A stretch of DNA of 49,801 nt from a virus. Position numbers and translations under genes: made by a program. The stretch covers positions 1-49,801 of IMG/VR virus record IMGVR_UViG_3300049203_000167. The stretch is one strand, 5' to 3'. Below are positions 1-49,801 of the stretch, one piece after another (positions within the stretch are counted from its first letter, which is position 1; every line of letters starts with the position of its first letter). The notes beneath the pieces were generated by a model. It ran no database searches. It was not told where the DNA came from and worked only from the letters and a program-made list of their open reading frames with translations.

Positions 1-126
1 CGTGATGAGCCGCTCGAGATTGTCAATCGCTACGCCCCAGTCAGCCATGGACTTCACGGGCTTGGAACCGGTGACGAGGTTCATGGAGGCCATAGCGAGG
101 CCGGACATGCTGTCCAAGGCCAAAAG
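1..126. repeat. Direct terminal repeat, left copy
   Basis: Bases 1-126 are identical to 49662-49787. The ATPase reading frame passes through the join without a break, so the two copies are the same locus met twice. The length is what a k-mer assembler leaves when it closes a circle, but a true short terminal redundancy would look the same. Seen directly by comparing the two ends. Confidence 0.95.
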
Positions 127-576
127 CGTGTCGGTGCCCCAGGAATCGGCGGCGCCGTAGGTCTGGCCGTTGCGGTCGCTTTTGAAGTTCGCGAGCAGCG
201 TCAAGATACGAATGAACTCGTCGAATTCGCGCTTGTTAATGTCGCTGAGGTCGGCAAGCGCCTTAAACGACATTGAGTTGATCTTCGTGGCGCTGTCGAT
301 CATCTTCGCCCAGTCCGGGGCAGCAGGTGCGACGTACGCCCACTGAATGTTGTCAGGAATGGGCTTGCCGCGGTCCTTGAAGTATTGCCCAACGGTTTCC
401 ATGCCCGGCTCGGTGAACAGGATCCTGACGTTCAAGCCGAGATCGGCAGCCGTACACAGCGCTGTCGTCTTGCCGCTGCCGGTGCCGCCCAGGAGCATAG
501 TCCTGAAGCCGGGGATAAGCGATTTATGGTCGCTGGAAGTCATGCCCGGAATTGGGCTGACAGACGTGGTGGTCAT
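1..576 (-). CDS. Sak4-like RecA-fold ATPase, N-terminal 192 codons (continues at 49661)
   Basis: The ATG at 576 opens a frame that runs off base 1 and continues in frame at 49661, ending with TGA at 49356; the joined protein has 293 residues. Residues 30-37 are a Walker A loop (GGTGSGKT, K36) and LLALDS around D155 is a Walker B strand. The size and the lack of other domains fit the Sak4-type single-strand annealing/recombination ATPases of phages, which work with an SSB-like partner; the SSB-like gene (48098-48538) lies close by in the same operon. The ATG overlaps the TAA of the preceding gene (TAATG), so translation is probably coupled. The fold is clear; the Sak4 role is inferred, and another AAA/RecA ATPase remains possible. 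Confidence 0.8.
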   Translation of the reverse strand, partial: MTTTSVSPIPGMTSSDHKSLIPGFRTMLLGGTGSGKTTALCTAADLGLNVRILFTEPGMETVGQYFKDRGKPIPDNIQWAYVAPAAPDWAKMIDSATKINSMSFKALADLSDINKREFDEFIRILTLLANFKSDRNGQTYGAADSWGTDTLLALDSMSGLAMASMNLVTGSKPVKSMADWGVAIDNLERLIT

Positions 577-764
577 TAGTTTTCCTTTCGAGATTGCTGA
601 CGGTCTTTGATGAGGGTGATGCTGTCGTCGATAGCGTTGACGAGGACGTGGTACACTGTGACTGGAAGGTGAGGGCGAATCCAGTGCTGGACTTTGGTCT
701 TCATGCCGCGCAGGAGATAGATCGCCCAATTTTCTCTGATAGCGCGAATCTGCTTTTTGTTCAT
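576..764 (-). CDS. Small basic hypothetical protein, 62 aa
   Basis: I do not recognise a family. The protein is basic, with a helical N-terminus (MNKKQIRAIRENWAIYLL) and a Lys/Arg-rich C-terminus. AGGAGA lies about six bases before the ATG at 764, and its TAA overlaps the ATG of the ATPase gene, so the two are probably co-translated. Coupling to a recombination ATPase hints at a DNA-related role, but nothing in the sequence proves it. Confidence 0.65.
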   Translation of the reverse strand: MNKKQIRAIRENWAIYLLRGMKTKVQHWIRPHLPVTVYHVLVNAIDDSITLIKDRQQSRKEN

Positions 765-775
765 GCTGGCATCTC

Positions 776-1192
776 CTATCGTTGGGCGGAAATCAATTTG
801 AACACATCACTGGCCTTGCTCGCAATACCCGGCGGTAATTGACCGCTCCCGGCCGCCCATCGTAAGTGGACGAGAAGTTCCCAGCGGATAACGGCGGGGG
901 GCATTTCGGCCAGCAGTTCAGGTTCCCACTCCATCTGCAGGGTTCCGCCGACTTCGCTTGGCCACAAGGACTCCTTGCCCGCGAAACGCTGCTTCCAGCC
1001 GTGGTCGGCGCAGGGCTTGGACCAGACCTGGTGCTCGTAGCCGTCGACGGGGAGTGAGGCCCATAGCTTGCCGCAATGCCGGCAGAAGTAATGGTGGCCT
1101 ATGGGCTTCAGCACGTCGCCGTGAACTTTGCGCCACTTGGCTTCACTCGAGCCCATGTAACTGCCGTTTATGAACCAGTGGCGCTTTGCCAT
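776..1192 (-). CDS. Hypothetical protein with CxxC-type zinc-binding region, 138 aa
   Basis: Residues 36-65 hold a pattern CRHCG ... C-A-D-H that could ligate one zinc ion; the N-terminal part is rich in aromatic and basic residues. The C-terminal half is helical (WELLVHLRWAAG). The start at 1192 overlaps the TAA of the upstream gene (TAATG) and has GGAG upstream. No family is recognised. The zinc-knuckle form suggests nucleic acid binding, which is inference. Confidence 0.75.
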   Translation of the reverse strand: MAKRHWFINGSYMGSSEAKWRKVHGDVLKPIGHHYFCRHCGKLWASLPVDGYEHQVWSKPCADHGWKQRFAGKESLWPSEVGGTLQMEWEPELLAEMPPAVIRWELLVHLRWAAGSGQLPPGIASKASDVFKLISAQR

Positions 1193-1440
1193 TATGCGAT
1201 CTCCGCTGTGTGAATGATGCTGCTCTGTTCGTCACGGATTTTGCAGCGATGCTCGCAAACGCGCAGATGATGGTAATCCTTCGCCGGAACCACATAGGCG
1301 AAGCGATCGCCGATCCACACGCTGGCGCCGGTATCGTGCGCCGTTTCGAGCTTACGATAGTGCATCCAGGTGGAAAACACCATGCCGGCGAGCAAAGCTG
1401 CTGCAATTGCAATGCCGTTGACGAGGATTTCGAGCATCAT
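1192..1440 (-). CDS. Small membrane-anchored protein, 82 aa
   Basis: Residues 3-22 form one hydrophobic segment (EILVNGIAIAAALLAGMVFS), followed by a soluble domain of about 60 residues with two cysteines. This predicts a single-pass inner membrane protein with the C-terminal part on one face. AAGGAG sits eight bases before the ATG at 1440, and the upstream gene's TGA overlaps the start (ATGA). No family recognised. Small membrane proteins in early phage operons often act on the host envelope or exclude other phages, but that is only context. Confidence 0.7.
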   Translation of the reverse strand: MMLEILVNGIAIAAALLAGMVFSTWMHYRKLETAHDTGASVWIGDRFAYVVPAKDYHHLRVCEHRCKIRDEQSSIIHTAEIA

Positions 1441-2438
1441 ACTGCGGTCTCCTTAGGTTGGGTGAGCGCTTCGACTTCGGCTTCACGCTCTTGGTGGATC
1501 ATCGGGTGCCAGACGCGAGCCTCGAAGTTAGCTCGTTTCCAGGTCTGCGGATTCGGACTGTTGCACAGGGACTGGTAGGCGCAACCGCCGTATGCGCCGC
1601 AGGCGCTCTTGTCCAGCTTCCACTCGATCGTGCTGTCGTGAATGCTGTCCTTCCCGTTGCGCCAGATTTCGATCATGCGCTGAACGATCTTGTGCGTTTC
1701 GCGCCACCAGCGGTGGATTTCCCAATCGCTGCGGTAAATAACCGCTTCCTTGGTGTCGTACTTGGTCTTGAGGATGCTCACGCCTCGGATGATGGCTCCG
1801 GCGACTGGCTTTCCGTAGGCTTTGGCTCCGGCGCAATAGCCGGTGAATTGCGAATCAAGCCCCCACTGGTTGCTCCAAGATGTACCAAGCTGAGTTGCTG
1901 TCTTCTCGTCGTCAACGAAGAGGACTCCGCTTCGCTGGTCGACGCCCAGCATGTCAAAGCGTCCAGCATAGAGTATTGGCTGCCCGGATACAGGATGAGA
2001 TATTGACATAGGAAGCGAAAAACTAAACTCGATTCCGTGATTCGCGCCGTCAGTCCAGGGCACGAGATAATCAGAGCCAAGCTTGTATGTGTCAAAATAG
2101 AACTCAAGCGCTCCGGCCATCCGCAAGGCGCTTTTGGCACTGTCTGGTGGGCACTCATAATCTCCATAAAATGCGAGAAGCTTGGCAATACCAATACCAA
2201 TCGCCTCCTCGGCTGGCTTGCCTTCGACATAAAAGGCCTTTCTGGCGTGCTCGATGCCGTAGGCAAAGGCGCCGCCTGCGTGCAGGTGGACGGAAGTGCC
2301 CGTGGGCGACAGGTTTTCGATGTAGCTGTAATAGCCGGCGCCCTCGCACTTCTTGAAGGCGCTGACCATGCTGTTATCGACGACCTCGGGGAAGGGCAGT
2401 TCGCTGCGCGGGGTGTCGAGGATGGATGGAATGGTCAT
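1437..2438 (-). CDS. PD-(D/E)XK exonuclease, Cas4/RecB-like with probable Fe-S cluster, 333 aa
   Basis: The core motifs of the RecB/Cas4 nuclease family are visible: GRFDMLG (D162), the strand VDDEKT (D177, E178, K179) and the following QFTGY (Q197, Y201). One cysteine near the N-terminus (C31) and three near the C-terminus (C280, C286, C292) have the spacing of the 4Fe-4S clamp of Cas4 and AddB nucleases. The expected activity is 5'-3' single- or double-strand DNA resection, feeding the annealing ATPase and SSB-like protein encoded further along the same strand. GGGAGA precedes the ATG, which overlaps the upstream TGA (ATGA). Family assignment is strong; exact polarity and partner are inferred. 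Confidence 0.85.
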   Translation of the reverse strand: MTIPSILDTPRSELPFPEVVDNSMVSAFKKCEGAGYYSYIENLSPTGTSVHLHAGGAFAYGIEHARKAFYVEGKPAEEAIGIGIAKLLAFYGDYECPPDSAKSALRMAGALEFYFDTYKLGSDYLVPWTDGANHGIEFSFSLPMSISHPVSGQPILYAGRFDMLGVDQRSGVLFVDDEKTATQLGTSWSNQWGLDSQFTGYCAGAKAYGKPVAGAIIRGVSILKTKYDTKEAVIYRSDWEIHRWWRETHKIVQRMIEIWRNGKDSIHDSTIEWKLDKSACGAYGGCAYQSLCNSPNPQTWKRANFEARVWHPMIHQEREAEVEALTQPKETAV

Positions 2439-2632
2439 TTGGTCTCCCGGTTAAAGGTTTCGACGATAACTTGGGCGGATTCGAGATCGTCGCGCAGGAC
2501 GATAAAATCAACTGTGGCGTTCGCCGGAACGTTGCAGTGCTGCCGCAGGATCTTTGCAATTTCGGCTGCGGGGAACTCCATTATCTGGCGGGTGGTTGTC
2601 TCCACGGTTGTGGTAGTGGACAAGGTGATCAC
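2435..2632 (-). CDS. Hypothetical protein, 65 aa, GTG start
   Basis: Starts with GTG at 2632, overlapping the upstream TGA (GTGA), with GGAG nine bases before. It has a threonine-rich N-terminus followed by an alpha/beta segment (VDFIVLRDDLESAQVIVETF). Its end overlaps the nuclease start (ATGA), so it is co-translated with the nuclease. No family recognised. Confidence 0.65.
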   Translation of the reverse strand: MITLSTTTTVETTTRQIMEFPAAEIAKILRQHCNVPANATVDFIVLRDDLESAQVIVETFNRETK

Positions 2633-2907
2633 TTGTGTATCTCCGAAAGTTTGCGCATATAAAGCCAGTGCGCTACGATAAGCTCTGATTCCGGGGTGAG
2701 GCGGACATACGATTTCGGAAACCAGATGGGTTCAGATGCCGGGAAGAGGCGGACGAGAAAGGCCTTATGCGTCTCCACAACTACTTCAACCTTGCCGAGG
2801 TTCTTCGGGGGCAGCGGAAGTGGTGTGCCGAACGGTGAGTCGTCCTCGAAGTCGCGCCGCTCGAGGTCTTCCCAAGCGTCGGCTTCGTGATTGAATGTGT
2901 CGCTCAT
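2629..2907 (-). CDS. Hypothetical protein, 92 aa
   Basis: The frame is open further upstream, but that extension is arginine-rich antisense of the neighbouring gene. The ATG at 2907 overlaps the upstream TGA (ATGA) and is the credible start. The N-terminus is acidic (DAWEDLERRDFEDD). The rest contains KVEVVVETHKAFLVR and IWFPKSYVRL, a pattern often seen in small phage proteins that carry a single OB- or Sm-like fold. That fold is a guess; no family is recognised. Confidence 0.65.
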   Translation of the reverse strand: MSDTFNHEADAWEDLERRDFEDDSPFGTPLPLPPKNLGKVEVVVETHKAFLVRLFPASEPIWFPKSYVRLTPESELIVAHWLYMRKLSEIHK

Positions 2908-3089
2908 GCTTCGTCGTCTCCGTGAGTTGTGGTCCAGTGGGCATAGTCGAAAAGGGCAACGGTGTGGCAAGCGGGGCACTTCCAGGCCTCGGCGCCGTCC
3001 ATGAGCTGCTCGTGGTACTCGTGGTGCGTGAGGCCGACGTCGCCGTGGATGGGGCAGAAGAGCTGGGCGTAACGTTCGGTGACGTTCAT
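2904..3089 (-). CDS. Small zinc-ribbon-like protein, 61 aa
   Basis: C12-P-I-H and C38-P-A-C form two knuckles 26 residues apart, as in short zinc ribbons. The ATG at 3089 overlaps the TGA of the upstream gene, and its own TGA overlaps the next ATG, so it sits in a tightly coupled chain. Zinc binding is likely; function unknown. Confidence 0.7.
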   Translation of the reverse strand: MNVTERYAQLFCPIHGDVGLTHHEYHEQLMDGAEAWKCPACHTVALFDYAHWTTTHGDDEA

Positions 3090-3313
3090 AGGCCAAGCCC
3101 CTCGAGTTGCGCATCGAGGTCCTCGTCGCTCACGCCTTTTGCCGCGGCTTTGGTGGCGGTCTTGCGTGTACGGGCTGTGGCTCCGGCCTCGGCGGCACCG
3201 AAACGATTCTGGCGGAGCAGCTTAACGAGCTCAGCTTGTTCGGCTACGGTGAGGTTTTCTCCGGCCAGGACACGTTGCCGGGCCTGATTCAGAGTTTGTT
3301 CCAAAGTTGACAT
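3086..3313 (-). CDS. Small Ala/Thr/Lys-rich helical protein, 75 aa
   Basis: The first gene of a transcription unit, with AAGGAG before the ATG and a promoter/operator directly upstream (3332-3381). It is helical and polar at the N-terminus (LNQARQRVLAGENLTVAEQAELVKLLRQNR), has a basic hinge, and ends in an acidic tail (DEDLDAQLEGLGL). The tail and the RQNRFGAAEAGATARTRK segment recall the C-terminal ends of the two paralogues at 7623-8234 and 10634-11164. No known family. Confidence 0.7.
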   Translation of the reverse strand: MSTLEQTLNQARQRVLAGENLTVAEQAELVKLLRQNRFGAAEAGATARTRKTATKAAAKGVSDEDLDAQLEGLGL

Positions 3314-3331
3314 GATTACTCCTTAGTGGTG

Positions 3332-3365
3332 TGTGGCGGGGTAATGTGGGCATTATACCGCCATA
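3332..3365 (-). promoter_or_regulatory. Operator palindrome copy 1, overlapping the -10 box
   Basis: Read on the minus strand: TATGGCGGTATAAT, six bases, ATTACCCCGCCACA. The arms are imperfect inverted repeats, and the left arm contains the TATAAT of the promoter for the unit starting at 3313. One of seven copies in the genome, all in the same orientation towards the downstream gene. Confidence 0.85.
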
Positions 3366-3381
3366 AAAAGCCAGTGTGCAA
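3352..3381 (-). promoter_or_regulatory. Sigma70-type promoter for the 3313 unit
   Basis: TTGCAC (3376-3381), an 18-base spacer and TATAAT (3352-3357) on the minus strand. About 60 bp around it closely match the promoter at 5775-5804, including GGGGTATTG over the -35 box, so the two are copies of one module. The operator palindrome covers the -10 box, so bound protein would block or remodel RNA polymerase. Confidence 0.8.
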
Positions 3382-3396
3382 TACCCCGGCGGATTG

Positions 3397-3783
3397 TTAA
3401 GTACCGGGGGCGTCTGGCGTTTTCTTCCAGATGCTGTTCGCGCCGGAGGTTACGCTTGCCGGCTGAGGTACCGGAGAGGGAACTTGCGTTGGTTGCGGCG
3501 GCTTGATGATTTCGCGCTCGGCTCGCGCCGGATCGTAGCGCCTGCGTTTGATCTCGCTGTAACGGTTCACGAGCTGCGGCACGCTTTCCGTGCTGTCGTA
3601 AAAGCTTCCGTTTGTGAGTTGCACGCGAGTGAGGTGGCGCGCCGGCTGTTCGTCGCTCAGAAAGGCAACGAAACCTTCGATGAGATTCAGTTCAACGGCG
3701 GCGAAGCCGTCAGGCGAGGTAAAGCAAAGAAAGTCCGTTTGATCTGGCGAGAACGGAAATGTGGCAACTGGATTAAAGGGCAT
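3397..3783 (-). CDS. Hypothetical protein, 128 aa, proline-rich C-terminus
   Basis: A compact alpha/beta N-terminal part (residues 1-80) is followed by a proline-rich tail (PPQPTQVPSPVPQP). AGGAG lies eight bases upstream of the ATG at 3783. It is the last gene of the unit that begins at 5736; the next promoter starts just past its stop. No family recognised. Confidence 0.7.
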   Translation of the reverse strand: MPFNPVATFPFSPDQTDFLCFTSPDGFAAVELNLIEGFVAFLSDEQPARHLTRVQLTNGSFYDSTESVPQLVNRYSEIKRRRYDPARAEREIIKPPQPTQVPSPVPQPASVTSGANSIWKKTPDAPGT

Positions 3784-3793
3784 GGCGGTGCTC

Positions 3794-4153
3794 CTAGTGA
3801 AAAATGGTGTCGGAATTCATCTGATCCGGCGGCATGTTGCGGAGCTCGGCTTCCTGCGCAGCGGCGGCTTGCCGGGCCGCGATGGCACTTGGCATGAAAT
3901 AACCGTTGAGCTCGCGAACAATGTCAGCGAGGATAGGTACGGCAAGTATGCCGGGCAGCTCGCCGGTTTGACGCGCGAGCCGGAACATATCGCCAAAGCC
4001 AGTCATGTACATGAGCTTGAGGTTGTACAGCAAGCGCGGGTCAACGTCCGGGCCGAGGATTTCTTTTACAATCGCTTGTTGATGCAGCCAGTTGGCTTCG
4101 AGCGTGAAGGCGACTGAATCGAAAGGGTTGAAGCTGGATTTTTCGTCAGACAT
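3794..4153 (-). CDS. Hypothetical helical protein, 119 aa
   Basis: The start MSDEKSS at 4153 follows AAGAGA; an ATG 18 bases further up has no ribosome site. It is mostly helical and hydrophobic (YNLKLMYMTGFGDMFRLARQ, ILAVPILADIVRELNGYF), though no segment is long enough to call transmembrane with confidence. No family recognised. Confidence 0.65.
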   Translation of the reverse strand: MSDEKSSFNPFDSVAFTLEANWLHQQAIVKEILGPDVDPRLLYNLKLMYMTGFGDMFRLARQTGELPGILAVPILADIVRELNGYFMPSAIAARQAAAAQEAELRNMPPDQMNSDTIFH

Positions 4154-4164
4154 GATAGGTTCTC

Positions 4165-4401
4165 TTACCAAGGTTGATCTTCCACGCGGTTGTCGATGAT
4201 GAGCTTGTCGTTTTCCGTGTGAGCCTGGAAGTAGCGCCGGAGATCGGTGCCCATGAGCTTACGAAGTTGCCGCGCGCTCATTTCGAACTGCTCCATGATG
4301 GTGCGCTCTTTGTTGTAGACGAGGACATGCGGCACGCTGTTGTTAGTGACGATGGGCTGTTGCATCTTGACGATGCCTTGCCAGTTATGTTTCTTGGGCA
4401 T
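4165..4401 (-). CDS. Hypothetical protein, 78 aa
   Basis: AAGGAGG six bases before the ATG at 4401 fixes the start, which lies 17 bases inside the previous gene in another frame. It is polar and charged with no cysteine pairs or clear motif; residues 36-58 (MEQFEMSARQLRKLMGTDLRRYF) look like two short helices. Function unknown. Confidence 0.65.
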   Translation of the reverse strand: MPKKHNWQGIVKMQQPIVTNNSVPHVLVYNKERTIMEQFEMSARQLRKLMGTDLRRYFQAHTENDKLIIDNRVEDQPW

Positions 4402-4612
4402 GCCCGGCCTCCTTTTCGCGGTTGTACTCTTCGCGCAAGAGCCGGTTGACCAGCTCGCTGAGGGCGCCTTTGCGGGTCTTGCCGGTGAAGGTGTCCATGT
4501 GCTTCAGGCGGAAATGCGTCGAAAGGTCGAGGTCCACGCTCACGTGCCAGTCATCGGAAGGAATGGCCTTTTTGGGGGCGCCGCGATTGCTCTTGTAAGG
4601 TGCATCAGACAT
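4385..4612 (-). CDS. Ribbon-helix-helix-like small DNA-binding protein, 75 aa
   Basis: After a basic N-terminal arm, residues 22-30 form a short strand (WHVSVDLDL), followed by STHFRLKHMDTFTG, then KTRKGALSELVNRLLREEYNRE. Strand-helix-turn-helix of this length is the layout of Arc/MetJ-type ribbon-helix-helix repressors, which bind palindromic DNA as dimers or tetramers. GGGGGTGG precedes the ATG at 4612. It sits in an operon driven by a promoter covered by an operator palindrome, so it may be the regulator of the seven palindromes and of its own operon. The fold is a reading of the sequence pattern; the target is inference. Confidence 0.55.
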   Translation of the reverse strand: MSDAPYKSNRGAPKKAIPSDDWHVSVDLDLSTHFRLKHMDTFTGKTRKGALSELVNRLLREEYNREKEAGHAQET

Positions 4613-5054
4613 GATCCACCCCCAGGAGTACGTGCGCGTTGTAAGCCACCTCGACCACGCTTTCGAGCGTCGGCCCGTGGAAGATCGTGCCGTTGTGCTT
4701 GAGCCGGTAGCCCTGAATGTCGCCGTTGTAGTCGAGGATCGCGCCGTGAGTGCGGAGCAGTTGGCGCAGGCAGTCGAAGTGGTTCGTTCCGGCTGCGCGC
4801 CCGATCTCGTCTACGATTGCGGTGTTCGCCTCGTTGCCGACGATGAAGCTCGGTTCCGTAAAGGCGATCTCACGCGCATCGGGGTTGAAGGGACCGAGTT
4901 GCGCCTCGGCGAGCATCGTGTGGTGGTGCTGGCCTGTGACGTCGGTGAGTTCGCCGTCGCCGCTTGCGATGAGCATGTCGCGCTCGTCTTCGTTGTGAGC
5001 GTACATGTAGGTTTCGCTCTCGGGATGGTAGAGGATGAAGTGCTCTTGTGTCAT
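4605..5054 (-). CDS. Hypothetical protein, 149 aa
   Basis: A soluble, acidic protein, His-rich in places (GQHHHTMLAEAQLG). Two halves are visible: residues 1-45 (HFILYHPESETYMYAHNEDE) and a C-terminal alpha/beta part (LRTHGAILDYNGDIQGYRLK). The ATG at 5054 overlaps the upstream TGA (ATGA). No family recognised. Confidence 0.7.
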   Translation of the reverse strand: MTQEHFILYHPESETYMYAHNEDERDMLIASGDGELTDVTGQHHHTMLAEAQLGPFNPDAREIAFTEPSFIVGNEANTAIVDEIGRAAGTNHFDCLRQLLRTHGAILDYNGDIQGYRLKHNGTIFHGPTLESVVEVAYNAHVLLGVDHV

Positions 5055-5281
5055 GCTGTGAACTCCTCGATGCGCTTGAGCACGCTGACCCGTACCGGAG
5101 AAGGCACTGGCGGTACTTCGTAGTTGTGTACGTTGGTCAGACGCTGCCGCACAAGGTTAAGAAAATCTTGTTCGTTCATCTCAGGGATTTTTTCGCAGGT
5201 GACGCGCAGTTCATACGTGGTCTTCTTGTTGCGGGCGCGACCTTGGCGCTTTGTAACGGGGTTTTGAGGGCTGAGGCTCAT
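5051..5281 (-). CDS. Hypothetical protein, 76 aa
   Basis: AAGGAG eight bases before the ATG at 5281 fixes the start. A basic N-terminal arm (NPVTKRQGRARNKKTTYELR) precedes a helical part (EQDFLNLVRQRLTNVHNYEV). It ends overlapping the next ATG (ATGA). A small nucleic-acid-binding protein is possible from the charge pattern; unproven. Confidence 0.65.
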   Translation of the reverse strand: MSLSPQNPVTKRQGRARNKKTTYELRVTCEKIPEMNEQDFLNLVRQRLTNVHNYEVPPVPSPVRVSVLKRIEEFTA

Positions 5282-5292
5282 GTTGTGGCTCC

Positions 5293-5736
5293 TTAAAGGC
5301 CAGGGATTTCGAGTCCGTCGGTCGGCGGCTCGGTTTGAAGGACTGCTGCGTGGAAGCAGCAGGGGCAAAGATCAATGTCTTGTGTCGTTTCCTTGATGAC
5401 ACGAGGTTTGGTGGCGAAGTCGTGCGGCACGGAAAGCTTATCGTGGCGGCGCTCGCGCGTCACGCCGTTCGGAGTCATTTCGCCGAGGAACAGGCCCTCA
5501 ACGCTTTGCGCTTGCAGGCCGCAACGGCAGCGTTGCGTGTTGATAACGAGCGTGACGCTGTGCGGGAGCCAGGTCGGAGTAATTTTCGGAAGGTCTTGCC
5601 AAGCTTGCTTTGGCTTTTGCGTCTTGCTCTTTGCGGGCGCCGCGCGCTTGAGGTCGCGGTCGAGTTCGCTCATGAAGTCGCCGAGATCATCGAAGTCGTC
5701 GGTGAGCGCTGTGGTGGGGTTGGAACCTGTGGTCAT
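5293..5736 (-). CDS. Hypothetical zinc-binding protein, 147 aa, first gene of its unit
   Basis: CRCG (about residues 69-72) and CPCC (about 124-127) form two cysteine knuckles flanking a beta-rich core, a likely zinc site. The N-terminus is acidic and low in complexity (DDFDDLGDFMSELDRD). AGGAGG lies five bases upstream of the ATG at 5736, directly after the promoter/operator at 5755-5804. No family recognised. Confidence 0.7.
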   Translation of the reverse strand: MTTGSNPTTALTDDFDDLGDFMSELDRDLKRAAPAKSKTQKPKQAWQDLPKITPTWLPHSVTLVINTQRCRCGLQAQSVEGLFLGEMTPNGVTRERRHDKLSVPHDFATKPRVIKETTQDIDLCPCCFHAAVLQTEPPTDGLEIPGL

Positions 5737-5754
5737 GTGGCCTCCTGCGGTATG

Positions 5755-5788
5755 TGTGGCGGGGTAATGTTGTAATTATAACGCCATA
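5755..5788 (-). promoter_or_regulatory. Operator palindrome copy 2, overlapping the -10 box
   Basis: Minus strand: TATGGCGTTATAAT, six bases, ATTACCCCGCCACA. The right arm is perfect to the consensus; the left arm carries TATAAT. Same orientation relative to its gene as the other six copies. Confidence 0.85.
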
Positions 5789-5804
5789 AAAATCAAGGTG
5801 TCAA
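5775..5804 (-). promoter_or_regulatory. Consensus sigma70 promoter for the 5736 unit
   Basis: TTGACA (5799-5804), 18 bases and TATAAT (5775-5780) on the minus strand: both boxes match the consensus exactly. It should be very strong unless repressed through the overlapping palindrome. Confidence 0.88.
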
Positions 5805-5825
5805 TACCCCGCCGCAATGCGCAGT

Positions 5826-6170
5826 TTAAATGCGGTCTTCTGGCGGCTGCGAATTGAAGCTGGCGGCAATGGCGTCCTGCCACTTGTACCAGGTGTCGCG
5901 GGGGATCCAGCGGGTAATGTCGGAGCCCCGGCGAATGAGCATGGCTTGGGTGTCGTCGTCGACGTCAGTGAAGATCGCATCATGCGCTGTGAGGCACTTG
6001 AAGCATTCAACGTCGAGGCGCCCGACCGTGGGTTGCAGTAGGCCTTTGGTGCTGACCCGGTACAGGACATGAACGTGCACCTTGTCGTTGTAGAACTCGC
6101 GGCATTCGGCCAGGTCTGCGTCCTGCATCTCGAGCGTGAGGTCGTCGATGAAGTTAGTTTGGCGGTTCAT
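5826..6170 (-). CDS. Hypothetical protein, 114 aa
   Basis: A soluble acidic protein with two cysteines in CFKC (about residues 56-59). The ATG at 6170 has GGAGAC upstream and overlaps the previous gene by 17 bases. It is the last gene of the unit that starts at 7446. Function unknown. Confidence 0.7.
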   Translation of the reverse strand: MNRQTNFIDDLTLEMQDADLAECREFYNDKVHVHVLYRVSTKGLLQPTVGRLDVECFKCLTAHDAIFTDVDDDTQAMLIRRGSDITRWIPRDTWYKWQDAIAASFNSQPPEDRI

Positions 6171-6621
6171 TGTCGTCTCCTGGTTTGCCGACCGCGTCGA
6201 GCAGCGTGTCGATCAGATTGGGCGAAGCTGGGGTTTCGTGTGGAACGTCAGGCAGCGTAGGTGCAGTTTCGAAGGGCACGCTGGTGAGGGTGGTGGCTGC
6301 GGCACCTGGCACGGGAATGTTCATGTGCTTGAGCGCGGCCTCGAGCCCTTCATCGAGTTCCGTAACCTGCTGTTCGGTGCGCAGCTGGAACCGGATGGTG
6401 CTGTCCTTGACCATGATTACTATCCGATCGATGCGGTCACCGAAGTGAGCGGCTTCGCCGGGGTTGCGGCGCAGGAACTTCAGGAAGTTGTAGAAGCGAA
6501 GGCGCTCAGTTGCGGCTGCAGTGGGGCTCGAAAGCGTGATTTCGAGTGGAGTGCCGTCGGCTGGTGTGCCCGCCAGGATGCGGGTGTACGCCAGCGGATA
6601 GCGTGCGAGCTTGCTTTTCAT
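6154..6621 (-). CDS. Hypothetical protein, 155 aa
   Basis: Residues 1-95 form an alpha/beta domain (RLRFYNFLKFLRR, RIDRIVIMVKDSTIRFQLR); residues 100-155 are a low-complexity Pro/Ala/Thr tail. GGAGA precedes the ATG at 6621, which overlaps the TGA of the 50-residue gene before it. No family recognised. Confidence 0.7.
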   Translation of the reverse strand: MKSKLARYPLAYTRILAGTPADGTPLEITLSSPTAAATERLRFYNFLKFLRRNPGEAAHFGDRIDRIVIMVKDSTIRFQLRTEQQVTELDEGLEAALKHMNIPVPGAAATTLTSVPFETAPTLPDVPHETPASPNLIDTLLDAVGKPGDDNEPPN

Positions 6622-6770
6622 TGCGGTTCTCCGGATATGTAGCGGTCGAGGCAGTAACCGACATCAATGTGCCACTGTTCGTAACGGCCGAGAAAGGCAT
6701 CACCGATGTACTGGCAATCGGAAAGAGCGTTAAGTGGCCGCCAGATGAAGTAAATGTGCGTGTACTTCAT
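6618..6770 (-). CDS. Tiny hypothetical protein, 50 aa
   Basis: The minus-strand frame starts at the ATG at 6770 and reads MKYTHIYFIWRPLNAL ... RYISGEPQ, ending in TGA. Both ends overlap neighbours by ATGA, exactly filling the gap between 6767 and 6621, which is the same coupling style as the rest of the operon. It is rich in aromatic residues (Y, W, F). No family recognised. Confidence 0.7.
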   Translation of the reverse strand: MKYTHIYFIWRPLNALSDCQYIGDAFLGRYEQWHIDVGYCLDRYISGEPQ

Positions 6771-7120
6771 AGGACTTTCTCCAGTATGGGGCGCAAAGCT
6801 TCGAAAAAGCGAAGTTGTGCGCCGGGCGTGGCGCAGGTGACGTCGAGCGTGTCGGGCTCGTAGCCTGCGTTGTGTACGAGCAGGTCGAATTCGCTCGAAC
6901 GGCTGATGAGGAGTGCGCGATGCGGCCAGCCGTCGAAGAGGACCTTGAGCAGGCAGCCGTGAGGATGTTCGAGGAGCTTAAGGCTCCAGGCGGACATGAG
7001 GGCGCGAGCGTAACGCGGGGGAAACGCTATGCGGTATGTTCCTGGGCCGAACAGGACCTCGTTGCGCGCGGCGATGAAGAGGCGCGAAGGGCCATAGGTG
7101 GTGAGTGCCTCGGGTCTCAT
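6767..7120 (-). CDS. Hypothetical protein, 117 aa
   Basis: A basic N-terminal half and an alpha/beta C-terminal half (GCLLKVLFDGWPHRALLISR). The ATG at 7120 overlaps the upstream TGA and its TGA overlaps the next ATG. No motif recognised. Confidence 0.7.
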   Translation of the reverse strand: MRPEALTTYGPSRLFIAARNEVLFGPGTYRIAFPPRYARALMSAWSLKLLEHPHGCLLKVLFDGWPHRALLISRSSEFDLLVHNAGYEPDTLDVTCATPGAQLRFFEALRPILEKVL

Positions 7121-7446
7121 ACAGGCATTCCGATTTCGTCAATGGCACGTTGGGTAAGCTTGTACACGGGGGCTGCGACACATCCGTTGCATATAGCATC
7201 GACCATCCCGTACTCGATCACACCGGCTTCGAGCAGCACCTGTCTGCAGCCCATGTTCTCACCCCAGGTTTTGAGTGCGATCAGCGGGGCAGCGAGCGGC
7301 TTGTTCATGTTTACGGTGTAAGTGCACCACGCTTCGCCGGTCTCGCCGTCGCTGCCGCGCAGGCACAGATTACCGTTCTCGGCATAGTGGTGTAGTGTAA
7401 GGCGAATGGGCGAGGTATTGCCGTAACGCTTGTCTTCGATAAGCAT
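7117..7446 (-). CDS. DUF4313-like protein, 109 aa
   Basis: The pattern of a short beta sheet (RLTLHHYAENGNLCLRG), then AWCTYTVNM, then KTWGENMGCRQVLLEAGVIE resembles the small DUF4313 proteins found on plasmids and phages, whose function is unknown. AAGGAG lies nine bases before the ATG at 7446. It is the first gene of its unit, behind the promoter at 7484-7513. The family call rests on remembered pattern only. Confidence 0.65.
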   Translation of the reverse strand: MLIEDKRYGNTSPIRLTLHHYAENGNLCLRGSDGETGEAWCTYTVNMNKPLAAPLIALKTWGENMGCRQVLLEAGVIEYGMVDAICNGCVAAPVYKLTQRAIDEIGMPV

Positions 7447-7483
7447 GGTAGTGGCTCCTTGAATGGCGGAATTGCCATGTTTT

Positions 7484-7513
7484 TATATTGCCACATTTCC
7501 ATGTAGGTGTCAA
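7484..7513 (-). promoter_or_regulatory. Sigma70-type promoter for the 7446 unit
   Basis: TTGACA (7508-7513), 18 bases and AATATA (7484-7489) on the minus strand. There is no operator palindrome here; the spacer and leader instead carry the ATGGCAAT / TGGCAATAT words found in the repeat block at 10182-10633. Confidence 0.65.
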
Positions 7514-7534
7514 GCGAACCCTCGTGTGTAGAGC

Positions 7535-7566
7535 AAAAAACCCCAGGCACATTGCTGCACCTGGGG
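7535..7566 (-). terminator. Rho-independent terminator after the 7623-8234 gene
   Basis: On the minus strand a perfect 7-bp stem CCCCAGG / CCTGGGG with a 12-base loop is followed by six T. It separates the 7623-8234 gene from the next promoter, isolating it as a single-gene unit. Confidence 0.9.
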
Positions 7567-7622
7567 CTGGAAACCTCAGCCGGTTCCGGCGACTGAGGGG
7601 AGACACACAAGGAGGTGTTGCG

Positions 7623-8234
7623 TTACGCCGGCGTTTCTTCCGCTGCGTCGAGATCCAGGCCTTCGAGATCGTCGCTGGCCGTGTTGCCGTCTTTGGCTGC
7701 AGCTTCCTCGGCGGCCTTGGCACGTGCCGCAGCTTTTTCGGCGCGGATCTCGGCGATGATCGCCTTGATCTTTGCGTTGGCACGCCAGGCTTTGACCTGC
7801 TCGTCGGTGGCTTTCGCCACGACCGCGTTGGCCTTCTCGATCGGGGCAGACTTGAAGCGGGCAATGGCTTCGGCCAGTTCGGTGACCTTGCTGCCGCCTT
7901 CGCCGCCTTCGCGCGCTTGCTTCCATTCGCCGGCCATGAGCTGCTTGAGGACGGCTTCGAACTTGTTTTTCGCTGCGAGAACGTCGCCCTTGACGGACGC
8001 ATACGAATCACCGAGCTTCTGCGAAAGGCCGTGGAGTGCCAGCAGCGTCACGATGTTCGAGGGCAGGCTTTCGAGTGCGACTTCGGCCTTGGCGCCGTCG
8101 GCGAAGACAATGCTGAAAACCTTTGCCTCTTCGTCGTAGTCTTTGCGTGCGACCTTGATGCGGCCGCTTGCGCTGGTCGGGCCTGTGGCGAATTCGGTGG
8201 AGGTTTCGGTGGTGGCGGCTTGATCTTGAGACAT
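7623..8234 (-). CDS. Alanine-rich helical protein, paralogue of 10634-11164, 203 aa
   Basis: AGGAGA precedes the ATG at 8234. Residues 1-80 contain a beta-rich domain (KVFSIVFADGAKAEVALESLP). Residues 130-190 are a long helix with KATDEQVKAWRANAKIKAII, and the C-terminus is acidic. The helix matches the protein at 10634-11164 (KATEEQRKAWSKNAQVAALI there) at many positions, so the two are diverged copies. Each stands alone between its own promoter and terminator, which suggests high, independent expression. I know no function for this family; abundance plus acidic tail would fit a DNA mimic, a nucleoid-type protein or an SSB-like binder. Confidence 0.8.
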   Translation of the reverse strand: MSQDQAATTETSTEFATGPTSASGRIKVARKDYDEEAKVFSIVFADGAKAEVALESLPSNIVTLLALHGLSQKLGDSYASVKGDVLAAKNKFEAVLKQLMAGEWKQAREGGEGGSKVTELAEAIARFKSAPIEKANAVVAKATDEQVKAWRANAKIKAIIAEIRAEKAAARAKAAEEAAAKDGNTASDDLEGLDLDAAEETPA

Positions 8235-8301
8235 GTTGATCTCCTGAAGGAAAGTAAGGTAAGGTGGTATGCGCTGGAACCGTTTGTCCGTCGCATGATT
8301 C

Positions 8302-8330
8302 AATGTAACATGCCTTTTGGTGTATGTCAA
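8302..8330 (-). promoter_or_regulatory. Sigma70-type promoter for the 8234 gene
   Basis: TTGACA (8325-8330), 17 bases and TACATT (8302-8307) on the minus strand, about 70 bases before the ATG. A second TTGACA on the plus strand at 8335-8340 makes a small inverted pair (TTGACA / TGTCAA) around the -35 box. Confidence 0.75.
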
Positions 8331-8381
8331 CCCCTTGACACGAAAATTTTGCGCGTGGAGTTGCACGTGAGTGGTGCTCGT

Positions 8382-8404
8382 AAAAAAGCCCGCACGAGGC
8401 GGGC
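8382..8404 (-). terminator. Rho-independent terminator after the 8431-8706 gene
   Basis: Minus strand GCCCGC, 5-base loop, GCGGGC, followed by six T; 27 bases past the stop of the 91-residue gene. Confidence 0.9.
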
Positions 8405-8430
8405 AAAGGCTGCGACACACAGGAAAATGG

Positions 8431-8706
8431 TCATTGGGCTGTGAGTGCCGTGGGGAGTGGTGTTCCGGCTGGAGCGATGAGTATTGTGGGCGGCATGAGG
8501 GCGAGTGTGCGCTGCGTGGCATGACGCTTTGGGTTCAGGAGTTGCAGGAGGCTTTTGTCTGCGCGTGCGTTGGCCAGGTGGAATTCGCGCCACTGAGGGT
8601 CGCTGATGGCTCGGGCCTCTTCGTGCTGGAGGTCGCGGCGCAGGGCATGAAGGAGCGCCTCGCGCTCGTAGTCGAAGAGTTGTGAAAGTGCTTGAGGTGC
8701 GTTCAT
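8431..8706 (-). CDS. Hypothetical helical protein, 91 aa
   Basis: GGAG eight bases before the ATG at 8706 supports this start over one four codons upstream. Helical and charged in residues 1-60 (FDYEREALLHALRRDLQHEE), then a hydrophobic, proline-containing tail. It is the last gene before a terminator and may be a single-gene unit from the promoter at 8795-8824. No family recognised. Confidence 0.7.
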   Translation of the reverse strand: MNAPQALSQLFDYEREALLHALRRDLQHEEARAISDPQWREFHLANARADKSLLQLLNPKRHATQRTLALMPPTILIAPAGTPLPTALTAQ

Positions 8707-8794
8707 GGTAAGCTCCATTCCGATTGTTGTGGCTCTTTTCCCCTTATTGCTCCCGTTGCTGCTGGTGTTGTTGTTGCTCCTTCACCGTATGGTC

Positions 8795-8824
8795 ATTATA
8801 CCGGGAGGTGTGCCCGGCTGGCAA
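8795..8824 (-). promoter_or_regulatory. Sigma70-type promoter for the 8706 gene
   Basis: TTGCCA (8819-8824), 18 bases and TATAAT (8795-8800) on the minus strand. The spacer contains CCGGGCACACCTCCCGG, an interrupted dyad that could be a separate operator. Confidence 0.75.
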
Positions 8825-8880
8825 TATGTTTCGGCGCAGGGCATGTTCGAGCAGTGAACTGTTTCCTGCGGGAAATGCGC

Positions 8881-9207
8881 TCAATGACAGTCGGCGTATT
8901 GCGTATGGAAGTGAAAGTCCATTGCTTGCAGCCATGCGTGGCCGGTGACGATCTGCAGGTTGCCGAAGCCGTCATCGGCGTAGCTGAGCGTGTGAAGGTG
9001 CCAATGCTGGCTGTCGTAAAGGCGCGTAACGTGCCCTTCGTAGTGGTACTGGCCTGCGATTGTGCCTGCTGCCCAATCAAGTATGGGATTGTTCGGGTCG
9101 TCGTGCCAGCGATTGCTGTCGTCGAGCAGGTCACCTCGCGGGTAGATGTTCCAGCCCAGTTCGGTGCGGCCTGTGCGGTCGAGGTACTCTTGTGTGCATT
9201 TTGGCAT
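8881..9207 (-). CDS. Hypothetical His/Trp-rich protein, 108 aa
   Basis: GGAG lies upstream of the ATG at 9207. The protein is rich in His, Trp, Tyr and Asp (NRWHDDPNNPILDWAAG, SQHWHLHTLSYADDG), like a small soluble beta protein; the many histidines could bind a metal. No family recognised. It follows the 9223-9471 gene by 15 bases. Confidence 0.7.
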   Translation of the reverse strand: MPKCTQEYLDRTGRTELGWNIYPRGDLLDDSNRWHDDPNNPILDWAAGTIAGQYHYEGHVTRLYDSQHWHLHTLSYADDGFGNLQIVTGHAWLQAMDFHFHTQYADCH

Positions 9208-9222
9208 GATTTGCTCCGTGTA

Positions 9223-9471
9223 TTAAAAGGTGAAGTGACGTGCCGCGGTTGCAACTTCGAGTGCGAGGTTGAGTGTAAGGCCTGTGATTTCGCCTATGTA
9301 ACCTCGTGTGCTTGAAATGGCAATGATCCAGCCTGTGGCCGTGAGTGTGGCTGTGTACTCGAAGGGGCTGTTGCCCTTCATGCCAGTACCCTGAATGACG
9401 GTTGCGTTGCGAATGTCGCAGGTGGCGATGGCACTCACCATCACGTTGTCGTAGTTCCAAGCTGTGCGCAT
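9223..9471 (-). CDS. Hypothetical beta-rich protein, 82 aa
   Basis: The ATG at 9471 has AGGAG upstream and lies just behind operator copy 3, so it opens a transcription unit. The sequence alternates small hydrophobic and polar residues (EYTATLTATGWIIAISSTRG), suggesting a small beta sandwich. No family recognised. Confidence 0.7.
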   Translation of the reverse strand: MRTAWNYDNVMVSAIATCDIRNATVIQGTGMKGNSPFEYTATLTATGWIIAISSTRGYIGEITGLTLNLALEVATAARHFTF

Positions 9472-9490
9472 GGTATGCTCCTGTGGATTG

Positions 9491-9523
9491 TGTGGAGGGG
9501 TAACGGTGAATTACCCCGCCATA
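9491..9523 (-). promoter_or_regulatory. Operator palindrome copy 3 with weak promoter
   Basis: Minus strand: TATGGCGGGGTAAT, five bases, GTTACCCCTCCACA. A possible -10 is GGTAAT within the left arm, with TAGACT 17 bases before it as -35. This is a much poorer promoter than copies 1 and 2, so it may need activation by the bound protein. Confidence 0.75.
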
Positions 9524-9530
9524 TTGCGTT

Positions 9531-9731
9531 TCAGTCTACGTAATGCCCCAGGTTGTACATCAGTCTGGCGATGTCACGTGAGGTGGTGAAGTCCTCGCGG
9601 AGGGTCTTGAGGCCTGTGCTCGCATCTGCGTAACTCACGTGGAAGACCGTAAGGCCTTCTGTGTGTGCCGGCAGGTCGAGGTAACGAGGCCCGAGGGTGA
9701 GGCTTGGCTGTGGCTGTGGCTGATGTGTCAT
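9531..9731 (-). CDS. Hypothetical protein, 66 aa
   Basis: GGAGG eight bases before the ATG at 9731, which overlaps the TGA of the 59-residue gene upstream. Pro/Gln-rich start, then alpha/beta (GLTVFHVSYADASTGLKTLR). Function unknown. Confidence 0.65.
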   Translation of the reverse strand: MTHQPQPQPSLTLGPRYLDLPAHTEGLTVFHVSYADASTGLKTLREDFTTSRDIARLMYNLGHYVD

Positions 9732-9907
9732 TGCTTTGTCCTCCGTGCCGTGCCAATGATGTACAGCGCTGCCTCGACGCTCCAGCCGCGCAGGGCCATG
9801 TAGCGTGCTGCGGTGAACGGGCCAAGACTGCGTGCGATGCTGCGTGCTCGGGCCATTTGCTGCAACTTCTCGCAGCGGAATGTGTATGCTTCTTTAAGGG
9901 CGCCCAT
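9728..9907 (-). CDS. Small basic helical protein, 59 aa
   Basis: The minus-strand frame from the ATG at 9907 reads MGALKEAYTFRCEKL ... GTARRTKQ and ends in TGA overlapping the next ATG. AAGGAG lies eight bases upstream. The arginine-rich helix (QQMARARSIARSLG) followed by RYMALRGWSVEAALYI recalls small helical proteins found in several podophages, of unknown role. Confidence 0.75.
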   Translation of the reverse strand: MGALKEAYTFRCEKLQQMARARSIARSLGPFTAARYMALRGWSVEAALYIIGTARRTKQ

Positions 9908-9908
9908 G

Positions 9909-10181
9909 TTACATCTCCTTCAGTACGTCCAACACCAAGACCTGTGCGGGAAAGCCTTCGATACCGCTCAGGCTTAAACTCATGGTCAGGAACCGGATTC
10001 GCGGCCGCAGGCTCATAATACCCTTGCCCTGCGCCTCGACAGCTCCGCAGCCCTTTGCAAGTTCGATTGCGAGGGCGTGACGGATTGCCTTATACCTGGC
10101 TGTTCCGAGCCATGCCTTGCAGTCGGCCAGGGCCGCGCTCCATTTGCCGGGGCCTTTGTACTTCCGTGTGTAGTGTGTCAT
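9909..10181 (-). CDS. Hypothetical basic protein, 90 aa
   Basis: AAGGAG eight bases before MTHYTRKYKG at 10181 fixes the start; upstream the frame runs only through repeat words. Basic N-terminal third, helical middle (WLGTARYKAIRHALAIELAKG), hydrophobic C-terminus. It follows the repeat block 10182-10633 and is the first gene of its unit. No family recognised. Confidence 0.7.
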   Translation of the reverse strand: MTHYTRKYKGPGKWSAALADCKAWLGTARYKAIRHALAIELAKGCGAVEAQGKGIMSLRPRIRFLTMSLSLSGIEGFPAQVLVLDVLKEM

Positions 10182-10633
10182 GCTCTTTCTCCTTGTGTGG
10201 CAATGTGGAAATGTGGTATTGCCGGATAGCCCTTGCCTTATAGCCATCCCATAGCCACGCTGTCGTATAGCCCAGTGTGGCTATGCCATGTCTATAGCCA
10301 TAATGCCGTGGCAATGCCGTGCCAATGGCACATTGTGGCTGTAGTGGGTGCCTTGTAGCCGCCCCGTGCCGTGGTATTGCCATGTAGAGGTAGTTATCAT
10401 TCTCATAACAAAAAAAATTCAACTAATAATCTTCACACCCACTATAGGGCAAAATAGCTACGGGGGTGGTGGCTACATTGCACCCACTATGGCCATAATG
10501 TAGCTATGCCATATTGCCACCGTATAGCCGTGTATTGCCATCTCGTTGCCACATAGCCATGCATACCTACCTGGCTATCTGGTAACACGGCTACGGGACA
10601 TTGCCATCTTCACCCCGTAGCCGTATTGCCCCG
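10182..10633. repeat. Noncoding block of short repeated words with an AT-rich core; possible origin
   Basis: 452 bases with no credible gene. The plus strand carries about nine TAGCC words, four GGCTA words and many TTGCCA/TGGCAA words, often as ATAGCCATG-like units, plus two copies of CACCCACTAT and one of CACCCACTAC on the other strand. Near the middle, 10391-10433 is strongly AT-rich (a run of eight A inside). Iteron-like words around an AT-rich stretch, in the early arm, are what a replication origin looks like; dense protein-binding sites for another purpose are the alternative. Origin function is inference. Confidence 0.5.
10587..10624. terminator. 11-bp perfect inverted repeat after the 10634 gene
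   Basis: ACGGCTACGGG and CCCGTAGCCGT flank a 16-base loop, ten bases past the stop of the gene at 10634. There is no T-tract, so it is not a classical terminator. It may stop or protect the transcript's end, or be part of the repeat block, since its arms are made of the same GGCTAC/GTAGCC words. Confidence 0.5.
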
Positions 10634-11164
10634 TTACTCTTCGCCCTCGTCGAGCCCGAAGTCCAAATCCTCGTCCTTCGTGCCCTTCTCGGCGGCCGCT
10701 GCGAGCCGTTCTGCCTTGTACTTCGCGATGAGCGCCGCAACTTGCGCGTTTTTGCTCCACGCTTTGCGCTGCTCTTCGGTAGCCTTCGAAACCGCCGCCA
10801 TTGCCCGCTCCTCGGAGGTCTTCTTCATCTCCGCGATAGCCTTGGCGAGGTCCTCCATATTCACACCGGCTCCAGCGCCTCCTCCCTGCCTGTTCCAAGT
10901 ATTGTTGTACAGGCTTTGGATAACTTCACCCATTTCCTCGCGCGCTCCAGCAAAATCCTGCTCCTTGCTGTAGCCCGCAGCGCTGTCCCGTACCTTCTGG
11001 TTGAAGCCGTGGAACATTGCCCGAGTGCGCATGTCCTCACTGCAACGATCAGTGTCAAGCGTCAACCTGCCCTTATCGCCGAACTCGAAGATCAGCGTAT
11101 TGCCGTTCTGCTTGACTTCCAGAAACTTTGCCTTTGCCGGTGCTTGGTCTTTAGCCTTCGTCAT
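10634..11164 (-). CDS. Helical protein, paralogue of 7623-8234, 176 aa; first leftward gene
   Basis: AAGGAG seven bases before the ATG at 11164. An N-terminal beta region (NTLIFEFGDKGRLTLDTD) is followed by a long helical part with LAKAIAEMKKTSEERAMAAV and KATEEQRKAWSKNAQ, and an acidic tail (DEDLDFGLDEGEE). Order of parts and the shared helix identify it as a paralogue of 7623-8234. It is the first full gene of the leftward arm, behind a good promoter and a roughly 200-base leader, so it should be among the earliest and most abundant products. Function unknown; an acidic-tailed abundant early protein could bind nucleic acid or mimic it. Confidence 0.8.
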   Translation of the reverse strand: MTKAKDQAPAKAKFLEVKQNGNTLIFEFGDKGRLTLDTDRCSEDMRTRAMFHGFNQKVRDSAAGYSKEQDFAGAREEMGEVIQSLYNNTWNRQGGGAGAGVNMEDLAKAIAEMKKTSEERAMAAVSKATEEQRKAWSKNAQVAALIAKYKAERLAAAAEKGTKDEDLDFGLDEGEE

Positions 11165-11278
11165 GATGCTCTCCTTATGTGTGTCTGGGCAACAGTGCCC
11201 GAAAAGGAGCCCGGAACTTCCCAGGCTCAATCCGTGCCTTGCTGCTGAGCATTCGAGCCAATACACCTATCCAGATTG

Positions 11279-11368
11279 TTAAAGAGAGCCGCGTGTCGCA
11301 GTGTGCCGGTATCCCGCGCGTACCTCGTGCGCCGCTTGGCGGGGAAGCTCGTCATGCGTTGCTTCCAT
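11279..11368 (-). CDS. Possible leaderless 29-aa leader ORF
   Basis: The ATG at 11368 lies seven bases after the TATAAT box, exactly where transcription should start. It begins a 29-codon frame (MEATHDELPRQAAHEV ...) ending in TAA in the long leader of the 11164 gene. There is no ribosome site because no leader would exist. It may be a leaderless leader peptide or a chance frame; no other support. Confidence 0.3.
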   Translation of the reverse strand: MEATHDELPRQAAHEVRAGYRHTATRGSL

Positions 11369-11374
11369 GAATTC

Positions 11375-11402
11375 ATTATACACCACTGCGCCCGAAGTGC
11401 AA
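11375..11402 (-). promoter_or_regulatory. Early leftward promoter
   Basis: TTGCAC (11397-11402), 16 bases and TATAAT (11375-11380) on the minus strand. It is the only clear leftward promoter of the divergent control region 11165-11637 and lies about 80 bases from operator copy 4. The 200-base leader that follows contains a small GAGCC/GGCTC dyad near 11200-11225. Confidence 0.7.
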
Positions 11403-11480
11403 GCCCCTCCCGCCCCCCAGCGAGGGTTGAAAATCGCTCAGGTAGTGCCACTCGGGGCGCTGCGCAACTTGCCGGAATTA

Positions 11481-11513
11481 TATGGCGGCATAATTCCGCA
11501 TTACCCCTCCACA
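11481..11513 (+). promoter_or_regulatory. Operator palindrome copy 4, ahead of the packaging operon
   Basis: TATGGCGGCATAAT, five bases, ATTACCCCTCCACA on the plus strand, oriented towards TerS. The left arm offers CATAAT as -10 but no good -35 stands at the right distance, so late transcription here may need an activator. Downstream, before TerS, are a GCGCGC-rich stretch and the palindrome GGCACT-CGA-AGTGCC at 11545-11559. Together with the leftward promoter this fills the 473-base gap 11165-11637. Confidence 0.8.
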
Positions 11514-11637
11514 CATATATAGAAGAGCGCGCGCACACGCGCGAGGCACTCGAAGTGCCCCTCGGCGAAAGTGACTTGCCAGCGCGAAACGGGCACGATA
11601 TAGTACCGTACATGTCCCTCCCGCCAGGAGTCCCGCG

Positions 11638-12342
11638 ATGAACCCTGAAGACGATTACACTGTGCCACTCACCTCGGTGCCCGAACCAGACGGGGACGCC
11701 TTCATGCGTGCCCTCGCAGAAGCGCTCGCCGCCGACGAAGCCCAGCCCCAGCCCGACCCCGTGCCCCCTCGCCCTGCGCCGAAGTTCGAGCTCAGCAACA
11801 TCTCGCACACGCACGAGGCCGTGATGAACTGGATGATTACGAACCCGGAAAAGAGCCTGCGCGAATGCGCCGCGCACTTCCGTTATACGCAGTCCTGGCT
11901 CTCGGTCCTCATCCACAGCGATCTGTTCCAGGCGCGCCTGAAGGAAAAGCAGGAGCAGGTCTTTGCGCTCGTGGCGCAGGATGTGCCGGCGAAGCTCGGG
12001 GCCCTCGCGAACATCGGCACGGAGAAGCTGCTGCAGCAGATGGAAAAGAGCGAGGACCCGAAGTTCATTCACGAGGTGACGAAGACTGCCCTGGCCTCGC
12101 TCGGCTTCGGCTCGAAGGGCGCAGGCCCAGCCAACAACGTCAATGCGCAGAATGTACAGCAAAACTTTTATGTAGCGTCGCAGGCCGATCTGGAGGCGGC
12201 CAGGGGAATGATCACCGGAGGGCCGAGGTTGGTCTCCGGCGGTTCTCCGCAAGGTGGTCATGCGCCTGTCGACGCTACTCTTACGCAGCCCGCCGCGGAG
12301 CCGGTCGCTTCGCAACTTACCCACCAAAAGGAGATCTCATGA
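11638..12342 (+). CDS. Terminase small subunit, 234 aa
   Basis: TerS recognises the packaging site and guides TerL. After a disordered Pro/Asp-rich N-terminus, residues 57-105 contain a helix-turn-helix (SLRECAAHFRYTQSWLSVLI) and then a long helix for oligomerisation; the C-terminus is low in complexity. AGGAG lies eight bases before the ATG. Position two genes ahead of TerL and the HTH-plus-helix layout support the call; sequence similarity to a known TerS is not claimed. Confidence 0.75.
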   Translation: MNPEDDYTVPLTSVPEPDGDAFMRALAEALAADEAQPQPDPVPPRPAPKFELSNISHTHEAVMNWMITNPEKSLRECAAHFRYTQSWLSVLIHSDLFQARLKEKQEQVFALVAQDVPAKLGALANIGTEKLLQQMEKSEDPKFIHEVTKTALASLGFGSKGAGPANNVNAQNVQQNFYVASQADLEAARGMITGGPRLVSGGSPQGGHAPVDATLTQPAAEPVASQLTHQKEIS

Positions 12343-12641
12343 GTTCGCTCATTCAGCCCCCGGCAGCACCCACCGTGCCTAAGGTCGTCGTTCCCACTAT
12401 CGGCCGCATGGTCTGGTTCTGGCCTTCGAAACAGTATCGCGAGTACGAAGGCGCGCAGGCGTATTCGGCGCAGGTCTGCTACGTCCACAACGAGCGTATG
12501 GTGAACATCGCGGGTTATGACCCGAACGGCGCTCCGTTCCAGATGACCTCCGTTCGCCTGCGCCAGCCCGAAGACCCCTACCCGGAACAGGGCCCATTCG
12601 TCGAGTGGATGCCGTACCAGATCGCCACGGCTCCTAAGTAA
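12339..12641 (+). CDS. Hypothetical protein of the packaging operon, 100 aa
   Basis: The ATG overlaps TerS's TGA (ATGA) with AAAAGGAG before it. A compact beta-rich protein (GRMVWFWPSKQYREYEG, YSAQVCYVHNERMVNIAGYD) ending in DPYPEQGPFVEWMPYQ. The same kind of short protein is common beside phage head genes, with no known function. Co-translation with TerS suggests a role in packaging or head assembly. Confidence 0.7.
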   Translation: MSSLIQPPAAPTVPKVVVPTIGRMVWFWPSKQYREYEGAQAYSAQVCYVHNERMVNIAGYDPNGAPFQMTSVRLRQPEDPYPEQGPFVEWMPYQIATAPK

Positions 12642-12659
12642 CGTAACCCAGGTGACGCC

Positions 12660-13145
12660 ATGACCAAGCGTTTTCACCTTGCCGAGGACATTCAAAGTGC
12701 CCACTTCTGTTCCAAACCTCCCTCCTTCGCTGGCCGCCAATCTGCGAAGCGAGGAGCAAAAGCGGACGGGCTCCGGTACGAGCGCAAAGTGCAGGAGGTG
12801 TTCTGTGCTAGCGATTGGTACCTGCCCGGACCCTGGATCCTGTATGTCGTTGCCGGGGCTCCGTACTGGTGTCAGCCCGACGGACTTCACTTCGACCTTA
12901 GCCGCGGACATATTACAGTCGTCGAAATCAAGCTCAAGCACACCCCCGATTCCCAGCGACAGCTGCGGGGAGTTTATGAGCCTGTACTGCGACGCATATT
13001 CGCTCGCCCTGCGTGGGGGGTCAGTCTGGTTGAGGTATGCAAATGGTACGATCCAGATATTCGATACCCTGAGCGTCATGAAATGATCAGCGATCCGTTC
13101 AATCACTTTAGCACGCACATTGGCGTACACATCCTCCGGCCATGA
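12660..13145 (+). CDS. PD-(D/E)XK-like nuclease between TerS and TerL, 161 aa
   Basis: Residues about 38-46 (GLRYERKVQ) give the typical helix with its glutamate; CQPDGLHFD supplies the P-D and VVEIKLKHT the E-x-K, followed by QLRGVYEPVLRR as the helix after the core. That is the PD-(D/E)XK nuclease arrangement of small endonucleases. AGGTGA precedes the ATG, and the end overlaps TerL's ATG (ATGA). Place in the operon suggests a part in genome cutting or end processing during packaging, or destruction of competing DNA. Nuclease fold is likely; role is inferred. Confidence 0.65.
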   Translation: MTKRFHLAEDIQSAHFCSKPPSFAGRQSAKRGAKADGLRYERKVQEVFCASDWYLPGPWILYVVAGAPYWCQPDGLHFDLSRGHITVVEIKLKHTPDSQRQLRGVYEPVLRRIFARPAWGVSLVEVCKWYDPDIRYPERHEMISDPFNHFSTHIGVHILRP

Positions 13146-14629
13146 CCATCAAGCTCGAAAACGCCCTTGGCGTGCCGATCTCCCCGCGGGACGCTATCAT
13201 GCTCGGGGCGCAGAGCCTCGAAATGTACGGGAAGATTTTCTTTCCGAAGACGTTCCGGCAGGAGTCACCTGCCTTTCACCGCGAAATCGGCGAACAGCTT
13301 TACGCGAACGATCGCTACAACGCCTTTGAAGTGTTTCGTGACGGAGCCAAAACGTCGCTCCTGCGGGTGTTCACTTCGCAGCGGATCGCTTATGGCATTT
13401 CGCGCACGATCATGTACGTGAGCAGCAGCCAAACCCACTCGATCTTTTCGCTCCGCTGGCTCAAGCGCCAGGTGGTGTACAACACGGCCTGGGCACAGCT
13501 GTTTGGCCTGCGCAAGGGCGAGAAGTGGACGGACGAGATCCTGGAGATCTATCATGGAGTGGACGAGACGCCTATCACTGTCCTTGCGATGGGTATCACA
13601 GGCCAGATCCGGGGTTTCAATCTTGACGATTATCGACCTGACCTTATCATTGCCGACGACGTTCAGACGGACGAGAATGTGGCAACTATCGAGCAGAGAA
13701 CAAAGCTCAAGTCTACATTTCATGGCGCGTTGGTCAATTCGCTTGCACCTGAAACCGATGCTCCCCATGCCAAGGTCGTGCTCCTTAATACGCCTATGGA
13801 GAAGGACGACCTCATCGAGTCGGTCATGGAGGATCCGCTTTGGAACGGCAAGCGGTTTGGTATTTTCGATGAGAACGGAAAAAGTCGATGGGAGGCTCGC
13901 TGGCCGACCGAGACAATGAAGCGGGAAAAAGAAGCCGCGATCAAGGCCGGACGCTACTCGATCTGGATGCGGGAAAAGGAGTGCAAGGTCGTCAAGGCCG
14001 AGCACAAAACCTTCGACACCGCGAACCTGAAATTCTGGGACGTGCTGCCTGAGGGCATCCGCGTCGAAGGCGCAATCGATCCGGCGAGTTCGGATTCGAA
14101 AAATGCTGACGATAACGTAGTGGGGACGGTCGGCTTTCACGGCCCGGACATTTACCTCCTGGACTACTCTGCCGAAAAGGGCGAGATGCCCGACGCAACC
14201 TGCGTTCACTTCTTTGAGCTCGGCCTTCGCTGGCAGCCTAGACAGTGGGCCGTGGAAAGCGTATCGTTTCAACGTGTGCTGGCCTGGTACATTGAACAGG
14301 AAATGAAGAAGAAGCGGCTGTTCTGGGTCGTGAACAAGATCCAGGACCGTCGCCGCAAGAACGACAGAATTATTCAGGCTTTGGCAGGCGCCCTTGCTAA
14401 TGGCCACCTGTGGTGCAAGCCGCACCACGTGAAGTTCATTGCGCAGCTCGATGACTTCAATCCGCTGACCGACGATAACAAGGACGACGTGCTCGATATG
14501 GTCAGCATGGCCGTCACGGCGCAGAACCCGTACCTCATGGAAGATGAAAGCGTGATCGAAGTCGAGATGCGCCGCATTTACGATGAGGAGGATGAAATCA
14601 CTGATATTGAATGGCGAGGAGCACCATGA
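13142..14629 (+). CDS. Terminase large subunit, 495 aa
   Basis: The packaging motor and headful nuclease. The N-terminal ATPase has an atypical Walker A around residues 65-72 (FRDGAKTS), a Walker B PDLIIADD (D172, D173) and a coupling motif VVLLNTP. The C-terminal RNase H-like nuclease carries D313 in GAIDPASS, E372 in AVES and the DDVLDM cluster (D448-D452). Full length for the family. It starts by ATGA overlap with the nuclease-like gene and ends overlapping the portal ATG, so the packaging genes are translated as a block. Confidence 0.9.
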   Translation: MTIKLENALGVPISPRDAIMLGAQSLEMYGKIFFPKTFRQESPAFHREIGEQLYANDRYNAFEVFRDGAKTSLLRVFTSQRIAYGISRTIMYVSSSQTHSIFSLRWLKRQVVYNTAWAQLFGLRKGEKWTDEILEIYHGVDETPITVLAMGITGQIRGFNLDDYRPDLIIADDVQTDENVATIEQRTKLKSTFHGALVNSLAPETDAPHAKVVLLNTPMEKDDLIESVMEDPLWNGKRFGIFDENGKSRWEARWPTETMKREKEAAIKAGRYSIWMREKECKVVKAEHKTFDTANLKFWDVLPEGIRVEGAIDPASSDSKNADDNVVGTVGFHGPDIYLLDYSAEKGEMPDATCVHFFELGLRWQPRQWAVESVSFQRVLAWYIEQEMKKKRLFWVVNKIQDRRRKNDRIIQALAGALANGHLWCKPHHVKFIAQLDDFNPLTDDNKDDVLDMVSMAVTAQNPYLMEDESVIEVEMRRIYDEEDEITDIEWRGAP

Positions 14630-16554
14630 GCGAGGCGAACAAGATTATTCCGTATGAGAGCAAACTGCATGCCGCTATTGTGCCGCGCCTGCAAGCCCGG
14701 ATCAAAAAGGCTCGTGATGCGATGAGTACGCGCAGCGAGCAGTGGGCGCGGAACGAAGAGCAGTTTATGGCCTACATGCCAGCGAAAGAAAACGATCGGC
14801 TGCGTGAGGGCAAGCGGAAGCAGGGCGAGCCGCAGTTCACTACCATTGAAATTCCTTACAGCTACGCCATTGTGCTCACGGCGCACACTTACATTACGAG
14901 CACGTTCCTCAGCCGCACGCCGGTGATTCAGCTCGCCGGGCGGCACGGTGAGGCGCAAAACGCTGAAATGGCCATGGAGGCGCTGCTCGATTACCAGACG
15001 CAAACCGGCAAGCACCTGGTTCCGTACTATGTATGGACGCTCGACGCGCTCAAGTACGGCCTCGGCATTGTGGGGACTTATTGGGACGAAGAGCGTATGA
15101 TCGTGCGGAAGCGGCAGGAGGTCGAGCGCACATTCCTCGGTATTCCGGTTCCCGGTACCAAGCAAACGGTTGACGTTGAGGAAGAGGTTCGGGGCTACGT
15201 CGGCAACCGGCTTTACAACATCCGCCCGTTTGACTGGTTCCCTGATCCGTCGTATCCGATTTCGCAGTTTCAAAAGGGCGAGTTCTGCGGCCGGTTCGTG
15301 AGCGTGGCGTGGCTCGACATTGTTGACGGGGAGAAGCGTGGTGAATACTTTAACTTGGCGGCACTTAAGGCAAATCGCCGGCAGAGTTACAGCCTTCGCG
15401 TCGACGGCAGTAGCCGCGTTGACCTGCCGGGAAAGCCGTCGCCGGTTGTCCCTCACGATGATTACGATACTGGCAATGTGGATTGCCATGAGCTTTATGT
15501 GCGACTCGTGCCAAAGGATTGGGGACTGGGATCGAGCACCAGAAGTGAAAAGTGGGTGTTCCTCCTCGCCGAAGATAATATCCTCATCAGTGCGCGGCCT
15601 CTCGGGTACTATCACAACAAATTCCCGTTTGCAGTACTTGAGCAAGAAGTGGACGGTCACAGTTTATTTGCGCGAAGCATGCTTGAGGTTATGAAGCCGC
15701 TGAACGACACGCTGACCTGGCTGCTGAACAGTCACTTCTACAATGTGCGAAAGGCCCTTAACGATCAGTTCGTTGTGGACCCTTCGCGCGTCGTGATGAA
15801 GGACATGACCGACCCGAATGCTGGCAAGCTCATCCGGCTCAAGCCCGCCGCGTACGGCACTGACCCGAAATTGTCCATCACGCAGTTGCCTGTCACCGAC
15901 GTTACGAGGGCGCATTTGGCCGATGCACAACTGGTGGAAATGATGCTGCAGCGCGTCAGTGGCGTCAACGACAACATCATGGGCATGATGGGCTCGAGCC
16001 GCAAAACCGCTACGGAAGTGCGCAGTTCGACCACGTTCAGCGTGAACCGGCTCAAGACCACAACGGAATATATGTCTGCGATGGGCTTCGGACCGCTGAC
16101 CGAACTGCTCGTGCAGCAAACGCAGCAGCTTTACGACGACGATCGTAAGTACCGGGTTGTAGGTGACGCGGCGCAATACATGAATGAGCGCTTCATCAAC
16201 ATCACGCCTGAGGCGATTGCCGGCTTCTTCGACTTCGTCCCGGTGGATGGTACGCTGCCGGTGGATCGGACGGCGCAGGTGAACCTATGGACTCAAATGT
16301 TCGCGCAGGCGCAGGCGTTTCCGCAGATCATGGCGGGATATGACTTTGTGAAGATCTTCGCTTTTGTGGGGCAGCTGGCCGGCCTGAAAAACATTCAGCA
16401 ATTCCGCGTGCAGGTCGTTCCTGACGCGACGATGCAGAACGCGATGATGGCGGGCAACAGCGTCCCGGCAATGCCGACGGATCTGGAAGGCGTGGACGCA
16501 AACGGCGGGAATGTGCAGCCGCCGCAGGTTCCTGGCATGGGCCAGGCTTTGTAA
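14626..16554 (+). CDS. Portal protein (head-tail connector), 642 aa
   Basis: The dodecameric vertex through which DNA enters and leaves. Size, position straight after TerL and the sequence layout support this: long helices at the start, AHTYITSTFLSRTPVIQL, the conserved NDTLTWLLNSHFYNVRKALNDQ stem region split across the middle, and an Ala/Met/Gly-rich C-terminus. The ATG at 14626 overlaps TerL's TGA and has GAGGAG upstream; an ATG 15 bases earlier lacks a ribosome site. Podophage-type size; no fused domain seen. Confidence 0.85.
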   Translation: MSEANKIIPYESKLHAAIVPRLQARIKKARDAMSTRSEQWARNEEQFMAYMPAKENDRLREGKRKQGEPQFTTIEIPYSYAIVLTAHTYITSTFLSRTPVIQLAGRHGEAQNAEMAMEALLDYQTQTGKHLVPYYVWTLDALKYGLGIVGTYWDEERMIVRKRQEVERTFLGIPVPGTKQTVDVEEEVRGYVGNRLYNIRPFDWFPDPSYPISQFQKGEFCGRFVSVAWLDIVDGEKRGEYFNLAALKANRRQSYSLRVDGSSRVDLPGKPSPVVPHDDYDTGNVDCHELYVRLVPKDWGLGSSTRSEKWVFLLAEDNILISARPLGYYHNKFPFAVLEQEVDGHSLFARSMLEVMKPLNDTLTWLLNSHFYNVRKALNDQFVVDPSRVVMKDMTDPNAGKLIRLKPAAYGTDPKLSITQLPVTDVTRAHLADAQLVEMMLQRVSGVNDNIMGMMGSSRKTATEVRSSTTFSVNRLKTTTEYMSAMGFGPLTELLVQQTQQLYDDDRKYRVVGDAAQYMNERFINITPEAIAGFFDFVPVDGTLPVDRTAQVNLWTQMFAQAQAFPQIMAGYDFVKIFAFVGQLAGLKNIQQFRVQVVPDATMQNAMMAGNSVPAMPTDLEGVDANGGNVQPPQVPGMGQAL

Positions 16555-16568
16555 CGTAAGGAGACCAT

Positions 16569-16907
16569 ATGAGTGATAGTATCAATGAGGCCCTTTCCTC
16601 TGGGCAAGTAACGATTGAAAGTGGCGAGGTAATCGTCCATCAACTCAAGTCGTTGCTTGATAGCGAAGCGTGGAAAATGTACCGTAACATCGTAGAGCGG
16701 CAACAGGTATCGCGCTTTGATCGCGTTATCCTAAACCCGCTCCCCAACATGGACGCGGTGCTGGAACAGGAGTACATGAAGGGGGAAATTCAGGGCTTGC
16801 GAATGGCGCTTATGCTACCGCAAGCAATTCTCGACGACACAACTGAGCAGGTTCGCCACCTGCGTGAGCAACGTGAGGCCGGTGAGGCCGAAGGAGACCA
16901 GCAATGA
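16569..16907 (+). CDS. Hypothetical head-operon protein, 112 aa
   Basis: AAGGAG before the ATG at 16569. Helical and acidic, with a coiled C-terminal segment (DDTTEQVRHLREQREAGEAEGD). It lies between portal and scaffold, ends overlapping the scaffold ATG, and could be an assembly chaperone; nothing beyond context supports that. Confidence 0.7.
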   Translation: MSDSINEALSSGQVTIESGEVIVHQLKSLLDSEAWKMYRNIVERQQVSRFDRVILNPLPNMDAVLEQEYMKGEIQGLRMALMLPQAILDDTTEQVRHLREQREAGEAEGDQQ

Positions 16908-17842
16908 GCATGATGTTACGAAAACTTCTCGCGCGAGTCTATCGCGACGAGGAAAGCGGTGCCGGTGAAAGTTCCGGTGGCGCACCCGCAGGCGGTTCGG
17001 AGTCATCCAGCTCCGACGAGTCTGTTGATTGGGCAGCGTTGAACGACGGTGTGGATCCTGGGGCGGATGACAGCGAAGACGATAAGGCGGGGACGCCTGT
17101 CGGCGAGGCTGCAGCGGCTCCGCCTCCCTCCGGCGCTCCTGCCGAAAAAGGCGCTACGCCTGTCGAAGACCAAGGAAAGGTTCCTGGTGAGAAGCCCGAG
17201 GACGGAAATCCCGATCCGAATGCTCCTCCCCCAGACCCGGAGCCTGATCCTGAGCCGCAAGAAACTCCCGAACAGCGGGCTGCGCGGGAGCAGCAGGCTA
17301 AAGCAGACTTCGATAAGTGGCGCGCAAGCGAAGTGGAACGCCTGACGAAGGAATACGCCTTCGACGACGAAACCGCACAGCGTTTGCAAACGGAGCCGGA
17401 ACTGGTCTTGCCGCAACTGGCCGCGGAAATGGAACTGCGAATCACCCAACGGGCGCTCGAAGCGTTCCAGAAGATGATCCCGCAGGTCGTGCCGCAGGTT
17501 GTTGTAAGCCAGCAAACGGAAAAAGCGGCAACGGATTTCTTCTACGACAAAAACCCGGACTTGAGGAAGTATCATAAACAAGTTCTCAAGGCCGGGAAAC
17601 TGTACCGGGAACTGAATCCGAAGGCGTCTCCGGAAGAAGCAGCCGAGCAAATTGGCAACCTCGTTCGTACATCGCTGAAGCTCAAGCCCGTAGGGGCGCA
17701 GGCTCCAGCACCGTCACCGGCGCCAGCCGCAAAACCTGCCCCGCACAAACCTGCGGGCGCCGGGTCAAGCGGCAAAGCACCGGCCCCTGCAAAGTCTGCT
17801 GACGATGTGTGGGGTAAGCTGATTGAAGATGACGACGACTGA
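16904..17842 (+). CDS. Scaffolding protein, 312 aa
   Basis: Scaffolds template the procapsid and then leave. The first 110 residues are disordered, acidic and Pro/Gly/Ser-rich. The centre (residues 110-240) is helical, with EQRAAREQQAKADFDKWRAS and other charged helices. A Pro/Ala/Lys linker leads to an acidic C-terminus (DDVWGKLIEDDDD). This layout and the position just ahead of the capsid gene are typical; scaffolds are rarely recognisable by sequence. Confidence 0.75.
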   Translation: MSMMLRKLLARVYRDEESGAGESSGGAPAGGSESSSSDESVDWAALNDGVDPGADDSEDDKAGTPVGEAAAAPPPSGAPAEKGATPVEDQGKVPGEKPEDGNPDPNAPPPDPEPDPEPQETPEQRAAREQQAKADFDKWRASEVERLTKEYAFDDETAQRLQTEPELVLPQLAAEMELRITQRALEAFQKMIPQVVPQVVVSQQTEKAATDFFYDKNPDLRKYHKQVLKAGKLYRELNPKASPEEAAEQIGNLVRTSLKLKPVGAQAPAPSPAPAAKPAPHKPAGAGSSGKAPAPAKSADDVWGKLIEDDDD

Positions 17843-17853
17843 GCCGTAATGTG

Positions 17854-17887
17854 TATGGCGGGGTAAATCCAACATTATCCCGCCACA
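17854..17887 (+). promoter_or_regulatory. Operator palindrome copy 5, ahead of the major capsid gene
   Basis: TATGGCGGGGTAAA, six bases, ATTATCCCGCCACA, directly before the ribosome site of the capsid gene. No good -10/-35 pair is visible, so either an activated promoter lies here or the element acts on the RNA, where it can fold as a hairpin. Confidence 0.8.
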
Positions 17888-17905
17888 ATCGTCAAGGAGA
17901 AAATC

Positions 17906-19090
17906 ATGGCTATCATGGGCCTGCGCGGTACCGGTGACTGGGGCACGGATGAACGTCCCAAGAACTTTCGTGAAACTATTTTGTGGCGCCAGCCGAACGG
18001 CATGGCTCCGCTGACCGCCCTCATGGCGAAGATGGGCTCGGAAAAAACCGATGACCCGGAATTCGCCTGGTGGGAAGAACAGCTGAATGCGCATCGCTTG
18101 CAGGTGAATGGCGCGCTGACCAACGTTGCAACGGCACTTGTCGTCGACAGCGGTGACGCCACCAACCTGGTCCCCGGCGATCTGCTGCTGGTGGAAAAGG
18201 CCGATCAGACCACCTACGATAACGAAATCGTGGAAGTGACTGCCGTGGCTTCGTCCACTGCCGCAACCATTTCTCGTGGTGCAGCCGGCACAACCGCAGC
18301 GGCCATTCCCGATGATGCGTTCCTGACGAAAATCGGTAACGTATACAGCGAAGGTTCCGGCAGCCCGTCGGCCTCGACCCGCAACCCGACCAAGTCGTTC
18401 AACTACTGCCAGATTTTCAAGACGGCGTATGAACTGACCGAATCGGCCAAGGTCACCAAGTCCCGTACCGGCGATCCGCTGAAGAACGACAAGAAGCGCA
18501 AGATGTTCGACCACTCCGTGGCGATGGAAATGGCCTTCTTGTTCGGTCGCAAGTGGGAAGGTACCGGCTCGAACGGCAAGCCGAAGCGCACGACCGGCGG
18601 TCTGCGTTCTTTCCTGAGCACGAACGTGACAGTTTTCGGCGGCGGTGGGCCGGCTTTTTCGATGGACAACTTCGTCAATGCCATCAGCCCGGTCTTCGAT
18701 TACGCTACCGGCGCCGGCGACGAGCGTCTCGGCCTGATCGGCAATACAGCGTTGACGGCGCTGAACCGTCTGGCCCAGAACACCACGAACACTCGGATCA
18801 ACCACACCGAGATGGTCAAGGTGTACGGCATGAACCTGACTCGTGTGGTCATGCCGCAGGGTACGCTGTACCTGAAGTCGCACCCGCTGATGAACGTCCA
18901 CCCACTCTTCACCAAGAGCATGTTCGTTCTGAACCCGAGCGGCGTGAAGTATCGTTACCTGCGCGATACGAAGCCCCAGGACAACATCCAGGGCAACGAT
19001 TCCGATACCGAAAAGGGTCAGTGGATCGGCGAGTGCGGCATGGAAGTACACCATGAGCGTACTTTCGCGTACCTGGGCAACATGGCCTAA
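17906..19090 (+). CDS. Major capsid protein, SU10/DUF5309-like, 394 aa
   Basis: Builds the HK97-fold shell. Position after the scaffold, length, the strong ribosome site AAGGAG, its own regulatory element and a following terminator all mark the most abundant late protein. The sequence pattern (ETILWRQPNGMAPLTALMAKMG near the start, split here from EFAWWEEQL, then a beta insertion at residues 75-125 and TELTESAKV-type central helix) fits the SU10-like capsid family (DUF5309). The family name is from memory of the pattern. Confidence 0.85.
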   Translation: MAIMGLRGTGDWGTDERPKNFRETILWRQPNGMAPLTALMAKMGSEKTDDPEFAWWEEQLNAHRLQVNGALTNVATALVVDSGDATNLVPGDLLLVEKADQTTYDNEIVEVTAVASSTAATISRGAAGTTAAAIPDDAFLTKIGNVYSEGSGSPSASTRNPTKSFNYCQIFKTAYELTESAKVTKSRTGDPLKNDKKRKMFDHSVAMEMAFLFGRKWEGTGSNGKPKRTTGGLRSFLSTNVTVFGGGGPAFSMDNFVNAISPVFDYATGAGDERLGLIGNTALTALNRLAQNTTNTRINHTEMVKVYGMNLTRVVMPQGTLYLKSHPLMNVHPLFTKSMFVLNPSGVKYRYLRDTKPQDNIQGNDSDTEKGQWIGECGMEVHHERTFAYLGNMA

Positions 19091-19114
19091 CGGGCTGTAA
19101 GGCGGCAGTAAATG

Positions 19115-19140
19115 GGGAGGCCATTTGGTCTCCCTTTTTT
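19115..19140 (+). terminator. Rho-independent terminator after the major capsid gene
   Basis: GGGAGGCC, four-base loop, GGTCTCCC (one G-U pair), then six T. It sits 24 bases past the capsid stop and probably sets the ratio of capsid to downstream tail genes. Confidence 0.9.
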
Positions 19141-19163
19141 GTAAGCTTTTTCAGGAGATAATC

Positions 19164-19472
19164 ATGGCTATTGTTACGCGGCAGGATGCCGTGCAGCTGC
19201 TCAACAACGCAGGCGCAACCGGCAGTGCTACTGACTGGTGCGGTGGCCCGGGAGCCGTTTATGTGGAAGGTACTTTTGGTGGTGCGACGCTGACCCTGCA
19301 GGTCCGGACCCCGCGAGATACCTGGGTAGCGGTCGGCACAGACACTACGTTTACGGCCGCAGGTGTGGCAGGTTTTGACGTGCCGGCAGGTGACATTCGT
19401 ATGGCGGTGAGTGGCGGAACTCCCTCGGCACTTTACGCTTACGTTCGTCCGCTTGGAAATCGGAGGGGCTGA
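19164..19472 (+). CDS. Small head protein, possible decoration/completion protein, 102 aa
   Basis: The start at 19164 has CAGGAGA before it; upstream in frame lies the terminator. A compact beta-rich protein (AVYVEGTFGGATLTLQVRTP, TWVAVGTDTTFTAAGVAGFD). Small beta proteins directly after the capsid gene are often capsid decoration or fibre-attachment proteins; no family is recognised. Confidence 0.65.
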   Translation: MAIVTRQDAVQLLNNAGATGSATDWCGGPGAVYVEGTFGGATLTLQVRTPRDTWVAVGTDTTFTAAGVAGFDVPAGDIRMAVSGGTPSALYAYVRPLGNRRG

Positions 19473-21697
19473 TGATTACGCTTAGCGCGGGATTACAAAC
19501 GGCTGTTGCAGGGGCCGCTACGAAGAAAGCGTGGGCTGCGGCGTTGAATACCGCGCTAGGCGCCACTAAGCGGGTTCGCTGCTTTCAGACGATCAGTGCA
19601 GTGACGACAGAGTTTCGGAACGTGGGGCTGACGAACGTTTTCACAGCCACAAACGCCGGGCTGGCACTTACGGGAAAAGTTGCGGATACCACGGTGCAGC
19701 TTGCCGCAGACCTGTCGCAAGGGACTTCAGTGCTGCGGATCGAAGGTAACGGGCATACCATTGAAGGGACGCTCGGAACTGCCGGTACGGATTTTATCGC
19801 AAGTGGCAATTTCGGTACAAACACTGGTTTCGGCATCAGCAGTTCGCTGCTTATTGTGCCGCCAGCGATTTTGCCGGATGCCATTTTCGGGCCTGCCGAT
19901 GTGGTGGTCGAGTTCGGCGCGCCAGGATCGCTGCAAACCGTGACGACGGCGGAACAGATCTACGATGCCATGTCGATCGGCTTCGGGACAGTAACGCAGA
20001 GCCGTTGGCGCTGCAATACGATCACAGTCGGCGGCATCGACTATACGATCTTTCTGGGGATCGATTCGGATCAGCGTGTTGACGTTTGGATCAACGCAGC
20101 ATGGGCTGCCGCCGCAAACACCAGCGATACTGCGCGCAATCGTGAGTATGCGAACGTTTCCTTGAAGGTGGCTATTGAAGGTGTGCAGCAAAATCTTTTC
20201 GGGCAGGGTACAACGTTCACCTACAATCATCAACGGGCAACATGGCTGCGGTGGCAAAGTTCGGAAATGCCTTGGAGCACTACGAACAGTTTCATTTCGC
20301 AAAAAATTACTGACGGGGTGTTCCTTAAACATGATTCGCGCAGCGTACCGGGCTCACTCGAAAATACGTCTACGACGAACCTGCCGAGCGTTACCGGCTA
20401 TGTGCCTTTTACGACGTTTTGCGATTTCGACCAGTCGACCAAGGTCGGCGATCAATCCCGGTCTTCCCCTGCTGGCGGTGAGCGCACCTCGATTGGGCCA
20501 GTGCATGAATGGTTCGCAAGGCTCATTAGTGAGATCGGCACGAACAACAACGCTTCGTGGCTGACGGCTACTCGTCTACGTGTGTTGCGCGATCTGGCAG
20601 AAACGGCAGCGCAATTCCCGATTTGCAGCGGATTGCTGAACCCTTCGGACAAGCGGCTACTCGATCCGAGCCTCGGATACTGCTCGCATGACAATCCAAA
20701 TGCCTGGGCGCCGAACACGGGCATTCCGCAGCCCGGCACGACCGGCACCGGCGGCGATGCCTACTTCAACGGGCGTTACGACGCTGCCCACCCGTACAAC
20801 AAGTTCAGCTTTCACGCCTATCATCTGAGTAAGGACCCCTGGCACCTCTTCCAGACTCAAGCCCAGGCCATTGGCGTTCTAGCCTTTAATACTAGTTTTG
20901 GTGGCGAACGTGGTGCGGACGGAAAAACCCTGCGCGTGACCGTGCAGGAAGAGCGTGGGTTCTGGTGGAGTCTGCACTGCCTGCTGCACGCTTGGCATGC
21001 AACACCAAGTGGCACCATGCCGAAACCTTTCCGGGATAAGAGCTATTTCGAAAACGCCATTAATAATTCGCTGCAATGGATTCGGGATAAGTATATCTCT
21101 GCGGCGGACCCGTACTATTCCGGCATTCAAGGTGAAGCGTTACGTTTCTGGCGTATGGTTAGCGTAGGTGTCAGTAACTCCTTCGTTACCGGCAGCGCTT
21201 TCATGTCAGACTACGGGCATATTGTTTGCTGCGCCGGGTTGCTTCTGGGCTTTACTCCGCTGCGAGATGTGGCCGAATGGAAGGCTGTTAATGCCAAGCT
21301 TCGGGCTGAAATGGGCGGGAACTGGTATCTTAACGATGCGGACATGCTCGCCAGTTTCGGATTGCTGCTTACAAAGTATGCCGCAGATACAGATTCGGCG
21401 CTGCCTTACGCAACCTCGGCGGCATTCAAAACCTGGTACCCGAGCGCCACCGCTTTTACGTCAGGTTCTCTTACGACGAGCAAGTGGGCTATGGACGGCG
21501 GACGGGATACATACTTGTGGTGGGGGGCACTGAACCTGTACAAGGAAGTGTCGAACCGCGGACTTATTACCCTGACGTTCAATCCGGCTACCGAACGGAG
21601 TAATTCCATTACTGCGCACCCTGGTCCCTATACTTCCGAATCGAGTGGTTTGCCGTTAAATTACCCGGTCTGGGCGAAACAATACTTTTCCTATTAA
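19472..21697 (+). CDS. Large tail/virion protein with helical-barrel-like enzyme region, 741 aa
   Basis: Residues 1-170 are beta-rich like a virion-binding domain. From about residue 310 on, repeated long amphipathic helices appear (ATRLRVLRDLAETAAQFP, GFWWSLHCLLHAWHAT, NNSLQWIRDKY, DADMLASFGLLLTKYA) with conserved-looking Trp, His and Asp between them. That is the look of an (alpha/alpha)6-barrel glycan-active enzyme such as a polysaccharide lyase or hydrolase. The gene starts inside TGATG with the gene before. A capsule-degrading tail protein is the best guess; no catalytic motif is proven and another virion role is possible. Confidence 0.5.
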   Translation: MITLSAGLQTAVAGAATKKAWAAALNTALGATKRVRCFQTISAVTTEFRNVGLTNVFTATNAGLALTGKVADTTVQLAADLSQGTSVLRIEGNGHTIEGTLGTAGTDFIASGNFGTNTGFGISSSLLIVPPAILPDAIFGPADVVVEFGAPGSLQTVTTAEQIYDAMSIGFGTVTQSRWRCNTITVGGIDYTIFLGIDSDQRVDVWINAAWAAAANTSDTARNREYANVSLKVAIEGVQQNLFGQGTTFTYNHQRATWLRWQSSEMPWSTTNSFISQKITDGVFLKHDSRSVPGSLENTSTTNLPSVTGYVPFTTFCDFDQSTKVGDQSRSSPAGGERTSIGPVHEWFARLISEIGTNNNASWLTATRLRVLRDLAETAAQFPICSGLLNPSDKRLLDPSLGYCSHDNPNAWAPNTGIPQPGTTGTGGDAYFNGRYDAAHPYNKFSFHAYHLSKDPWHLFQTQAQAIGVLAFNTSFGGERGADGKTLRVTVQEERGFWWSLHCLLHAWHATPSGTMPKPFRDKSYFENAINNSLQWIRDKYISAADPYYSGIQGEALRFWRMVSVGVSNSFVTGSAFMSDYGHIVCCAGLLLGFTPLRDVAEWKAVNAKLRAEMGGNWYLNDADMLASFGLLLTKYAADTDSALPYATSAAFKTWYPSATAFTSGSLTTSKWAMDGGRDTYLWWGALNLYKEVSNRGLITLTFNPATERSNSITAHPGPYTSESSGLPLNYPVWAKQYFSY

Positions 21698-21709
21698 GGA
21701 GCGCATTTC

Positions 21710-22732
21710 ATGTCTTATGATACCTTTGTCGGGGTAGCGCTCGACGCCAGTATTGCCGGCGCTACCTGGGATTCCGGTGACGTTACTTGGTCGACTTCCG
21801 CCACGACGCATTTGGTAGGTGACGGAAACGGTAAGGTGAAAATCAAGTCCGGCGCCACGGAAGCTATGTATGGTAACTTTCAGGCGCTTTCCTCACACAG
21901 CGGCATAGCCGTGTACTTCACGCCGCTGGCTGGCCGGAATACCGGCAACGATCTTATCCGGTTGGCCATCCACGGCAGTGGCTCTGCCTCGAATTTCGGC
22001 ACAACTTCTGGCGTACGCATTGCCGTTGAAGCCTTTACAGGTTTTACGCTACGGCAGTTAGACGCTGGTGGACCGTCAAGCGGTACCACGTTTGCTATGA
22101 CAAATGGGCAAGAATATTGCCTTGAAGTGTTCCGCACAGAAGACGCGAGTAATCGCGTGTATGTAGCGCAAATGACTCCGTCCACTAATGGTGTGAAGAA
22201 TAGCGGAACCCCGAGTGTTTCACGCACTATTACAACACTGGCCGCGTTACCTTCGTCGCAAACTTTGGTGCAGATCAATGGGCCTACAGTAAACCTGGCC
22301 TTCGTTACTATTACCAAAGTCGAATCGATAAGCAGCGGCACACCGCCTACCGGCGCTATTACAACAGAAACCGTGAGCGGTCAGTCCGTTACTGTTGCCG
22401 GAACAACTGCCAATGCGCCAACCAGCGGTACGGCCACGCTTAATACTGGAACGGGTACGCCGCAGGGCCCGATTTCCGTAACGCTCGGAAGCGGCACCTT
22501 TACAACAACCTTTACTGATGTGCCGCCAGGAACCTACACTCCGAGCGTTACGCTTTCGAACGACGCAGGGCAAAATAACGCCACCGGCGCTACGGAACTT
22601 ACGGTAACGGGTGTCGGTGGCGGAGGCGAACCGGGGGGTGGCAGCCCTCCCCCGCCGAGTGGTTCCAGCCTCAAACCGAACATTGCTCGGAAGCTCGCCA
22701 AAGGTCTTGCATTTTTACTCAACTACAAGTAA
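21710..22732 (+). CDS. Virion surface protein: jelly-roll plus Ig-like domain, 340 aa
   Basis: Residues 1-205 form a beta sandwich resembling LamG/concanavalin-like folds. Residues 215-300 are an Ig-like repeat rich in Thr/Gly (TPQGPISVTLGSGTF). Then comes a Gly/Pro linker (GGGGEPGGGSPPPPSG) and a short basic helical C-terminus (KPNIARKLAKGLAFLLNYK) that may anchor it. Likely a tail fibre or capsid-displayed, carbohydrate-binding protein. AAGGAG precedes the ATG. Confidence 0.6.
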   Translation: MSYDTFVGVALDASIAGATWDSGDVTWSTSATTHLVGDGNGKVKIKSGATEAMYGNFQALSSHSGIAVYFTPLAGRNTGNDLIRLAIHGSGSASNFGTTSGVRIAVEAFTGFTLRQLDAGGPSSGTTFAMTNGQEYCLEVFRTEDASNRVYVAQMTPSTNGVKNSGTPSVSRTITTLAALPSSQTLVQINGPTVNLAFVTITKVESISSGTPPTGAITTETVSGQSVTVAGTTANAPTSGTATLNTGTGTPQGPISVTLGSGTFTTTFTDVPPGTYTPSVTLSNDAGQNNATGATELTVTGVGGGGEPGGGSPPPPSGSSLKPNIARKLAKGLAFLLNYK

Positions 22733-22746
22733 CGAAAGGATCCGCC

Positions 22747-22971
22747 ATGTCCGCTGAAGAAAAGACCATCATGCAGTCGATTGTTGTAATTAAGGCGCTG
22801 TGTCGCGCTCGAGGCATTGTACCTTTAAGCGTGGAACTTGTGGAAGGTACCTCCCAGGAATATTATGCCTGGCGGCAAGAGGCTGCGAAATATTTGACAG
22901 CTAAGCGCGAAGGACGTATATATATTCCAGAGACAAGAAATTTAGACGAGGAGATTTTCGGTGACTCGTGA
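22747..22971 (+). CDS. Hypothetical protein, 74 aa
   Basis: AAAGGA before the ATG. Helical, with SQEYYAWRQEAAKYLTAKRE and an acidic end. Its last 11 bases overlap the GTG start of the adaptor gene. No family recognised; context suggests tail assembly. Confidence 0.6.
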   Translation: MSAEEKTIMQSIVVIKALCRARGIVPLSVELVEGTSQEYYAWRQEAAKYLTAKREGRIYIPETRNLDEEIFGDS

Positions 22972-23632
22972 TGATGCTATTAAACTGATCCTGCGCCGCT
23001 GCGGCGACCGCGAGGACGATACGTTCTTGCAGCAGGCTTGCGTGGCCGAAATGCAGCTGGCGCAAGAAATGGTGCTCGAGCAGGCGGATTTCAAACCCTG
23101 GTTTTTGCTCAGCGATTTCATGCGTGCGAATACCGGGGCGCTCGAAAACCGCATTCCGTTGCCGGAGCGTTTTCTCGAGGAACATGACGAGGGATTGCTG
23201 TGGGTTCGCGAGCCGTCGAGTGGCAAGTATAACCCAATGGCACGAGATGACGTAGATACCCTGGAAGAGTACTACAGCGAAACGGCTCCGCGCCTGCCGG
23301 AACGCTACGGGGTGGCCAAGAACTACATCATTCTCTTTCCCACCCCCGATTTGGCTTACCCGCTCAAAATGCGTTGCTACCTCAAGGAGGTAACGCTTAC
23401 GTATGATTACGGAGCGGAGGCGGATCAAGCTGTCAAAACCAACGCCTGGCTGACGCACGCGGCGGACTGGCTCATTGGCGAAACTGGCCGCAAGATTGCC
23501 CTGCTGTACCTGAAGGACGAGGTTCGGGCAAACGAATTTATGGCCCAAGCGAGAGAGGCAAAACAACGCCTCTATGTGCAGCATGTGGCTCGCGAGGAGG
23601 CCAACCGCGACCGAACGGCGGGAGATGACTGA
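22961..23632 (+). CDS. Head-to-tail adaptor protein (P22 gp4 / tubular A-type), 223 aa
   Basis: Adaptors join the portal to the tail. The N-terminal helical pattern (TRDDAIKLILRRCGDR, CVAEMQLAQEMVLEQ, then FKPWFLLS) followed by a beta part with PLPERFLEE and a helical C-terminus (AADWLIGETGRKIALLYLKD) is typical of podophage adaptors. GTG start with GAGGAG upstream. The match is by remembered pattern. Confidence 0.7.
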   Translation: MTRDDAIKLILRRCGDREDDTFLQQACVAEMQLAQEMVLEQADFKPWFLLSDFMRANTGALENRIPLPERFLEEHDEGLLWVREPSSGKYNPMARDDVDTLEEYYSETAPRLPERYGVAKNYIILFPTPDLAYPLKMRCYLKEVTLTYDYGAEADQAVKTNAWLTHAADWLIGETGRKIALLYLKDEVRANEFMAQAREAKQRLYVQHVAREEANRDRTAGDD

Positions 23633-23838
23633 TGGAAAAGGAAGAAGAACAGTGCCAGGGACCGAGAACGTTGACGGACGCGGATGTTACTGCGCTAGCT
23701 GTCGCGCTGGAAAAGCGGCTCGAAAAGAAGTTTTACCACGACCTGGGGAAGGGTCTGTGGGGCTTGACGCTGAAGGCGATTCTCGGGGCACTGATCTTCA
23801 TCGCAGCACAACATTCAACTCCTTGGTGGAAACCATGA
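23632..23838 (+). CDS. Small single-TM protein of the lysis cassette, 68 aa
   Basis: A charged, soluble N-terminus (residues 1-42) and one hydrophobic segment (GLWGLTLKAILGALIFIAAQ) near the C-terminus. It overlaps the adaptor stop (TGATG) and the endolysin start (ATGA). Position next to the endolysin suggests an antiholin or a pinholin-type helper; a structural role is not excluded. Confidence 0.6.
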   Translation: MEKEEEQCQGPRTLTDADVTALAVALEKRLEKKFYHDLGKGLWGLTLKAILGALIFIAAQHSTPWWKP

Positions 23839-24320
23839 GCGATCGTTTTTCAGACTTTATTGAGCGGGTACTCGGGCACGAAGACGGCTATGTGAATGAC
23901 CCGGCTGATCCTGGCGGCGAAACCAAATGGGGGATTAGCAAGCGGACGTATCCAAAGCTGGATATCAAGGCCCTGAGCCGCGAAGAAGCTATTGCCATTT
24001 ACCGGCGTGATTTCTGGGAGCAAATTGATGCTAATGTATTACCTCCTGCCGTGGCTTACCAACTACTGGATTCGGCAGTTAATAGCGGAATCGGGCAGAG
24101 TGTTAGATTCCTACAGCGTGCCCTTGGCGTTGCTGATGACGGGCATGCTGGCCCTGTTACGCGAGGGGCTTTGAAAACCGCTGACGTGAACGACATGGCT
24201 ATGCGCTTTTTGGCAGAGCGCCTTGATTTCATGACGCGGCTGAAGAACTGGCCGGCGCACGGTAAAGGCTGGGCAAGGCGCATTGCGCAAAACTTACGTT
24301 ACGCTTCGGAGGACAACTGA
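23835..24320 (+). CDS. Endolysin, GH108 muramidase with C-terminal binding domain, 161 aa
   Basis: Cleaves the peptidoglycan sugar chain at lysis. The N-terminal motif HEDGYVNDPADPGGETKWG is the GH108 signature, with E16 as catalytic acid (E-D-G in place of the usual E-G-G). The C-terminal half (QSVRFLQRALGVADDGHAGP) is the small peptidoglycan-binding module usual in this family. No signal peptide, so release depends on a holin. The ATG at 23835 overlaps the previous TGA. Confidence 0.88.
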   Translation: MSDRFSDFIERVLGHEDGYVNDPADPGGETKWGISKRTYPKLDIKALSREEAIAIYRRDFWEQIDANVLPPAVAYQLLDSAVNSGIGQSVRFLQRALGVADDGHAGPVTRGALKTADVNDMAMRFLAERLDFMTRLKNWPAHGKGWARRIAQNLRYASEDN

Positions 24321-24321
24321 C

Positions 24322-24762
24322 ATGAGCTTCTTACCTTTCATTCCGCTGATTGACCGGGTACTCGAACGCATCCTGCCGGACCCCAAAGCGGCGGCGGAAG
24401 CCAAGATGAAAGTCATTGAAATGGCGGATAGCGCGAATGCCCGCGAACTTGACGCCACGGTAAAGTTGGCCCTTGGCCAGCTGAGTATTAACGCTGCAGA
24501 AGCGGCAAGCGGTTCACGGTTCGTGGGCGGCTGGAGGCCAGCGATCGGTTGGGTATGCGCTATTTCCCTGTTTTGCTACTATGTACCGTATGTACTTGTT
24601 GCTACCGTCCTGTGGGCGATGCAATGCTGGAACGACGGATTTCTGTACCCGAGGCCGGACCTCGGTATAGCGGACCTTATTGGCTTGGTTATGTCGATGC
24701 TCGGCATGGCTACACTACGAACCAAAGAACGTCTCTCGGATAAAATTCCGCCAGGAAAATAG
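24322..24762 (+). CDS. Holin of the 3-TM gene-transfer-release type, 146 aa
   Basis: An amphipathic N-terminal region (residues 1-60) is followed by GSRFVGGWRPAIGWVCAIS and hydrophobic segments at about residues 78-105 and 122-137. This matches the 3-TM holin family first seen in gene transfer agents (PF11351-like). It forms the lesion that lets the endolysin out. CGGAGG precedes the ATG at 24322. Pairing with a GH108 enzyme is common. Confidence 0.8.
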   Translation: MSFLPFIPLIDRVLERILPDPKAAAEAKMKVIEMADSANARELDATVKLALGQLSINAAEAASGSRFVGGWRPAIGWVCAISLFCYYVPYVLVATVLWAMQCWNDGFLYPRPDLGIADLIGLVMSMLGMATLRTKERLSDKIPPGK

Positions 24763-24771
24763 GAGAACAGA

Positions 24772-26553
24772 ATGGCACTTGTTATTGCGGGTCGCGTAAA
24801 GGAAGCGACGACAACTACCGGCACCGGGGCTTATACAGTCGCCGGTGCGGTAAGCGCTACGTGGAAGTCTTTTGGCTCCCGCATGGCGGTAGGTGATCAG
24901 GCTTACTGCATTGTGGAAGCCGTGGACGGAAACGGAAACCCGACCGGGGACTGGGAAGAAGGCCTTTATACGTACAGTGGCGCAAACACCCTTACGCGTA
25001 CGGAAGTGCATTCGTCGTCGAATGGCGACGCGCCGGTGAACTGGGCTGTCGGTACCAAGCACGTTTACATTTCCCTCACAGCGCGGCAGTTGCGGCAACT
25101 GTGGCCGGGGAGCGTTGGCGGAACTACGCCGACGCCTGCGCCGCCACCCGGTAATACTGTTCCCCCGCCGAGTCCTGGCGAACCTCGCCCGGTCGGGCAG
25201 AATAGCACCTTGTACGGTAGTTTGCTGTTCCGTGACGAGTTTGATGGTAGCGCGCTCGATACGGCAAAGTGGAATACCGCTATCTGGTACGCGGATACGG
25301 CAGAGCGGAACGCGCCGATCAACTTCAACGTATCGAACAGCTGCCTCAACATCTGGCCGCTTACCGATAATGGCGGAGTGTTCCGAAATCGTACGATTGA
25401 CACTGACGGCAAGTACTACCAGAAGTACGGGTTCTTTGAGATCCGGGCGAAACTGTGCCGCGGCAAAGGTACTTGGCCGGCTTTCTGGCTGTTCGGGCAT
25501 CCAGGCGCTTTCCGGCCAGAGATTGACGTTATGGAAGCGTACCCGGGTTCTGCAGCTCCCGACTGGAGTACCGGATCGCCGTCGTGGGCGCCGACTGACT
25601 TTGACGTTTCCTTCCACACGAGAACACCAACACTCATCGACCACAAGCGGTTGTCAACCAGCGGTCTGCCCTGGGGCGGCCGGCTCGACACTGATTTCCA
25701 TACCTACGGTTTGCACTGGGACAGCACAAAGTGTCAAATGTATTTCGACGGGCAGTTGCTTTACCAGCTGAACACGACCGAGTACAATGACTTTGATTTG
25801 TACCTGATGCTGGATTTGTGGTACGGCGGCGAGAGCGGAAGTCCTGACGGCTCCACGCCACAGGGTATCGGCAACTCGTATTCGATCGACTATATCCGTA
25901 CGTGGTCACTTGCTTCCGGCGGCGGCAGTACAACGCCAGCACCGGGACCAGGTAATTCCACCGTGATTTTGAACTACTACGGTGACAGCTGTGTGTGGGG
26001 CTATCAGTCCGGCACAGGCAATAGGGTTACGACTCCGACGCCGGCGGTAGTGCAAGCGGCCTTCCCGACTTATACGATCCGAAATAAGGGCTTTAACAGC
26101 GTATCGTCGAAGGAGATGTTTGAGGATTCTGGCGACATGCAAAACTTCCCGGGAGAAGGTTTCTGGGAAGGGCAAATGCAGCAGATCGACGCCACTCACG
26201 TTATTATCCAGTTTATGCTGAATGATGCGTATGAGAGCCGCCCGTCGGCAGATTATAACTATTACATCTCGAACATGATTCAGCAAGCGCGCGCTTACGG
26301 CCGCAAGCCGATTCTCGTAACGCCGAATCCTGTTTCGAATGCGAACCTGACGCCGTATTTGACTGTAATGCGTGATTTGGCCGTGAGCCTTTCGTGCCCG
26401 ATCATTGACGTTCACGCCTGGGCCCTTGGCCACTTAGCGTCAAACGGCATTTCAATGGCAACCTGGGTGCCGGATGGAACGCACCCGAGCGATCAGGCCT
26501 ACATTGACATTGGCAACTATGTCGCGTCGCAGTTGCCGACGAAGCTAGCCTAA
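24772..26553 (+). CDS. Modular tail fibre: GH16 glycanase plus SGNH esterase, 593 aa
   Basis: Residues 1-115 are a virion-binding domain of the kind found at the start of tail fibres. A Pro/Gly linker leads to a GH16 beta-sandwich (residues 145-385) with FRDEFDGSALDTAKW and the catalytic E-I-D-V-M-E (E250, D252, E255). A second Pro/Gly linker leads to an SGNH hydrolase (residues 396-593) with GDSCVWG (S406), L-N-D (N484, D485) and DGTH (D568, H571). The protein should cut a beta-glucan or galactan chain and remove its acyl groups, stripping an acylated exopolysaccharide during adsorption. Substrate is inference. AGGAG precedes the ATG. Confidence 0.85.
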   Translation: MALVIAGRVKEATTTTGTGAYTVAGAVSATWKSFGSRMAVGDQAYCIVEAVDGNGNPTGDWEEGLYTYSGANTLTRTEVHSSSNGDAPVNWAVGTKHVYISLTARQLRQLWPGSVGGTTPTPAPPPGNTVPPPSPGEPRPVGQNSTLYGSLLFRDEFDGSALDTAKWNTAIWYADTAERNAPINFNVSNSCLNIWPLTDNGGVFRNRTIDTDGKYYQKYGFFEIRAKLCRGKGTWPAFWLFGHPGAFRPEIDVMEAYPGSAAPDWSTGSPSWAPTDFDVSFHTRTPTLIDHKRLSTSGLPWGGRLDTDFHTYGLHWDSTKCQMYFDGQLLYQLNTTEYNDFDLYLMLDLWYGGESGSPDGSTPQGIGNSYSIDYIRTWSLASGGGSTTPAPGPGNSTVILNYYGDSCVWGYQSGTGNRVTTPTPAVVQAAFPTYTIRNKGFNSVSSKEMFEDSGDMQNFPGEGFWEGQMQQIDATHVIIQFMLNDAYESRPSADYNYYISNMIQQARAYGRKPILVTPNPVSNANLTPYLTVMRDLAVSLSCPIIDVHAWALGHLASNGISMATWVPDGTHPSDQAYIDIGNYVASQLPTKLA

Positions 26554-26562
26554 GGAACAATC

Positions 26563-26868
26563 ATGCTCAGTCATGGCGCATTAGGGTCGTTTCCGCTCAG
26601 CAGTCAACCGCTGGTGGTTGGGGCGGCCCTGCAAAATCCAGTGGAAACGGCGCAGGCAATTGTACTTGCTGTTAGCACGGATGCTGTCGTGAACCTCGGA
26701 AGCGGACAGGGCAGCGATTCGGTACTGTTCGCCGGTGTGATTTTAAGCTTTTCCGCTGAAGCTGAAATGTTCGTCGGCACAGACAGCACGACGTTGCCGA
26801 GTAAACCCACGGGCTGGCTCGAGGATGGAAGTGTGAGCGGAACATGGGTTGAGGATAGCCCGATTTAA
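26563..26868 (+). CDS. Small beta-rich virion protein, 101 aa
   Basis: AAGGA before the ATG. Alternating small hydrophobic and polar residues (QAIVLAVSTDAVVNLGSGQG, FAGVILSFSAEAEMFVGTD) suggest a beta sandwich. It lies among fibre genes and may be a fibre accessory or assembly protein. No family recognised. Confidence 0.6.
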   Translation: MLSHGALGSFPLSSQPLVVGAALQNPVETAQAIVLAVSTDAVVNLGSGQGSDSVLFAGVILSFSAEAEMFVGTDSTTLPSKPTGWLEDGSVSGTWVEDSPI

Positions 26869-26878
26869 GGAGAAGATA

Positions 26879-27373
26879 ATGGAAGTAATGGTGCCAAAGA
26901 CTCACTGGGAAGTGGAATGCCGCGACGTAGCCGGCGACTTACAGTGGGTCGAGTTCTATGAGAATCTCGTCACAGACGCTGGGATTAACGACCTGCTCAC
27001 GCAGTATTTCAAAGGCGGCGGCTATACGGCAGCGTGGTACATCGGGCTGATTAATAACCCGGCAACGCTAAGCGCTGCGGATACCTCGGCAAGTCATGCC
27101 GGCTGGACGGAGAATACAAACTTCGACGGGGCAAGTCGTCCCACGCTTGTACTCGGCCCGACCGGAAACAAGACAATGAACAACAGTGCGTCGAAGGCGA
27201 TTTTCACCATAAATGGGAGCGGCGGAACTATTTCCGGAACGTTCCTGTGTACGAATCCGCAAAAGGGAGCCACGACAGGAATTTTGTACAGCGAGGCGGC
27301 GTTCGCCAGCGGGAATAAAACTCTTGTGGCCGGCGATGTGCTGACCGTGACCGTAACCATTTCTGCGTCGTGA
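26879..27373 (+). CDS. Tail-fibre-associated protein, 164 aa
   Basis: GGAG lies six to seven bases before the ATG at 26879. The pattern WEVECRDVAGDLQWVEFYEN, then GINDLLTQYFKG and AAWYIGLI recalls a family of small virion proteins found next to tail fibres in many phages. The C-terminal half is beta-rich with Gly/Thr. Precise role unknown. Confidence 0.65.
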   Translation: MEVMVPKTHWEVECRDVAGDLQWVEFYENLVTDAGINDLLTQYFKGGGYTAAWYIGLINNPATLSAADTSASHAGWTENTNFDGASRPTLVLGPTGNKTMNNSASKAIFTINGSGGTISGTFLCTNPQKGATTGILYSEAAFASGNKTLVAGDVLTVTVTISAS

Positions 27374-27380
27374 GGATGCT

Positions 27381-28037
27381 ATGCCACTCGAAACTGCCGT
27401 TTATATTAATGAACTGAACGAAACGTATCCGGAAGTTGAGGATGATGTCAGTCAGGGCGAAGATCACATTCGGATTATTAAGGGCGCGTTGAAACGCACT
27501 TGGCCCAATATTGCCGGACCGGTGCTGAAGACTCATACGCAGCTGAATGCCACGCCGCATAATCGCGAGGGGATTGCCGCACTTCTCGGCGCCAACCCGG
27601 TGTTGATCGACCCAAGCCAAATTTCCGGCGGCGCGAACCGCCTTGTGGCCCTGGCCATTCATGGCGCGACTGGTCGTTTACGCTGGGCCTCGGAAGGGCT
27701 TGCGCCGGCTGGTGGCGTTGTACTGGATAACGAATTTACCGGCGGTAATCAAGGGAGGTTTGGCAATGGCTGGCAAATCTTTCCTGGCGGCTTTCGCGTC
27801 ATGTGGGGATCGTTCAGCGTGAACATGCCGGGAAGTGAAGTTTCCGTTGCGTTCCAGGCTGCTTTTCCAGCCTTTTTCAATCAGGTTGTGCAGGTCATGG
27901 CGACTCCTGCGAATGGCAATGGAGGCGGGCACATTACCTGTACGGTCGAGGGCTGGAACACGCAAACCTTCAGCGGCTTTGTTAACTCGGCTGCGCCGGG
28001 CGGTCGGAGCTTCCGGTGGCTTGCTTTCGGATTTTAA
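27381..28037 (+). CDS. Tail fibre protein with gp53-like C-terminal domain, 218 aa
   Basis: N-terminal TYPEVEDDVSQGEDHIRIIK is a form often seen at the start of short podophage fibres. The C-terminal third (FGNGWQIFPGGFRVMWGSFS and a Gly/Phe-rich end) resembles the trimeric gp53-like receptor-binding tip. GAGGATG precedes the ATG. Its TAA overlaps operator copy 6. Confidence 0.7.
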   Translation: MPLETAVYINELNETYPEVEDDVSQGEDHIRIIKGALKRTWPNIAGPVLKTHTQLNATPHNREGIAALLGANPVLIDPSQISGGANRLVALAIHGATGRLRWASEGLAPAGGVVLDNEFTGGNQGRFGNGWQIFPGGFRVMWGSFSVNMPGSEVSVAFQAAFPAFFNQVVQVMATPANGNGGGHITCTVEGWNTQTFSGFVNSAAPGGRSFRWLAFGF

Positions 28038-28068
28038 TGGCGGGGTAAATCCACATTACGCCTCCATA
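28036..28068 (+). promoter_or_regulatory. Operator palindrome copy 6, ahead of the stabilisation gene
   Basis: AATGGCGGGGTAAA, five bases, ATTACGCCTCCATA. It overlaps the stop codon of the fibre gene and is oriented towards the next gene. No good sigma70 boxes accompany it. Confidence 0.75.
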
Positions 28069-28081
28069 TAAAGGAACCAGC

Positions 28082-29683
28082 ATGTCCCGAATTCCCATTA
28101 TGAACTTGGATCAGATCGGCATCATTAAGGACATTGAGCCGCATGATCTGCCGATTAATGCCTGGAGCGGCGGGAAAAACGTGCGCTTTAAGAATGGCCA
28201 CGTGGAACGCTTTACAGGCCACACTCCGGTATTTACGCCTGCAGTGGATACGCAATTCGCTTTGCCAGTGGAAACGCCGACAGGGTATTTTTGGCTCTAC
28301 GTGGGCGGGCAGCAGGCTTACGCGTACAAGGACGGCGTGAATAACGTAGCCACGCGTGCCAGTGGAAATTACAACAGCAGCTCCGGGAACGTGTGGACAG
28401 GTGGCGTATTGCACGGTATTCCGGTGCTGAACAATCCCAACGATATTCCGCAGGCCTGGACCATTCCCGCCGCAGGCAACCGGCTGGTGAACCTACCGAA
28501 CTGGAATATCACTTGGCGGGCTCGCAGCATGAAGCCGTACAAGAATTACCTTGTGGCCTTGGGCGTGAGCAAAGCCGGGGTTGATAATCCTTGGCTCGTT
28601 TGCTGGAGTGACGTTACCGATCCCGGAACTGTGCCGTCAACGTGGGATGGCAGCGATCCACAAAACGACGCCGGGGATATGATCCTGGCCGACAGTAACG
28701 GACACCTCGTGGATCAGTACGAACTTGGTGACGCGAATATTCTGTATAAGAGCGATTGCGCTTATGCTATGCGGCACGTCGGAGGCATCGACATTATGGG
28801 CTTCAAGAAGGTGTTGAAGTCTGACGGGCTGCTCATGCCGAATGGCGTGGCGATGTTTAGCTTCCGCGGGGACAAGCATATCGTCTTCGGCACTAATGAA
28901 ATTTATGTGCATGACGGCTATACCGCTGAGCCGATTCTGTCGAGGCGTATGCGCGACTGGATTTACAATAATCTGGATCAGAATTTCATGCTGCAATCGT
29001 TCCTGACAACGAATCAGGATATGAAAGAAGTATGGATTTGCTTTCCGCAGAATGGCCAGACAAGGCCGAATACGGCGCTGGTGTGGAATTACCAGGACAA
29101 CACCACGACAATTCGAGATCTGCCCTCGCCTACGTTTATCACTGCCGGCCGTATTACCAGTGCGCAAGCCGGTGACGGTGGCGATACCTGGGGAACGATT
29201 ACAGGTACCTGGGCGACCATTAAGCGGAAATGGGGCGGAACGAAGTATAAGGCGCTGGCCAATCGCATGCTGATGTTCACGACCGGCGCAGGTCGCAAAG
29301 CGTATCTGCTGGATCAAGGAAGTCTGTTCGACGGGGTGGAGTATGAATCGTACGTTGAGCGGATTGGCTTGAGCGTTCTCGGTAAGGATCCTTACAGCGG
29401 AAAGCCGCTTTACGAGAGCGATCAGCTCAAAACAGTAACGGAAGTCTGGCCGCGGATTAAGGCTGATCGCGGCGTTGTGATTGACATTTGGCTCGGATCG
29501 CAAGTAACGGAAGACAGTGCGATTAAGTGGAAAGGCCCGTTTGCCTTTACCGCTGGCGTGAGCGATAAAATAAATCCCTACATTACGGGGCGGATTCTCA
29601 GCATTCGTTTTGCCGTTCGCGGCGCAAGGCCGTGGCAACTTAGCGGGTACGACCTGGAAGTTATTCCTGGCGGCCAGAATTAA
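28082..29683 (+). CDS. Tail hub / packaged-DNA stabilisation protein, P22 gp10-like, 533 aa
   Basis: It seals the portal-adaptor channel in P22-like phages. The sequence is a run of short beta blades with repeated Trp/Gly (WSGGKNVRFKNGHVERFTG, GYFWLYVGGQQAYAYKDG, FSFRGDKHIVFGTNEIYVHD), like a beta propeller, and the length fits gp10. It follows operator copy 6 with AAAGGA before the ATG. Assignment is by fold-like pattern and context. Confidence 0.6.
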   Translation: MSRIPIMNLDQIGIIKDIEPHDLPINAWSGGKNVRFKNGHVERFTGHTPVFTPAVDTQFALPVETPTGYFWLYVGGQQAYAYKDGVNNVATRASGNYNSSSGNVWTGGVLHGIPVLNNPNDIPQAWTIPAAGNRLVNLPNWNITWRARSMKPYKNYLVALGVSKAGVDNPWLVCWSDVTDPGTVPSTWDGSDPQNDAGDMILADSNGHLVDQYELGDANILYKSDCAYAMRHVGGIDIMGFKKVLKSDGLLMPNGVAMFSFRGDKHIVFGTNEIYVHDGYTAEPILSRRMRDWIYNNLDQNFMLQSFLTTNQDMKEVWICFPQNGQTRPNTALVWNYQDNTTTIRDLPSPTFITAGRITSAQAGDGGDTWGTITGTWATIKRKWGGTKYKALANRMLMFTTGAGRKAYLLDQGSLFDGVEYESYVERIGLSVLGKDPYSGKPLYESDQLKTVTEVWPRIKADRGVVIDIWLGSQVTEDSAIKWKGPFAFTAGVSDKINPYITGRILSIRFAVRGARPWQLSGYDLEVIPGGQN

Positions 29684-29700
29684 CTACGAAAGGAAACATC

Positions 29701-30126
29701 ATGGCAACTTTTACAAAATTTCAGGACTTCGCGGATCAACTCGGTAAGGGAAAGCACGATTTCAGTTCGCATGCGTTCAAGCTGGCACTCTCGAATACTG
29801 CGCCGTCAGCAGCGTCAAATACGATCCTGACGGACATTACGCAGATTGCCGCCGGTAACGGCTATACGACGGGGGGCTTTGCCCTTTCGTGTGCCTGGGC
29901 CGAAAGCGGTGGAACGGGTAAGTTGACCATTACCGACCTGGTCATTACAGCAACTGGCGGCGCTATGGCCACGTTCCGTTACCTGGTCATCTACAACGAT
30001 ACGCAGACGAGTCCGGTAGATCCCCTGGTCGGCTATTACGATTACGGCAGCGCCCTTACCTTGGCTGCGGGTGAATCGCTCACAGTGGACTTCGACGGCA
30101 CGAATGGTGTTCTGACCATCGCCTAA
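29701..30126 (+). CDS. Virion protein of the small beta type, 141 aa
   Basis: The protein begins FTKFQDFADQLGKGKHDFSS and continues with FKLALSNTAPSAASN, then Gly/Thr-rich strands and a C-terminal sheet (GESLTVDFDGTNGVLTIA). This is a widespread phage virion protein found among tail genes, possibly for decoration or fibre attachment. AAAGGA before the ATG. Confidence 0.65.
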   Translation: MATFTKFQDFADQLGKGKHDFSSHAFKLALSNTAPSAASNTILTDITQIAAGNGYTTGGFALSCAWAESGGTGKLTITDLVITATGGAMATFRYLVIYNDTQTSPVDPLVGYYDYGSALTLAAGESLTVDFDGTNGVLTIA

Positions 30127-30138
30127 TGAGGCATTCAA

Positions 30139-32781
30139 ATGGCGATTAGCGTTTCGACCCTCGCGAGCGGCAGTCACAGTACCGCGGGTAATAGCTTTTC
30201 TACGACCTCCATTACGCCGACAGCGAATCGGCTTTTGCTGCTGGCGGTAATGACCAGCATGGACCCGGCTACCGCGGAACCCACAAGTCCGACGGCGTCC
30301 GGCTGCGGGTTGACGTGGCAGCTGATCAGTACGAAAGGCTTCTGGCCGAATGGAGCGAACTGGAACATGCATACGCATCTGTTCCGGGCGCTCGGGCCTT
30401 CCCCGTCGACAGGTACGGTAACGGTCACGCTGCCGGGCGGAACTACGTCGGACGTAAAAGCCTGGAGTATTGTCGAGTTTAGCGGCGTGGATACTTCCGG
30501 CACGAACGGTTCTGGTGCTATTGTGCAGGCCGTGAGCGTTCGTGAAAGCAATTCCGGGACCACAACGCTGAGCAATACGCTAGCGGCTTTTTCCTCTGCG
30601 GCAAATGCAACTTATGCCTGCTGGGGCTGTTCGCAAGATACTGGTTCCGCAGTTACGTTTACGCCAGGTTCCGGCTTCACCACGCTCCATTCCGTTAATA
30701 ACACTTACGCAAAGATCTTTACTGAGTGGAAAGCCGCGAACGACACTACCTGCGACGCGACTACAAATCTTGCCGTTTACGGCAGTGGCATTGCTTTAGA
30801 GATCAAAGCGGCAACAGCAAATACGCTGACCGCCGATACCCGAACTGTAACGGTGACAGCAAATGCTGCGAACCTGGTACAACGGCGACTCACGGCCAGT
30901 GGCGGTAGTTTTACTGTAACCGGACAGGCAGCAAATCTTGTGCCGGATGAGTATACAGTTCACTTGTCGGACTTCGGCGGAGGGCCAAGCCAATCGCTGG
31001 CAACGAACCAAACAGCCTTTAACAACGCCATTGCAGATCTTGTGTCGAATGGCGGCGGACGCCTGATCTTCAATCCGGGTACGTATAGCTGTGGAAACGT
31101 CAATTCCGGTAACGCTATTTTCGATGTTACAAGCGCCAACAACATTCACATCAGCGGATATGATTGCACGCTGACTATGACCACGACGGATACCAGTACC
31201 CCGGTATTCTTCTGGATGCCTAACGCTTCGAATTCCTCTATCAGTGGTTTCCTCTTCAAGGACTTCGGAGCTGACATTACAGGAACGTCGGCAAATAAAG
31301 GCGTCATTGCGATCTACATTCCGTCATTCCAGAATTGCTCGAATTTCACCGTAAAGGACTGTTCGACCGATAATGTTACGGCGCTGGTGGATTGGGATAA
31401 AGGGGCCGGAGCTTCCACGAATAATACAGTGGAAGGCTGTTACATTAAAAACGCCTATTACGGCGTGATGATGAATACTGGTTATGGCTCTTCGAATGCA
31501 AGCCGAACCGGGATTAATATAACTTGCGAAGGCGTAAGGCGTGCGCTAATAGCTCCGGCGATAAATAACGCTAATGTCACCATTAACGCTATTGCAGTTT
31601 CCGGACAACCAGCCTCGAATGCTTTCGTTTCACCTGTAGCACGAAATGGGGAGACTTGCGCGAACGTTGACCTGACGGTTAATATGTCAGGTAACTGGAC
31701 TTCGTTCAAGACCTTTACTGACAGCAGCAATGGTGGTACGGTGCACTTGTGGCATCAAGGAACAAACTCCACTACGGTTGGCCCGAAGTACTCGAACTTC
31801 AACGTGACAATCAACGTTAATAATTTGACTGGTACGCATCCGGTGCTGGTCTGCTTTTCGCACTTTAACGATTCGAGTTTCATTGCCACAACCGCTCGGG
31901 CCTGGGAAAACGTTACCATTCAGGGTACGATCACCGGAGCGTTTTCCGGTGTGCCGATCAGGAATACGACAACCTCTACGGCATCAGGCAATTCCGTAGC
32001 GGTTTCCACTCGTATCCGCTCAGACGTTTCCGGCTTGCCGTCGTACTTCAGTTCTTTCACGCCGCCGAATCCATCCTATACGATGAATGCCGCAACGGCA
32101 AGCGTTGCCGTAAGTCCGGTAAGTGCTGCGATGCTTCGCGGGCATGTAATGCCTGCCATTCCGCGGAATGTATTGCTGACGGATTTTGCCACGCAGTTGC
32201 TTTATCACCGTCGAATGCTGGCGGACGTGTCTGCCGTAAACATTGCTGGCATTTTGGTACAGCTTGGCCATCCGCATAGAACCCTGGAAGTCACGACTGG
32301 TTCCTTTTCCGCAACCGGACAAAACGCTGAATTCCGCCGTCGGTTGCAGCTGCTGGCTGACAGTGCAGCAGTAGATGTTACCGGCTTTCCGATTTCTACG
32401 CTTTTACTGCACCTTTACACCTTTGCCGCGGAATGTACGCAGTATTTTGCCTTCACCCCTGATGCGATTCTGCGACATTCGAACAGCGGTAATGTAACAT
32501 CGCAGCCTGCCGTACGCGAAGAAGGTTTTCGCTACTTGCCGTCACAACCTCCGCAAGGAGTCACTACGGATGAGGCACTGCGGTGGGTATTGCAAGAGCT
32601 CGAAAGAGCTAGTATTGTGATGAACAACCTAGCGGATGGCAAAACCATTACGCTACACGAGCCGCCAAGCAAACTCGTCGATGGCATGATAAGGAAAGCA
32701 GATGGAACAAACTGGAACCCCGGAGCAGGCGCCGGAACTTACGTCTACGATGCCGGAACAAACACCTGGACCAAACTCTGA
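30139..32781 (+). CDS. Tail spike with beta-helix, 880 aa
   Basis: Residues 1-220 form a beta-sandwich head. Residues 222-272 hold repeats of the form GSFTVTGQAANL. Residues 275-650 look like a right-handed parallel beta-helix of pectate-lyase type (FNNAIADLVSNGGGRLIFNP, then short Asn/Ser-rich turns). Residues 690-770 bring the GSFSATGQ repeat back (TTGSFSATGQNAEFRRRLQL). The C-terminus holds a helix (ALRWVLQELERASIVMNNLA) and a trimer-like tail. It is probably a receptor-binding depolymerase. No catalytic residue is certain. Confidence 0.7.
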   Translation: MAISVSTLASGSHSTAGNSFSTTSITPTANRLLLLAVMTSMDPATAEPTSPTASGCGLTWQLISTKGFWPNGANWNMHTHLFRALGPSPSTGTVTVTLPGGTTSDVKAWSIVEFSGVDTSGTNGSGAIVQAVSVRESNSGTTTLSNTLAAFSSAANATYACWGCSQDTGSAVTFTPGSGFTTLHSVNNTYAKIFTEWKAANDTTCDATTNLAVYGSGIALEIKAATANTLTADTRTVTVTANAANLVQRRLTASGGSFTVTGQAANLVPDEYTVHLSDFGGGPSQSLATNQTAFNNAIADLVSNGGGRLIFNPGTYSCGNVNSGNAIFDVTSANNIHISGYDCTLTMTTTDTSTPVFFWMPNASNSSISGFLFKDFGADITGTSANKGVIAIYIPSFQNCSNFTVKDCSTDNVTALVDWDKGAGASTNNTVEGCYIKNAYYGVMMNTGYGSSNASRTGINITCEGVRRALIAPAINNANVTINAIAVSGQPASNAFVSPVARNGETCANVDLTVNMSGNWTSFKTFTDSSNGGTVHLWHQGTNSTTVGPKYSNFNVTINVNNLTGTHPVLVCFSHFNDSSFIATTARAWENVTIQGTITGAFSGVPIRNTTTSTASGNSVAVSTRIRSDVSGLPSYFSSFTPPNPSYTMNAATASVAVSPVSAAMLRGHVMPAIPRNVLLTDFATQLLYHRRMLADVSAVNIAGILVQLGHPHRTLEVTTGSFSATGQNAEFRRRLQLLADSAAVDVTGFPISTLLLHLYTFAAECTQYFAFTPDAILRHSNSGNVTSQPAVREEGFRYLPSQPPQGVTTDEALRWVLQELERASIVMNNLADGKTITLHEPPSKLVDGMIRKADGTNWNPGAGAGTYVYDAGTNTWTKL

Positions 32782-33199
32782 ACTGGCGCACATTGATCCG
32801 GACAGGCTGGAAGTTCTGTACTGGATCAGGCAGATTGCGAACGGGGATCACTATGCGGAAAAGTGCATGTGTGCGTTCTGGGACTTCAACCACGTTTTTG
32901 ACGACCTGGTGGATCAGGACAAGCCGGTGACGATTGAGCAGGCAGGAGCAGCACTGGCCGCGTTCGTGAGCGAAATTTCACTAAACCCGTTCTGGCAGAA
33001 GTGGTCGTGGCATCTGATGCCGCTTTACCTGTCCTGCATCAATCGCTGGATTGACGGGGAGACCTGGCCGGACAAAAAGCAGGCGGCGGTGATTCGCTGC
33101 GGCGATGTTGACTTCATGCTGCAGTTTGCATACTGTACCGGTGGCTGGGATCATTTGCGCGCCTGTCGGGCTGCGCGTACCTACGATAAGGAGGATTGA
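32702..33199 (+). CDS. Conserved phage protein, 165 aa, start nested in the spike gene
   Basis: The ATG at 32702 lies 80 bases inside the spike gene in another frame, with AAGGAAAG before it. Disordered Pro/Glu-rich start, then a helical domain: CAFWDFNHVFDDLVDQDKPV, NPFWQKWSWHLMPLYL and CGDVDFMLQFAYCTGGWDHL. I have seen similar proteins in podophages; the D-x-x-D helices recall all-helical synthase folds, but no function is known. Confidence 0.65.
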   Translation: MEQTGTPEQAPELTSTMPEQTPGPNSELAHIDPDRLEVLYWIRQIANGDHYAEKCMCAFWDFNHVFDDLVDQDKPVTIEQAGAALAAFVSEISLNPFWQKWSWHLMPLYLSCINRWIDGETWPDKKQAAVIRCGDVDFMLQFAYCTGGWDHLRACRAARTYDKED

Positions 33200-33200
33200 A

Positions 33201-34031
33201 ATGGGACTGTATTCGAGCGGCGGCGGTACGCAGACCAGCACCACGAAAGTGGAATATACGCCGGAGGAACAAGCCGCGCGAAATCGGATCTTCAGCGAAG
33301 CCGGAAGCACCTTTGACAATGCCAAGGCGATGAATGGCCAGATGGGCTATACGGGTCCTCGGCCTGTCGGCCCGAGTGGCGAAACGCAAGCGTCGTGGCA
33401 ACTTGGCGCGAATGCTGCGCAGCGTACGCAGAGCATTGCCGACAAGATGGAAGGGGCGAACGATTTCGGGCTGAGTAGCGCCCTGTACGCGGAATCGAAC
33501 CCGTACCTGCAAAGTGCCATTCGCGCGGCGCAGCGGCCGGTGGTGGAGCAGTTCACCGATGCCGGTGGGGTGCTGAGCGCGATTCGGAACAGCAGCGTGG
33601 CAAACGGTACCTTTGGCGGATCGCGGCAGGGCATCGCGGAAGGTCTGGCCATGCGCTCGTTGCAGGACAAGCTCGGCGACATTTCCGCTACCATGTCGAA
33701 TGATAACTATAAGGTGGCAATGGCGCAGCGGAGTGACGCGATTAAAAACGCACCGATGCTCGCGATGCTCAACCAGATCCCGGCGCAAATGTTTTCACAG
33801 ATGGGGCAGCAACGCGAAGGCTATCAGGCAGACGCGGAAAACTACGATGCAAATGCTCGGGAGTTTCTGCGCTCTGGTATGTGGGAGCCGCTTGGCAATC
33901 TGGCGAATATTATTTACGGCGGCAGCAACGGAACGCAGACTACAACGTCGAGCATTCCGAAGCAAAACAATACAGGGCAGGTTCTCGGCTCGCTCGGTAG
34001 CGCCGCCCTCATGGCAATGATGTTTAGTTAA
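33201..34031 (+). CDS. Internal virion / ejection protein, 276 aa
   Basis: AAGGAGG precedes MGLYSSGGG at 33201. The central helices (FGGSRQGIAEGLAMRSLQDK, QIPAQMFSQMGQQREGYQ) and Gly/Ser-rich start are the form of small internal proteins ejected before DNA in podophages. First of four genes that end in the giant protein. Function inferred from context. Confidence 0.6.
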   Translation: MGLYSSGGGTQTSTTKVEYTPEEQAARNRIFSEAGSTFDNAKAMNGQMGYTGPRPVGPSGETQASWQLGANAAQRTQSIADKMEGANDFGLSSALYAESNPYLQSAIRAAQRPVVEQFTDAGGVLSAIRNSSVANGTFGGSRQGIAEGLAMRSLQDKLGDISATMSNDNYKVAMAQRSDAIKNAPMLAMLNQIPAQMFSQMGQQREGYQADAENYDANAREFLRSGMWEPLGNLANIIYGGSNGTQTTTSSIPKQNNTGQVLGSLGSAALMAMMFS

Positions 34032-34041
34032 GGAGAATCAC

Positions 34042-34485
34042 ATGGCACCTTTTGACCCGAATTCGCTGGCCGGTATTCTCGGAATGCAGAATGCACAAGC
34101 CGCACCGATCGCACCGCTGGGCATGAAACCTCCGTTCGACACCGGGGTTACGCCTGGCTTCGTCGGCATTAACGGACAGGGGCTTACCGGCGCAGAGCTG
34201 CCAGGGCTCGAAGGTTTGAGCCAGATACCCGGCCACGACACTATGATGGGTGCCGCGCAGGCTGGCAATGGCGCGGACCTGAAACTAGGCGGGGCATCGG
34301 GAGCAGGCCCAATGGCAGCCATTCTCGGAATGGAGGCTCTGAAGGCTCTTTCGTCTCCGCCGCCACAACAGCAGGTGCCACATGGAAGCACAAGTGCTGC
34401 GCCGCGTGGGCAGCAGGTCAGCGTGAAGGGCGCGCGAGAAGCGTTGCCGGTTAACTCGCGCAAAGGCACGATTGGAGGTCAGTAA
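34042..34485 (+). CDS. Hypothetical internal-region protein, 147 aa
   Basis: Low-complexity, Gly/Pro/Ala-rich, with a helical centre (GAGPMAAILGMEALKALSS). AAGGAG before the ATG and a TAATG overlap with the next gene. It may be a virion-associated or assembly protein; no family recognised. Confidence 0.6.
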   Translation: MAPFDPNSLAGILGMQNAQAAPIAPLGMKPPFDTGVTPGFVGINGQGLTGAELPGLEGLSQIPGHDTMMGAAQAGNGADLKLGGASGAGPMAAILGMEALKALSSPPPQQQVPHGSTSAAPRGQQVSVKGAREALPVNSRKGTIGGQ

Positions 34486-35537
34486 TGGAAACGTTCGATC
34501 AAGTCGTACCAGGTCTGGCACAGCTACTCGGCGGTCCGAAACCGGAACAACAGGAACCCGGCATGGCTGATATTGTCCAGCCGCAGGGTCCTGGGTTACT
34601 CGAGCGCGGGCAATCGGCGGTGCAGGCAAATCCAATGCTGAGCCAAATTGCCCTGCATACAATGCTGGCTCTGGCGCAAGGGCATAACCTCGGCGGGGCC
34701 ATTGCTAACGGTGGCCGTGCTGCACTCATGATGCAGGCACAACAAAAGCTGGATCAGGAGAACCAGGCCAAAATTACCCGCGAGCAAGGGAATAAAGATC
34801 GCGAGTATGGTATGCAGGAAAAGCGGCTTGGACTCGAGGAAAAGCGTACAGGCTACGAAGAACAGCGGCTCGGGAATGAAACGAAACGCTTGGGCTTTGA
34901 AGCACAGCGTGTTGCAAACGATACGAAGAATACTGAAAGTGTCGTTGCGAATCGGGCTGTGCAGACGAAGAAAACTGAGCAGGAAGTGGATCAGAACTCG
35001 CAGACCTTCGGGCTGAAGAAAGATCAGCTACGGGCCGAGATCGCCAGGATTCAGGAGCAAATTGCCAGCTCGAAGGATCAGACCAAGACTCGGGCGCTGC
35101 AACGGCAACTTGACGGCGTGAAGTTGAAATATGCTGATGCCGACATTTCCTCACAAATCGAAGCGCGGCAGGTGAGCTCGACCGGCAAGGCACTGGACAA
35201 TGAAGCGCAGGGATTGAAGAACGATGCTTTCCGTTCGGCTCCTCCGGAAGCGCAACAAGCTGGAGCCACCGGCGTGAAGGGCGGAAAAGCTCCGAAGAGT
35301 ACAAGCGAACGCTTTGCCGATTTTGTTCGCTATAACGGGGATTTCTACCTGGATGAAAAAACTGGTCGGCCCGATATGGCCAGGATGGAAGCAGACTTCT
35401 ATCGGCAAGAAAGTGTCGGTGGGGCGCAAAAACCTGCGGCCGGCAACGATGTACAGGCGCAATTCGACGCAGCCTTTAATGCGGCGAAATCTGGTGAAGT
35501 GTTTCGAGTGAACGGCAAAATCTATAGGAAGCCATAA
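34485..35537 (+). CDS. Coiled-coil internal virion protein, 350 aa
   Basis: Residues 85-240 are one long charged coiled coil with a short imperfect repeat: EKRLGLEEKRTGYEEQRLG, then NETKRLGFEAQR. The N-terminal part has a helical hydrophobic stretch (QIALHTMLALAQGHNLGGAI) and the C-terminal part is a small domain ending FRVNGKIYRKP. Size and form fit a middle ejection protein of podophages, the partner of the giant gene product that follows in TAATG overlap. Confidence 0.65.
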   Translation: METFDQVVPGLAQLLGGPKPEQQEPGMADIVQPQGPGLLERGQSAVQANPMLSQIALHTMLALAQGHNLGGAIANGGRAALMMQAQQKLDQENQAKITREQGNKDREYGMQEKRLGLEEKRTGYEEQRLGNETKRLGFEAQRVANDTKNTESVVANRAVQTKKTEQEVDQNSQTFGLKKDQLRAEIARIQEQIASSKDQTKTRALQRQLDGVKLKYADADISSQIEARQVSSTGKALDNEAQGLKNDAFRSAPPEAQQAGATGVKGGKAPKSTSERFADFVRYNGDFYLDEKTGRPDMARMEADFYRQESVGGAQKPAAGNDVQAQFDAAFNAAKSGEVFRVNGKIYRKP

Positions 35538-38500
35538 TGGAACTCAATACTCGCGGGGCGACTCTCGTCGGAGAGGCCCCTGATGCACCGCAGGAACTTG
35601 ACCTGCGCGGAGCCACCGAAGTCCAGGTCAATGAGCCTGGATTTTTAACTTCGGTGCGGCGCGGCATGGCCCAGAGCAAAGCCGCCTTGAACATCGCGGA
35701 GCAAAGCGGCAGTGCGCAAATGTACGATGCGCTGGATAAGCTTGAGCGTGACGGCGATACGCCGGAGGCGCAGGAGCTGGCAAAGCGAGATCCCCTGTTC
35801 GCGAACCACTATAATTTGTGGAAGGCGAAAGGCAAGGATCCTGCCGTGATTGCGCAGTTGAAGGCGCAACAGACAGCGACGATCGAGCAGAATACCCGGA
35901 ACATGCGGGAGGCTGCGGCTACGACGGAATTGAATCCCCCGAGCCCTGAGTATGAGGAGTTTCAAAAGGCTGACGGTTTCGCTGATGCGTTCAGTAAACT
36001 AGGCAAGGCACCTATTTCCACGGCAGTTCAAGTTGCGGCCGAATCCCTCGGGCAGCAGGCTCCGGCACTGCCGGTTATGGCAGCGGCAGGCGTGACTGGC
36101 GGACCGGGAGCACTGGCCGGTGCCGCTGGTATTTCGAGCTTTGTGCAAGAGCGCATGGGCGCGGAAGCGCAGGCACTGGCCGAAGCTGGCGTTGACCCGA
36201 ATGATACGCAGGCGCTTATCCGCTACTATAACTCCCCGGAGTTTAAGCAGAAGCAAGCCGAGGGCACGAAAAAGGCTGCGGTTGTCGGAGCCTTTGACGC
36301 GGCTACTGCGGGTATGGCAGGTACGGCACTGGCGAAGAAACCGCTTGGAAACCTTGCGGCGCAGACAGGGGTGCAAATGGTCGGAGGCGCCGGCGGAGAG
36401 GTTGCCGGGTCCCTTGCTGCGGGGCAGGAGGTCAATGCTCCTTCGGTGATCAGCGAGGCGATTGGTGAGATTCCTAGTGCAGGTTTTGACGTTGGCACTA
36501 TGGCCGCGCGCAAGGCACTGAACGCAACACTGCTGAATCGGGTGGCGGACGAGAAGCTGAAGGAAGCGGAGATCGGCCTGAACACGGAGCAGGAACGGAC
36601 AGTCGACGATGTTGTCGGAGCGGCGCACAAGCAGAAACTGACCCCGCTGCAATCGAAGATCTTCTTGAAGGCCGCCGAGATGGGGGTGGATGCCAAGGCG
36701 GCGTTGACAATCGCTGGCATCGAAAGCAGCTTCGATCCGAACGCGAAGAATCCGGATTCGAGTGCTCATGGCCTTTTCCAGTTGATCGATTCGACCTGGA
36801 ACGGCGTGGGCGGAGGCGACCGGAGCAACCTGGACTTGCAGATTGTGAACGGGCTGAAGAGCATTGCCGCCACGCAAACTGCACTCGAGGCCCAGCTCGG
36901 CCGGAAGATCTCAAGCGAAGAGCTATACATGGGGCATTTACTTGGGCCGAAGGGCGCGGCAATTGCTATTCGCGCCGACGTGAATGATCCTCAAGGAGCC
37001 TTCCTCGACACCGTGAAAAAGTGGGACAAGGTAAACGCTGACACCATTGTAGCGGCGAACGGACTGAAAGGCCTGACGAACGAGCAGGCTCTGCGCAAGA
37101 TCGAGGGGATGTACCTGCGCAAGTCAAATGCCCTCGGCAATAACGAACAACTGAACCGCAAGGTCAAGGCCAGCCGTGATGCTGATGCCGCGCCAAGCGA
37201 GGACATTACCGGCCTGGACGCAACGGACGAAAACCTGGGCGTCGAGGACATTGACGCTATGCTGGCAAGCGTGGAAGACCAGCCCGTCACGGAAGCTGAT
37301 CGGATCGCGGCACAGGCGGAAGACAGCCTAACGAAAGTCCAGGACGGGGCAGACTCGCAGGCCGTAGCGGAAGCAGCGCTGCTGAACGACAGTGCCGTGG
37401 ACGTTGAGGAAGTTGCGCCGACGCTGATGGAAGAAAATCCTCGGTTGCCGCGAGACCTCTCGGGCGCTTCTCCGCGCTTCGGCTTCGGCAAAGATTTATT
37501 TTCGCTGGAGTTTGCCAGTGACGTTGATCGTGCCGCTTACATCATTGCAAACAATGCTCGCCGATCGGAGCGCGATGCGGATTTCCTTAGCTTCGTTATG
37601 AAGCATACAGGAATGAATGAGGACGAGGCTCGCGAGTATGGCAAGGGGCTGCGGCAGCAAATTAAGGAAATGGCGAAGGAGGCCCAGAGCGGAACCGAAC
37701 GCTTGCTGAAAATCGGCGACGCAAAACGGGCAGAAAGCTGGGTGAGCCTCGACGAAGCGGGAACGCGAGTAAAGTACGAAAACCCGAACGACACTTATAC
37801 GAACGCCATTCATAAGGCCCCAAGGCTTGACGGGCAGGGTACGCTGGAAGATACGCCGATCCAGGCCGGGGAGGTTGTAGCCGTCGGCGTCGATAGCGCG
37901 CATACGCCTTATGAGTACATGGGCGCAATGCAGCAGACATTGCAAGACGTTATTTCCCGCTTTGCCCCGACAGCGCGAGTTGCCCTGACGTTCTTTACTG
38001 AGGCCAAAGGGCGGGTAAGTTCTATGACGCCGAAGAGCAATATCGGCGTGCGGAACAAGAGCGCTAAAGCCCGTGGCCTGTACCAAATCAACATGAGGAA
38101 TGCAACGGGGCTGACGAGCGAAGTTCGCGACGGCACGAAGAATCCGACAACGCAGCGGAAGATCACCTATGCCGCGTTCCACGAAGCTGGACACGTGATC
38201 GCACTGGAACAAATGGTGAAGAATTTTCCGCCGGCATTGCGCGAGAAGTTCATGAACCTCGGAGTGGATGAGTACTTCACGGAAGAGGAATTCGCGCAAA
38301 TGGCTCCGGAACAGGCGAACGTGCTGCGCGAATACAATGAATTGAAATGGCAGACGCTGAATAATCCGGCCTTTACAGCGGAGCAATTTGCACTGGCGTG
38401 GCTCAGCCCCTGGAAGTTGGGGCACGGCGCAGGTACGCGACAAGGGCTCTTTTCGTTCGTGAAGCTGTACATGGGCCAAGATACGGTACAGCGCCTGCGT

Positions 38501-41500
38501 GATCCGGCGGCGAAATTCGCACTGGAAATGAACGCGAAAAGCAACATCCTGTCGCCGGAAGAATACATGGCAGAACAGTTCTCGCGTTACGCGTTCAGCA
38601 CCGGAATGGCCGAAACAAGTCCGCTTTCCCGCACGTTCTTCCAGCGGGCACTTGACACTTTGCGGGCGTTCTTTAAGCGCATGAAGGTAGAGGGCTTGGT
38701 GAAGCCCGGAGTGGCGTTCGCCGAATGGGTTGATAGCCTTTCTACGATTGGAGCTGAATTGCCGAATAAGGCGCTACCGGAACGCGAGGCTGTAGATGTG
38801 GTGCCGGTTAAGGTGAAACCGAAGCTCAAGGCGAAAGCGGCACTGCCGGAAACGAAGCCGGAAGACAAGCCGATCATGCCTCCGCCTGCGCACAAGAAGA
38901 ACGAAAAGATGATTGCGGTTGCTCGTGGGCAGGACTACACGGAAAAGCAGAACGCGAACTTCCTGTTGCTACGCACGAACCTGGCCTTCGTCATGAAGGA
39001 CGACCCGAAAGTGTTTCAACACTGGATGGACCTCGTTCGCAACAATCGGCTGGAAGACTTCCGTGATGAGGTGGCCGGGTACATCGACGAAGACTGGGCG
39101 GATGAAAAGGTGCGTTACGATACTGACGCGCCGGAATATGAAAGCTGGCGGGAGGTCGAGGCGCAACTGGAAAAGGCAGTGCCGAAGCGTGCCGGGCTTA
39201 AAAAGTGGTTCGGAAACGGACTGCGGAAATTAAGCGATGCTAAGTACTTCGCCATGACCCTGGAGCAAATGGCCTTTCGCTGGCCGGAGGTTGCAGGCCT
39301 TCAGGCTCTGGCCTACATGAAAACAAACTATAAGGCCTTTAAAGCCAGGCTGGAATTGAAGGGGATCGAGGCCACTACGAAGTGGGGCAAGCTCGGGAAA
39401 GAACAGCACGGAAGGCTGGAAGCGGCAATGCGAGAAGAGCATCTGCAAGGGAAACACTTTGCCGGGGTGCAGGAGGTGAACGGTACCATTCGCTTCGTGC
39501 CATCGGAGGAACTGGCAGCTTATGCGACGCTGAAGGGCCTCGAGCCGGAAACAATCGAAATCTGGCTGGATGTCAAGAATGCCCACATTGCTCATATGAA
39601 TGCGCTGCAGAATAGCATCGCGAAGAAAATGAGGGCACGCTATAAAGGGCGGCCGGCGACGCTGAAAGTGAAGCTGCACGAACTCGCAGAACAGTTTCGG
39701 CAGATCCGGGCGGAACCCTTCTTGCCGCAAACACGCTTTGGCGAGTATGCTATTCGCGTGACGGAAGATACACTGGACGGTCCGAAGGTTGTACACGTGG
39801 AGTTCTTTGAAAGTGCTGCGATGCGTGACGAGGCAATGGAGCAGCTAAAAAAGGTAGCAGGAAAGCGCAAAGTACAGGCGGCACACTATAAGATGACGAC
39901 GAGTATTTTGCGTACACTGCCCGTGGAGCTGCTTGGAACGTATGCGCAGGAACTGGAGTTGACGGCGCAGGAACGGAAGGAACTGCGGGACATTGCAGAT
40001 GCGACCACGCGCAATAAAACCACCAGGAAGTATTCAAGTCAACTTGCCGGCATCACTGGCGCGAACAAAGATCTGATGCGGAACTTTGCTGACTTTATGT
40101 GGCATAGCGCGAATAACATCGCGAAACTGCATTACCGCAGCGAGATGAAACGGGCGGTGCTGCAAATCGAGGCGGATATGTTTGCGGCGGCCGAGGACGG
40201 GGATATTCAGTTCCATGACGAACTGCGGAAGGTTTGGAACTTTGCAGACCGCTATGTCGATCACATGATGAGCCCGACGGACGAATGGCAGACGGTACGC
40301 AGCTTTGTGGTGCTGCATCAGCTGTGGGGGAACATCAAGACGGCGGTTGCCAATCTGGGTTCGTTGCACGCTGTTTGGGCACTGGCCGCCACGCAGCAGG
40401 GTACAGTGAAGGGGACGGCACGGAACCTGACGGTGATTGCAAAGGCGGTAGCGGACCAGTTTAATAGCGTGACGAATCGGGTCCTACGGTCACAAAAGGA
40501 AGGCGGACAGGTCTGGGGGCCGGATACGCGCTGGGCGCTGGATCAAGCAAAGCAAGATGGGCTGCTGGACGAAAGCTTCGCAGCGCAGCTGGCCCAGTTC
40601 GCAAACTCGAGTACGCTGTCGCGCTTGAACTTCCAGCACGGCGATTCGGTTTATAAGCGCTTCGTTTGGATGGGGATGCAACCGCAGCACCTCATCGAAA
40701 GTTACGTGCGACGTGTTTCGCTTGTCACGCAGTTTGAAAATTACCTGCGGGCCGGTCAGACGAAAGAACAGGCCTATGCGAAAGCGCGGCGTGATACGTA
40801 CCTGACGCAAGGCGATAACAGCTTGCTTAACCGTCCGGAATTTATGCGCGGCAAGTACGGAGTGTTCCTCATCTATTACGGGTACATTCAGAATCAACTG
40901 TACCTGCTAAGCGGTGCCGAGGAGCGTGCGCGGAACTATCAGGAAGCGATGATTGAAGGCAGAACCGAAGGCATGAACCGGACGGAAGCTCGCGGCAAGT
41001 ACTTTAAAACGCACAAGATCGCAGGCGAAACCACGAAGATGTGGCTGGCGTACCTGATGCTTGGCGGCCTGATGGGCTTGCCTGGCGCGGAAGACCTCGA
41101 TAACGTTCTGGAGTATCTAGCCAAAAAGTTCTTCGGTACGCGCTTTAGCCTCAAAGAGTACGCATACAAGCTGGCCGCGACGATCAGCGAGGAAGCAAGT
41201 GCCTTCGGCGTGGACGTGAATCCGCGGAGCGTAGTGCACGGAACCTTTGCCGACTTCAGCCTGCTGGGCATCACGCCTTCAATTGACATGAGCAGCTCGC
41301 TCGGACTCGGGCAAGTGGTTCCCGGCGCAGGCGGCTTTGGCGATCCGAATGCCCCTCGCGGCATCGTGAAGAGTATGGGGCCGGTAGGCGGCTTTGCGAC
41401 GAACATCTGGGAAGCCGCTTTCAGCGATGATCCAGCGAAACGCCTGAACTTCCTACCGAATACGGTAAAGGGTATTACGCGGGCGGTGGATGACTGGCGG

Positions 41501-41941
41501 CACGGCGTTCGCGCGCCAAGCGGTGGCAAGATCACTATTGATCGCGAGAGCGGAACCGTACGGGATCTGACAACCGGCGAGAACATTGTCCGGCTGATGG
41601 GCTTCCGTCCTGAAATCATTGCCGCGAATCAGGAAATCCACTGGATGCAGAAGGAGCAGCAACAGTACTGGACGGTGCGGCGGAATCAGCTCGTGGCGCA
41701 AATGGCAGAGGCGAAACTGCAGGATGACCGCGAAGCGATTGCCGATGCGCAAATGGCACTGGAGCGCTTTAACGACGATGCGCCGCGAGAACTGAAGATC
41801 AATCCGAAGGAAATGCGGCTAGCACTGAAACGCAAGGCGAAGGCGGCAAAGCAGGATGAACGGCGCCAGAACCGGCAAAAGCGTTTTCGCCGAATGGATG
41901 AGGAACTGGCGCGGGAGGTGCTTGGTCAGGAAGAGGATTGA
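35537..41941 (+). CDS. Giant ejection protein: lytic transglycosylase plus HEAGH zinc-protease motif, 2134 aa
   Basis: A virion protein expected to enter the cell envelope ahead of DNA. Residues 170-270 have two Gly/Ala-rich hydrophobic stretches. Residues 370-500 are an SLT lytic transglycosylase with catalytic E396 in AGIESSFDPNAKN and SAHGLFQLIDSTW. Residues 870-1015 include AAFHEAGHVIALE (H882, E883, H886) and later EEYMAEQF (E1013), as in zinc metallopeptidases. The rest is helical, with an amphipathic region around residues 1600-1850 and a highly charged C-terminus (KRKAKAAKQDERRQNRQKR). It ends 16 bases inside the opposing gene. Wall cutting is well supported; protease action is inferred. 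Confidence 0.8.
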   Translation: MELNTRGATLVGEAPDAPQELDLRGATEVQVNEPGFLTSVRRGMAQSKAALNIAEQSGSAQMYDALDKLERDGDTPEAQELAKRDPLFANHYNLWKAKGKDPAVIAQLKAQQTATIEQNTRNMREAAATTELNPPSPEYEEFQKADGFADAFSKLGKAPISTAVQVAAESLGQQAPALPVMAAAGVTGGPGALAGAAGISSFVQERMGAEAQALAEAGVDPNDTQALIRYYNSPEFKQKQAEGTKKAAVVGAFDAATAGMAGTALAKKPLGNLAAQTGVQMVGGAGGEVAGSLAAGQEVNAPSVISEAIGEIPSAGFDVGTMAARKALNATLLNRVADEKLKEAEIGLNTEQERTVDDVVGAAHKQKLTPLQSKIFLKAAEMGVDAKAALTIAGIESSFDPNAKNPDSSAHGLFQLIDSTWNGVGGGDRSNLDLQIVNGLKSIAATQTALEAQLGRKISSEELYMGHLLGPKGAAIAIRADVNDPQGAFLDTVKKWDKVNADTIVAANGLKGLTNEQALRKIEGMYLRKSNALGNNEQLNRKVKASRDADAAPSEDITGLDATDENLGVEDIDAMLASVEDQPVTEADRIAAQAEDSLTKVQDGADSQAVAEAALLNDSAVDVEEVAPTLMEENPRLPRDLSGASPRFGFGKDLFSLEFASDVDRAAYIIANNARRSERDADFLSFVMKHTGMNEDEAREYGKGLRQQIKEMAKEAQSGTERLLKIGDAKRAESWVSLDEAGTRVKYENPNDTYTNAIHKAPRLDGQGTLEDTPIQAGEVVAVGVDSAHTPYEYMGAMQQTLQDVISRFAPTARVALTFFTEAKGRVSSMTPKSNIGVRNKSAKARGLYQINMRNATGLTSEVRDGTKNPTTQRKITYAAFHEAGHVIALEQMVKNFPPALREKFMNLGVDEYFTEEEFAQMAPEQANVLREYNELKWQTLNNPAFTAEQFALAWLSPWKLGHGAGTRQGLFSFVKLYMGQDTVQRLRDPAAKFALEMNAKSNILSPEEYMAEQFSRYAFSTGMAETSPLSRTFFQRALDTLRAFFKRMKVEGLVKPGVAFAEWVDSLSTIGAELPNKALPEREAVDVVPVKVKPKLKAKAALPETKPEDKPIMPPPAHKKNEKMIAVARGQDYTEKQNANFLLLRTNLAFVMKDDPKVFQHWMDLVRNNRLEDFRDEVAGYIDEDWADEKVRYDTDAPEYESWREVEAQLEKAVPKRAGLKKWFGNGLRKLSDAKYFAMTLEQMAFRWPEVAGLQALAYMKTNYKAFKARLELKGIEATTKWGKLGKEQHGRLEAAMREEHLQGKHFAGVQEVNGTIRFVPSEELAAYATLKGLEPETIEIWLDVKNAHIAHMNALQNSIAKKMRARYKGRPATLKVKLHELAEQFRQIRAEPFLPQTRFGEYAIRVTEDTLDGPKVVHVEFFESAAMRDEAMEQLKKVAGKRKVQAAHYKMTTSILRTLPVELLGTYAQELELTAQERKELRDIADATTRNKTTRKYSSQLAGITGANKDLMRNFADFMWHSANNIAKLHYRSEMKRAVLQIEADMFAAAEDGDIQFHDELRKVWNFADRYVDHMMSPTDEWQTVRSFVVLHQLWGNIKTAVANLGSLHAVWALAATQQGTVKGTARNLTVIAKAVADQFNSVTNRVLRSQKEGGQVWGPDTRWALDQAKQDGLLDESFAAQLAQFANSSTLSRLNFQHGDSVYKRFVWMGMQPQHLIESYVRRVSLVTQFENYLRAGQTKEQAYAKARRDTYLTQGDNSLLNRPEFMRGKYGVFLIYYGYIQNQLYLLSGAEERARNYQEAMIEGRTEGMNRTEARGKYFKTHKIAGETTKMWLAYLMLGGLMGLPGAEDLDNVLEYLAKKFFGTRFSLKEYAYKLAATISEEASAFGVDVNPRSVVHGTFADFSLLGITPSIDMSSSLGLGQVVPGAGGFGDPNAPRGIVKSMGPVGGFATNIWEAAFSDDPAKRLNFLPNTVKGITRAVDDWRHGVRAPSGGKITIDRESGTVRDLTTGENIVRLMGFRPEIIAANQEIHWMQKEQQQYWTVRRNQLVAQMAEAKLQDDREAIADAQMALERFNDDAPRELKINPKEMRLALKRKAKAAKQDERRQNRQKRFRRMDEELAREVLGQEED

Positions 41942-43188
41942 AGGGTGCCGGCCTTTTGAACGAAAATGGAACCGTTCTGGTTCACGATCATCAAGTGACC
42001 GGCATTGACGCAAGATTGTAACGCGTCGCTGAAATCGTTGTATGAAGCCACCCGGAATACGTTGGCATAAAGCTTTTGCTGTTCGAGCTTACCTTCTCGC
42101 TCGATGATTTCGCAAAGCTGCCCGGCGAGCCGGGTGATTTCATTCTGGCCGATGCGCGAGAACACCAGGTTCATGTCAGCTTCAAGACCAGAAGTAAGAT
42201 TTGCAGCGAGTTCCAAAGTGCGAGCATCGACCCGCCGAGTATCGTCAGCTGCCGCAGAAAGCACCATTGCCAGCTTGTGGATGTGCGTTTGCTTACGCGC
42301 AAGATAACCACCGAACTGATCAGGGTCAAGATGAGAATGTCGTGTAGTCCAATGCTTTGCATACCAGGCTTCCCCCCAAGTGTAAGCGTCCTCCGTGAGC
42401 GTCATTTCCCCCGCCATCATCGAAATGCATTCGAGATCGTGAATGAGGTCTTGCTTGAGTTGCAGCACCTTGTCTTCGCCGAGCTCAGCCATCCGCCTCT
42501 TCGGGTAGGCGACTAATTGTCGCTTCTTGTCCGCATATACAAACACACAGCGTGATGTAAAGCCACCGCCGATCATGTACTCCGGGAAGTTGCCGGAGAT
42601 CCAAGCTGGGGTAGTACAGGCGATAATGTTGATATAAGGATTGACGATGGCATCGTTGCCGGAACTCTTCGTCTTTTTCTCGAATGTCCCTTCCTTTCCA
42701 TCCCACAATCCAACAAAAATGTCCACCATCTCGCGGTCTTGAGGATTCAACAAATTGCCAAATTCGTCTGAGCAGATGGTAATAGCGGACATGTCGATAT
42801 ACTCGCCCGTTGAGGGGTCGATGAAACTTTCGCGTGACTCGGCCATGCCCTGCACAAGACTCTGCCACGTCACCACCTCCGGACCCCACTTGATACCAGG
42901 TACCTGCCGGAGCAAGTTCATTCCGATATTGGCTGTTGTGGATTTCGAAATGATACCTGGCTTTGCCACCAGGATAACATAGAAGTTTGGCACCCACTTG
43001 AAGTACCCCATGTCGATCCAGACCTTGCGGCGAAGGGCACCAGCGATGGTGCTGACTCCGGTCCAGAAAAGTGTATTGTCGGGGGCCTCGCCGAACCTCG
43101 CGTATTGAGCGAAGCTGGCGAGCCAGTTTTTCAGGCGCCGCTTTGGGACGGCCGGCGGAACGCCTAAGAGTGGTTCAGTCATTTGCAT
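41926..43188 (-). CDS. DUF3987-like replication ATPase (primase/helicase type), 420 aa
   Basis: YVILVAKPGIISKSTTAN (residues 70-87) is a P-loop with serine where the usual glycine precedes the lysine (SKST, K82), as in DUF3987-type ATPases. ITICSDEFGNLL (D141, E142) is the Walker B strand, and an HTH-like C-terminus follows (residues 340-420). This family often replaces DnaB or primase-helicase in phages. It is the only helicase-like gene seen. The ATG at 43188 has a weak ribosome site and lies behind operator copy 7; a second ATG two codons on is also possible. Confidence 0.65.
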   Translation of the reverse strand: MQMTEPLLGVPPAVPKRRLKNWLASFAQYARFGEAPDNTLFWTGVSTIAGALRRKVWIDMGYFKWVPNFYVILVAKPGIISKSTTANIGMNLLRQVPGIKWGPEVVTWQSLVQGMAESRESFIDPSTGEYIDMSAITICSDEFGNLLNPQDREMVDIFVGLWDGKEGTFEKKTKSSGNDAIVNPYINIIACTTPAWISGNFPEYMIGGGFTSRCVFVYADKKRQLVAYPKRRMAELGEDKVLQLKQDLIHDLECISMMAGEMTLTEDAYTWGEAWYAKHWTTRHSHLDPDQFGGYLARKQTHIHKLAMVLSAAADDTRRVDARTLELAANLTSGLEADMNLVFSRIGQNEITRLAGQLCEIIEREGKLEQQKLYANVFRVASYNDFSDALQSCVNAGHLMIVNQNGSIFVQKAGTLQSSS

Positions 43189-43206
43189 GAGAGCGGAACG
43201 GAATTG

Positions 43207-43239
43207 TGTGGAGGTATAATGACGGATTACCCCGCCACA
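43207..43239 (-). promoter_or_regulatory. Operator palindrome copy 7, ahead of the replication ATPase gene
   Basis: Minus strand: TGTGGCGGGGTAAT, five bases, ATTATACCTCCACA. It has the same orientation towards its gene as the other copies. The sequence GGTATAATG is on the plus strand here, facing away from the gene, so whether a promoter accompanies it is unclear. Confidence 0.8.
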
Positions 43240-43242
43240 AAA

Positions 43243-43554
43243 TTACAACAGCTTGCGATACTCCACAGGAATTCCGGCCCGCATAGCCGCAGCAATTTCC
43301 TTTTCCATGCCGGGGCTTATGCCGTAGTCGTTGTACACGGCCACAACGTCAGCAAAGAACATGTAGTGCAGGCCGGCCTTGATGCCGACATTTCGCTGCT
43401 TCGGATCGCTATCGTCGAGAACTTGCGTGTACAATAAGTGCGGGGCGAAAGGCGCTTCATTGCGTTTGAAGCTGTCGCGCATAGCTTGACGCGCGTAGTA
43501 AGTATTACGCTCAACTTCGCCGCTGTAAGGCGAGCAAATAAAGGTAGTTCTCAT
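43243..43554 (-). CDS. Nucleoside 2-deoxyribosyltransferase-like protein, 103 aa
   Basis: FICSPYSGEVERNTYYARQA at the start and YNDYGISPGMEKEIAAAMRA near the end are the pattern of small phage proteins related to nucleoside 2-deoxyribosyltransferases (DUF4406/DUF7768 type). These bind nucleotides, and some change phage nucleotide pools. AGGAG lies eight bases before the ATG, nine bases past the polymerase stop. Enzyme activity is not shown. Confidence 0.75.
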   Translation of the reverse strand: MRTTFICSPYSGEVERNTYYARQAMRDSFKRNEAPFAPHLLYTQVLDDSDPKQRNVGIKAGLHYMFFADVVAVYNDYGISPGMEKEIAAAMRAGIPVEYRKLL

Positions 43555-43563
43555 GGTGGTCTC

Positions 43564-46032
43564 CTATGCCGGAATGATGATGTTACGGGCAGGCTGATTG
43601 CCTGTCAACAATGGGGCGGGCCATTCAGTTTCTTCCACGTCGCCCCATGACTTCGTAGAAGTGCTGATCCCCACGCCGATGGTAAGCGGACGCGAGTAGG
43701 GAATTTCGATTTCCAGGTGACGCTTCATGTCTCGCATAATTGGCTTTGCGCGGTGGGTTGGGAACTGTCCTGCGAGACTGTCGTGGACCTGAAGGAGTAC
43801 CTGAACCTCCGGCATTTTCTCGGCGAGGTTTTTCCAGCCACGATTAATAACGAGAGCGACAACAGACTGAGGTTGCCATGCGAGGGCTTCTGGAAGCACG
43901 CTTTCAATACGATCGAAGTATCGGCGGCGGAATCCGAAGACGTTTCGCACCTCGCGTAAAGCTTGCAGCTGAGCCTCCGTTCGACGGTGCCATTCCTTAA
44001 TACCCGGGTGTGCAGCGAACCAGCGCCGCTGAGCCACTTCGCTTGCGTGGACAGTAAGGCCGCAAGTGATGGCCATGGTACGCGCGCTTCCCCCATAATT
44101 AGTACCGTGAGCAAACTGCTTAGCGGCTTGTCGCAGCGCGTAAGTAACAGCCGTCTCAGGAACGCCGAAAAGGACACTTGCGTTATAGGTGTGGAGGTCA
44201 ATGCCTTCGCATACTGCAGCTCGTAAATCATCGTCGTCCGCCTCCCAGATCACGACCATGAGATCCGCACGGTCAAGGTCAACGTCAAAGAAAGTCATGC
44301 CCGAATCTGGCACGAAAAGCTTACGGATGTTCGGAACAATGAGCTGGCGTTTGCCGGCGTTAATCAGCTCGAGCTTCTTAGCCGCTGCCTTGTCCTCATC
44401 TCCTTTAGGAATGTTCTGAAGATTGCCTCCCGAACCGAAAGCGTTTTCGCCGCTGTTAAGCCTGTATGTTTCAGTACCCGCCAGGTTGTAATAGCATCGC
44501 ATTCGCTTGTCAATGTCCAGCGGCATGAGCGCAAATGTCTTGAGGAGTACCGAGGCTGAACGCACCATAGCGATACGATCAACAAGGCCTGTGAGCAGCG
44601 GTTCACGCTTCTTGAACAGATTGAGGGCATCATCGTCAGTGGTAGGTTGTTTGGTCTTCTTGTTCTTTACGATAGCCATTTTCAGGTCGCCGTAGAACAG
44701 TTGCATGAGCTGCTTGGGGGAGCCCAGGTTGATCTGGTGACCGAGGATTGCGTAGATTTCCGCACTGGTCTCGGCGATGAAGTTCATCAGATCGTTAGCT
44801 ACGGAAGCCTTGGCCCGCTCATCCACGCGTACACCACGAAGCATGGTGCGGACGACGTGAGGCCACATGTCGCGGAGGAAGTTGTACTGCTCTCGCAGAC
44901 GGTTCCGCTCGATAAGATCATCAAGTACTTCGGCGCACTCGAAAGTGTAGCAGCAATCGGTGCAGTTGTAGGTCCAGTAATCTTCTTCTGGCACCTTTGG
45001 GTCCCACTCTTTTCCATCATCTTTCCAGTACTGATAAAAGTCGCAATACATACTCGAGATGAAGTCCAATGACTTTTTCATCCCAGCGAGCACGGTGTGC
45101 TGCATAAGCATAGTATCGTAGTGGACGACGGGCAGGAATCCTGCTTGCACAGCAAAGTATTGCGCATCGTAGCCAAAATTTTGCCCGATCACTCGCACGT
45201 TCGGATGAGTGAACAGCATACGCAGCTCCTCCAAGATGAAGAGCTCTTCGGCTTCGCTCCAGTAATTGTGTCCCACAGCGCCAACGGCCATTAGGGGAAT
45301 GCAGATCGCTTCGGTCCGTGACCAGGCTATACCGATACATGCTGTCATTGCTCCACGAGTTTCAATGTCGATGCTCAGGGGGGTGACTTCCAGTTCGGCA
45401 TTTCGCCGGAGCATGGCCAGGGTTTCGCGTACGCACTCGAAGGACGGACGTAAGCGGAAATTCCACGCCGGGCGCGAGAGGATGTTGGTTGCGCTTTCGT
45501 CCTTGGCGCGTTGCAAGTCCCGCATGAAGATCGGCCGCCACTCCCACATCTTCATCACGATACGAGGATCGAAGGTGGGAACTACTTTAACGTCGCCGAA
45601 CTCGGGCTTAGCAGGAAGCACACTTCCCCGCCACTTGTTCGCACCGATCTTTCCGGTAAGGGCCCAGAGTGCCAGGTTTCCCAATGCGATGATGACGTTA
45701 GGCTTGACCCGGTTGACTTCTGCAATAAGCTCGGTTTGGCCTTTGTAGCACGCGGCGTTTGGCTTGTGCTGCTTCTTGTCGGTGTAGAGGTTTTCGATTT
45801 TGCCATAGAGGGGGGCGACCTTAACTACGGTGGAGATGGAACATTCAGTACGGGCGATTCCGGCATCGTGCAAGAAGCCGTCGAGCGCCTTGCCGAGGGT
45901 GCCGGTGAAGGCGGAACGGCGGAGCATGTCGTCGACTGTCGGGCAATCGCCTACGATCATGATTTTGCTGCCTGGTATCAGCGTGGCATTTATAGGCTGC
46001 AGGCCTTGGAGAGTTGGGTTGTCAGTGGTCAT
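43564..46032 (-). CDS. DNA polymerase A family with N-terminal UDG-like domain, 822 aa
   Basis: Replicates the genome. Residues 18-175 resemble a family-4-type uracil-DNA glycosylase: GDCP (28-31), GTLGKALDGFL, STVVKVAP, KPNVIIALGNLALWALTG, KWRG and TFDPR where T-x-H-P-S would stand. Then comes a 3'-5' exonuclease (D222, E224 in SIDIETRG; GQNFGYDAQYF) and a polymerase with motif A FFDVDLDRADLMVV, motif B RQAAKQFAHGTNYGGS and motif C QVHDS (H750, D751, S752; usually HDE). The ATG at 46032 is the first plausible start, but no Shine-Dalgarno is visible, and the 142-base leader 46033-46174 is full of repeat words. Confidence 0.9.
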   Translation of the reverse strand: MTTDNPTLQGLQPINATLIPGSKIMIVGDCPTVDDMLRRSAFTGTLGKALDGFLHDAGIARTECSISTVVKVAPLYGKIENLYTDKKQHKPNAACYKGQTELIAEVNRVKPNVIIALGNLALWALTGKIGANKWRGSVLPAKPEFGDVKVVPTFDPRIVMKMWEWRPIFMRDLQRAKDESATNILSRPAWNFRLRPSFECVRETLAMLRRNAELEVTPLSIDIETRGAMTACIGIAWSRTEAICIPLMAVGAVGHNYWSEAEELFILEELRMLFTHPNVRVIGQNFGYDAQYFAVQAGFLPVVHYDTMLMQHTVLAGMKKSLDFISSMYCDFYQYWKDDGKEWDPKVPEEDYWTYNCTDCCYTFECAEVLDDLIERNRLREQYNFLRDMWPHVVRTMLRGVRVDERAKASVANDLMNFIAETSAEIYAILGHQINLGSPKQLMQLFYGDLKMAIVKNKKTKQPTTDDDALNLFKKREPLLTGLVDRIAMVRSASVLLKTFALMPLDIDKRMRCYYNLAGTETYRLNSGENAFGSGGNLQNIPKGDEDKAAAKKLELINAGKRQLIVPNIRKLFVPDSGMTFFDVDLDRADLMVVIWEADDDDLRAAVCEGIDLHTYNASVLFGVPETAVTYALRQAAKQFAHGTNYGGSARTMAITCGLTVHASEVAQRRWFAAHPGIKEWHRRTEAQLQALREVRNVFGFRRRYFDRIESVLPEALAWQPQSVVALVINRGWKNLAEKMPEVQVLLQVHDSLAGQFPTHRAKPIMRDMKRHLEIEIPYSRPLTIGVGISTSTKSWGDVEETEWPAPLLTGNQPARNIIIPA

Positions 46033-46174
46033 GGCTACATGGAAATGGGACGGCAATGGACGGGGCTAGGGTTCGGGGTTATACGGGCACCTAGACATAA
46101 TACAACGTGGCTATGGCATGGCTACGGCGTGGCAATGGGGCATTTCCGCAGCTCCACATTGCCCGCCGGAACAC
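46033..46174. repeat. Repeat-word leader upstream of the polymerase gene
   Basis: The plus strand holds GGCTATGGCATGGCTACGG and GTGGCAATGG words like those of the block at 10182-10633. It has no gene. On the minus strand TATTAT near 46105 could be a -10 box without a clear -35. It may share binding sites with the putative origin block. Confidence 0.5.
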
Positions 46175-46678
46175 CTAGTCGGCCACCTTATCCGCTCGCG
46201 CTTCGGCGTCCGCTGACGTGAATTTCCCCTGCGGGTAGCGTTTGGTCAGTTTCGCCACGTTGTACTCGATAACCTCGTGGAGGGTGAGCTTGTAATTGTG
46301 TATGTAGTGGACGAACTGGTTCATCGCCTGCATCATGTGGAAGCGGAGCTGATCGCGCTTGAGCCCGTTGCCGTAAATGGCCCACTTTTTGATCAGGTCC
46401 ATGATTTCGTTCGAGGAACTGAGCAGCGTGGCCTGAGGGTCAAGCGGCGGATCGCCGGCCAGGAGCTCCACTGACATGACGCCTTCGAGCCGGCACAGTT
46501 CCGTAAAGTAAAAATACCAGTCCCCGAGTTCTTCCTTCGGGTGATCGCCCTCGGTGGCGTACAGATGCTCGATGGCCTCGCCGACAATGCCGAACACTGC
46601 ATGAATGTACATCATTGGCAGCGTGTCCTGCTTAAAGCGCGAGTGAACGAACTCGCCGTAGTTAAAGTCTGCATTCAT
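46175..46678 (-). CDS. MazG-like NTP pyrophosphohydrolase, 167 aa
   Basis: GIVGEAIEHLYATEGD (E-x-x-E type) and HPKEELGDWYFYFTELC hold the acidic metal-binding helices of the MazG/all-alpha NTPase family; KLTKRYPQGKFTSADAEAR is the usual C-terminal piece. It would hydrolyse dNTP or alarmone-type nucleotides to monophosphates, matching the nearby polymerase and deoxyribosyltransferase. GGAGG sits before MNADFN at 46678. Confidence 0.8.
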   Translation of the reverse strand: MNADFNYGEFVHSRFKQDTLPMMYIHAVFGIVGEAIEHLYATEGDHPKEELGDWYFYFTELCRLEGVMSVELLAGDPPLDPQATLLSSSNEIMDLIKKWAIYGNGLKRDQLRFHMMQAMNQFVHYIHNYKLTLHEVIEYNVAKLTKRYPQGKFTSADAEARADKVAD

Positions 46679-46679
46679 T

Positions 46680-48026
46680 TCAAACCTCCAATTCTTCAAG
46701 TCCAGGAATAGTGTCTTCGTCGCCGGTCATTCGCAACTTTGCAATGGCGGCGTACTCGTCCGACAGTTCGATGCCAGTTGCCTTAACCTTGCAGCGGTTT
46801 GCGGCTGGAAAAATAGTGCCGCTGCCTGCGAAAGTGTCAAGGATTGAATCGCCTGGAACAACACTTCGGGATAGAAGGTCGACGTATAGATCAACAGGCT
46901 TTTGGGCGCCATGCTTGAGGTCCCGAACAGCGGAAACTGAAATAACGTCTCCCTTGACGCACCGGACGGGCTTGTCACCTTTACTCGCAAACATGATGCA
47001 CTCGTAAGTGCGGCGAGGAGCGTGTTCGGGTCGTGGCAGCATGCCATTGCCCTTAGCCCAAATGAGGGGAATAGGCCACACCTTCCAACCGGCCAGTTCG
47101 AAATGAGTCTGGAGGTCACCAAAGCGGCGTGGATCGCAAAATACATAAGCGTGGGCTTGGTCCTTACAGACACGGAAACTCTCCTCGGCGAGCACGGCGA
47201 TCAATTCTTCGAAGTATTCCTGAGAGTCCTCATAAGCGTGTCCTGTTCCCGCTTGCTCTCCAAAGCCGTCGGCATCAATGCCATAAGGTGGGTCCGTAAG
47301 GAGCACGTCGACAGAAGAAGTGGGAACCTCAGAGATTTGAGTTCGGAAGTCGCCCTGGAGGAGAGTATGCGGACAGTCACCCGCAGCCGCGCTGTCGAAT
47401 GCTGCTGCGAGGGTTTGAACACGGGCAGCCTCAGCCTTTTTCCGTACCACCTTAATGGCTTCCTGTTCCGTTTTTGCCTTAGCGACTTCCGGATCATGGA
47501 GGTGTTCCGCAAGGCGGATTCGATTCGCAACTGCCGTGATCTGAGCTCCTTCAGCGGGAGCCGTGGAACCCGTCGTGCGCTGAACGATCTCGCTCGCAAT
47601 TGCCGTGAGAGTCGGCTTAGGAAGTCCTGCGCTGGCATTTTGCACCCCTCTTATTTCGAGAAGACGAGCTTCAGCGACGGCACGCTCTTGCCATGAAAGA
47701 TTTTCCCGCTTGATGTTCTCGTCCAGCTCGACCTCGAACGCCACCGAATCTTCGATGGAACCGAGGTTAAGACAGGGCACGAGACCGGGCTCGGCCACAA
47801 TCTCGCCATGACGGATTTGTTTGCCCAGCGCAATGAGCGCCTTGCACGCGCGGAGACGCCTTTCACCAGCGGCGAGGACAAACTGGCCGTTACGGTAGCG
47901 CAGCGCAGGCGGATGAATGAGGCCAAGGGCATCGATGCTCTCCTCGAGGTCTTGAAGCGGTTGTTCGGCGAAGACAGTGCGTTGCCGGTCTTCGATTACG
48001 ATTTGATCTGGGCTGATTAACAGCAT
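46680..48026 (-). CDS. ParB-like nuclease domain fused to DNA methyltransferase, 448 aa
   Basis: Residues 1-150 are a ParB/sulfiredoxin N-terminal domain (GLIHPPALRYRNGQF, LAAGERRLRACKAL). Residues 215-448 are an amino-methyltransferase: catalytic DPPYG (245-249) comes before the AdoMet motif DTFAGSGT (397-404), the beta-class order. It should add N6-methyladenine or N4-methylcytosine to phage DNA, giving shelter from host restriction. This fusion is common in phages and mobile elements. AGGAG precedes the ATG at 48026; no matching restriction enzyme gene is seen. Confidence 0.88.
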   Translation of the reverse strand: MLLISPDQIVIEDRQRTVFAEQPLQDLEESIDALGLIHPPALRYRNGQFVLAAGERRLRACKALIALGKQIRHGEIVAEPGLVPCLNLGSIEDSVAFEVELDENIKRENLSWQERAVAEARLLEIRGVQNASAGLPKPTLTAIASEIVQRTTGSTAPAEGAQITAVANRIRLAEHLHDPEVAKAKTEQEAIKVVRKKAEAARVQTLAAAFDSAAAGDCPHTLLQGDFRTQISEVPTSSVDVLLTDPPYGIDADGFGEQAGTGHAYEDSQEYFEELIAVLAEESFRVCKDQAHAYVFCDPRRFGDLQTHFELAGWKVWPIPLIWAKGNGMLPRPEHAPRRTYECIMFASKGDKPVRCVKGDVISVSAVRDLKHGAQKPVDLYVDLLSRSVVPGDSILDTFAGSGTIFPAANRCKVKATGIELSDEYAAIAKLRMTGDEDTIPGLEELEV

Positions 48027-48036
48027 GGGGACTCCT

Positions 48037-48076
48037 AAAGAAAACGGGGAAGCGCAGCCGAAGCCGGGCCTCCCCG
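48037..48076 (-). terminator. Probable terminator between the SSB-like and ParB-methyltransferase genes
   Basis: On the minus strand a long GC stem with a bulge (CGGGGAGG / CTTCCCCG with an inner GGC/GCC part) is followed by TTTTCTTT. It may reduce transcription into the methyltransferase gene. No separate promoter is seen after it, so partial read-through is likely. Confidence 0.65.
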
Positions 48077-48097
48077 AGGGTTACGGTCGAGGCCGGA

Positions 48098-48538
48098 TTA
48101 CAGCGCCGCGACTTCCTTCACGTCGGCAAAGATTTCGCCCGGTTCCTTGCCGGAACGGTGCTTGATCTTCACGGTAGCGACGCCGCCGACCAGCATGCCG
48201 GGCATCCACGGTTTGCCGGGCTGATTCTGCCCGAGCGCATCACGCAGTTTGCCCAGGCCGACGTTCTTGCCTTTGCCCATGTCGAGGCCGCCGGAAGCGG
48301 TCAAGTCGAGCCAGATGGTCTGACGGCAGGAGGGCTTGTCCATACCGGTTTCAGCACGCACGGTGTCGTCGTCGATGTTCCACTTGACTTCGAGCACCGG
48401 CTTGTCGCCAGCGGTACGGGCTTTGACCTCCTCCACGACAGCACGGAATTCGCCTTCGGGAATCGGCACATACTGCGTGTCGTTCGCGTCAGACGTTGTC
48501 TGGTTCATGAACATATCGGGATCAAAGGTAGAGGACAT
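48098..48538 (-). CDS. SSB-like / DUF669-type protein, 146 aa
   Basis: An acidic start (FDPDMFMNQTTSDANDTQ), then a beta barrel-like core (GEFRAVVEEVKARTAGDKP, LEVKWNIDDD), a Gly/Lys loop and a final strand (VATVKIKHRSGKEPGE). This pattern and the place beside a Sak4-like ATPase fit phage single-strand binding proteins of DUF669 type. AAAGGAA precedes the ATG at 48538. DNA binding is inferred. Confidence 0.65.
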   Translation of the reverse strand: MSSTFDPDMFMNQTTSDANDTQYVPIPEGEFRAVVEEVKARTAGDKPVLEVKWNIDDDTVRAETGMDKPSCRQTIWLDLTASGGLDMGKGKNVGLGKLRDALGQNQPGKPWMPGMLVGGVATVKIKHRSGKEPGEIFADVKEVAAL

Positions 48539-48618
48539 GGTATTTCCTTTCAGGTTACGGTAGGTAGGATTTGTTCCGTTTTATGCTGCCGGGAAGAACG
48601 GTTTCCCTTAGAACACGG

Positions 48619-49038
48619 TTAGTCGTTGTCGCCAGTGCCGGGAATATCGTCTTCGTCGGCTTCGGCTTCGAGGCCTTCGGAGTCGGTAACGCCAGAAAAG
48701 TCCTTGTCGTCGTGCAGGCAAACGTCAACGCGAACGGCGCGGCTTTCGGCATCGTAGTGCGTCACGACAGCGTACAAGTCAATGCCGTGCGACATGAGGT
48801 TGAACAGCACGCTCTTGACGATCTTATCTTCGACTTCCTTGGCCGGAATCCAGCCGATCTGCGGATTCGTGACGCCGAGTAATTCGTCGCCGAAGTGCAC
48901 GGACATTGCCTGGCCGTCGTACGCGTTGTCAGGCCGGCGGATGATGTTCAGCGTGGTGCCGACAGTGATCTGGTCTTTGACCCGGCCGAGCTGGCCCATC
49001 TTCGTGCCGGTGAGATTGCAGCTATAAATCGTTTTCAT
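48619..49038 (-). CDS. HIRAN-domain protein, 139 aa
   Basis: The HIRAN pattern is clear: an early strand, LNIIRRPDNAYDGQAMSVHF (the R-x-P-x-N-x-Y-D-x-x-A-x-x-V core), then LGVTNPQIGWIPAKEVEDKI. HIRAN domains bind 3' single-strand DNA ends at stalled forks (as in HLTF) and are found alone or in phage and host repair proteins. The C-terminus is acidic (EGLEAEADEDDIPGTGDND). AAGGAG lies before the ATG at 49038. Placed between ATPase and SSB-like genes, it probably works in recombination or fork restart. Confidence 0.75.
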   Translation of the reverse strand: MKTIYSCNLTGTKMGQLGRVKDQITVGTTLNIIRRPDNAYDGQAMSVHFGDELLGVTNPQIGWIPAKEVEDKIVKSVLFNLMSHGIDLYAVVTHYDAESRAVRVDVCLHDDKDFSGVTDSEGLEAEADEDDIPGTGDND

Positions 49039-49050
49039 GCTAAAGGCTCC

Positions 49051-49359
49051 TTAAGTTTCGAGGCGGCTAAGAAGATCATCAACGCGACGGCGTTGCGAGC
49101 GGAGACGGCGAATGGCTTCGTTGAGGGCCGCCGCAACTGGCGACATGAGCGGAAGGGCCTCGTTGCCGACGGGTTCTGGTTTCGAAACTTCCGGCAGCAA
49201 GATCAGCGAAAGGCGCTGAGACAAAATCCCGAGAGTTTCCGCCAGCGAATCAATCGAACGGTGCAGGTCGTCGAGTGAACTTTCGACCGAGGACTTTTTC
49301 GTCCCACTGGCGAGCATGTTGCGCTCTTCCCGGGTGGAGTAATCGGTATCAATGCTCAT
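49051..49359 (-). CDS. Coiled-coil protein downstream of the Sak4-like ATPase, 102 aa
   Basis: MSIDTDY at 49359 overlaps the ATPase TGA (ATGA). Two helical stretches (DDLHRSIDSLAETLGILSQR; NEAIRRLRSQRRRVDDLLSR) predict a coiled coil or helical hairpin. Co-translation with the ATPase suggests a partner or mediator; no family recognised. Confidence 0.65.
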   Translation of the reverse strand: MSIDTDYSTREERNMLASGTKKSSVESSLDDLHRSIDSLAETLGILSQRLSLILLPEVSKPEPVGNEALPLMSPVAAALNEAIRRLRSQRRRVDDLLSRLET

Positions 49360-49787
49360 GATTCGATTACTCCCCCGTTGGCCTTCCACGATTCCAGGAT
49401 CGCGGCGAAGGTGGGTTGCATTCCGTCCTTGATCGGCAGGTTACGGGCCTTGAGGTCGACGTTCGTGGTGTCAGTTGCCCACACCCACTTCGTGCCGTCA
49501 CGCTTGCAATGCACCACGTCGCTGAAGAAGCGCGGCAACTTCGGTGCGAGCTTCTTGCCGAGAGTCGAGGCCATGAGCTGCGTGCCGCCGGTGATCTCGT
49601 CGGTTTCCCGCTCCAGGTGCGCGGTCATGGCGAAGTGGCAGCGCAGGCCGGTCGTGAGTTTCGTGATGAGCCGCTCGAGATTGTCAATCGCTACGCCCCA
49701 GTCAGCCATGGACTTCACGGGCTTGGAACCGGTGACGAGGTTCATGGAGGCCATAGCGAGGCCGGACATGCTGTCCAAGGCCAAAAG
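49356..49787 (-). CDS. Sak4-like ATPase, C-terminal part (joins 1-576)
   Basis: This holds the last 101 codons plus the 42 that duplicate the left end. The frame is continuous with bases 1-576 in the circular map. Visible here are the later ATPase strands (LRCHFAMTAHLERETDEITG) and a C-terminus with WATDTTNVDLKARN. The codons beyond 49787 belong to the fold-back artefact, not the gene. The TGA at 49356 overlaps the next gene's ATG. Confidence 0.85.
   Translation of the reverse strand, partial: LLALDSMSGLAMASMNLVTGSKPVKSMADWGVAIDNLERLITKLTTGLRCHFAMTAHLERETDEITGGTQLMASTLGKKLAPKLPRFFSDVVHCKRDGTKWVWATDTTNVDLKARNLPIKDGMQPTFAAILESWKANGGVIES
49662..49787. repeat. Direct terminal repeat, right copy
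   Basis: Identical to bases 1-126. See the left copy for what it implies about map circularity. Confidence 0.95.
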
Positions 49788-49801
49788 TTTTGGCCTTGGA
49801 C
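49773..49801. repeat. Perfect fold-back hairpin at the contig end
   Basis: GTCCAAGGCCAAAA, one G, then TTTTGGCCTTGGAC: two 14-base arms. The second arm replaces the sequence that follows the same 126 bases at the left end (CGTGTCGG), so it contradicts the circular join. An assembly or read fold-back is the simplest reading; a hairpin telomere would need the left end to fold as well, and it does not. Confidence 0.9.

Follow-up and report, generated by a model that had tools for sequence, protein, structure and literature searches.

The seven palindromes found in the viral DNA analysed here (IMG/VR record IMGVR_UViG_3300049203_000167; all 49,801 nucleotides are called the window below) are best explained as operators of a ribbon-helix-helix (RHH) protein encoded by the phage itself. 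This protein would run an early-to-late switch of transcription by the host RNA polymerase, a reading given a probability of about 0.72. The reading builds on the sites, their placement and recurrence in relatives, the RHH gene, its covariation with the operators and the promoter overlaps and spacings, from which binding, repression, activation and timing would follow. The new elements are the likely identity of the regulator, a family-wide set of co-varying operators and two classes of site.

The initial annotation listed seven palindromes, and exactly seven copies were found in the 49.8-kb window, at all of its positions, with cores of 27-28 nt (Table 1). Their core consensus is GG[CA]GGNRTAAW-N5/6-WTTAYNCC[GT]CC. 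All seven have at most 3 mismatches to the palindrome, a pattern with 0 occurrences in 100 shuffles. The 14 half-sites were turned into a weight matrix, on which the seven copies score 31.9-35.6 bits and the best other non-overlapping place in the 49.8 kb reaches 6.4. Equal-scoring copies inside genes had been named as the observation that would speak against regulatory sites; the scan of the whole window found no hidden intragenic copies, and all seven sites are intergenic or at a gene edge, as described. The distance to the start codon is 16-22 nt for six of the seven and 127 nt to the ATG for the terminase copy. The half-sites vary as GG[CA]GGNRTAA[TAC], usually with one strong and one weaker half, so the proposal of shared arms holds as one core pattern with a spacer of 5 or 6, whereas the consensus arms originally quoted are complete at no single site. 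The proposed common orientation relative to the gene is likewise present in the flanks but not in the palindrome, which is symmetric: reading towards the gene, (T)AT stands before and ACA(C) after the core, exactly at five sites and approximately at 28039 (AAT...ATA) and 43210 (TGT...ACA).

Table 1. Putative operators, promoters and candidate regulator gene in the window
Feature	Position	Strand	Details
Operator 1	3335..3362	-	22 nt before 75-aa gene 3086-3313
Promoter at operator 1			-10 TATAAT 3352-3357 inside left arm; -35-like TTGCAC 3376-3381; spacer 18
Candidate regulator	4385..4612	-	75-aa ribbon-helix-helix-like protein; contact strand WHVSVDL
Operator 2	5758..5785	-	21 nt before gene 5293-5736, the first of the early operon that includes the candidate regulator gene
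Consensus sigma70 promoter	5775..5804	-	TTGACA (5799-5804) - 18 - TATAAT (5775-5780); -10 buried in operator 2
Operator 3	9494..9520	-	22 nt before gene 9223-9471
Operator 4	11484..11510	+	upstream of packaging operon; terminase small subunit-like gene 11638-12342
Sigma70-like late promoter	11576..11604	+	TTGCCA (11576-11581) - 17 - TATAGT (11599-11604); between operator 4 and terminase ATG
Operator 5	17857..17884	+	21-22 nt before major capsid gene 17906-19090
Operator 6	28039..28065	+	16-17 nt before virion structural gene 28082-29683 (phrog_3287); starts just past stop of gene 27381-28037
Operator 7	43210..43236	-	21-22 nt before gene 41926-43188 (DUF3987 / phage DNA primase-helicase type ATPase)

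A scan of relatives had also been proposed, and 50 of them were selected solely by capsid or replication-ATPase homology, blind to palindromes and RHH genes. Palindromes were grouped by an optimiser with shuffles, because an earlier, less strict clustering gave too much noise. Forty of the 50 genomes carry their own palindrome family (4-9 copies, with a phage-specific sequence) above nearly every shuffled genome, with an objective >57, a cut set just above the shuffle maximum (250 shuffles, mean 33, maximum 56); ten have no clear family. Sets other than DNA operators can also raise the objective: T7 reaches 80 because of its hairpins. The placement of the sites recurs: 12 of 239 fall in genes annotated by homology (random 68, minimum 49), 26 of 38 phages have a site no more than 300 nt ahead of the terminase gene (random 1.7, maximum 8), and seven phages have one no farther than 30 nt from the ATPase gene (random 0.27). 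Thirty-four sites are overlapped by sigma70 promoters, against 12.9 expected. Measured from the operator centre, the -10 of the terminase promoter ends at 71-79 bp in eight of 29 phages (shuffle mean 0.036, maximum 1) and at 103-110 bp in three of 29 (shuffle mean 0.026, maximum 1). The window belongs to the latter group with 106.5 bp from the centre of operator 4, and the two spacings, about 75 and 106 bp, differ by approximately three helical turns.

An RHH-like protein of 60-120 amino acids is encoded in 49 of the 50 genomes, and the family is absent from PHROGs. Among relatives in culture, Microcystis phage Mel-JY34 carries the RHH gene. The alignment displays an N-terminal alternating strand followed by two helices. 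A few members match Pfam, weakly per sequence (RHH_3 at E=1e-4 as the best, RHH_1 at E=0.006); the member encoded in the window does not. Profile comparison with PDB gives CopG-type RHH proteins and NikR (E=0.004-0.012). The family thereby appears to carry the RHH sequence signature of a strand and two helices, weakly but consistently. AlphaFold monomers have two helices (pLDDT 84 and 89) and found no match in PDB with Foldseek, which a fold forming only as a dimer may explain. The one genome with palindromes and no RHH match (G004) is possibly a partial contig. In 25 of 37 phages the RHH gene has an operator less than 1.6 kb upstream (random 22%), and in 19 a promoter is directed at this gene; in G001 the operator is only 32 nt upstream.

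Operator similarity follows the contact strand of the RHH protein (r=0.32, partial 0.31, p=0.0005, in Mantel tests that correct relatedness by one or two marker proteins only), also when near-duplicates are removed (r=0.27, p=0.001). The correlation with the RHH helices is weak, and there is none with the polymerase (r=0.015), the methylase or the terminase. The contact strand ranks first among the correlates in all subsets; specific binding of the operator by this beta strand may underlie the pattern. The orphan methylase, terminase, polymerase and SSB were rejected as binders because their covariation is absent or weaker. Three phages with distant polymerases (G025, G031, G040) nevertheless share the strand KNIS and CCCGGG-like operators; as a counter-example, G000 and G008 have a near-identical operator with different contact strands.

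The proposed circuit would use the host RNA polymerase throughout. Early in infection the strong sigma70 promoters would be active, among them the 5758 promoter of the operon to which the regulator gene belongs. As the RHH protein accumulates it would bind the palindromes as a symmetric oligomer with a unit on each arm, fill the operators that overlap -10 or -35 elements and shut those promoters, its own included. The operator upstream of the terminase gene would be a place for an activator (or a looping repressor), from which the regulator might switch on the late block. Activation of the late promoter is the weakest step of the proposal. The sites at the capsid, structural and ATPase genes (17857, 28039, 43210) have no recognisable promoter and are left unaccounted for by the best explanation; a roadblock, or a promoter that is not recognisable from sequence, may gate transcription there. 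No integrase (PF00589) was found in the 50 genomes with positive controls, and a lysogeny repressor accompanied by an integrase was rejected for that reason. The full proposition is advanced tentatively, at slightly less than even odds: in an apparently virulent lineage, one RHH master regulator would repress early promoters, including its own, and would activate the packaging promoter from farther upstream, at a site in helical phase, with a private protein-operator code in each phage. The earlier suggestion of one regulator for early and late genes, in its form of a site for a phage-specific transcription factor, has thus gained computational support.

It is quite possible, if not the favoured reading, that the RHH protein is purely a repressor of all units that bear an operator, with late genes kept off until replication titrates the protein and without any activation. 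Operators overlap core sigma70 promoters, repression is the activity of most RHH proteins, and SvtR, described as a repressor, binds approximately 80 nt upstream of a structural-gene promoter (PMC5569661). The terminase operator, however, stands well ahead of its promoter, and two distances are preferred, an arrangement unusual for simple occlusion. Stoperator-like roadblocks at 17857, 28039 and 43210, where bound protein would halt elongating RNA polymerase, are unlikely but deserve attention, because the sites stand 16-22 nt before start codons with no recognisable promoter, are spread over the genome and have a fixed flank direction. The stoperators of cluster A mycobacteriophages (L5/Bxb1) also occur in many copies genome-wide, in phage-specific motif versions and in fixed orientation (PMC6550527, PMC9283540). 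They are, however, asymmetric 13-bp sites of a lysogeny repressor in temperate phages, whereas the sites described here are palindromes, several overlapping promoters, in phages without integrase.

That the RHH protein is the wrong binder is improbable. The ParB_N-methylase and the paralogous pair 7623-8232 / 10634-11164 are also universal or nearly so in the family, and the parB-type paralogue correlates weakly with the operator (r=0.16, p=0.02), but the contact strand surpasses it and the methylase is uncorrelated. A host regulator would not yield approximately 40 different phage-specific operators. The initial annotation had allowed for an RNA hairpin, and an RNA element (a 5'UTR hairpin, RNase III site or terminator) would suit the position just before start codons and the T-run after some capsid-flanking sites in relatives; the T7 hairpin set picked up by the same search is read as its RNase III sites. 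However, five of the seven stems in the window have 2-3 uncompensated mismatches, and over the oriented sites of relatives G.U pairs are not favoured over A.C (57 vs 84; 10 vs 0 in the T7 set). Because the arms are not kept complementary and the mismatches have no wobble bias, a DNA site is indicated rather than an RNA hairpin, and the RNA element was rejected as very improbable. Least probable of all is that the sites are promoters for an RNA polymerase or sigma factor encoded by the phage; such promoters would fit the distribution at operon starts across the genome, but not the palindromic symmetry or the host-type promoters at many sites, and single-subunit (T7-type) RNA polymerase (PF00940) is absent from the 50 genomes while the T7 control was detected at E=1e-109.

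The initial annotation went too far in regarding such a circuit as foreign to described podophages, since p4 of the podophage phi29 and SvtR and AvtR of archaeal viruses act at early and structural promoters. Protein p4 is a small early protein that binds inverted repeats and works with the host RNA polymerase; it is a repressor at early promoters and, from an upstream site, an activator at the late one (PMC3100819). The likeness is in the mode of working only, and the fold class is set apart by description: p4 is not an RHH protein (N-hook) and acts in one region together with p6, with one operator type in one clade, unlike the 4-9 genome-wide sites and the protein-operator pair diversified over approximately 50 phages. 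SvtR (SIRV1) and AvtR (AFV6) are small autoregulated RHH proteins with several imperfect inverted repeats at structural-gene promoters, and AvtR both represses and activates (PMC5569661). They differ in belonging to archaeal viruses with archaeal promoters, in their few sites and in oligomerisation along DNA. To our knowledge no family-wide code has been described for them. P22 Arc and Mnt are, as predicted for the candidate, phage RHH repressors whose operators overlap promoters (14798-14818 and 14822-14844 respectively), but they control the antirepressor locally in one immunity region of a temperate phage, and hhalign found no significant profile similarity to the window's RHH family (probability 0.3%, E=0.18). 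The RHH protein AmrZ of Pseudomonas activates and represses and binds DNA as a dimer of dimers (PMC3325190), but is a non-viral host regulator.

The result bears on how genes are ordered in lytic phages that have neither an RNA polymerase nor a sigma factor of their own, a question in most lineages. Here one protein of 60-120 amino acids and its complete operator set are named, which makes the switch directly testable and turns a hypothetical protein of these genomes into a named candidate for master regulator. The approximately 40 diverged regulator-operator pairs constitute a natural data set for the DNA-recognition code of RHH proteins and offer annotation and synthetic biology a supply of sequence-specific regulators with their operators.

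A scan of viral contigs with the exact pattern rendered one true relative (G008) and eleven short contigs. In the latter, GGCGGGGTAAAAGGGCATTACCCCGCC is conserved close to one gene and there is no RHH match; they are probably unrelated. No convincing palindrome family and no RHH match were found in the distant relatives PaP2, Kuura, Tiera and Aeromonas P5. Nine palindromes of this kind occur in Desulfofustis phage LS06 without an RHH match, which suggests that other factors can fill the same role.

The seven palindromes proposed in the initial annotation are real, unique and outside genes across the whole window. Their half-sites follow GG[CA]GGNRTAAW. Within a site the two arms are often unequal, as with GGCGTTATAAT and GGCGGGGTAAT, and no compensation is seen. 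Read in gene orientation, five of the seven stems contain 2-3 non-pairs. An RNA hairpin, one of the alternatives raised in that annotation, is not supported: G.U pairs are not favoured at 112 oriented sites in relatives (57 against 84 A.C), whereas a T7 hairpin set from the same search, presumably the T7 RNase III sites, has 10 G.U and no A.C. Because the differences are uncompensated and G.U does not exceed A.C, the mismatch pattern is, judged from sequence, the trace of a dimeric DNA-binding protein, and the sites are DNA rather than RNA elements. We put the probability that a phage-encoded DNA-binding protein uses them as operators at about 0.9.

Loci were fetched by capsid or ATPase homology, about 50 near-complete phage genomes were read in pieces, and repeated palindromes were sought in each with a self-converging weight matrix. 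The objective score exceeded 57, a cut just above the maximum of 250 dinucleotide shuffles (56), in 40 of 50 genomes (window 128, top 177). The controls P22, phiKMV, HK97 and LUZ24 scored 41-57, and T7 scored 80 owing to its hairpin set. The operator sequence is private to each phage (GTGTAGRTTAT, GGACGGTGATT, CCCGGGATTAC, GGCCGGATTAA and others). Desulfofustis phage LS06-2018-MD01 has nine mostly intergenic copies of TGCTATGTCCC-AAATT-GGGACATAGCA, one of them 24 nt ahead of a gene annotated as a transcriptional regulator (2296-2838); the phage gave no RHH (ribbon-helix-helix) hit, and a different protein probably fills the same regulatory role there. Eleven short viral contigs (L089, L090, L092-L100) have in common one conserved palindrome, GGCGGGGTAAAAGGGCATTACCCCGCC, located some 25 nt ahead of a single gene, and no RHH homologue lies within these fragments.

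Only 12 of 239 sites fall inside homology-annotated genes, against 68 at random. Of the 38 phages with a terminase small-subunit-like gene, 26 have a site no more than 300 nt upstream of it (1.7 at random, maximum 8 in 1000). In 7 phages a site falls within the 30 nt ahead of the ATPase gene (0.27 at random). Most ATPase-selected genomes are without a capsid homologue. The palindrome system is nevertheless present in many relatives with a different virion module, and therefore moves with the replication/early module. In L018, L021 and L037 an operator stands just after the capsid gene; in some relatives a T-run follows such operators, which might double as terminators.

DNA-binding signatures in the early arm gave one candidate regulator, a 75-aa product with homologues in 49 of 50 genomes (iterated profile search) and absent from PHROGs. 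Aligned, the family shows the RHH layout: a variable strand of alternating residues, then two helices. Pfam RHH_3/RHH_1 matches a few of its members. Fold comparison with the monomer gave no match, so that assignment to this fold is based on sequence.

Compared in pairs, phages with more similar operators also have more similar seven-residue RHH strands (r=0.32; 0.31 partial on polymerase and ATPase; p=0.0005). The correlation is weaker for the helices (partial 0.09, p=0.11) and absent for polymerase and methylase. Among 31 phages remaining after removal of near-duplicates the values were 0.27 for the strand (p=0.001), 0.015 for polymerase, 0.08 for both methylase and terminase and 0.16 for the paralogue parB. 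G025, G031 and G040 have unrelated backbones, an identical strand and common operators; G020 and G024 both have Glu at the middle contact position and the common operator CCGG-N-GATTAT. The one clear exception is the window and G008, with the same operator and different strands. The RHH product is likely to be the operator-binding protein.

The sites form three classes. In Class I the operator lies on a host-type promoter, as at window position 5758 (TTGACA-18-TATAAT, the -10 within the palindrome); in the phages taken together a sigma70 promoter overlaps 34 sites, where 12.9 would be expected. The early promoter at 5758 is probably repressed. Autoregulation is likely, because in 19 of 37 phages the operator closest upstream to the RHH gene has a promoter aimed at that gene. 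Class II operators stand before the terminase operon, upstream of a sigma70-like promoter, with the operator centre 71-79 bp from the -10 end in 8 of 29 phages (shuffle mean 0.036) or 103-110 bp in three (window 106.5; shuffle mean 0.026). These two distances are about 31-32 bp apart, which is three turns of the helix. If +1 is placed about 7 bp past the -10, operators at the shorter distance are centred around -82, in the region from which phi29 p4 activates its late A3 promoter. Activation of the terminase promoter is a tentative reading. Class III operators, which lie 16-22 nt ahead of the start codons of capsid, structural and ATPase genes, have no recognisable promoter and may act as roadblocks or mark an unrecognised promoter. 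Two operator-free promoters (see table) may escape the regulator.

The nearest system in logic is phi29 p4 (PMC3100819), and in protein type and regulon idea SvtR and AvtR, the latter both repressing and activating (PMC5569661). Arc and Mnt, the classical RHH proteins of phages, act locally, and stoperators resemble the window system in the scatter of sites (PMC6550527, PMC9283540). None of these brings together an RHH regulator, operators spread genome-wide in phages that lack an integrase, and a protein-operator code that has diversified. The system was described nowhere in the literature searched, which left most subscription journals outside.

Features of the window
Feature	Position	Strand	Remark
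Direct end repeat	1-126 and 49662-49787		circular or terminally redundant contig; then 14 nt inverted junk at end
Palindromes	3335, 5758, 9494, 11484, 17857, 28039, 43210		
RHH-like product	4385-4612	minus	candidate regulator
Operator-free promoters	8332 and 7510	minus	strong, sigma70-like; precede paralogue 7623-8232 and gene 7117-7446
Paralogous pair	7623-8232 and 10634-11164	minus	unknown phage protein, HGL/FxQK motif
Repeat region	10180-10660 (also 46097-46163)		dense degenerate TAGCCA/TGGCTA and TTGCCA/TGGCAA repeats
34-nt inverted arms	10330-10363 / 10468-10501		enclose AT-rich core near 10395-10440
Family A DNA polymerase	43564-46056	minus	N-terminal part matches uracil-DNA glycosylase superfamily
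ParB_N domain fused to N6/N4 DNA methylase	46680-48026	minus	universal in lineage

The 49.8 kb phage contig is essentially complete (126-bp end repeat) and encodes a P22/SU10-type portal, an SU10-type capsid, a T7-like terminase fold, pol A, a DUF3987 ATPase and the ParB_N-methylase. By capsid comparison the nearest named isolates are Microcystis phage Mel-JY34 and Vibrio phage VS-ABTNL-3, with the PaP2/119X group more distant. Most relatives also have two copies of the HGL/FxQK paralogue, often close to operator sites. The repeat region resembles an iteron-bearing replication origin.

Follow-up and report, generated by a model that had tools for sequence, protein, structure and literature searches.

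Why should a phage genome carry an exact consensus promoter that overlaps a palindrome repeated at six other places, and what is the function of this palindrome? The question is raised by one locus of the window, which is the whole stretch of DNA analyzed here, a virus record of 49.8 kb. The ends of the record repeat (positions 1-126 are identical to 49662-49787), and for this reason the window was read as a circle of about 49.66 kb. The repeated ends are followed by 14 unmatched bases, and the record resembles a circular map with a faulty end. Among the genes searched for, the window contains those of the large terminase, a head-tail adaptor or portal protein, the major head protein, DNA polymerase and primase, as well as a ParB-like methylase and a virion protein of 2134 amino acid residues with a transglycosylase domain. 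In our gene calls the leftward genes occupy roughly 1-11.2 kb and 41.9-49.8 kb, the rightward (structural) genes occupy 11.6-41.9 kb, and the non-coding share is 4.8%.

Several other features of this layout were recorded. Two paralogous early-region proteins with acidic tails and no assigned function are encoded at 7623-8234 and 10634-11164 (minus strand); two copies are present in 16 of the 20 genomes where the first search found these proteins. A dense array of TGGCAAT/ATTGCCA and TAGCC/GGCTA repeats occupies non-coding DNA at 10195-10560, with inverted copies at 46097-46163; it may be an origin or else another repeat element with no relation to the palindromes. A stem resembling an intrinsic terminator, followed by a T-run, is located at 19114-19135 (plus strand), directly 3' of the capsid gene. 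The open reading frame of the 2134-residue protein (35537-41941) had prompted the idea of an N4-type virion RNA polymerase with hairpin promoters, which was dropped. Its family matches are transglycosylases, tail fibre, baseplate hub and proteins of unknown kind, and its PDB matches are lytic transglycosylases and not a polymerase. A Pfam search of 48 genomes for a single-subunit RNA polymerase was empty, but its positive control gave no match either, and the search therefore carries no weight.

Seven near-identical palindromes are found in the window:

3334-3363, minus strand: palindrome copy 1, 20 nt before the ATG of ORF 3086-3313
5757-5786, minus strand: palindrome copy 2, with 12-bp arms and a 6-bp spacer, 20 nt before the ATG of ORF 5293-5736
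9493-9521, minus strand: palindrome copy 3, 21 nt before the ATG of ORF 9223-9471, with no overlapping promoter found
11483-11511, plus strand: palindrome copy 4, with 126 nt between it and the gene that opens the rightward (late) operon
17856-17885, plus strand: palindrome copy 5, separated by 20 nt from the major capsid gene downstream
28038-28066, plus strand: palindrome copy 6, 15 nt before the virion protein gene 28082-29683
43209-43237, minus strand: palindrome copy 7, within the 54-bp gap that precedes the primase gene 41926-43188

All seven are intergenic, none overlapping a gene in our gene calls, and six of them lie 15-21 nt from the downstream ATG, copy 4 being the exception. Read toward the downstream gene, the consensus is TGGCGGGGTAAT-N5/6-ATTACCCC(G/T)CCA with few changes per copy, and the spacer between the arms varies from 5 to 6 bp among the copies. 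The sequence of copy 2 is TGGCGTTATAAT-TACAAC-ATTACCCCGCCA. The elements associated with promoters are the following:

5799-5804, minus strand: -35 box TTGACA of copy 2, part of a 12/12 promoter with an 18-bp spacer
5775-5780, minus strand: -10 box TATAAT of copy 2, inside the palindrome arm
5803-5814, minus strand: extra half-site CGGCGGGGTATT, matching the half-site at 10 of 12 positions, 28 bp upstream of copy 2 and overlapping the start of the -35 box
3352-3380, minus strand: promoter of copy 1, TGCACA-17-TATAAT, 10/12
11576-11604, plus strand: promoter of the rightward operon, TTGCCA-17-TATAGT, with 105 bp between its -10 centre and the middle of copy 4

The original prediction had described the two boxes of copy 2 as exact consensus with the -10 box in the palindrome, and this was confirmed, the -10 box being within the promoter-proximal arm. 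The promoter (5804-5775, minus strand) is the sole 12/12 match to the sigma70 consensus in positions 1-20000, the part scanned. By arithmetic, about 0.02 such matches would be expected by chance in 49.7 kb, for equal base frequencies, spacers of 16-18 and both strands. Copy 1, described there as almost the same over about 60 bp, has 74% identity to copy 2 over 91 bp; its -35 box can also be read from the sequence as TTGCAC at 18 bp from TATAAT. In both copies a part of the arm TGGCGGGGTAAT has TATAAT in place of GGTAAT, and copy 1 also has an extra half-site 28 bp upstream near the -35 box (9/12 by eye). Copies 3-7, as had been stated, keep the palindrome without good promoter boxes: the scan gave no overlapping sigma70 match of at least 10/12, and a 9/12 match starts 4 bp beyond copy 5. 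The promoter downstream of copy 4 was absent from the prediction. It is important to note that all promoter scans use the E. coli sigma70 consensus, which may not be that of the host.

Protein scans with the capsid and the primase gave 87 and 88 relatives, respectively, with the best 80 of each kept; within these, the best named relatives have a capsid protein identity of 56%. DNA searches of phage records with the stretches 9000-12700 and 17880-26000 of the window gave no match, a scan for relatives with the virion protein gave nothing useful, and an exact scan of viral contigs for the palindrome gave 11 stretches. The genomes read were 61, namely the window, 58 IMG/VR records picked for length and two named phages; they form 53 DNA clusters and are therefore not independent. 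The symmetric motif search returned one palindrome family per genome, which was subjected to a loose test (at least four sites and 1.4 times the best of three shuffles) and a strict test (at least five sites and twice the best shuffle). A genome-specific family was found in 50 of the 61 genomes by the loose test, a count that takes in low-information motifs, and in 37 by the strict test; when DNA-similar genomes are counted once, these values become 44/53 and 34/53. Among the six control phages PaP2, Kuura, T7, lambda, LUZ24 and phiKMV, one passes the loose test (Kuura, a distant relative) and none passes the strict test. Reversed genomes pass about equally (52/61) and are unusable as a control, because a palindrome remains a palindrome when reversed. 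By script no family was found in 11 genomes (G002, G034, G012, G016, VS3, G014, G020, G035, G040, G044 and G053), some of which are fragments. The script retains six of the seven window copies; it drops copy 2, a poorer fit, which is consequently outside the counts of 313 sites given below.

Many related phages share this kind of element, with a sequence that differs in most of them beyond close relatives. Operator sequence is common to close relatives (G001 and G004, G022 and G023), and that of the window resembles those of G005 and G008. The closest contigs (66-67% for capsid or primase, among the best 80 kept) have a different palindrome, GGGGGnnnTTnATTC with its complement, which in three of them is located directly before the capsid gene, like copy 5. 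The 37 genomes of the strict set fall into 32 operator types at a half-site similarity of 0.9 and into 22 at 0.8, while by eye many half-sites have an inner GG-N-TTA-like core with differing outer bases. Each of these genomes carries 5-10 sites, which are two-fold palindromes of about 27-32 bp, and 37 of their 256 sites are inside named genes, compared with 33% of random positions.

The positions also recur. The gene for a small-terminase-like protein has a palindrome at most 250 bp upstream in 29 of 45 genomes; for the ORF-3086 and ORF-5293 families the corresponding counts are 18 of 44 and 12 of 40. Palindromes also occur at gene ends: 26 of 50 genomes have one where a gene of the ORF-7623 family ends, and 11 of 17 have one where the capsid gene ends. 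A palindrome precedes the capsid gene in one of these 17, the window. An element of shared kind and varying sequence points to a shared but changeable master regulator. No earlier description of this palindrome system was found in the literature searched.

The relation to promoters was evaluated over all sites. Of 313 sites, 39 (12.5%) have a sigma70 promoter of at least 10/12 by the E. coli consensus no more than 45 bp from their centre, while the same scan gave 1.7% for shuffled site windows and 1.0% for random ones (939 of each). Four of the 39 are 12/12 matches, with copy 2 excluded. With one genome per DNA cluster the count is 34 of 279 sites, and in the strict set it is 31 of 256 sites against 16 of 1280 control positions outside named genes. 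The -10 centres of the 39 promoters are located between -24 and +7 in 38 cases and at +42 in one. They peak at -17/-18 (8 cases) and at +5 (14 cases), with a looser group at about -6, so that the peaks are spaced by roughly one helical turn, a regularity that is partly built in because the arms themselves often contain TAAT. Downstream of 33 of the 39, on the same strand and within 1.9 kb, a named family is found that is non-structural every time (ORFs 3086, 5293 and 7623, ribbon-helix-helix-like, RecA-like and exonuclease-like genes); the other six have none listed. Judged by location and type, the genes that follow these promoters are presumably early. The differing registers would lead to the same outcome, which suits steric repression better than activation, since the latter usually needs a fixed geometry.

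The original observation at copy 2 is thus correct and is part of something wider than had been described. The element, its conservation at the level of DNA, its recurring positions and its proximity to promoters far above the controls are direct observations. We propose that a dimeric regulator encoded by the phage uses the palindrome as its operator to shut off early promoters, and assign to this reading a probability of about 0.66; repression of early promoters appears to be the best-supported function of the palindrome. We infer from sequence that a phage protein binds the palindrome, that binding represses and which protein this is; the sign of regulation is deduced from position. According to the proposed mechanism, a sequence-specific phage protein would read the two inverted half-sites. 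At copies 1 and 2 the palindrome would cover the central part of promoters used by the host RNA polymerase, and the bound protein would block the polymerase and turn the early leftward genes off. The genes controlled by copy 2 would include the run encoding a candidate regulator, which may result in delayed autorepression:

4385-4612, minus strand: ribbon-helix-helix-like protein of 75 residues in the gene run behind copy 2, candidate regulator

Operators of one kind, placed at similar types of gene boundary and different in sequence between most phages, would represent a multi-site regulon across the lineage. The spacer of either 5 or 6 bp within one genome is unusual for a rigid dimer and speaks against this reading. 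Promoter repression cannot account for most sites, because 206 of 307 have no promoter of at least 9/12 from -60 to +130, the -35 positions there being at background level. The promoter-less copies 3, 5, 6 and 7 might most simply be a roadblock to elongation, although for such copies roadblocking appears as likely as activation. Copy 4 may act on the promoter 11576-11604, where activation is possible.

This brings in an alternative, a dual switch like that of phi29 p4, in which one regulator represses the early promoters that it overlaps and activates the late-operon promoter from upstream. The original prediction was of this type, with repression of strong early promoters and activation of weak ones. 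Its first half fits the promoters found at 39 of 313 sites, while activation is backed at one class of sites, namely those with promoters 60-105 bp downstream. A scan of 301 sites, 300 bp to either side, gave 14 promoters (at least 10/12) whose -10 centre is in this range, at +60 (2), +71 to +73 (6), +86 (1), +98 to +101 (3) and +105 (2), and for 9 of the 14 the next named gene is that of the small-terminase-like protein. Of the 31 terminase-side sites, 12 (one of which is copy 4) have a promoter of at least 9/12 between palindrome and gene, compared with 2.9% of shuffles; the other 19 have none. An activator could be accommodated at such a position, and these sites are the strongest argument for the dual switch. 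By arithmetic, the commonest spacing corresponds to about 83 bp from the palindrome centre to the start of transcription downstream. However, the distances range over 45 bp, and in the window the centre is about 115 bp before the expected start. The downstream group is also not the sole off-centre one, as 8 promoters occur at about -105 to -140 and a few farther in both directions, and copies 3, 6 and 7 have no detected promoter to activate. A late promoter of the phi29 type has a poor -35 box, and that of the window is TTGCCA; as the scan requires at least 4/6 in both boxes, promoters with a poor -35 box would be missed and the weakness of promoters of the copy-4 type is not readable from it.

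According to PMC3100819, phi29 p4 both represses and activates, acting from inverted-repeat sites on the early promoters A2b and A2c, which it represses, and on the late promoter A3, which it activates. The window is similar in having inverted repeats over promoters of the host-polymerase type, judged to be early, and upstream of a putative late promoter. The phi29 sites are located between A2c and A3, whereas the palindromes of the window are not confined to the early/late promoter region and span the whole genome, occurring also before capsid, tail and primase genes. A dual switch of this type is a possibility that we consider somewhat doubtful.

The two thirds of sites without a detected promoter would suit palindromes that resemble stoperators, i.e., bound sites away from promoters that halt elongation and thereby silence the genome or block a second phage. 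PMC6550527 and PMC9283540 describe dispersed stoperators in the cluster A mycobacteriophages, with a motif that varies between phages. Like the sites of L5 and Bxb1, those described here are numerous, short and intergenic, located in short gaps just before genes, with one class over early promoters and a sequence that differs between most relatives. Unlike them, they are palindromes of about 27-32 bp and not asymmetric 13-mers, and the strict-set genomes have 5-10 of them compared with 20-30. No tyrosine-integrase family was found in the window or in any of the 47 relatives searched, and a single HTH_3 protein was found among 48 genomes, so that these searches gave no sign of lysogeny, to which other routes are conceivable. 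The genus of PaP2, Jamesmcgillvirus, occurs in a paper on a phage termed probably pseudolysogenic (PMC13348215); PaP2 is a distant relative that has no palindrome family by script, and this link therefore bears only loosely on silencing. A stoperator-like system of this kind is rather unlikely. By analogy, the system may work like a mixture of phi29 p4 and cluster A, differing from the former by its genome-wide sites and from the latter by its palindromic ones.

If the palindrome is an operator that shuts early promoters, the ribbon-helix-helix-like protein is the leading but unproven candidate for its regulator. Ribbon-helix-helix repressors bind two-fold operators over promoters. The family of ORF 4385-4612 is found in 51 of 61 genomes, and in G003 its gene is the first behind a promoter bearing the operator. 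A profile of 41 members gave as its best PDB match a ribbon-helix-helix of the CopG type (E=0.014), followed by NikR and EndoAI (above 0.3). Each of four Pfam ribbon-helix-helix models is matched by one or two of the 41 members, and none by the protein of the window. The predicted monomer has an extended N-terminal part and two helices, and the fold search with this model gave no significant match. A conserved protein of this kind in the early region recalls repressors of the Arc/NikR type, but binding here is putative and covariation with the palindrome is not supportive. The whole-protein partial correlation for this family is 0.19, which does not favour it, and its alternating-residue triples rank 30 of 2216. 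The operators of the window and G005 are near-identical while the strands in the ribbon-helix-helix-like proteins are unlike, the G005 protein being a marginal match.

Covariation as a route to the regulator was abandoned. It had been followed in rounds with 12 or 23 genomes by eye, with 16-18 genomes in a test of protein windows, and then with 40-49 genomes. The test with 16-18 genomes gave 0.54 for the ParB-like region, 0.50 for the helix-turn-helix of the terminase-like protein and 0.54 for a primase window. In the largest round the helix-turn-helix region fell to at most 0.22, the ParB-like signal also shrank, the top windows (0.36 each) came from the exonuclease-like protein and from the C-terminal region of the terminase-like one, and no family was singled out. 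A zinc-ribbon-like protein at 776-1192 (minus strand) has a whole-protein partial correlation of 0.34 with the operator, a value above those of the 11 further families in the test.

The small-terminase-like protein and the ParB-like methylase are the alternatives as regulator. The former has a helix-turn-helix-like region and, as described above, its gene often follows a palindrome. Its fold matches are all weak (E above 0.2), and because one of them is phBC6A51, which we take to be a phage protein of the small-terminase kind, it was not adopted as the regulator. The methylase (46680-48026, minus strand) combines a ParB N-terminal domain (ParB_N, GERRLRA motif) and an N6/N4 DNA methylase in one protein, has by eye a ParB-like helical region, and has family members in 59 of 61 genomes. 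This fusion, its wide occurrence and the value of 0.54 in the smaller test would suit palindromes that serve as its loading or recognition sites, as parS or KorB operators do. KorB of IncP plasmids is a ParB-family protein with multiple dispersed operators, and the window is alike in having such a protein and dispersed sites. The KorB sites are 13 bp without a long spacer, however, and the phage protein is fused to a methylase. The half-sites of parS are adjacent, and those of the palindrome are about 20 bp apart. The covariation dropped to 0.24 with more genomes, within the range of other families, and in 48 genomes the 250 bp on either side of the gene contain no palindrome. This use of the palindromes is improbable.

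The weakest alternative, that the palindrome is an RNA stem-loop in the 5' leader acting on mRNA stability, translation or termination, is very improbable: six of the seven copies are close to a start codon and would fold, and the pair is kept in 6 of the 9 double arm deviations, but the copies of the window have no following T-run, the predicted transcript of copy 2 begins within the palindrome, and 243 single-arm deviations at informative arm positions of the lineage leave the position unpaired or at best G-U. Matched double changes do not exceed expectation (6 observed, against 15.9 if the arms vary independently; 3 others are unmatched), a shortfall that is no evidence alone because the site-finding threshold disfavours double changes. 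In the window the deviations are 18 single and none double. The weight against RNA rests on the 243 single changes left unpaired, to which a stem made of RNA should be resistant, and the mostly uncompensated changes suggest a DNA site rather than an RNA hairpin.

The broader picture is tentative, and as a whole we regard it as unlikely. In it an apparently virulent lineage would combine early shut-off and late start through one multi-copy palindromic operator and one conserved regulator of changing specificity, with private codes in many of its phages that exclude co-infecting relatives. If the operator reading is right, the repeated palindrome reveals candidate early and late promoters, so that control in this large and almost uncultured lineage of phages would be largely readable from sequence. 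The operator keeps its shape and many of its positions and changes its sequence, and this would provide dozens of natural variants in which the co-change of a regulator and its regulon can be followed. Such changes of specificity have been studied so far in temperate immunity repressors, for example in the cluster A mycobacteriophages. Private operator codes, if true, would mean exclusion between co-infecting relatives, that is, immunity groups without lysogeny, and the system allows a direct test of whether lytic phages exclude each other by operator type.
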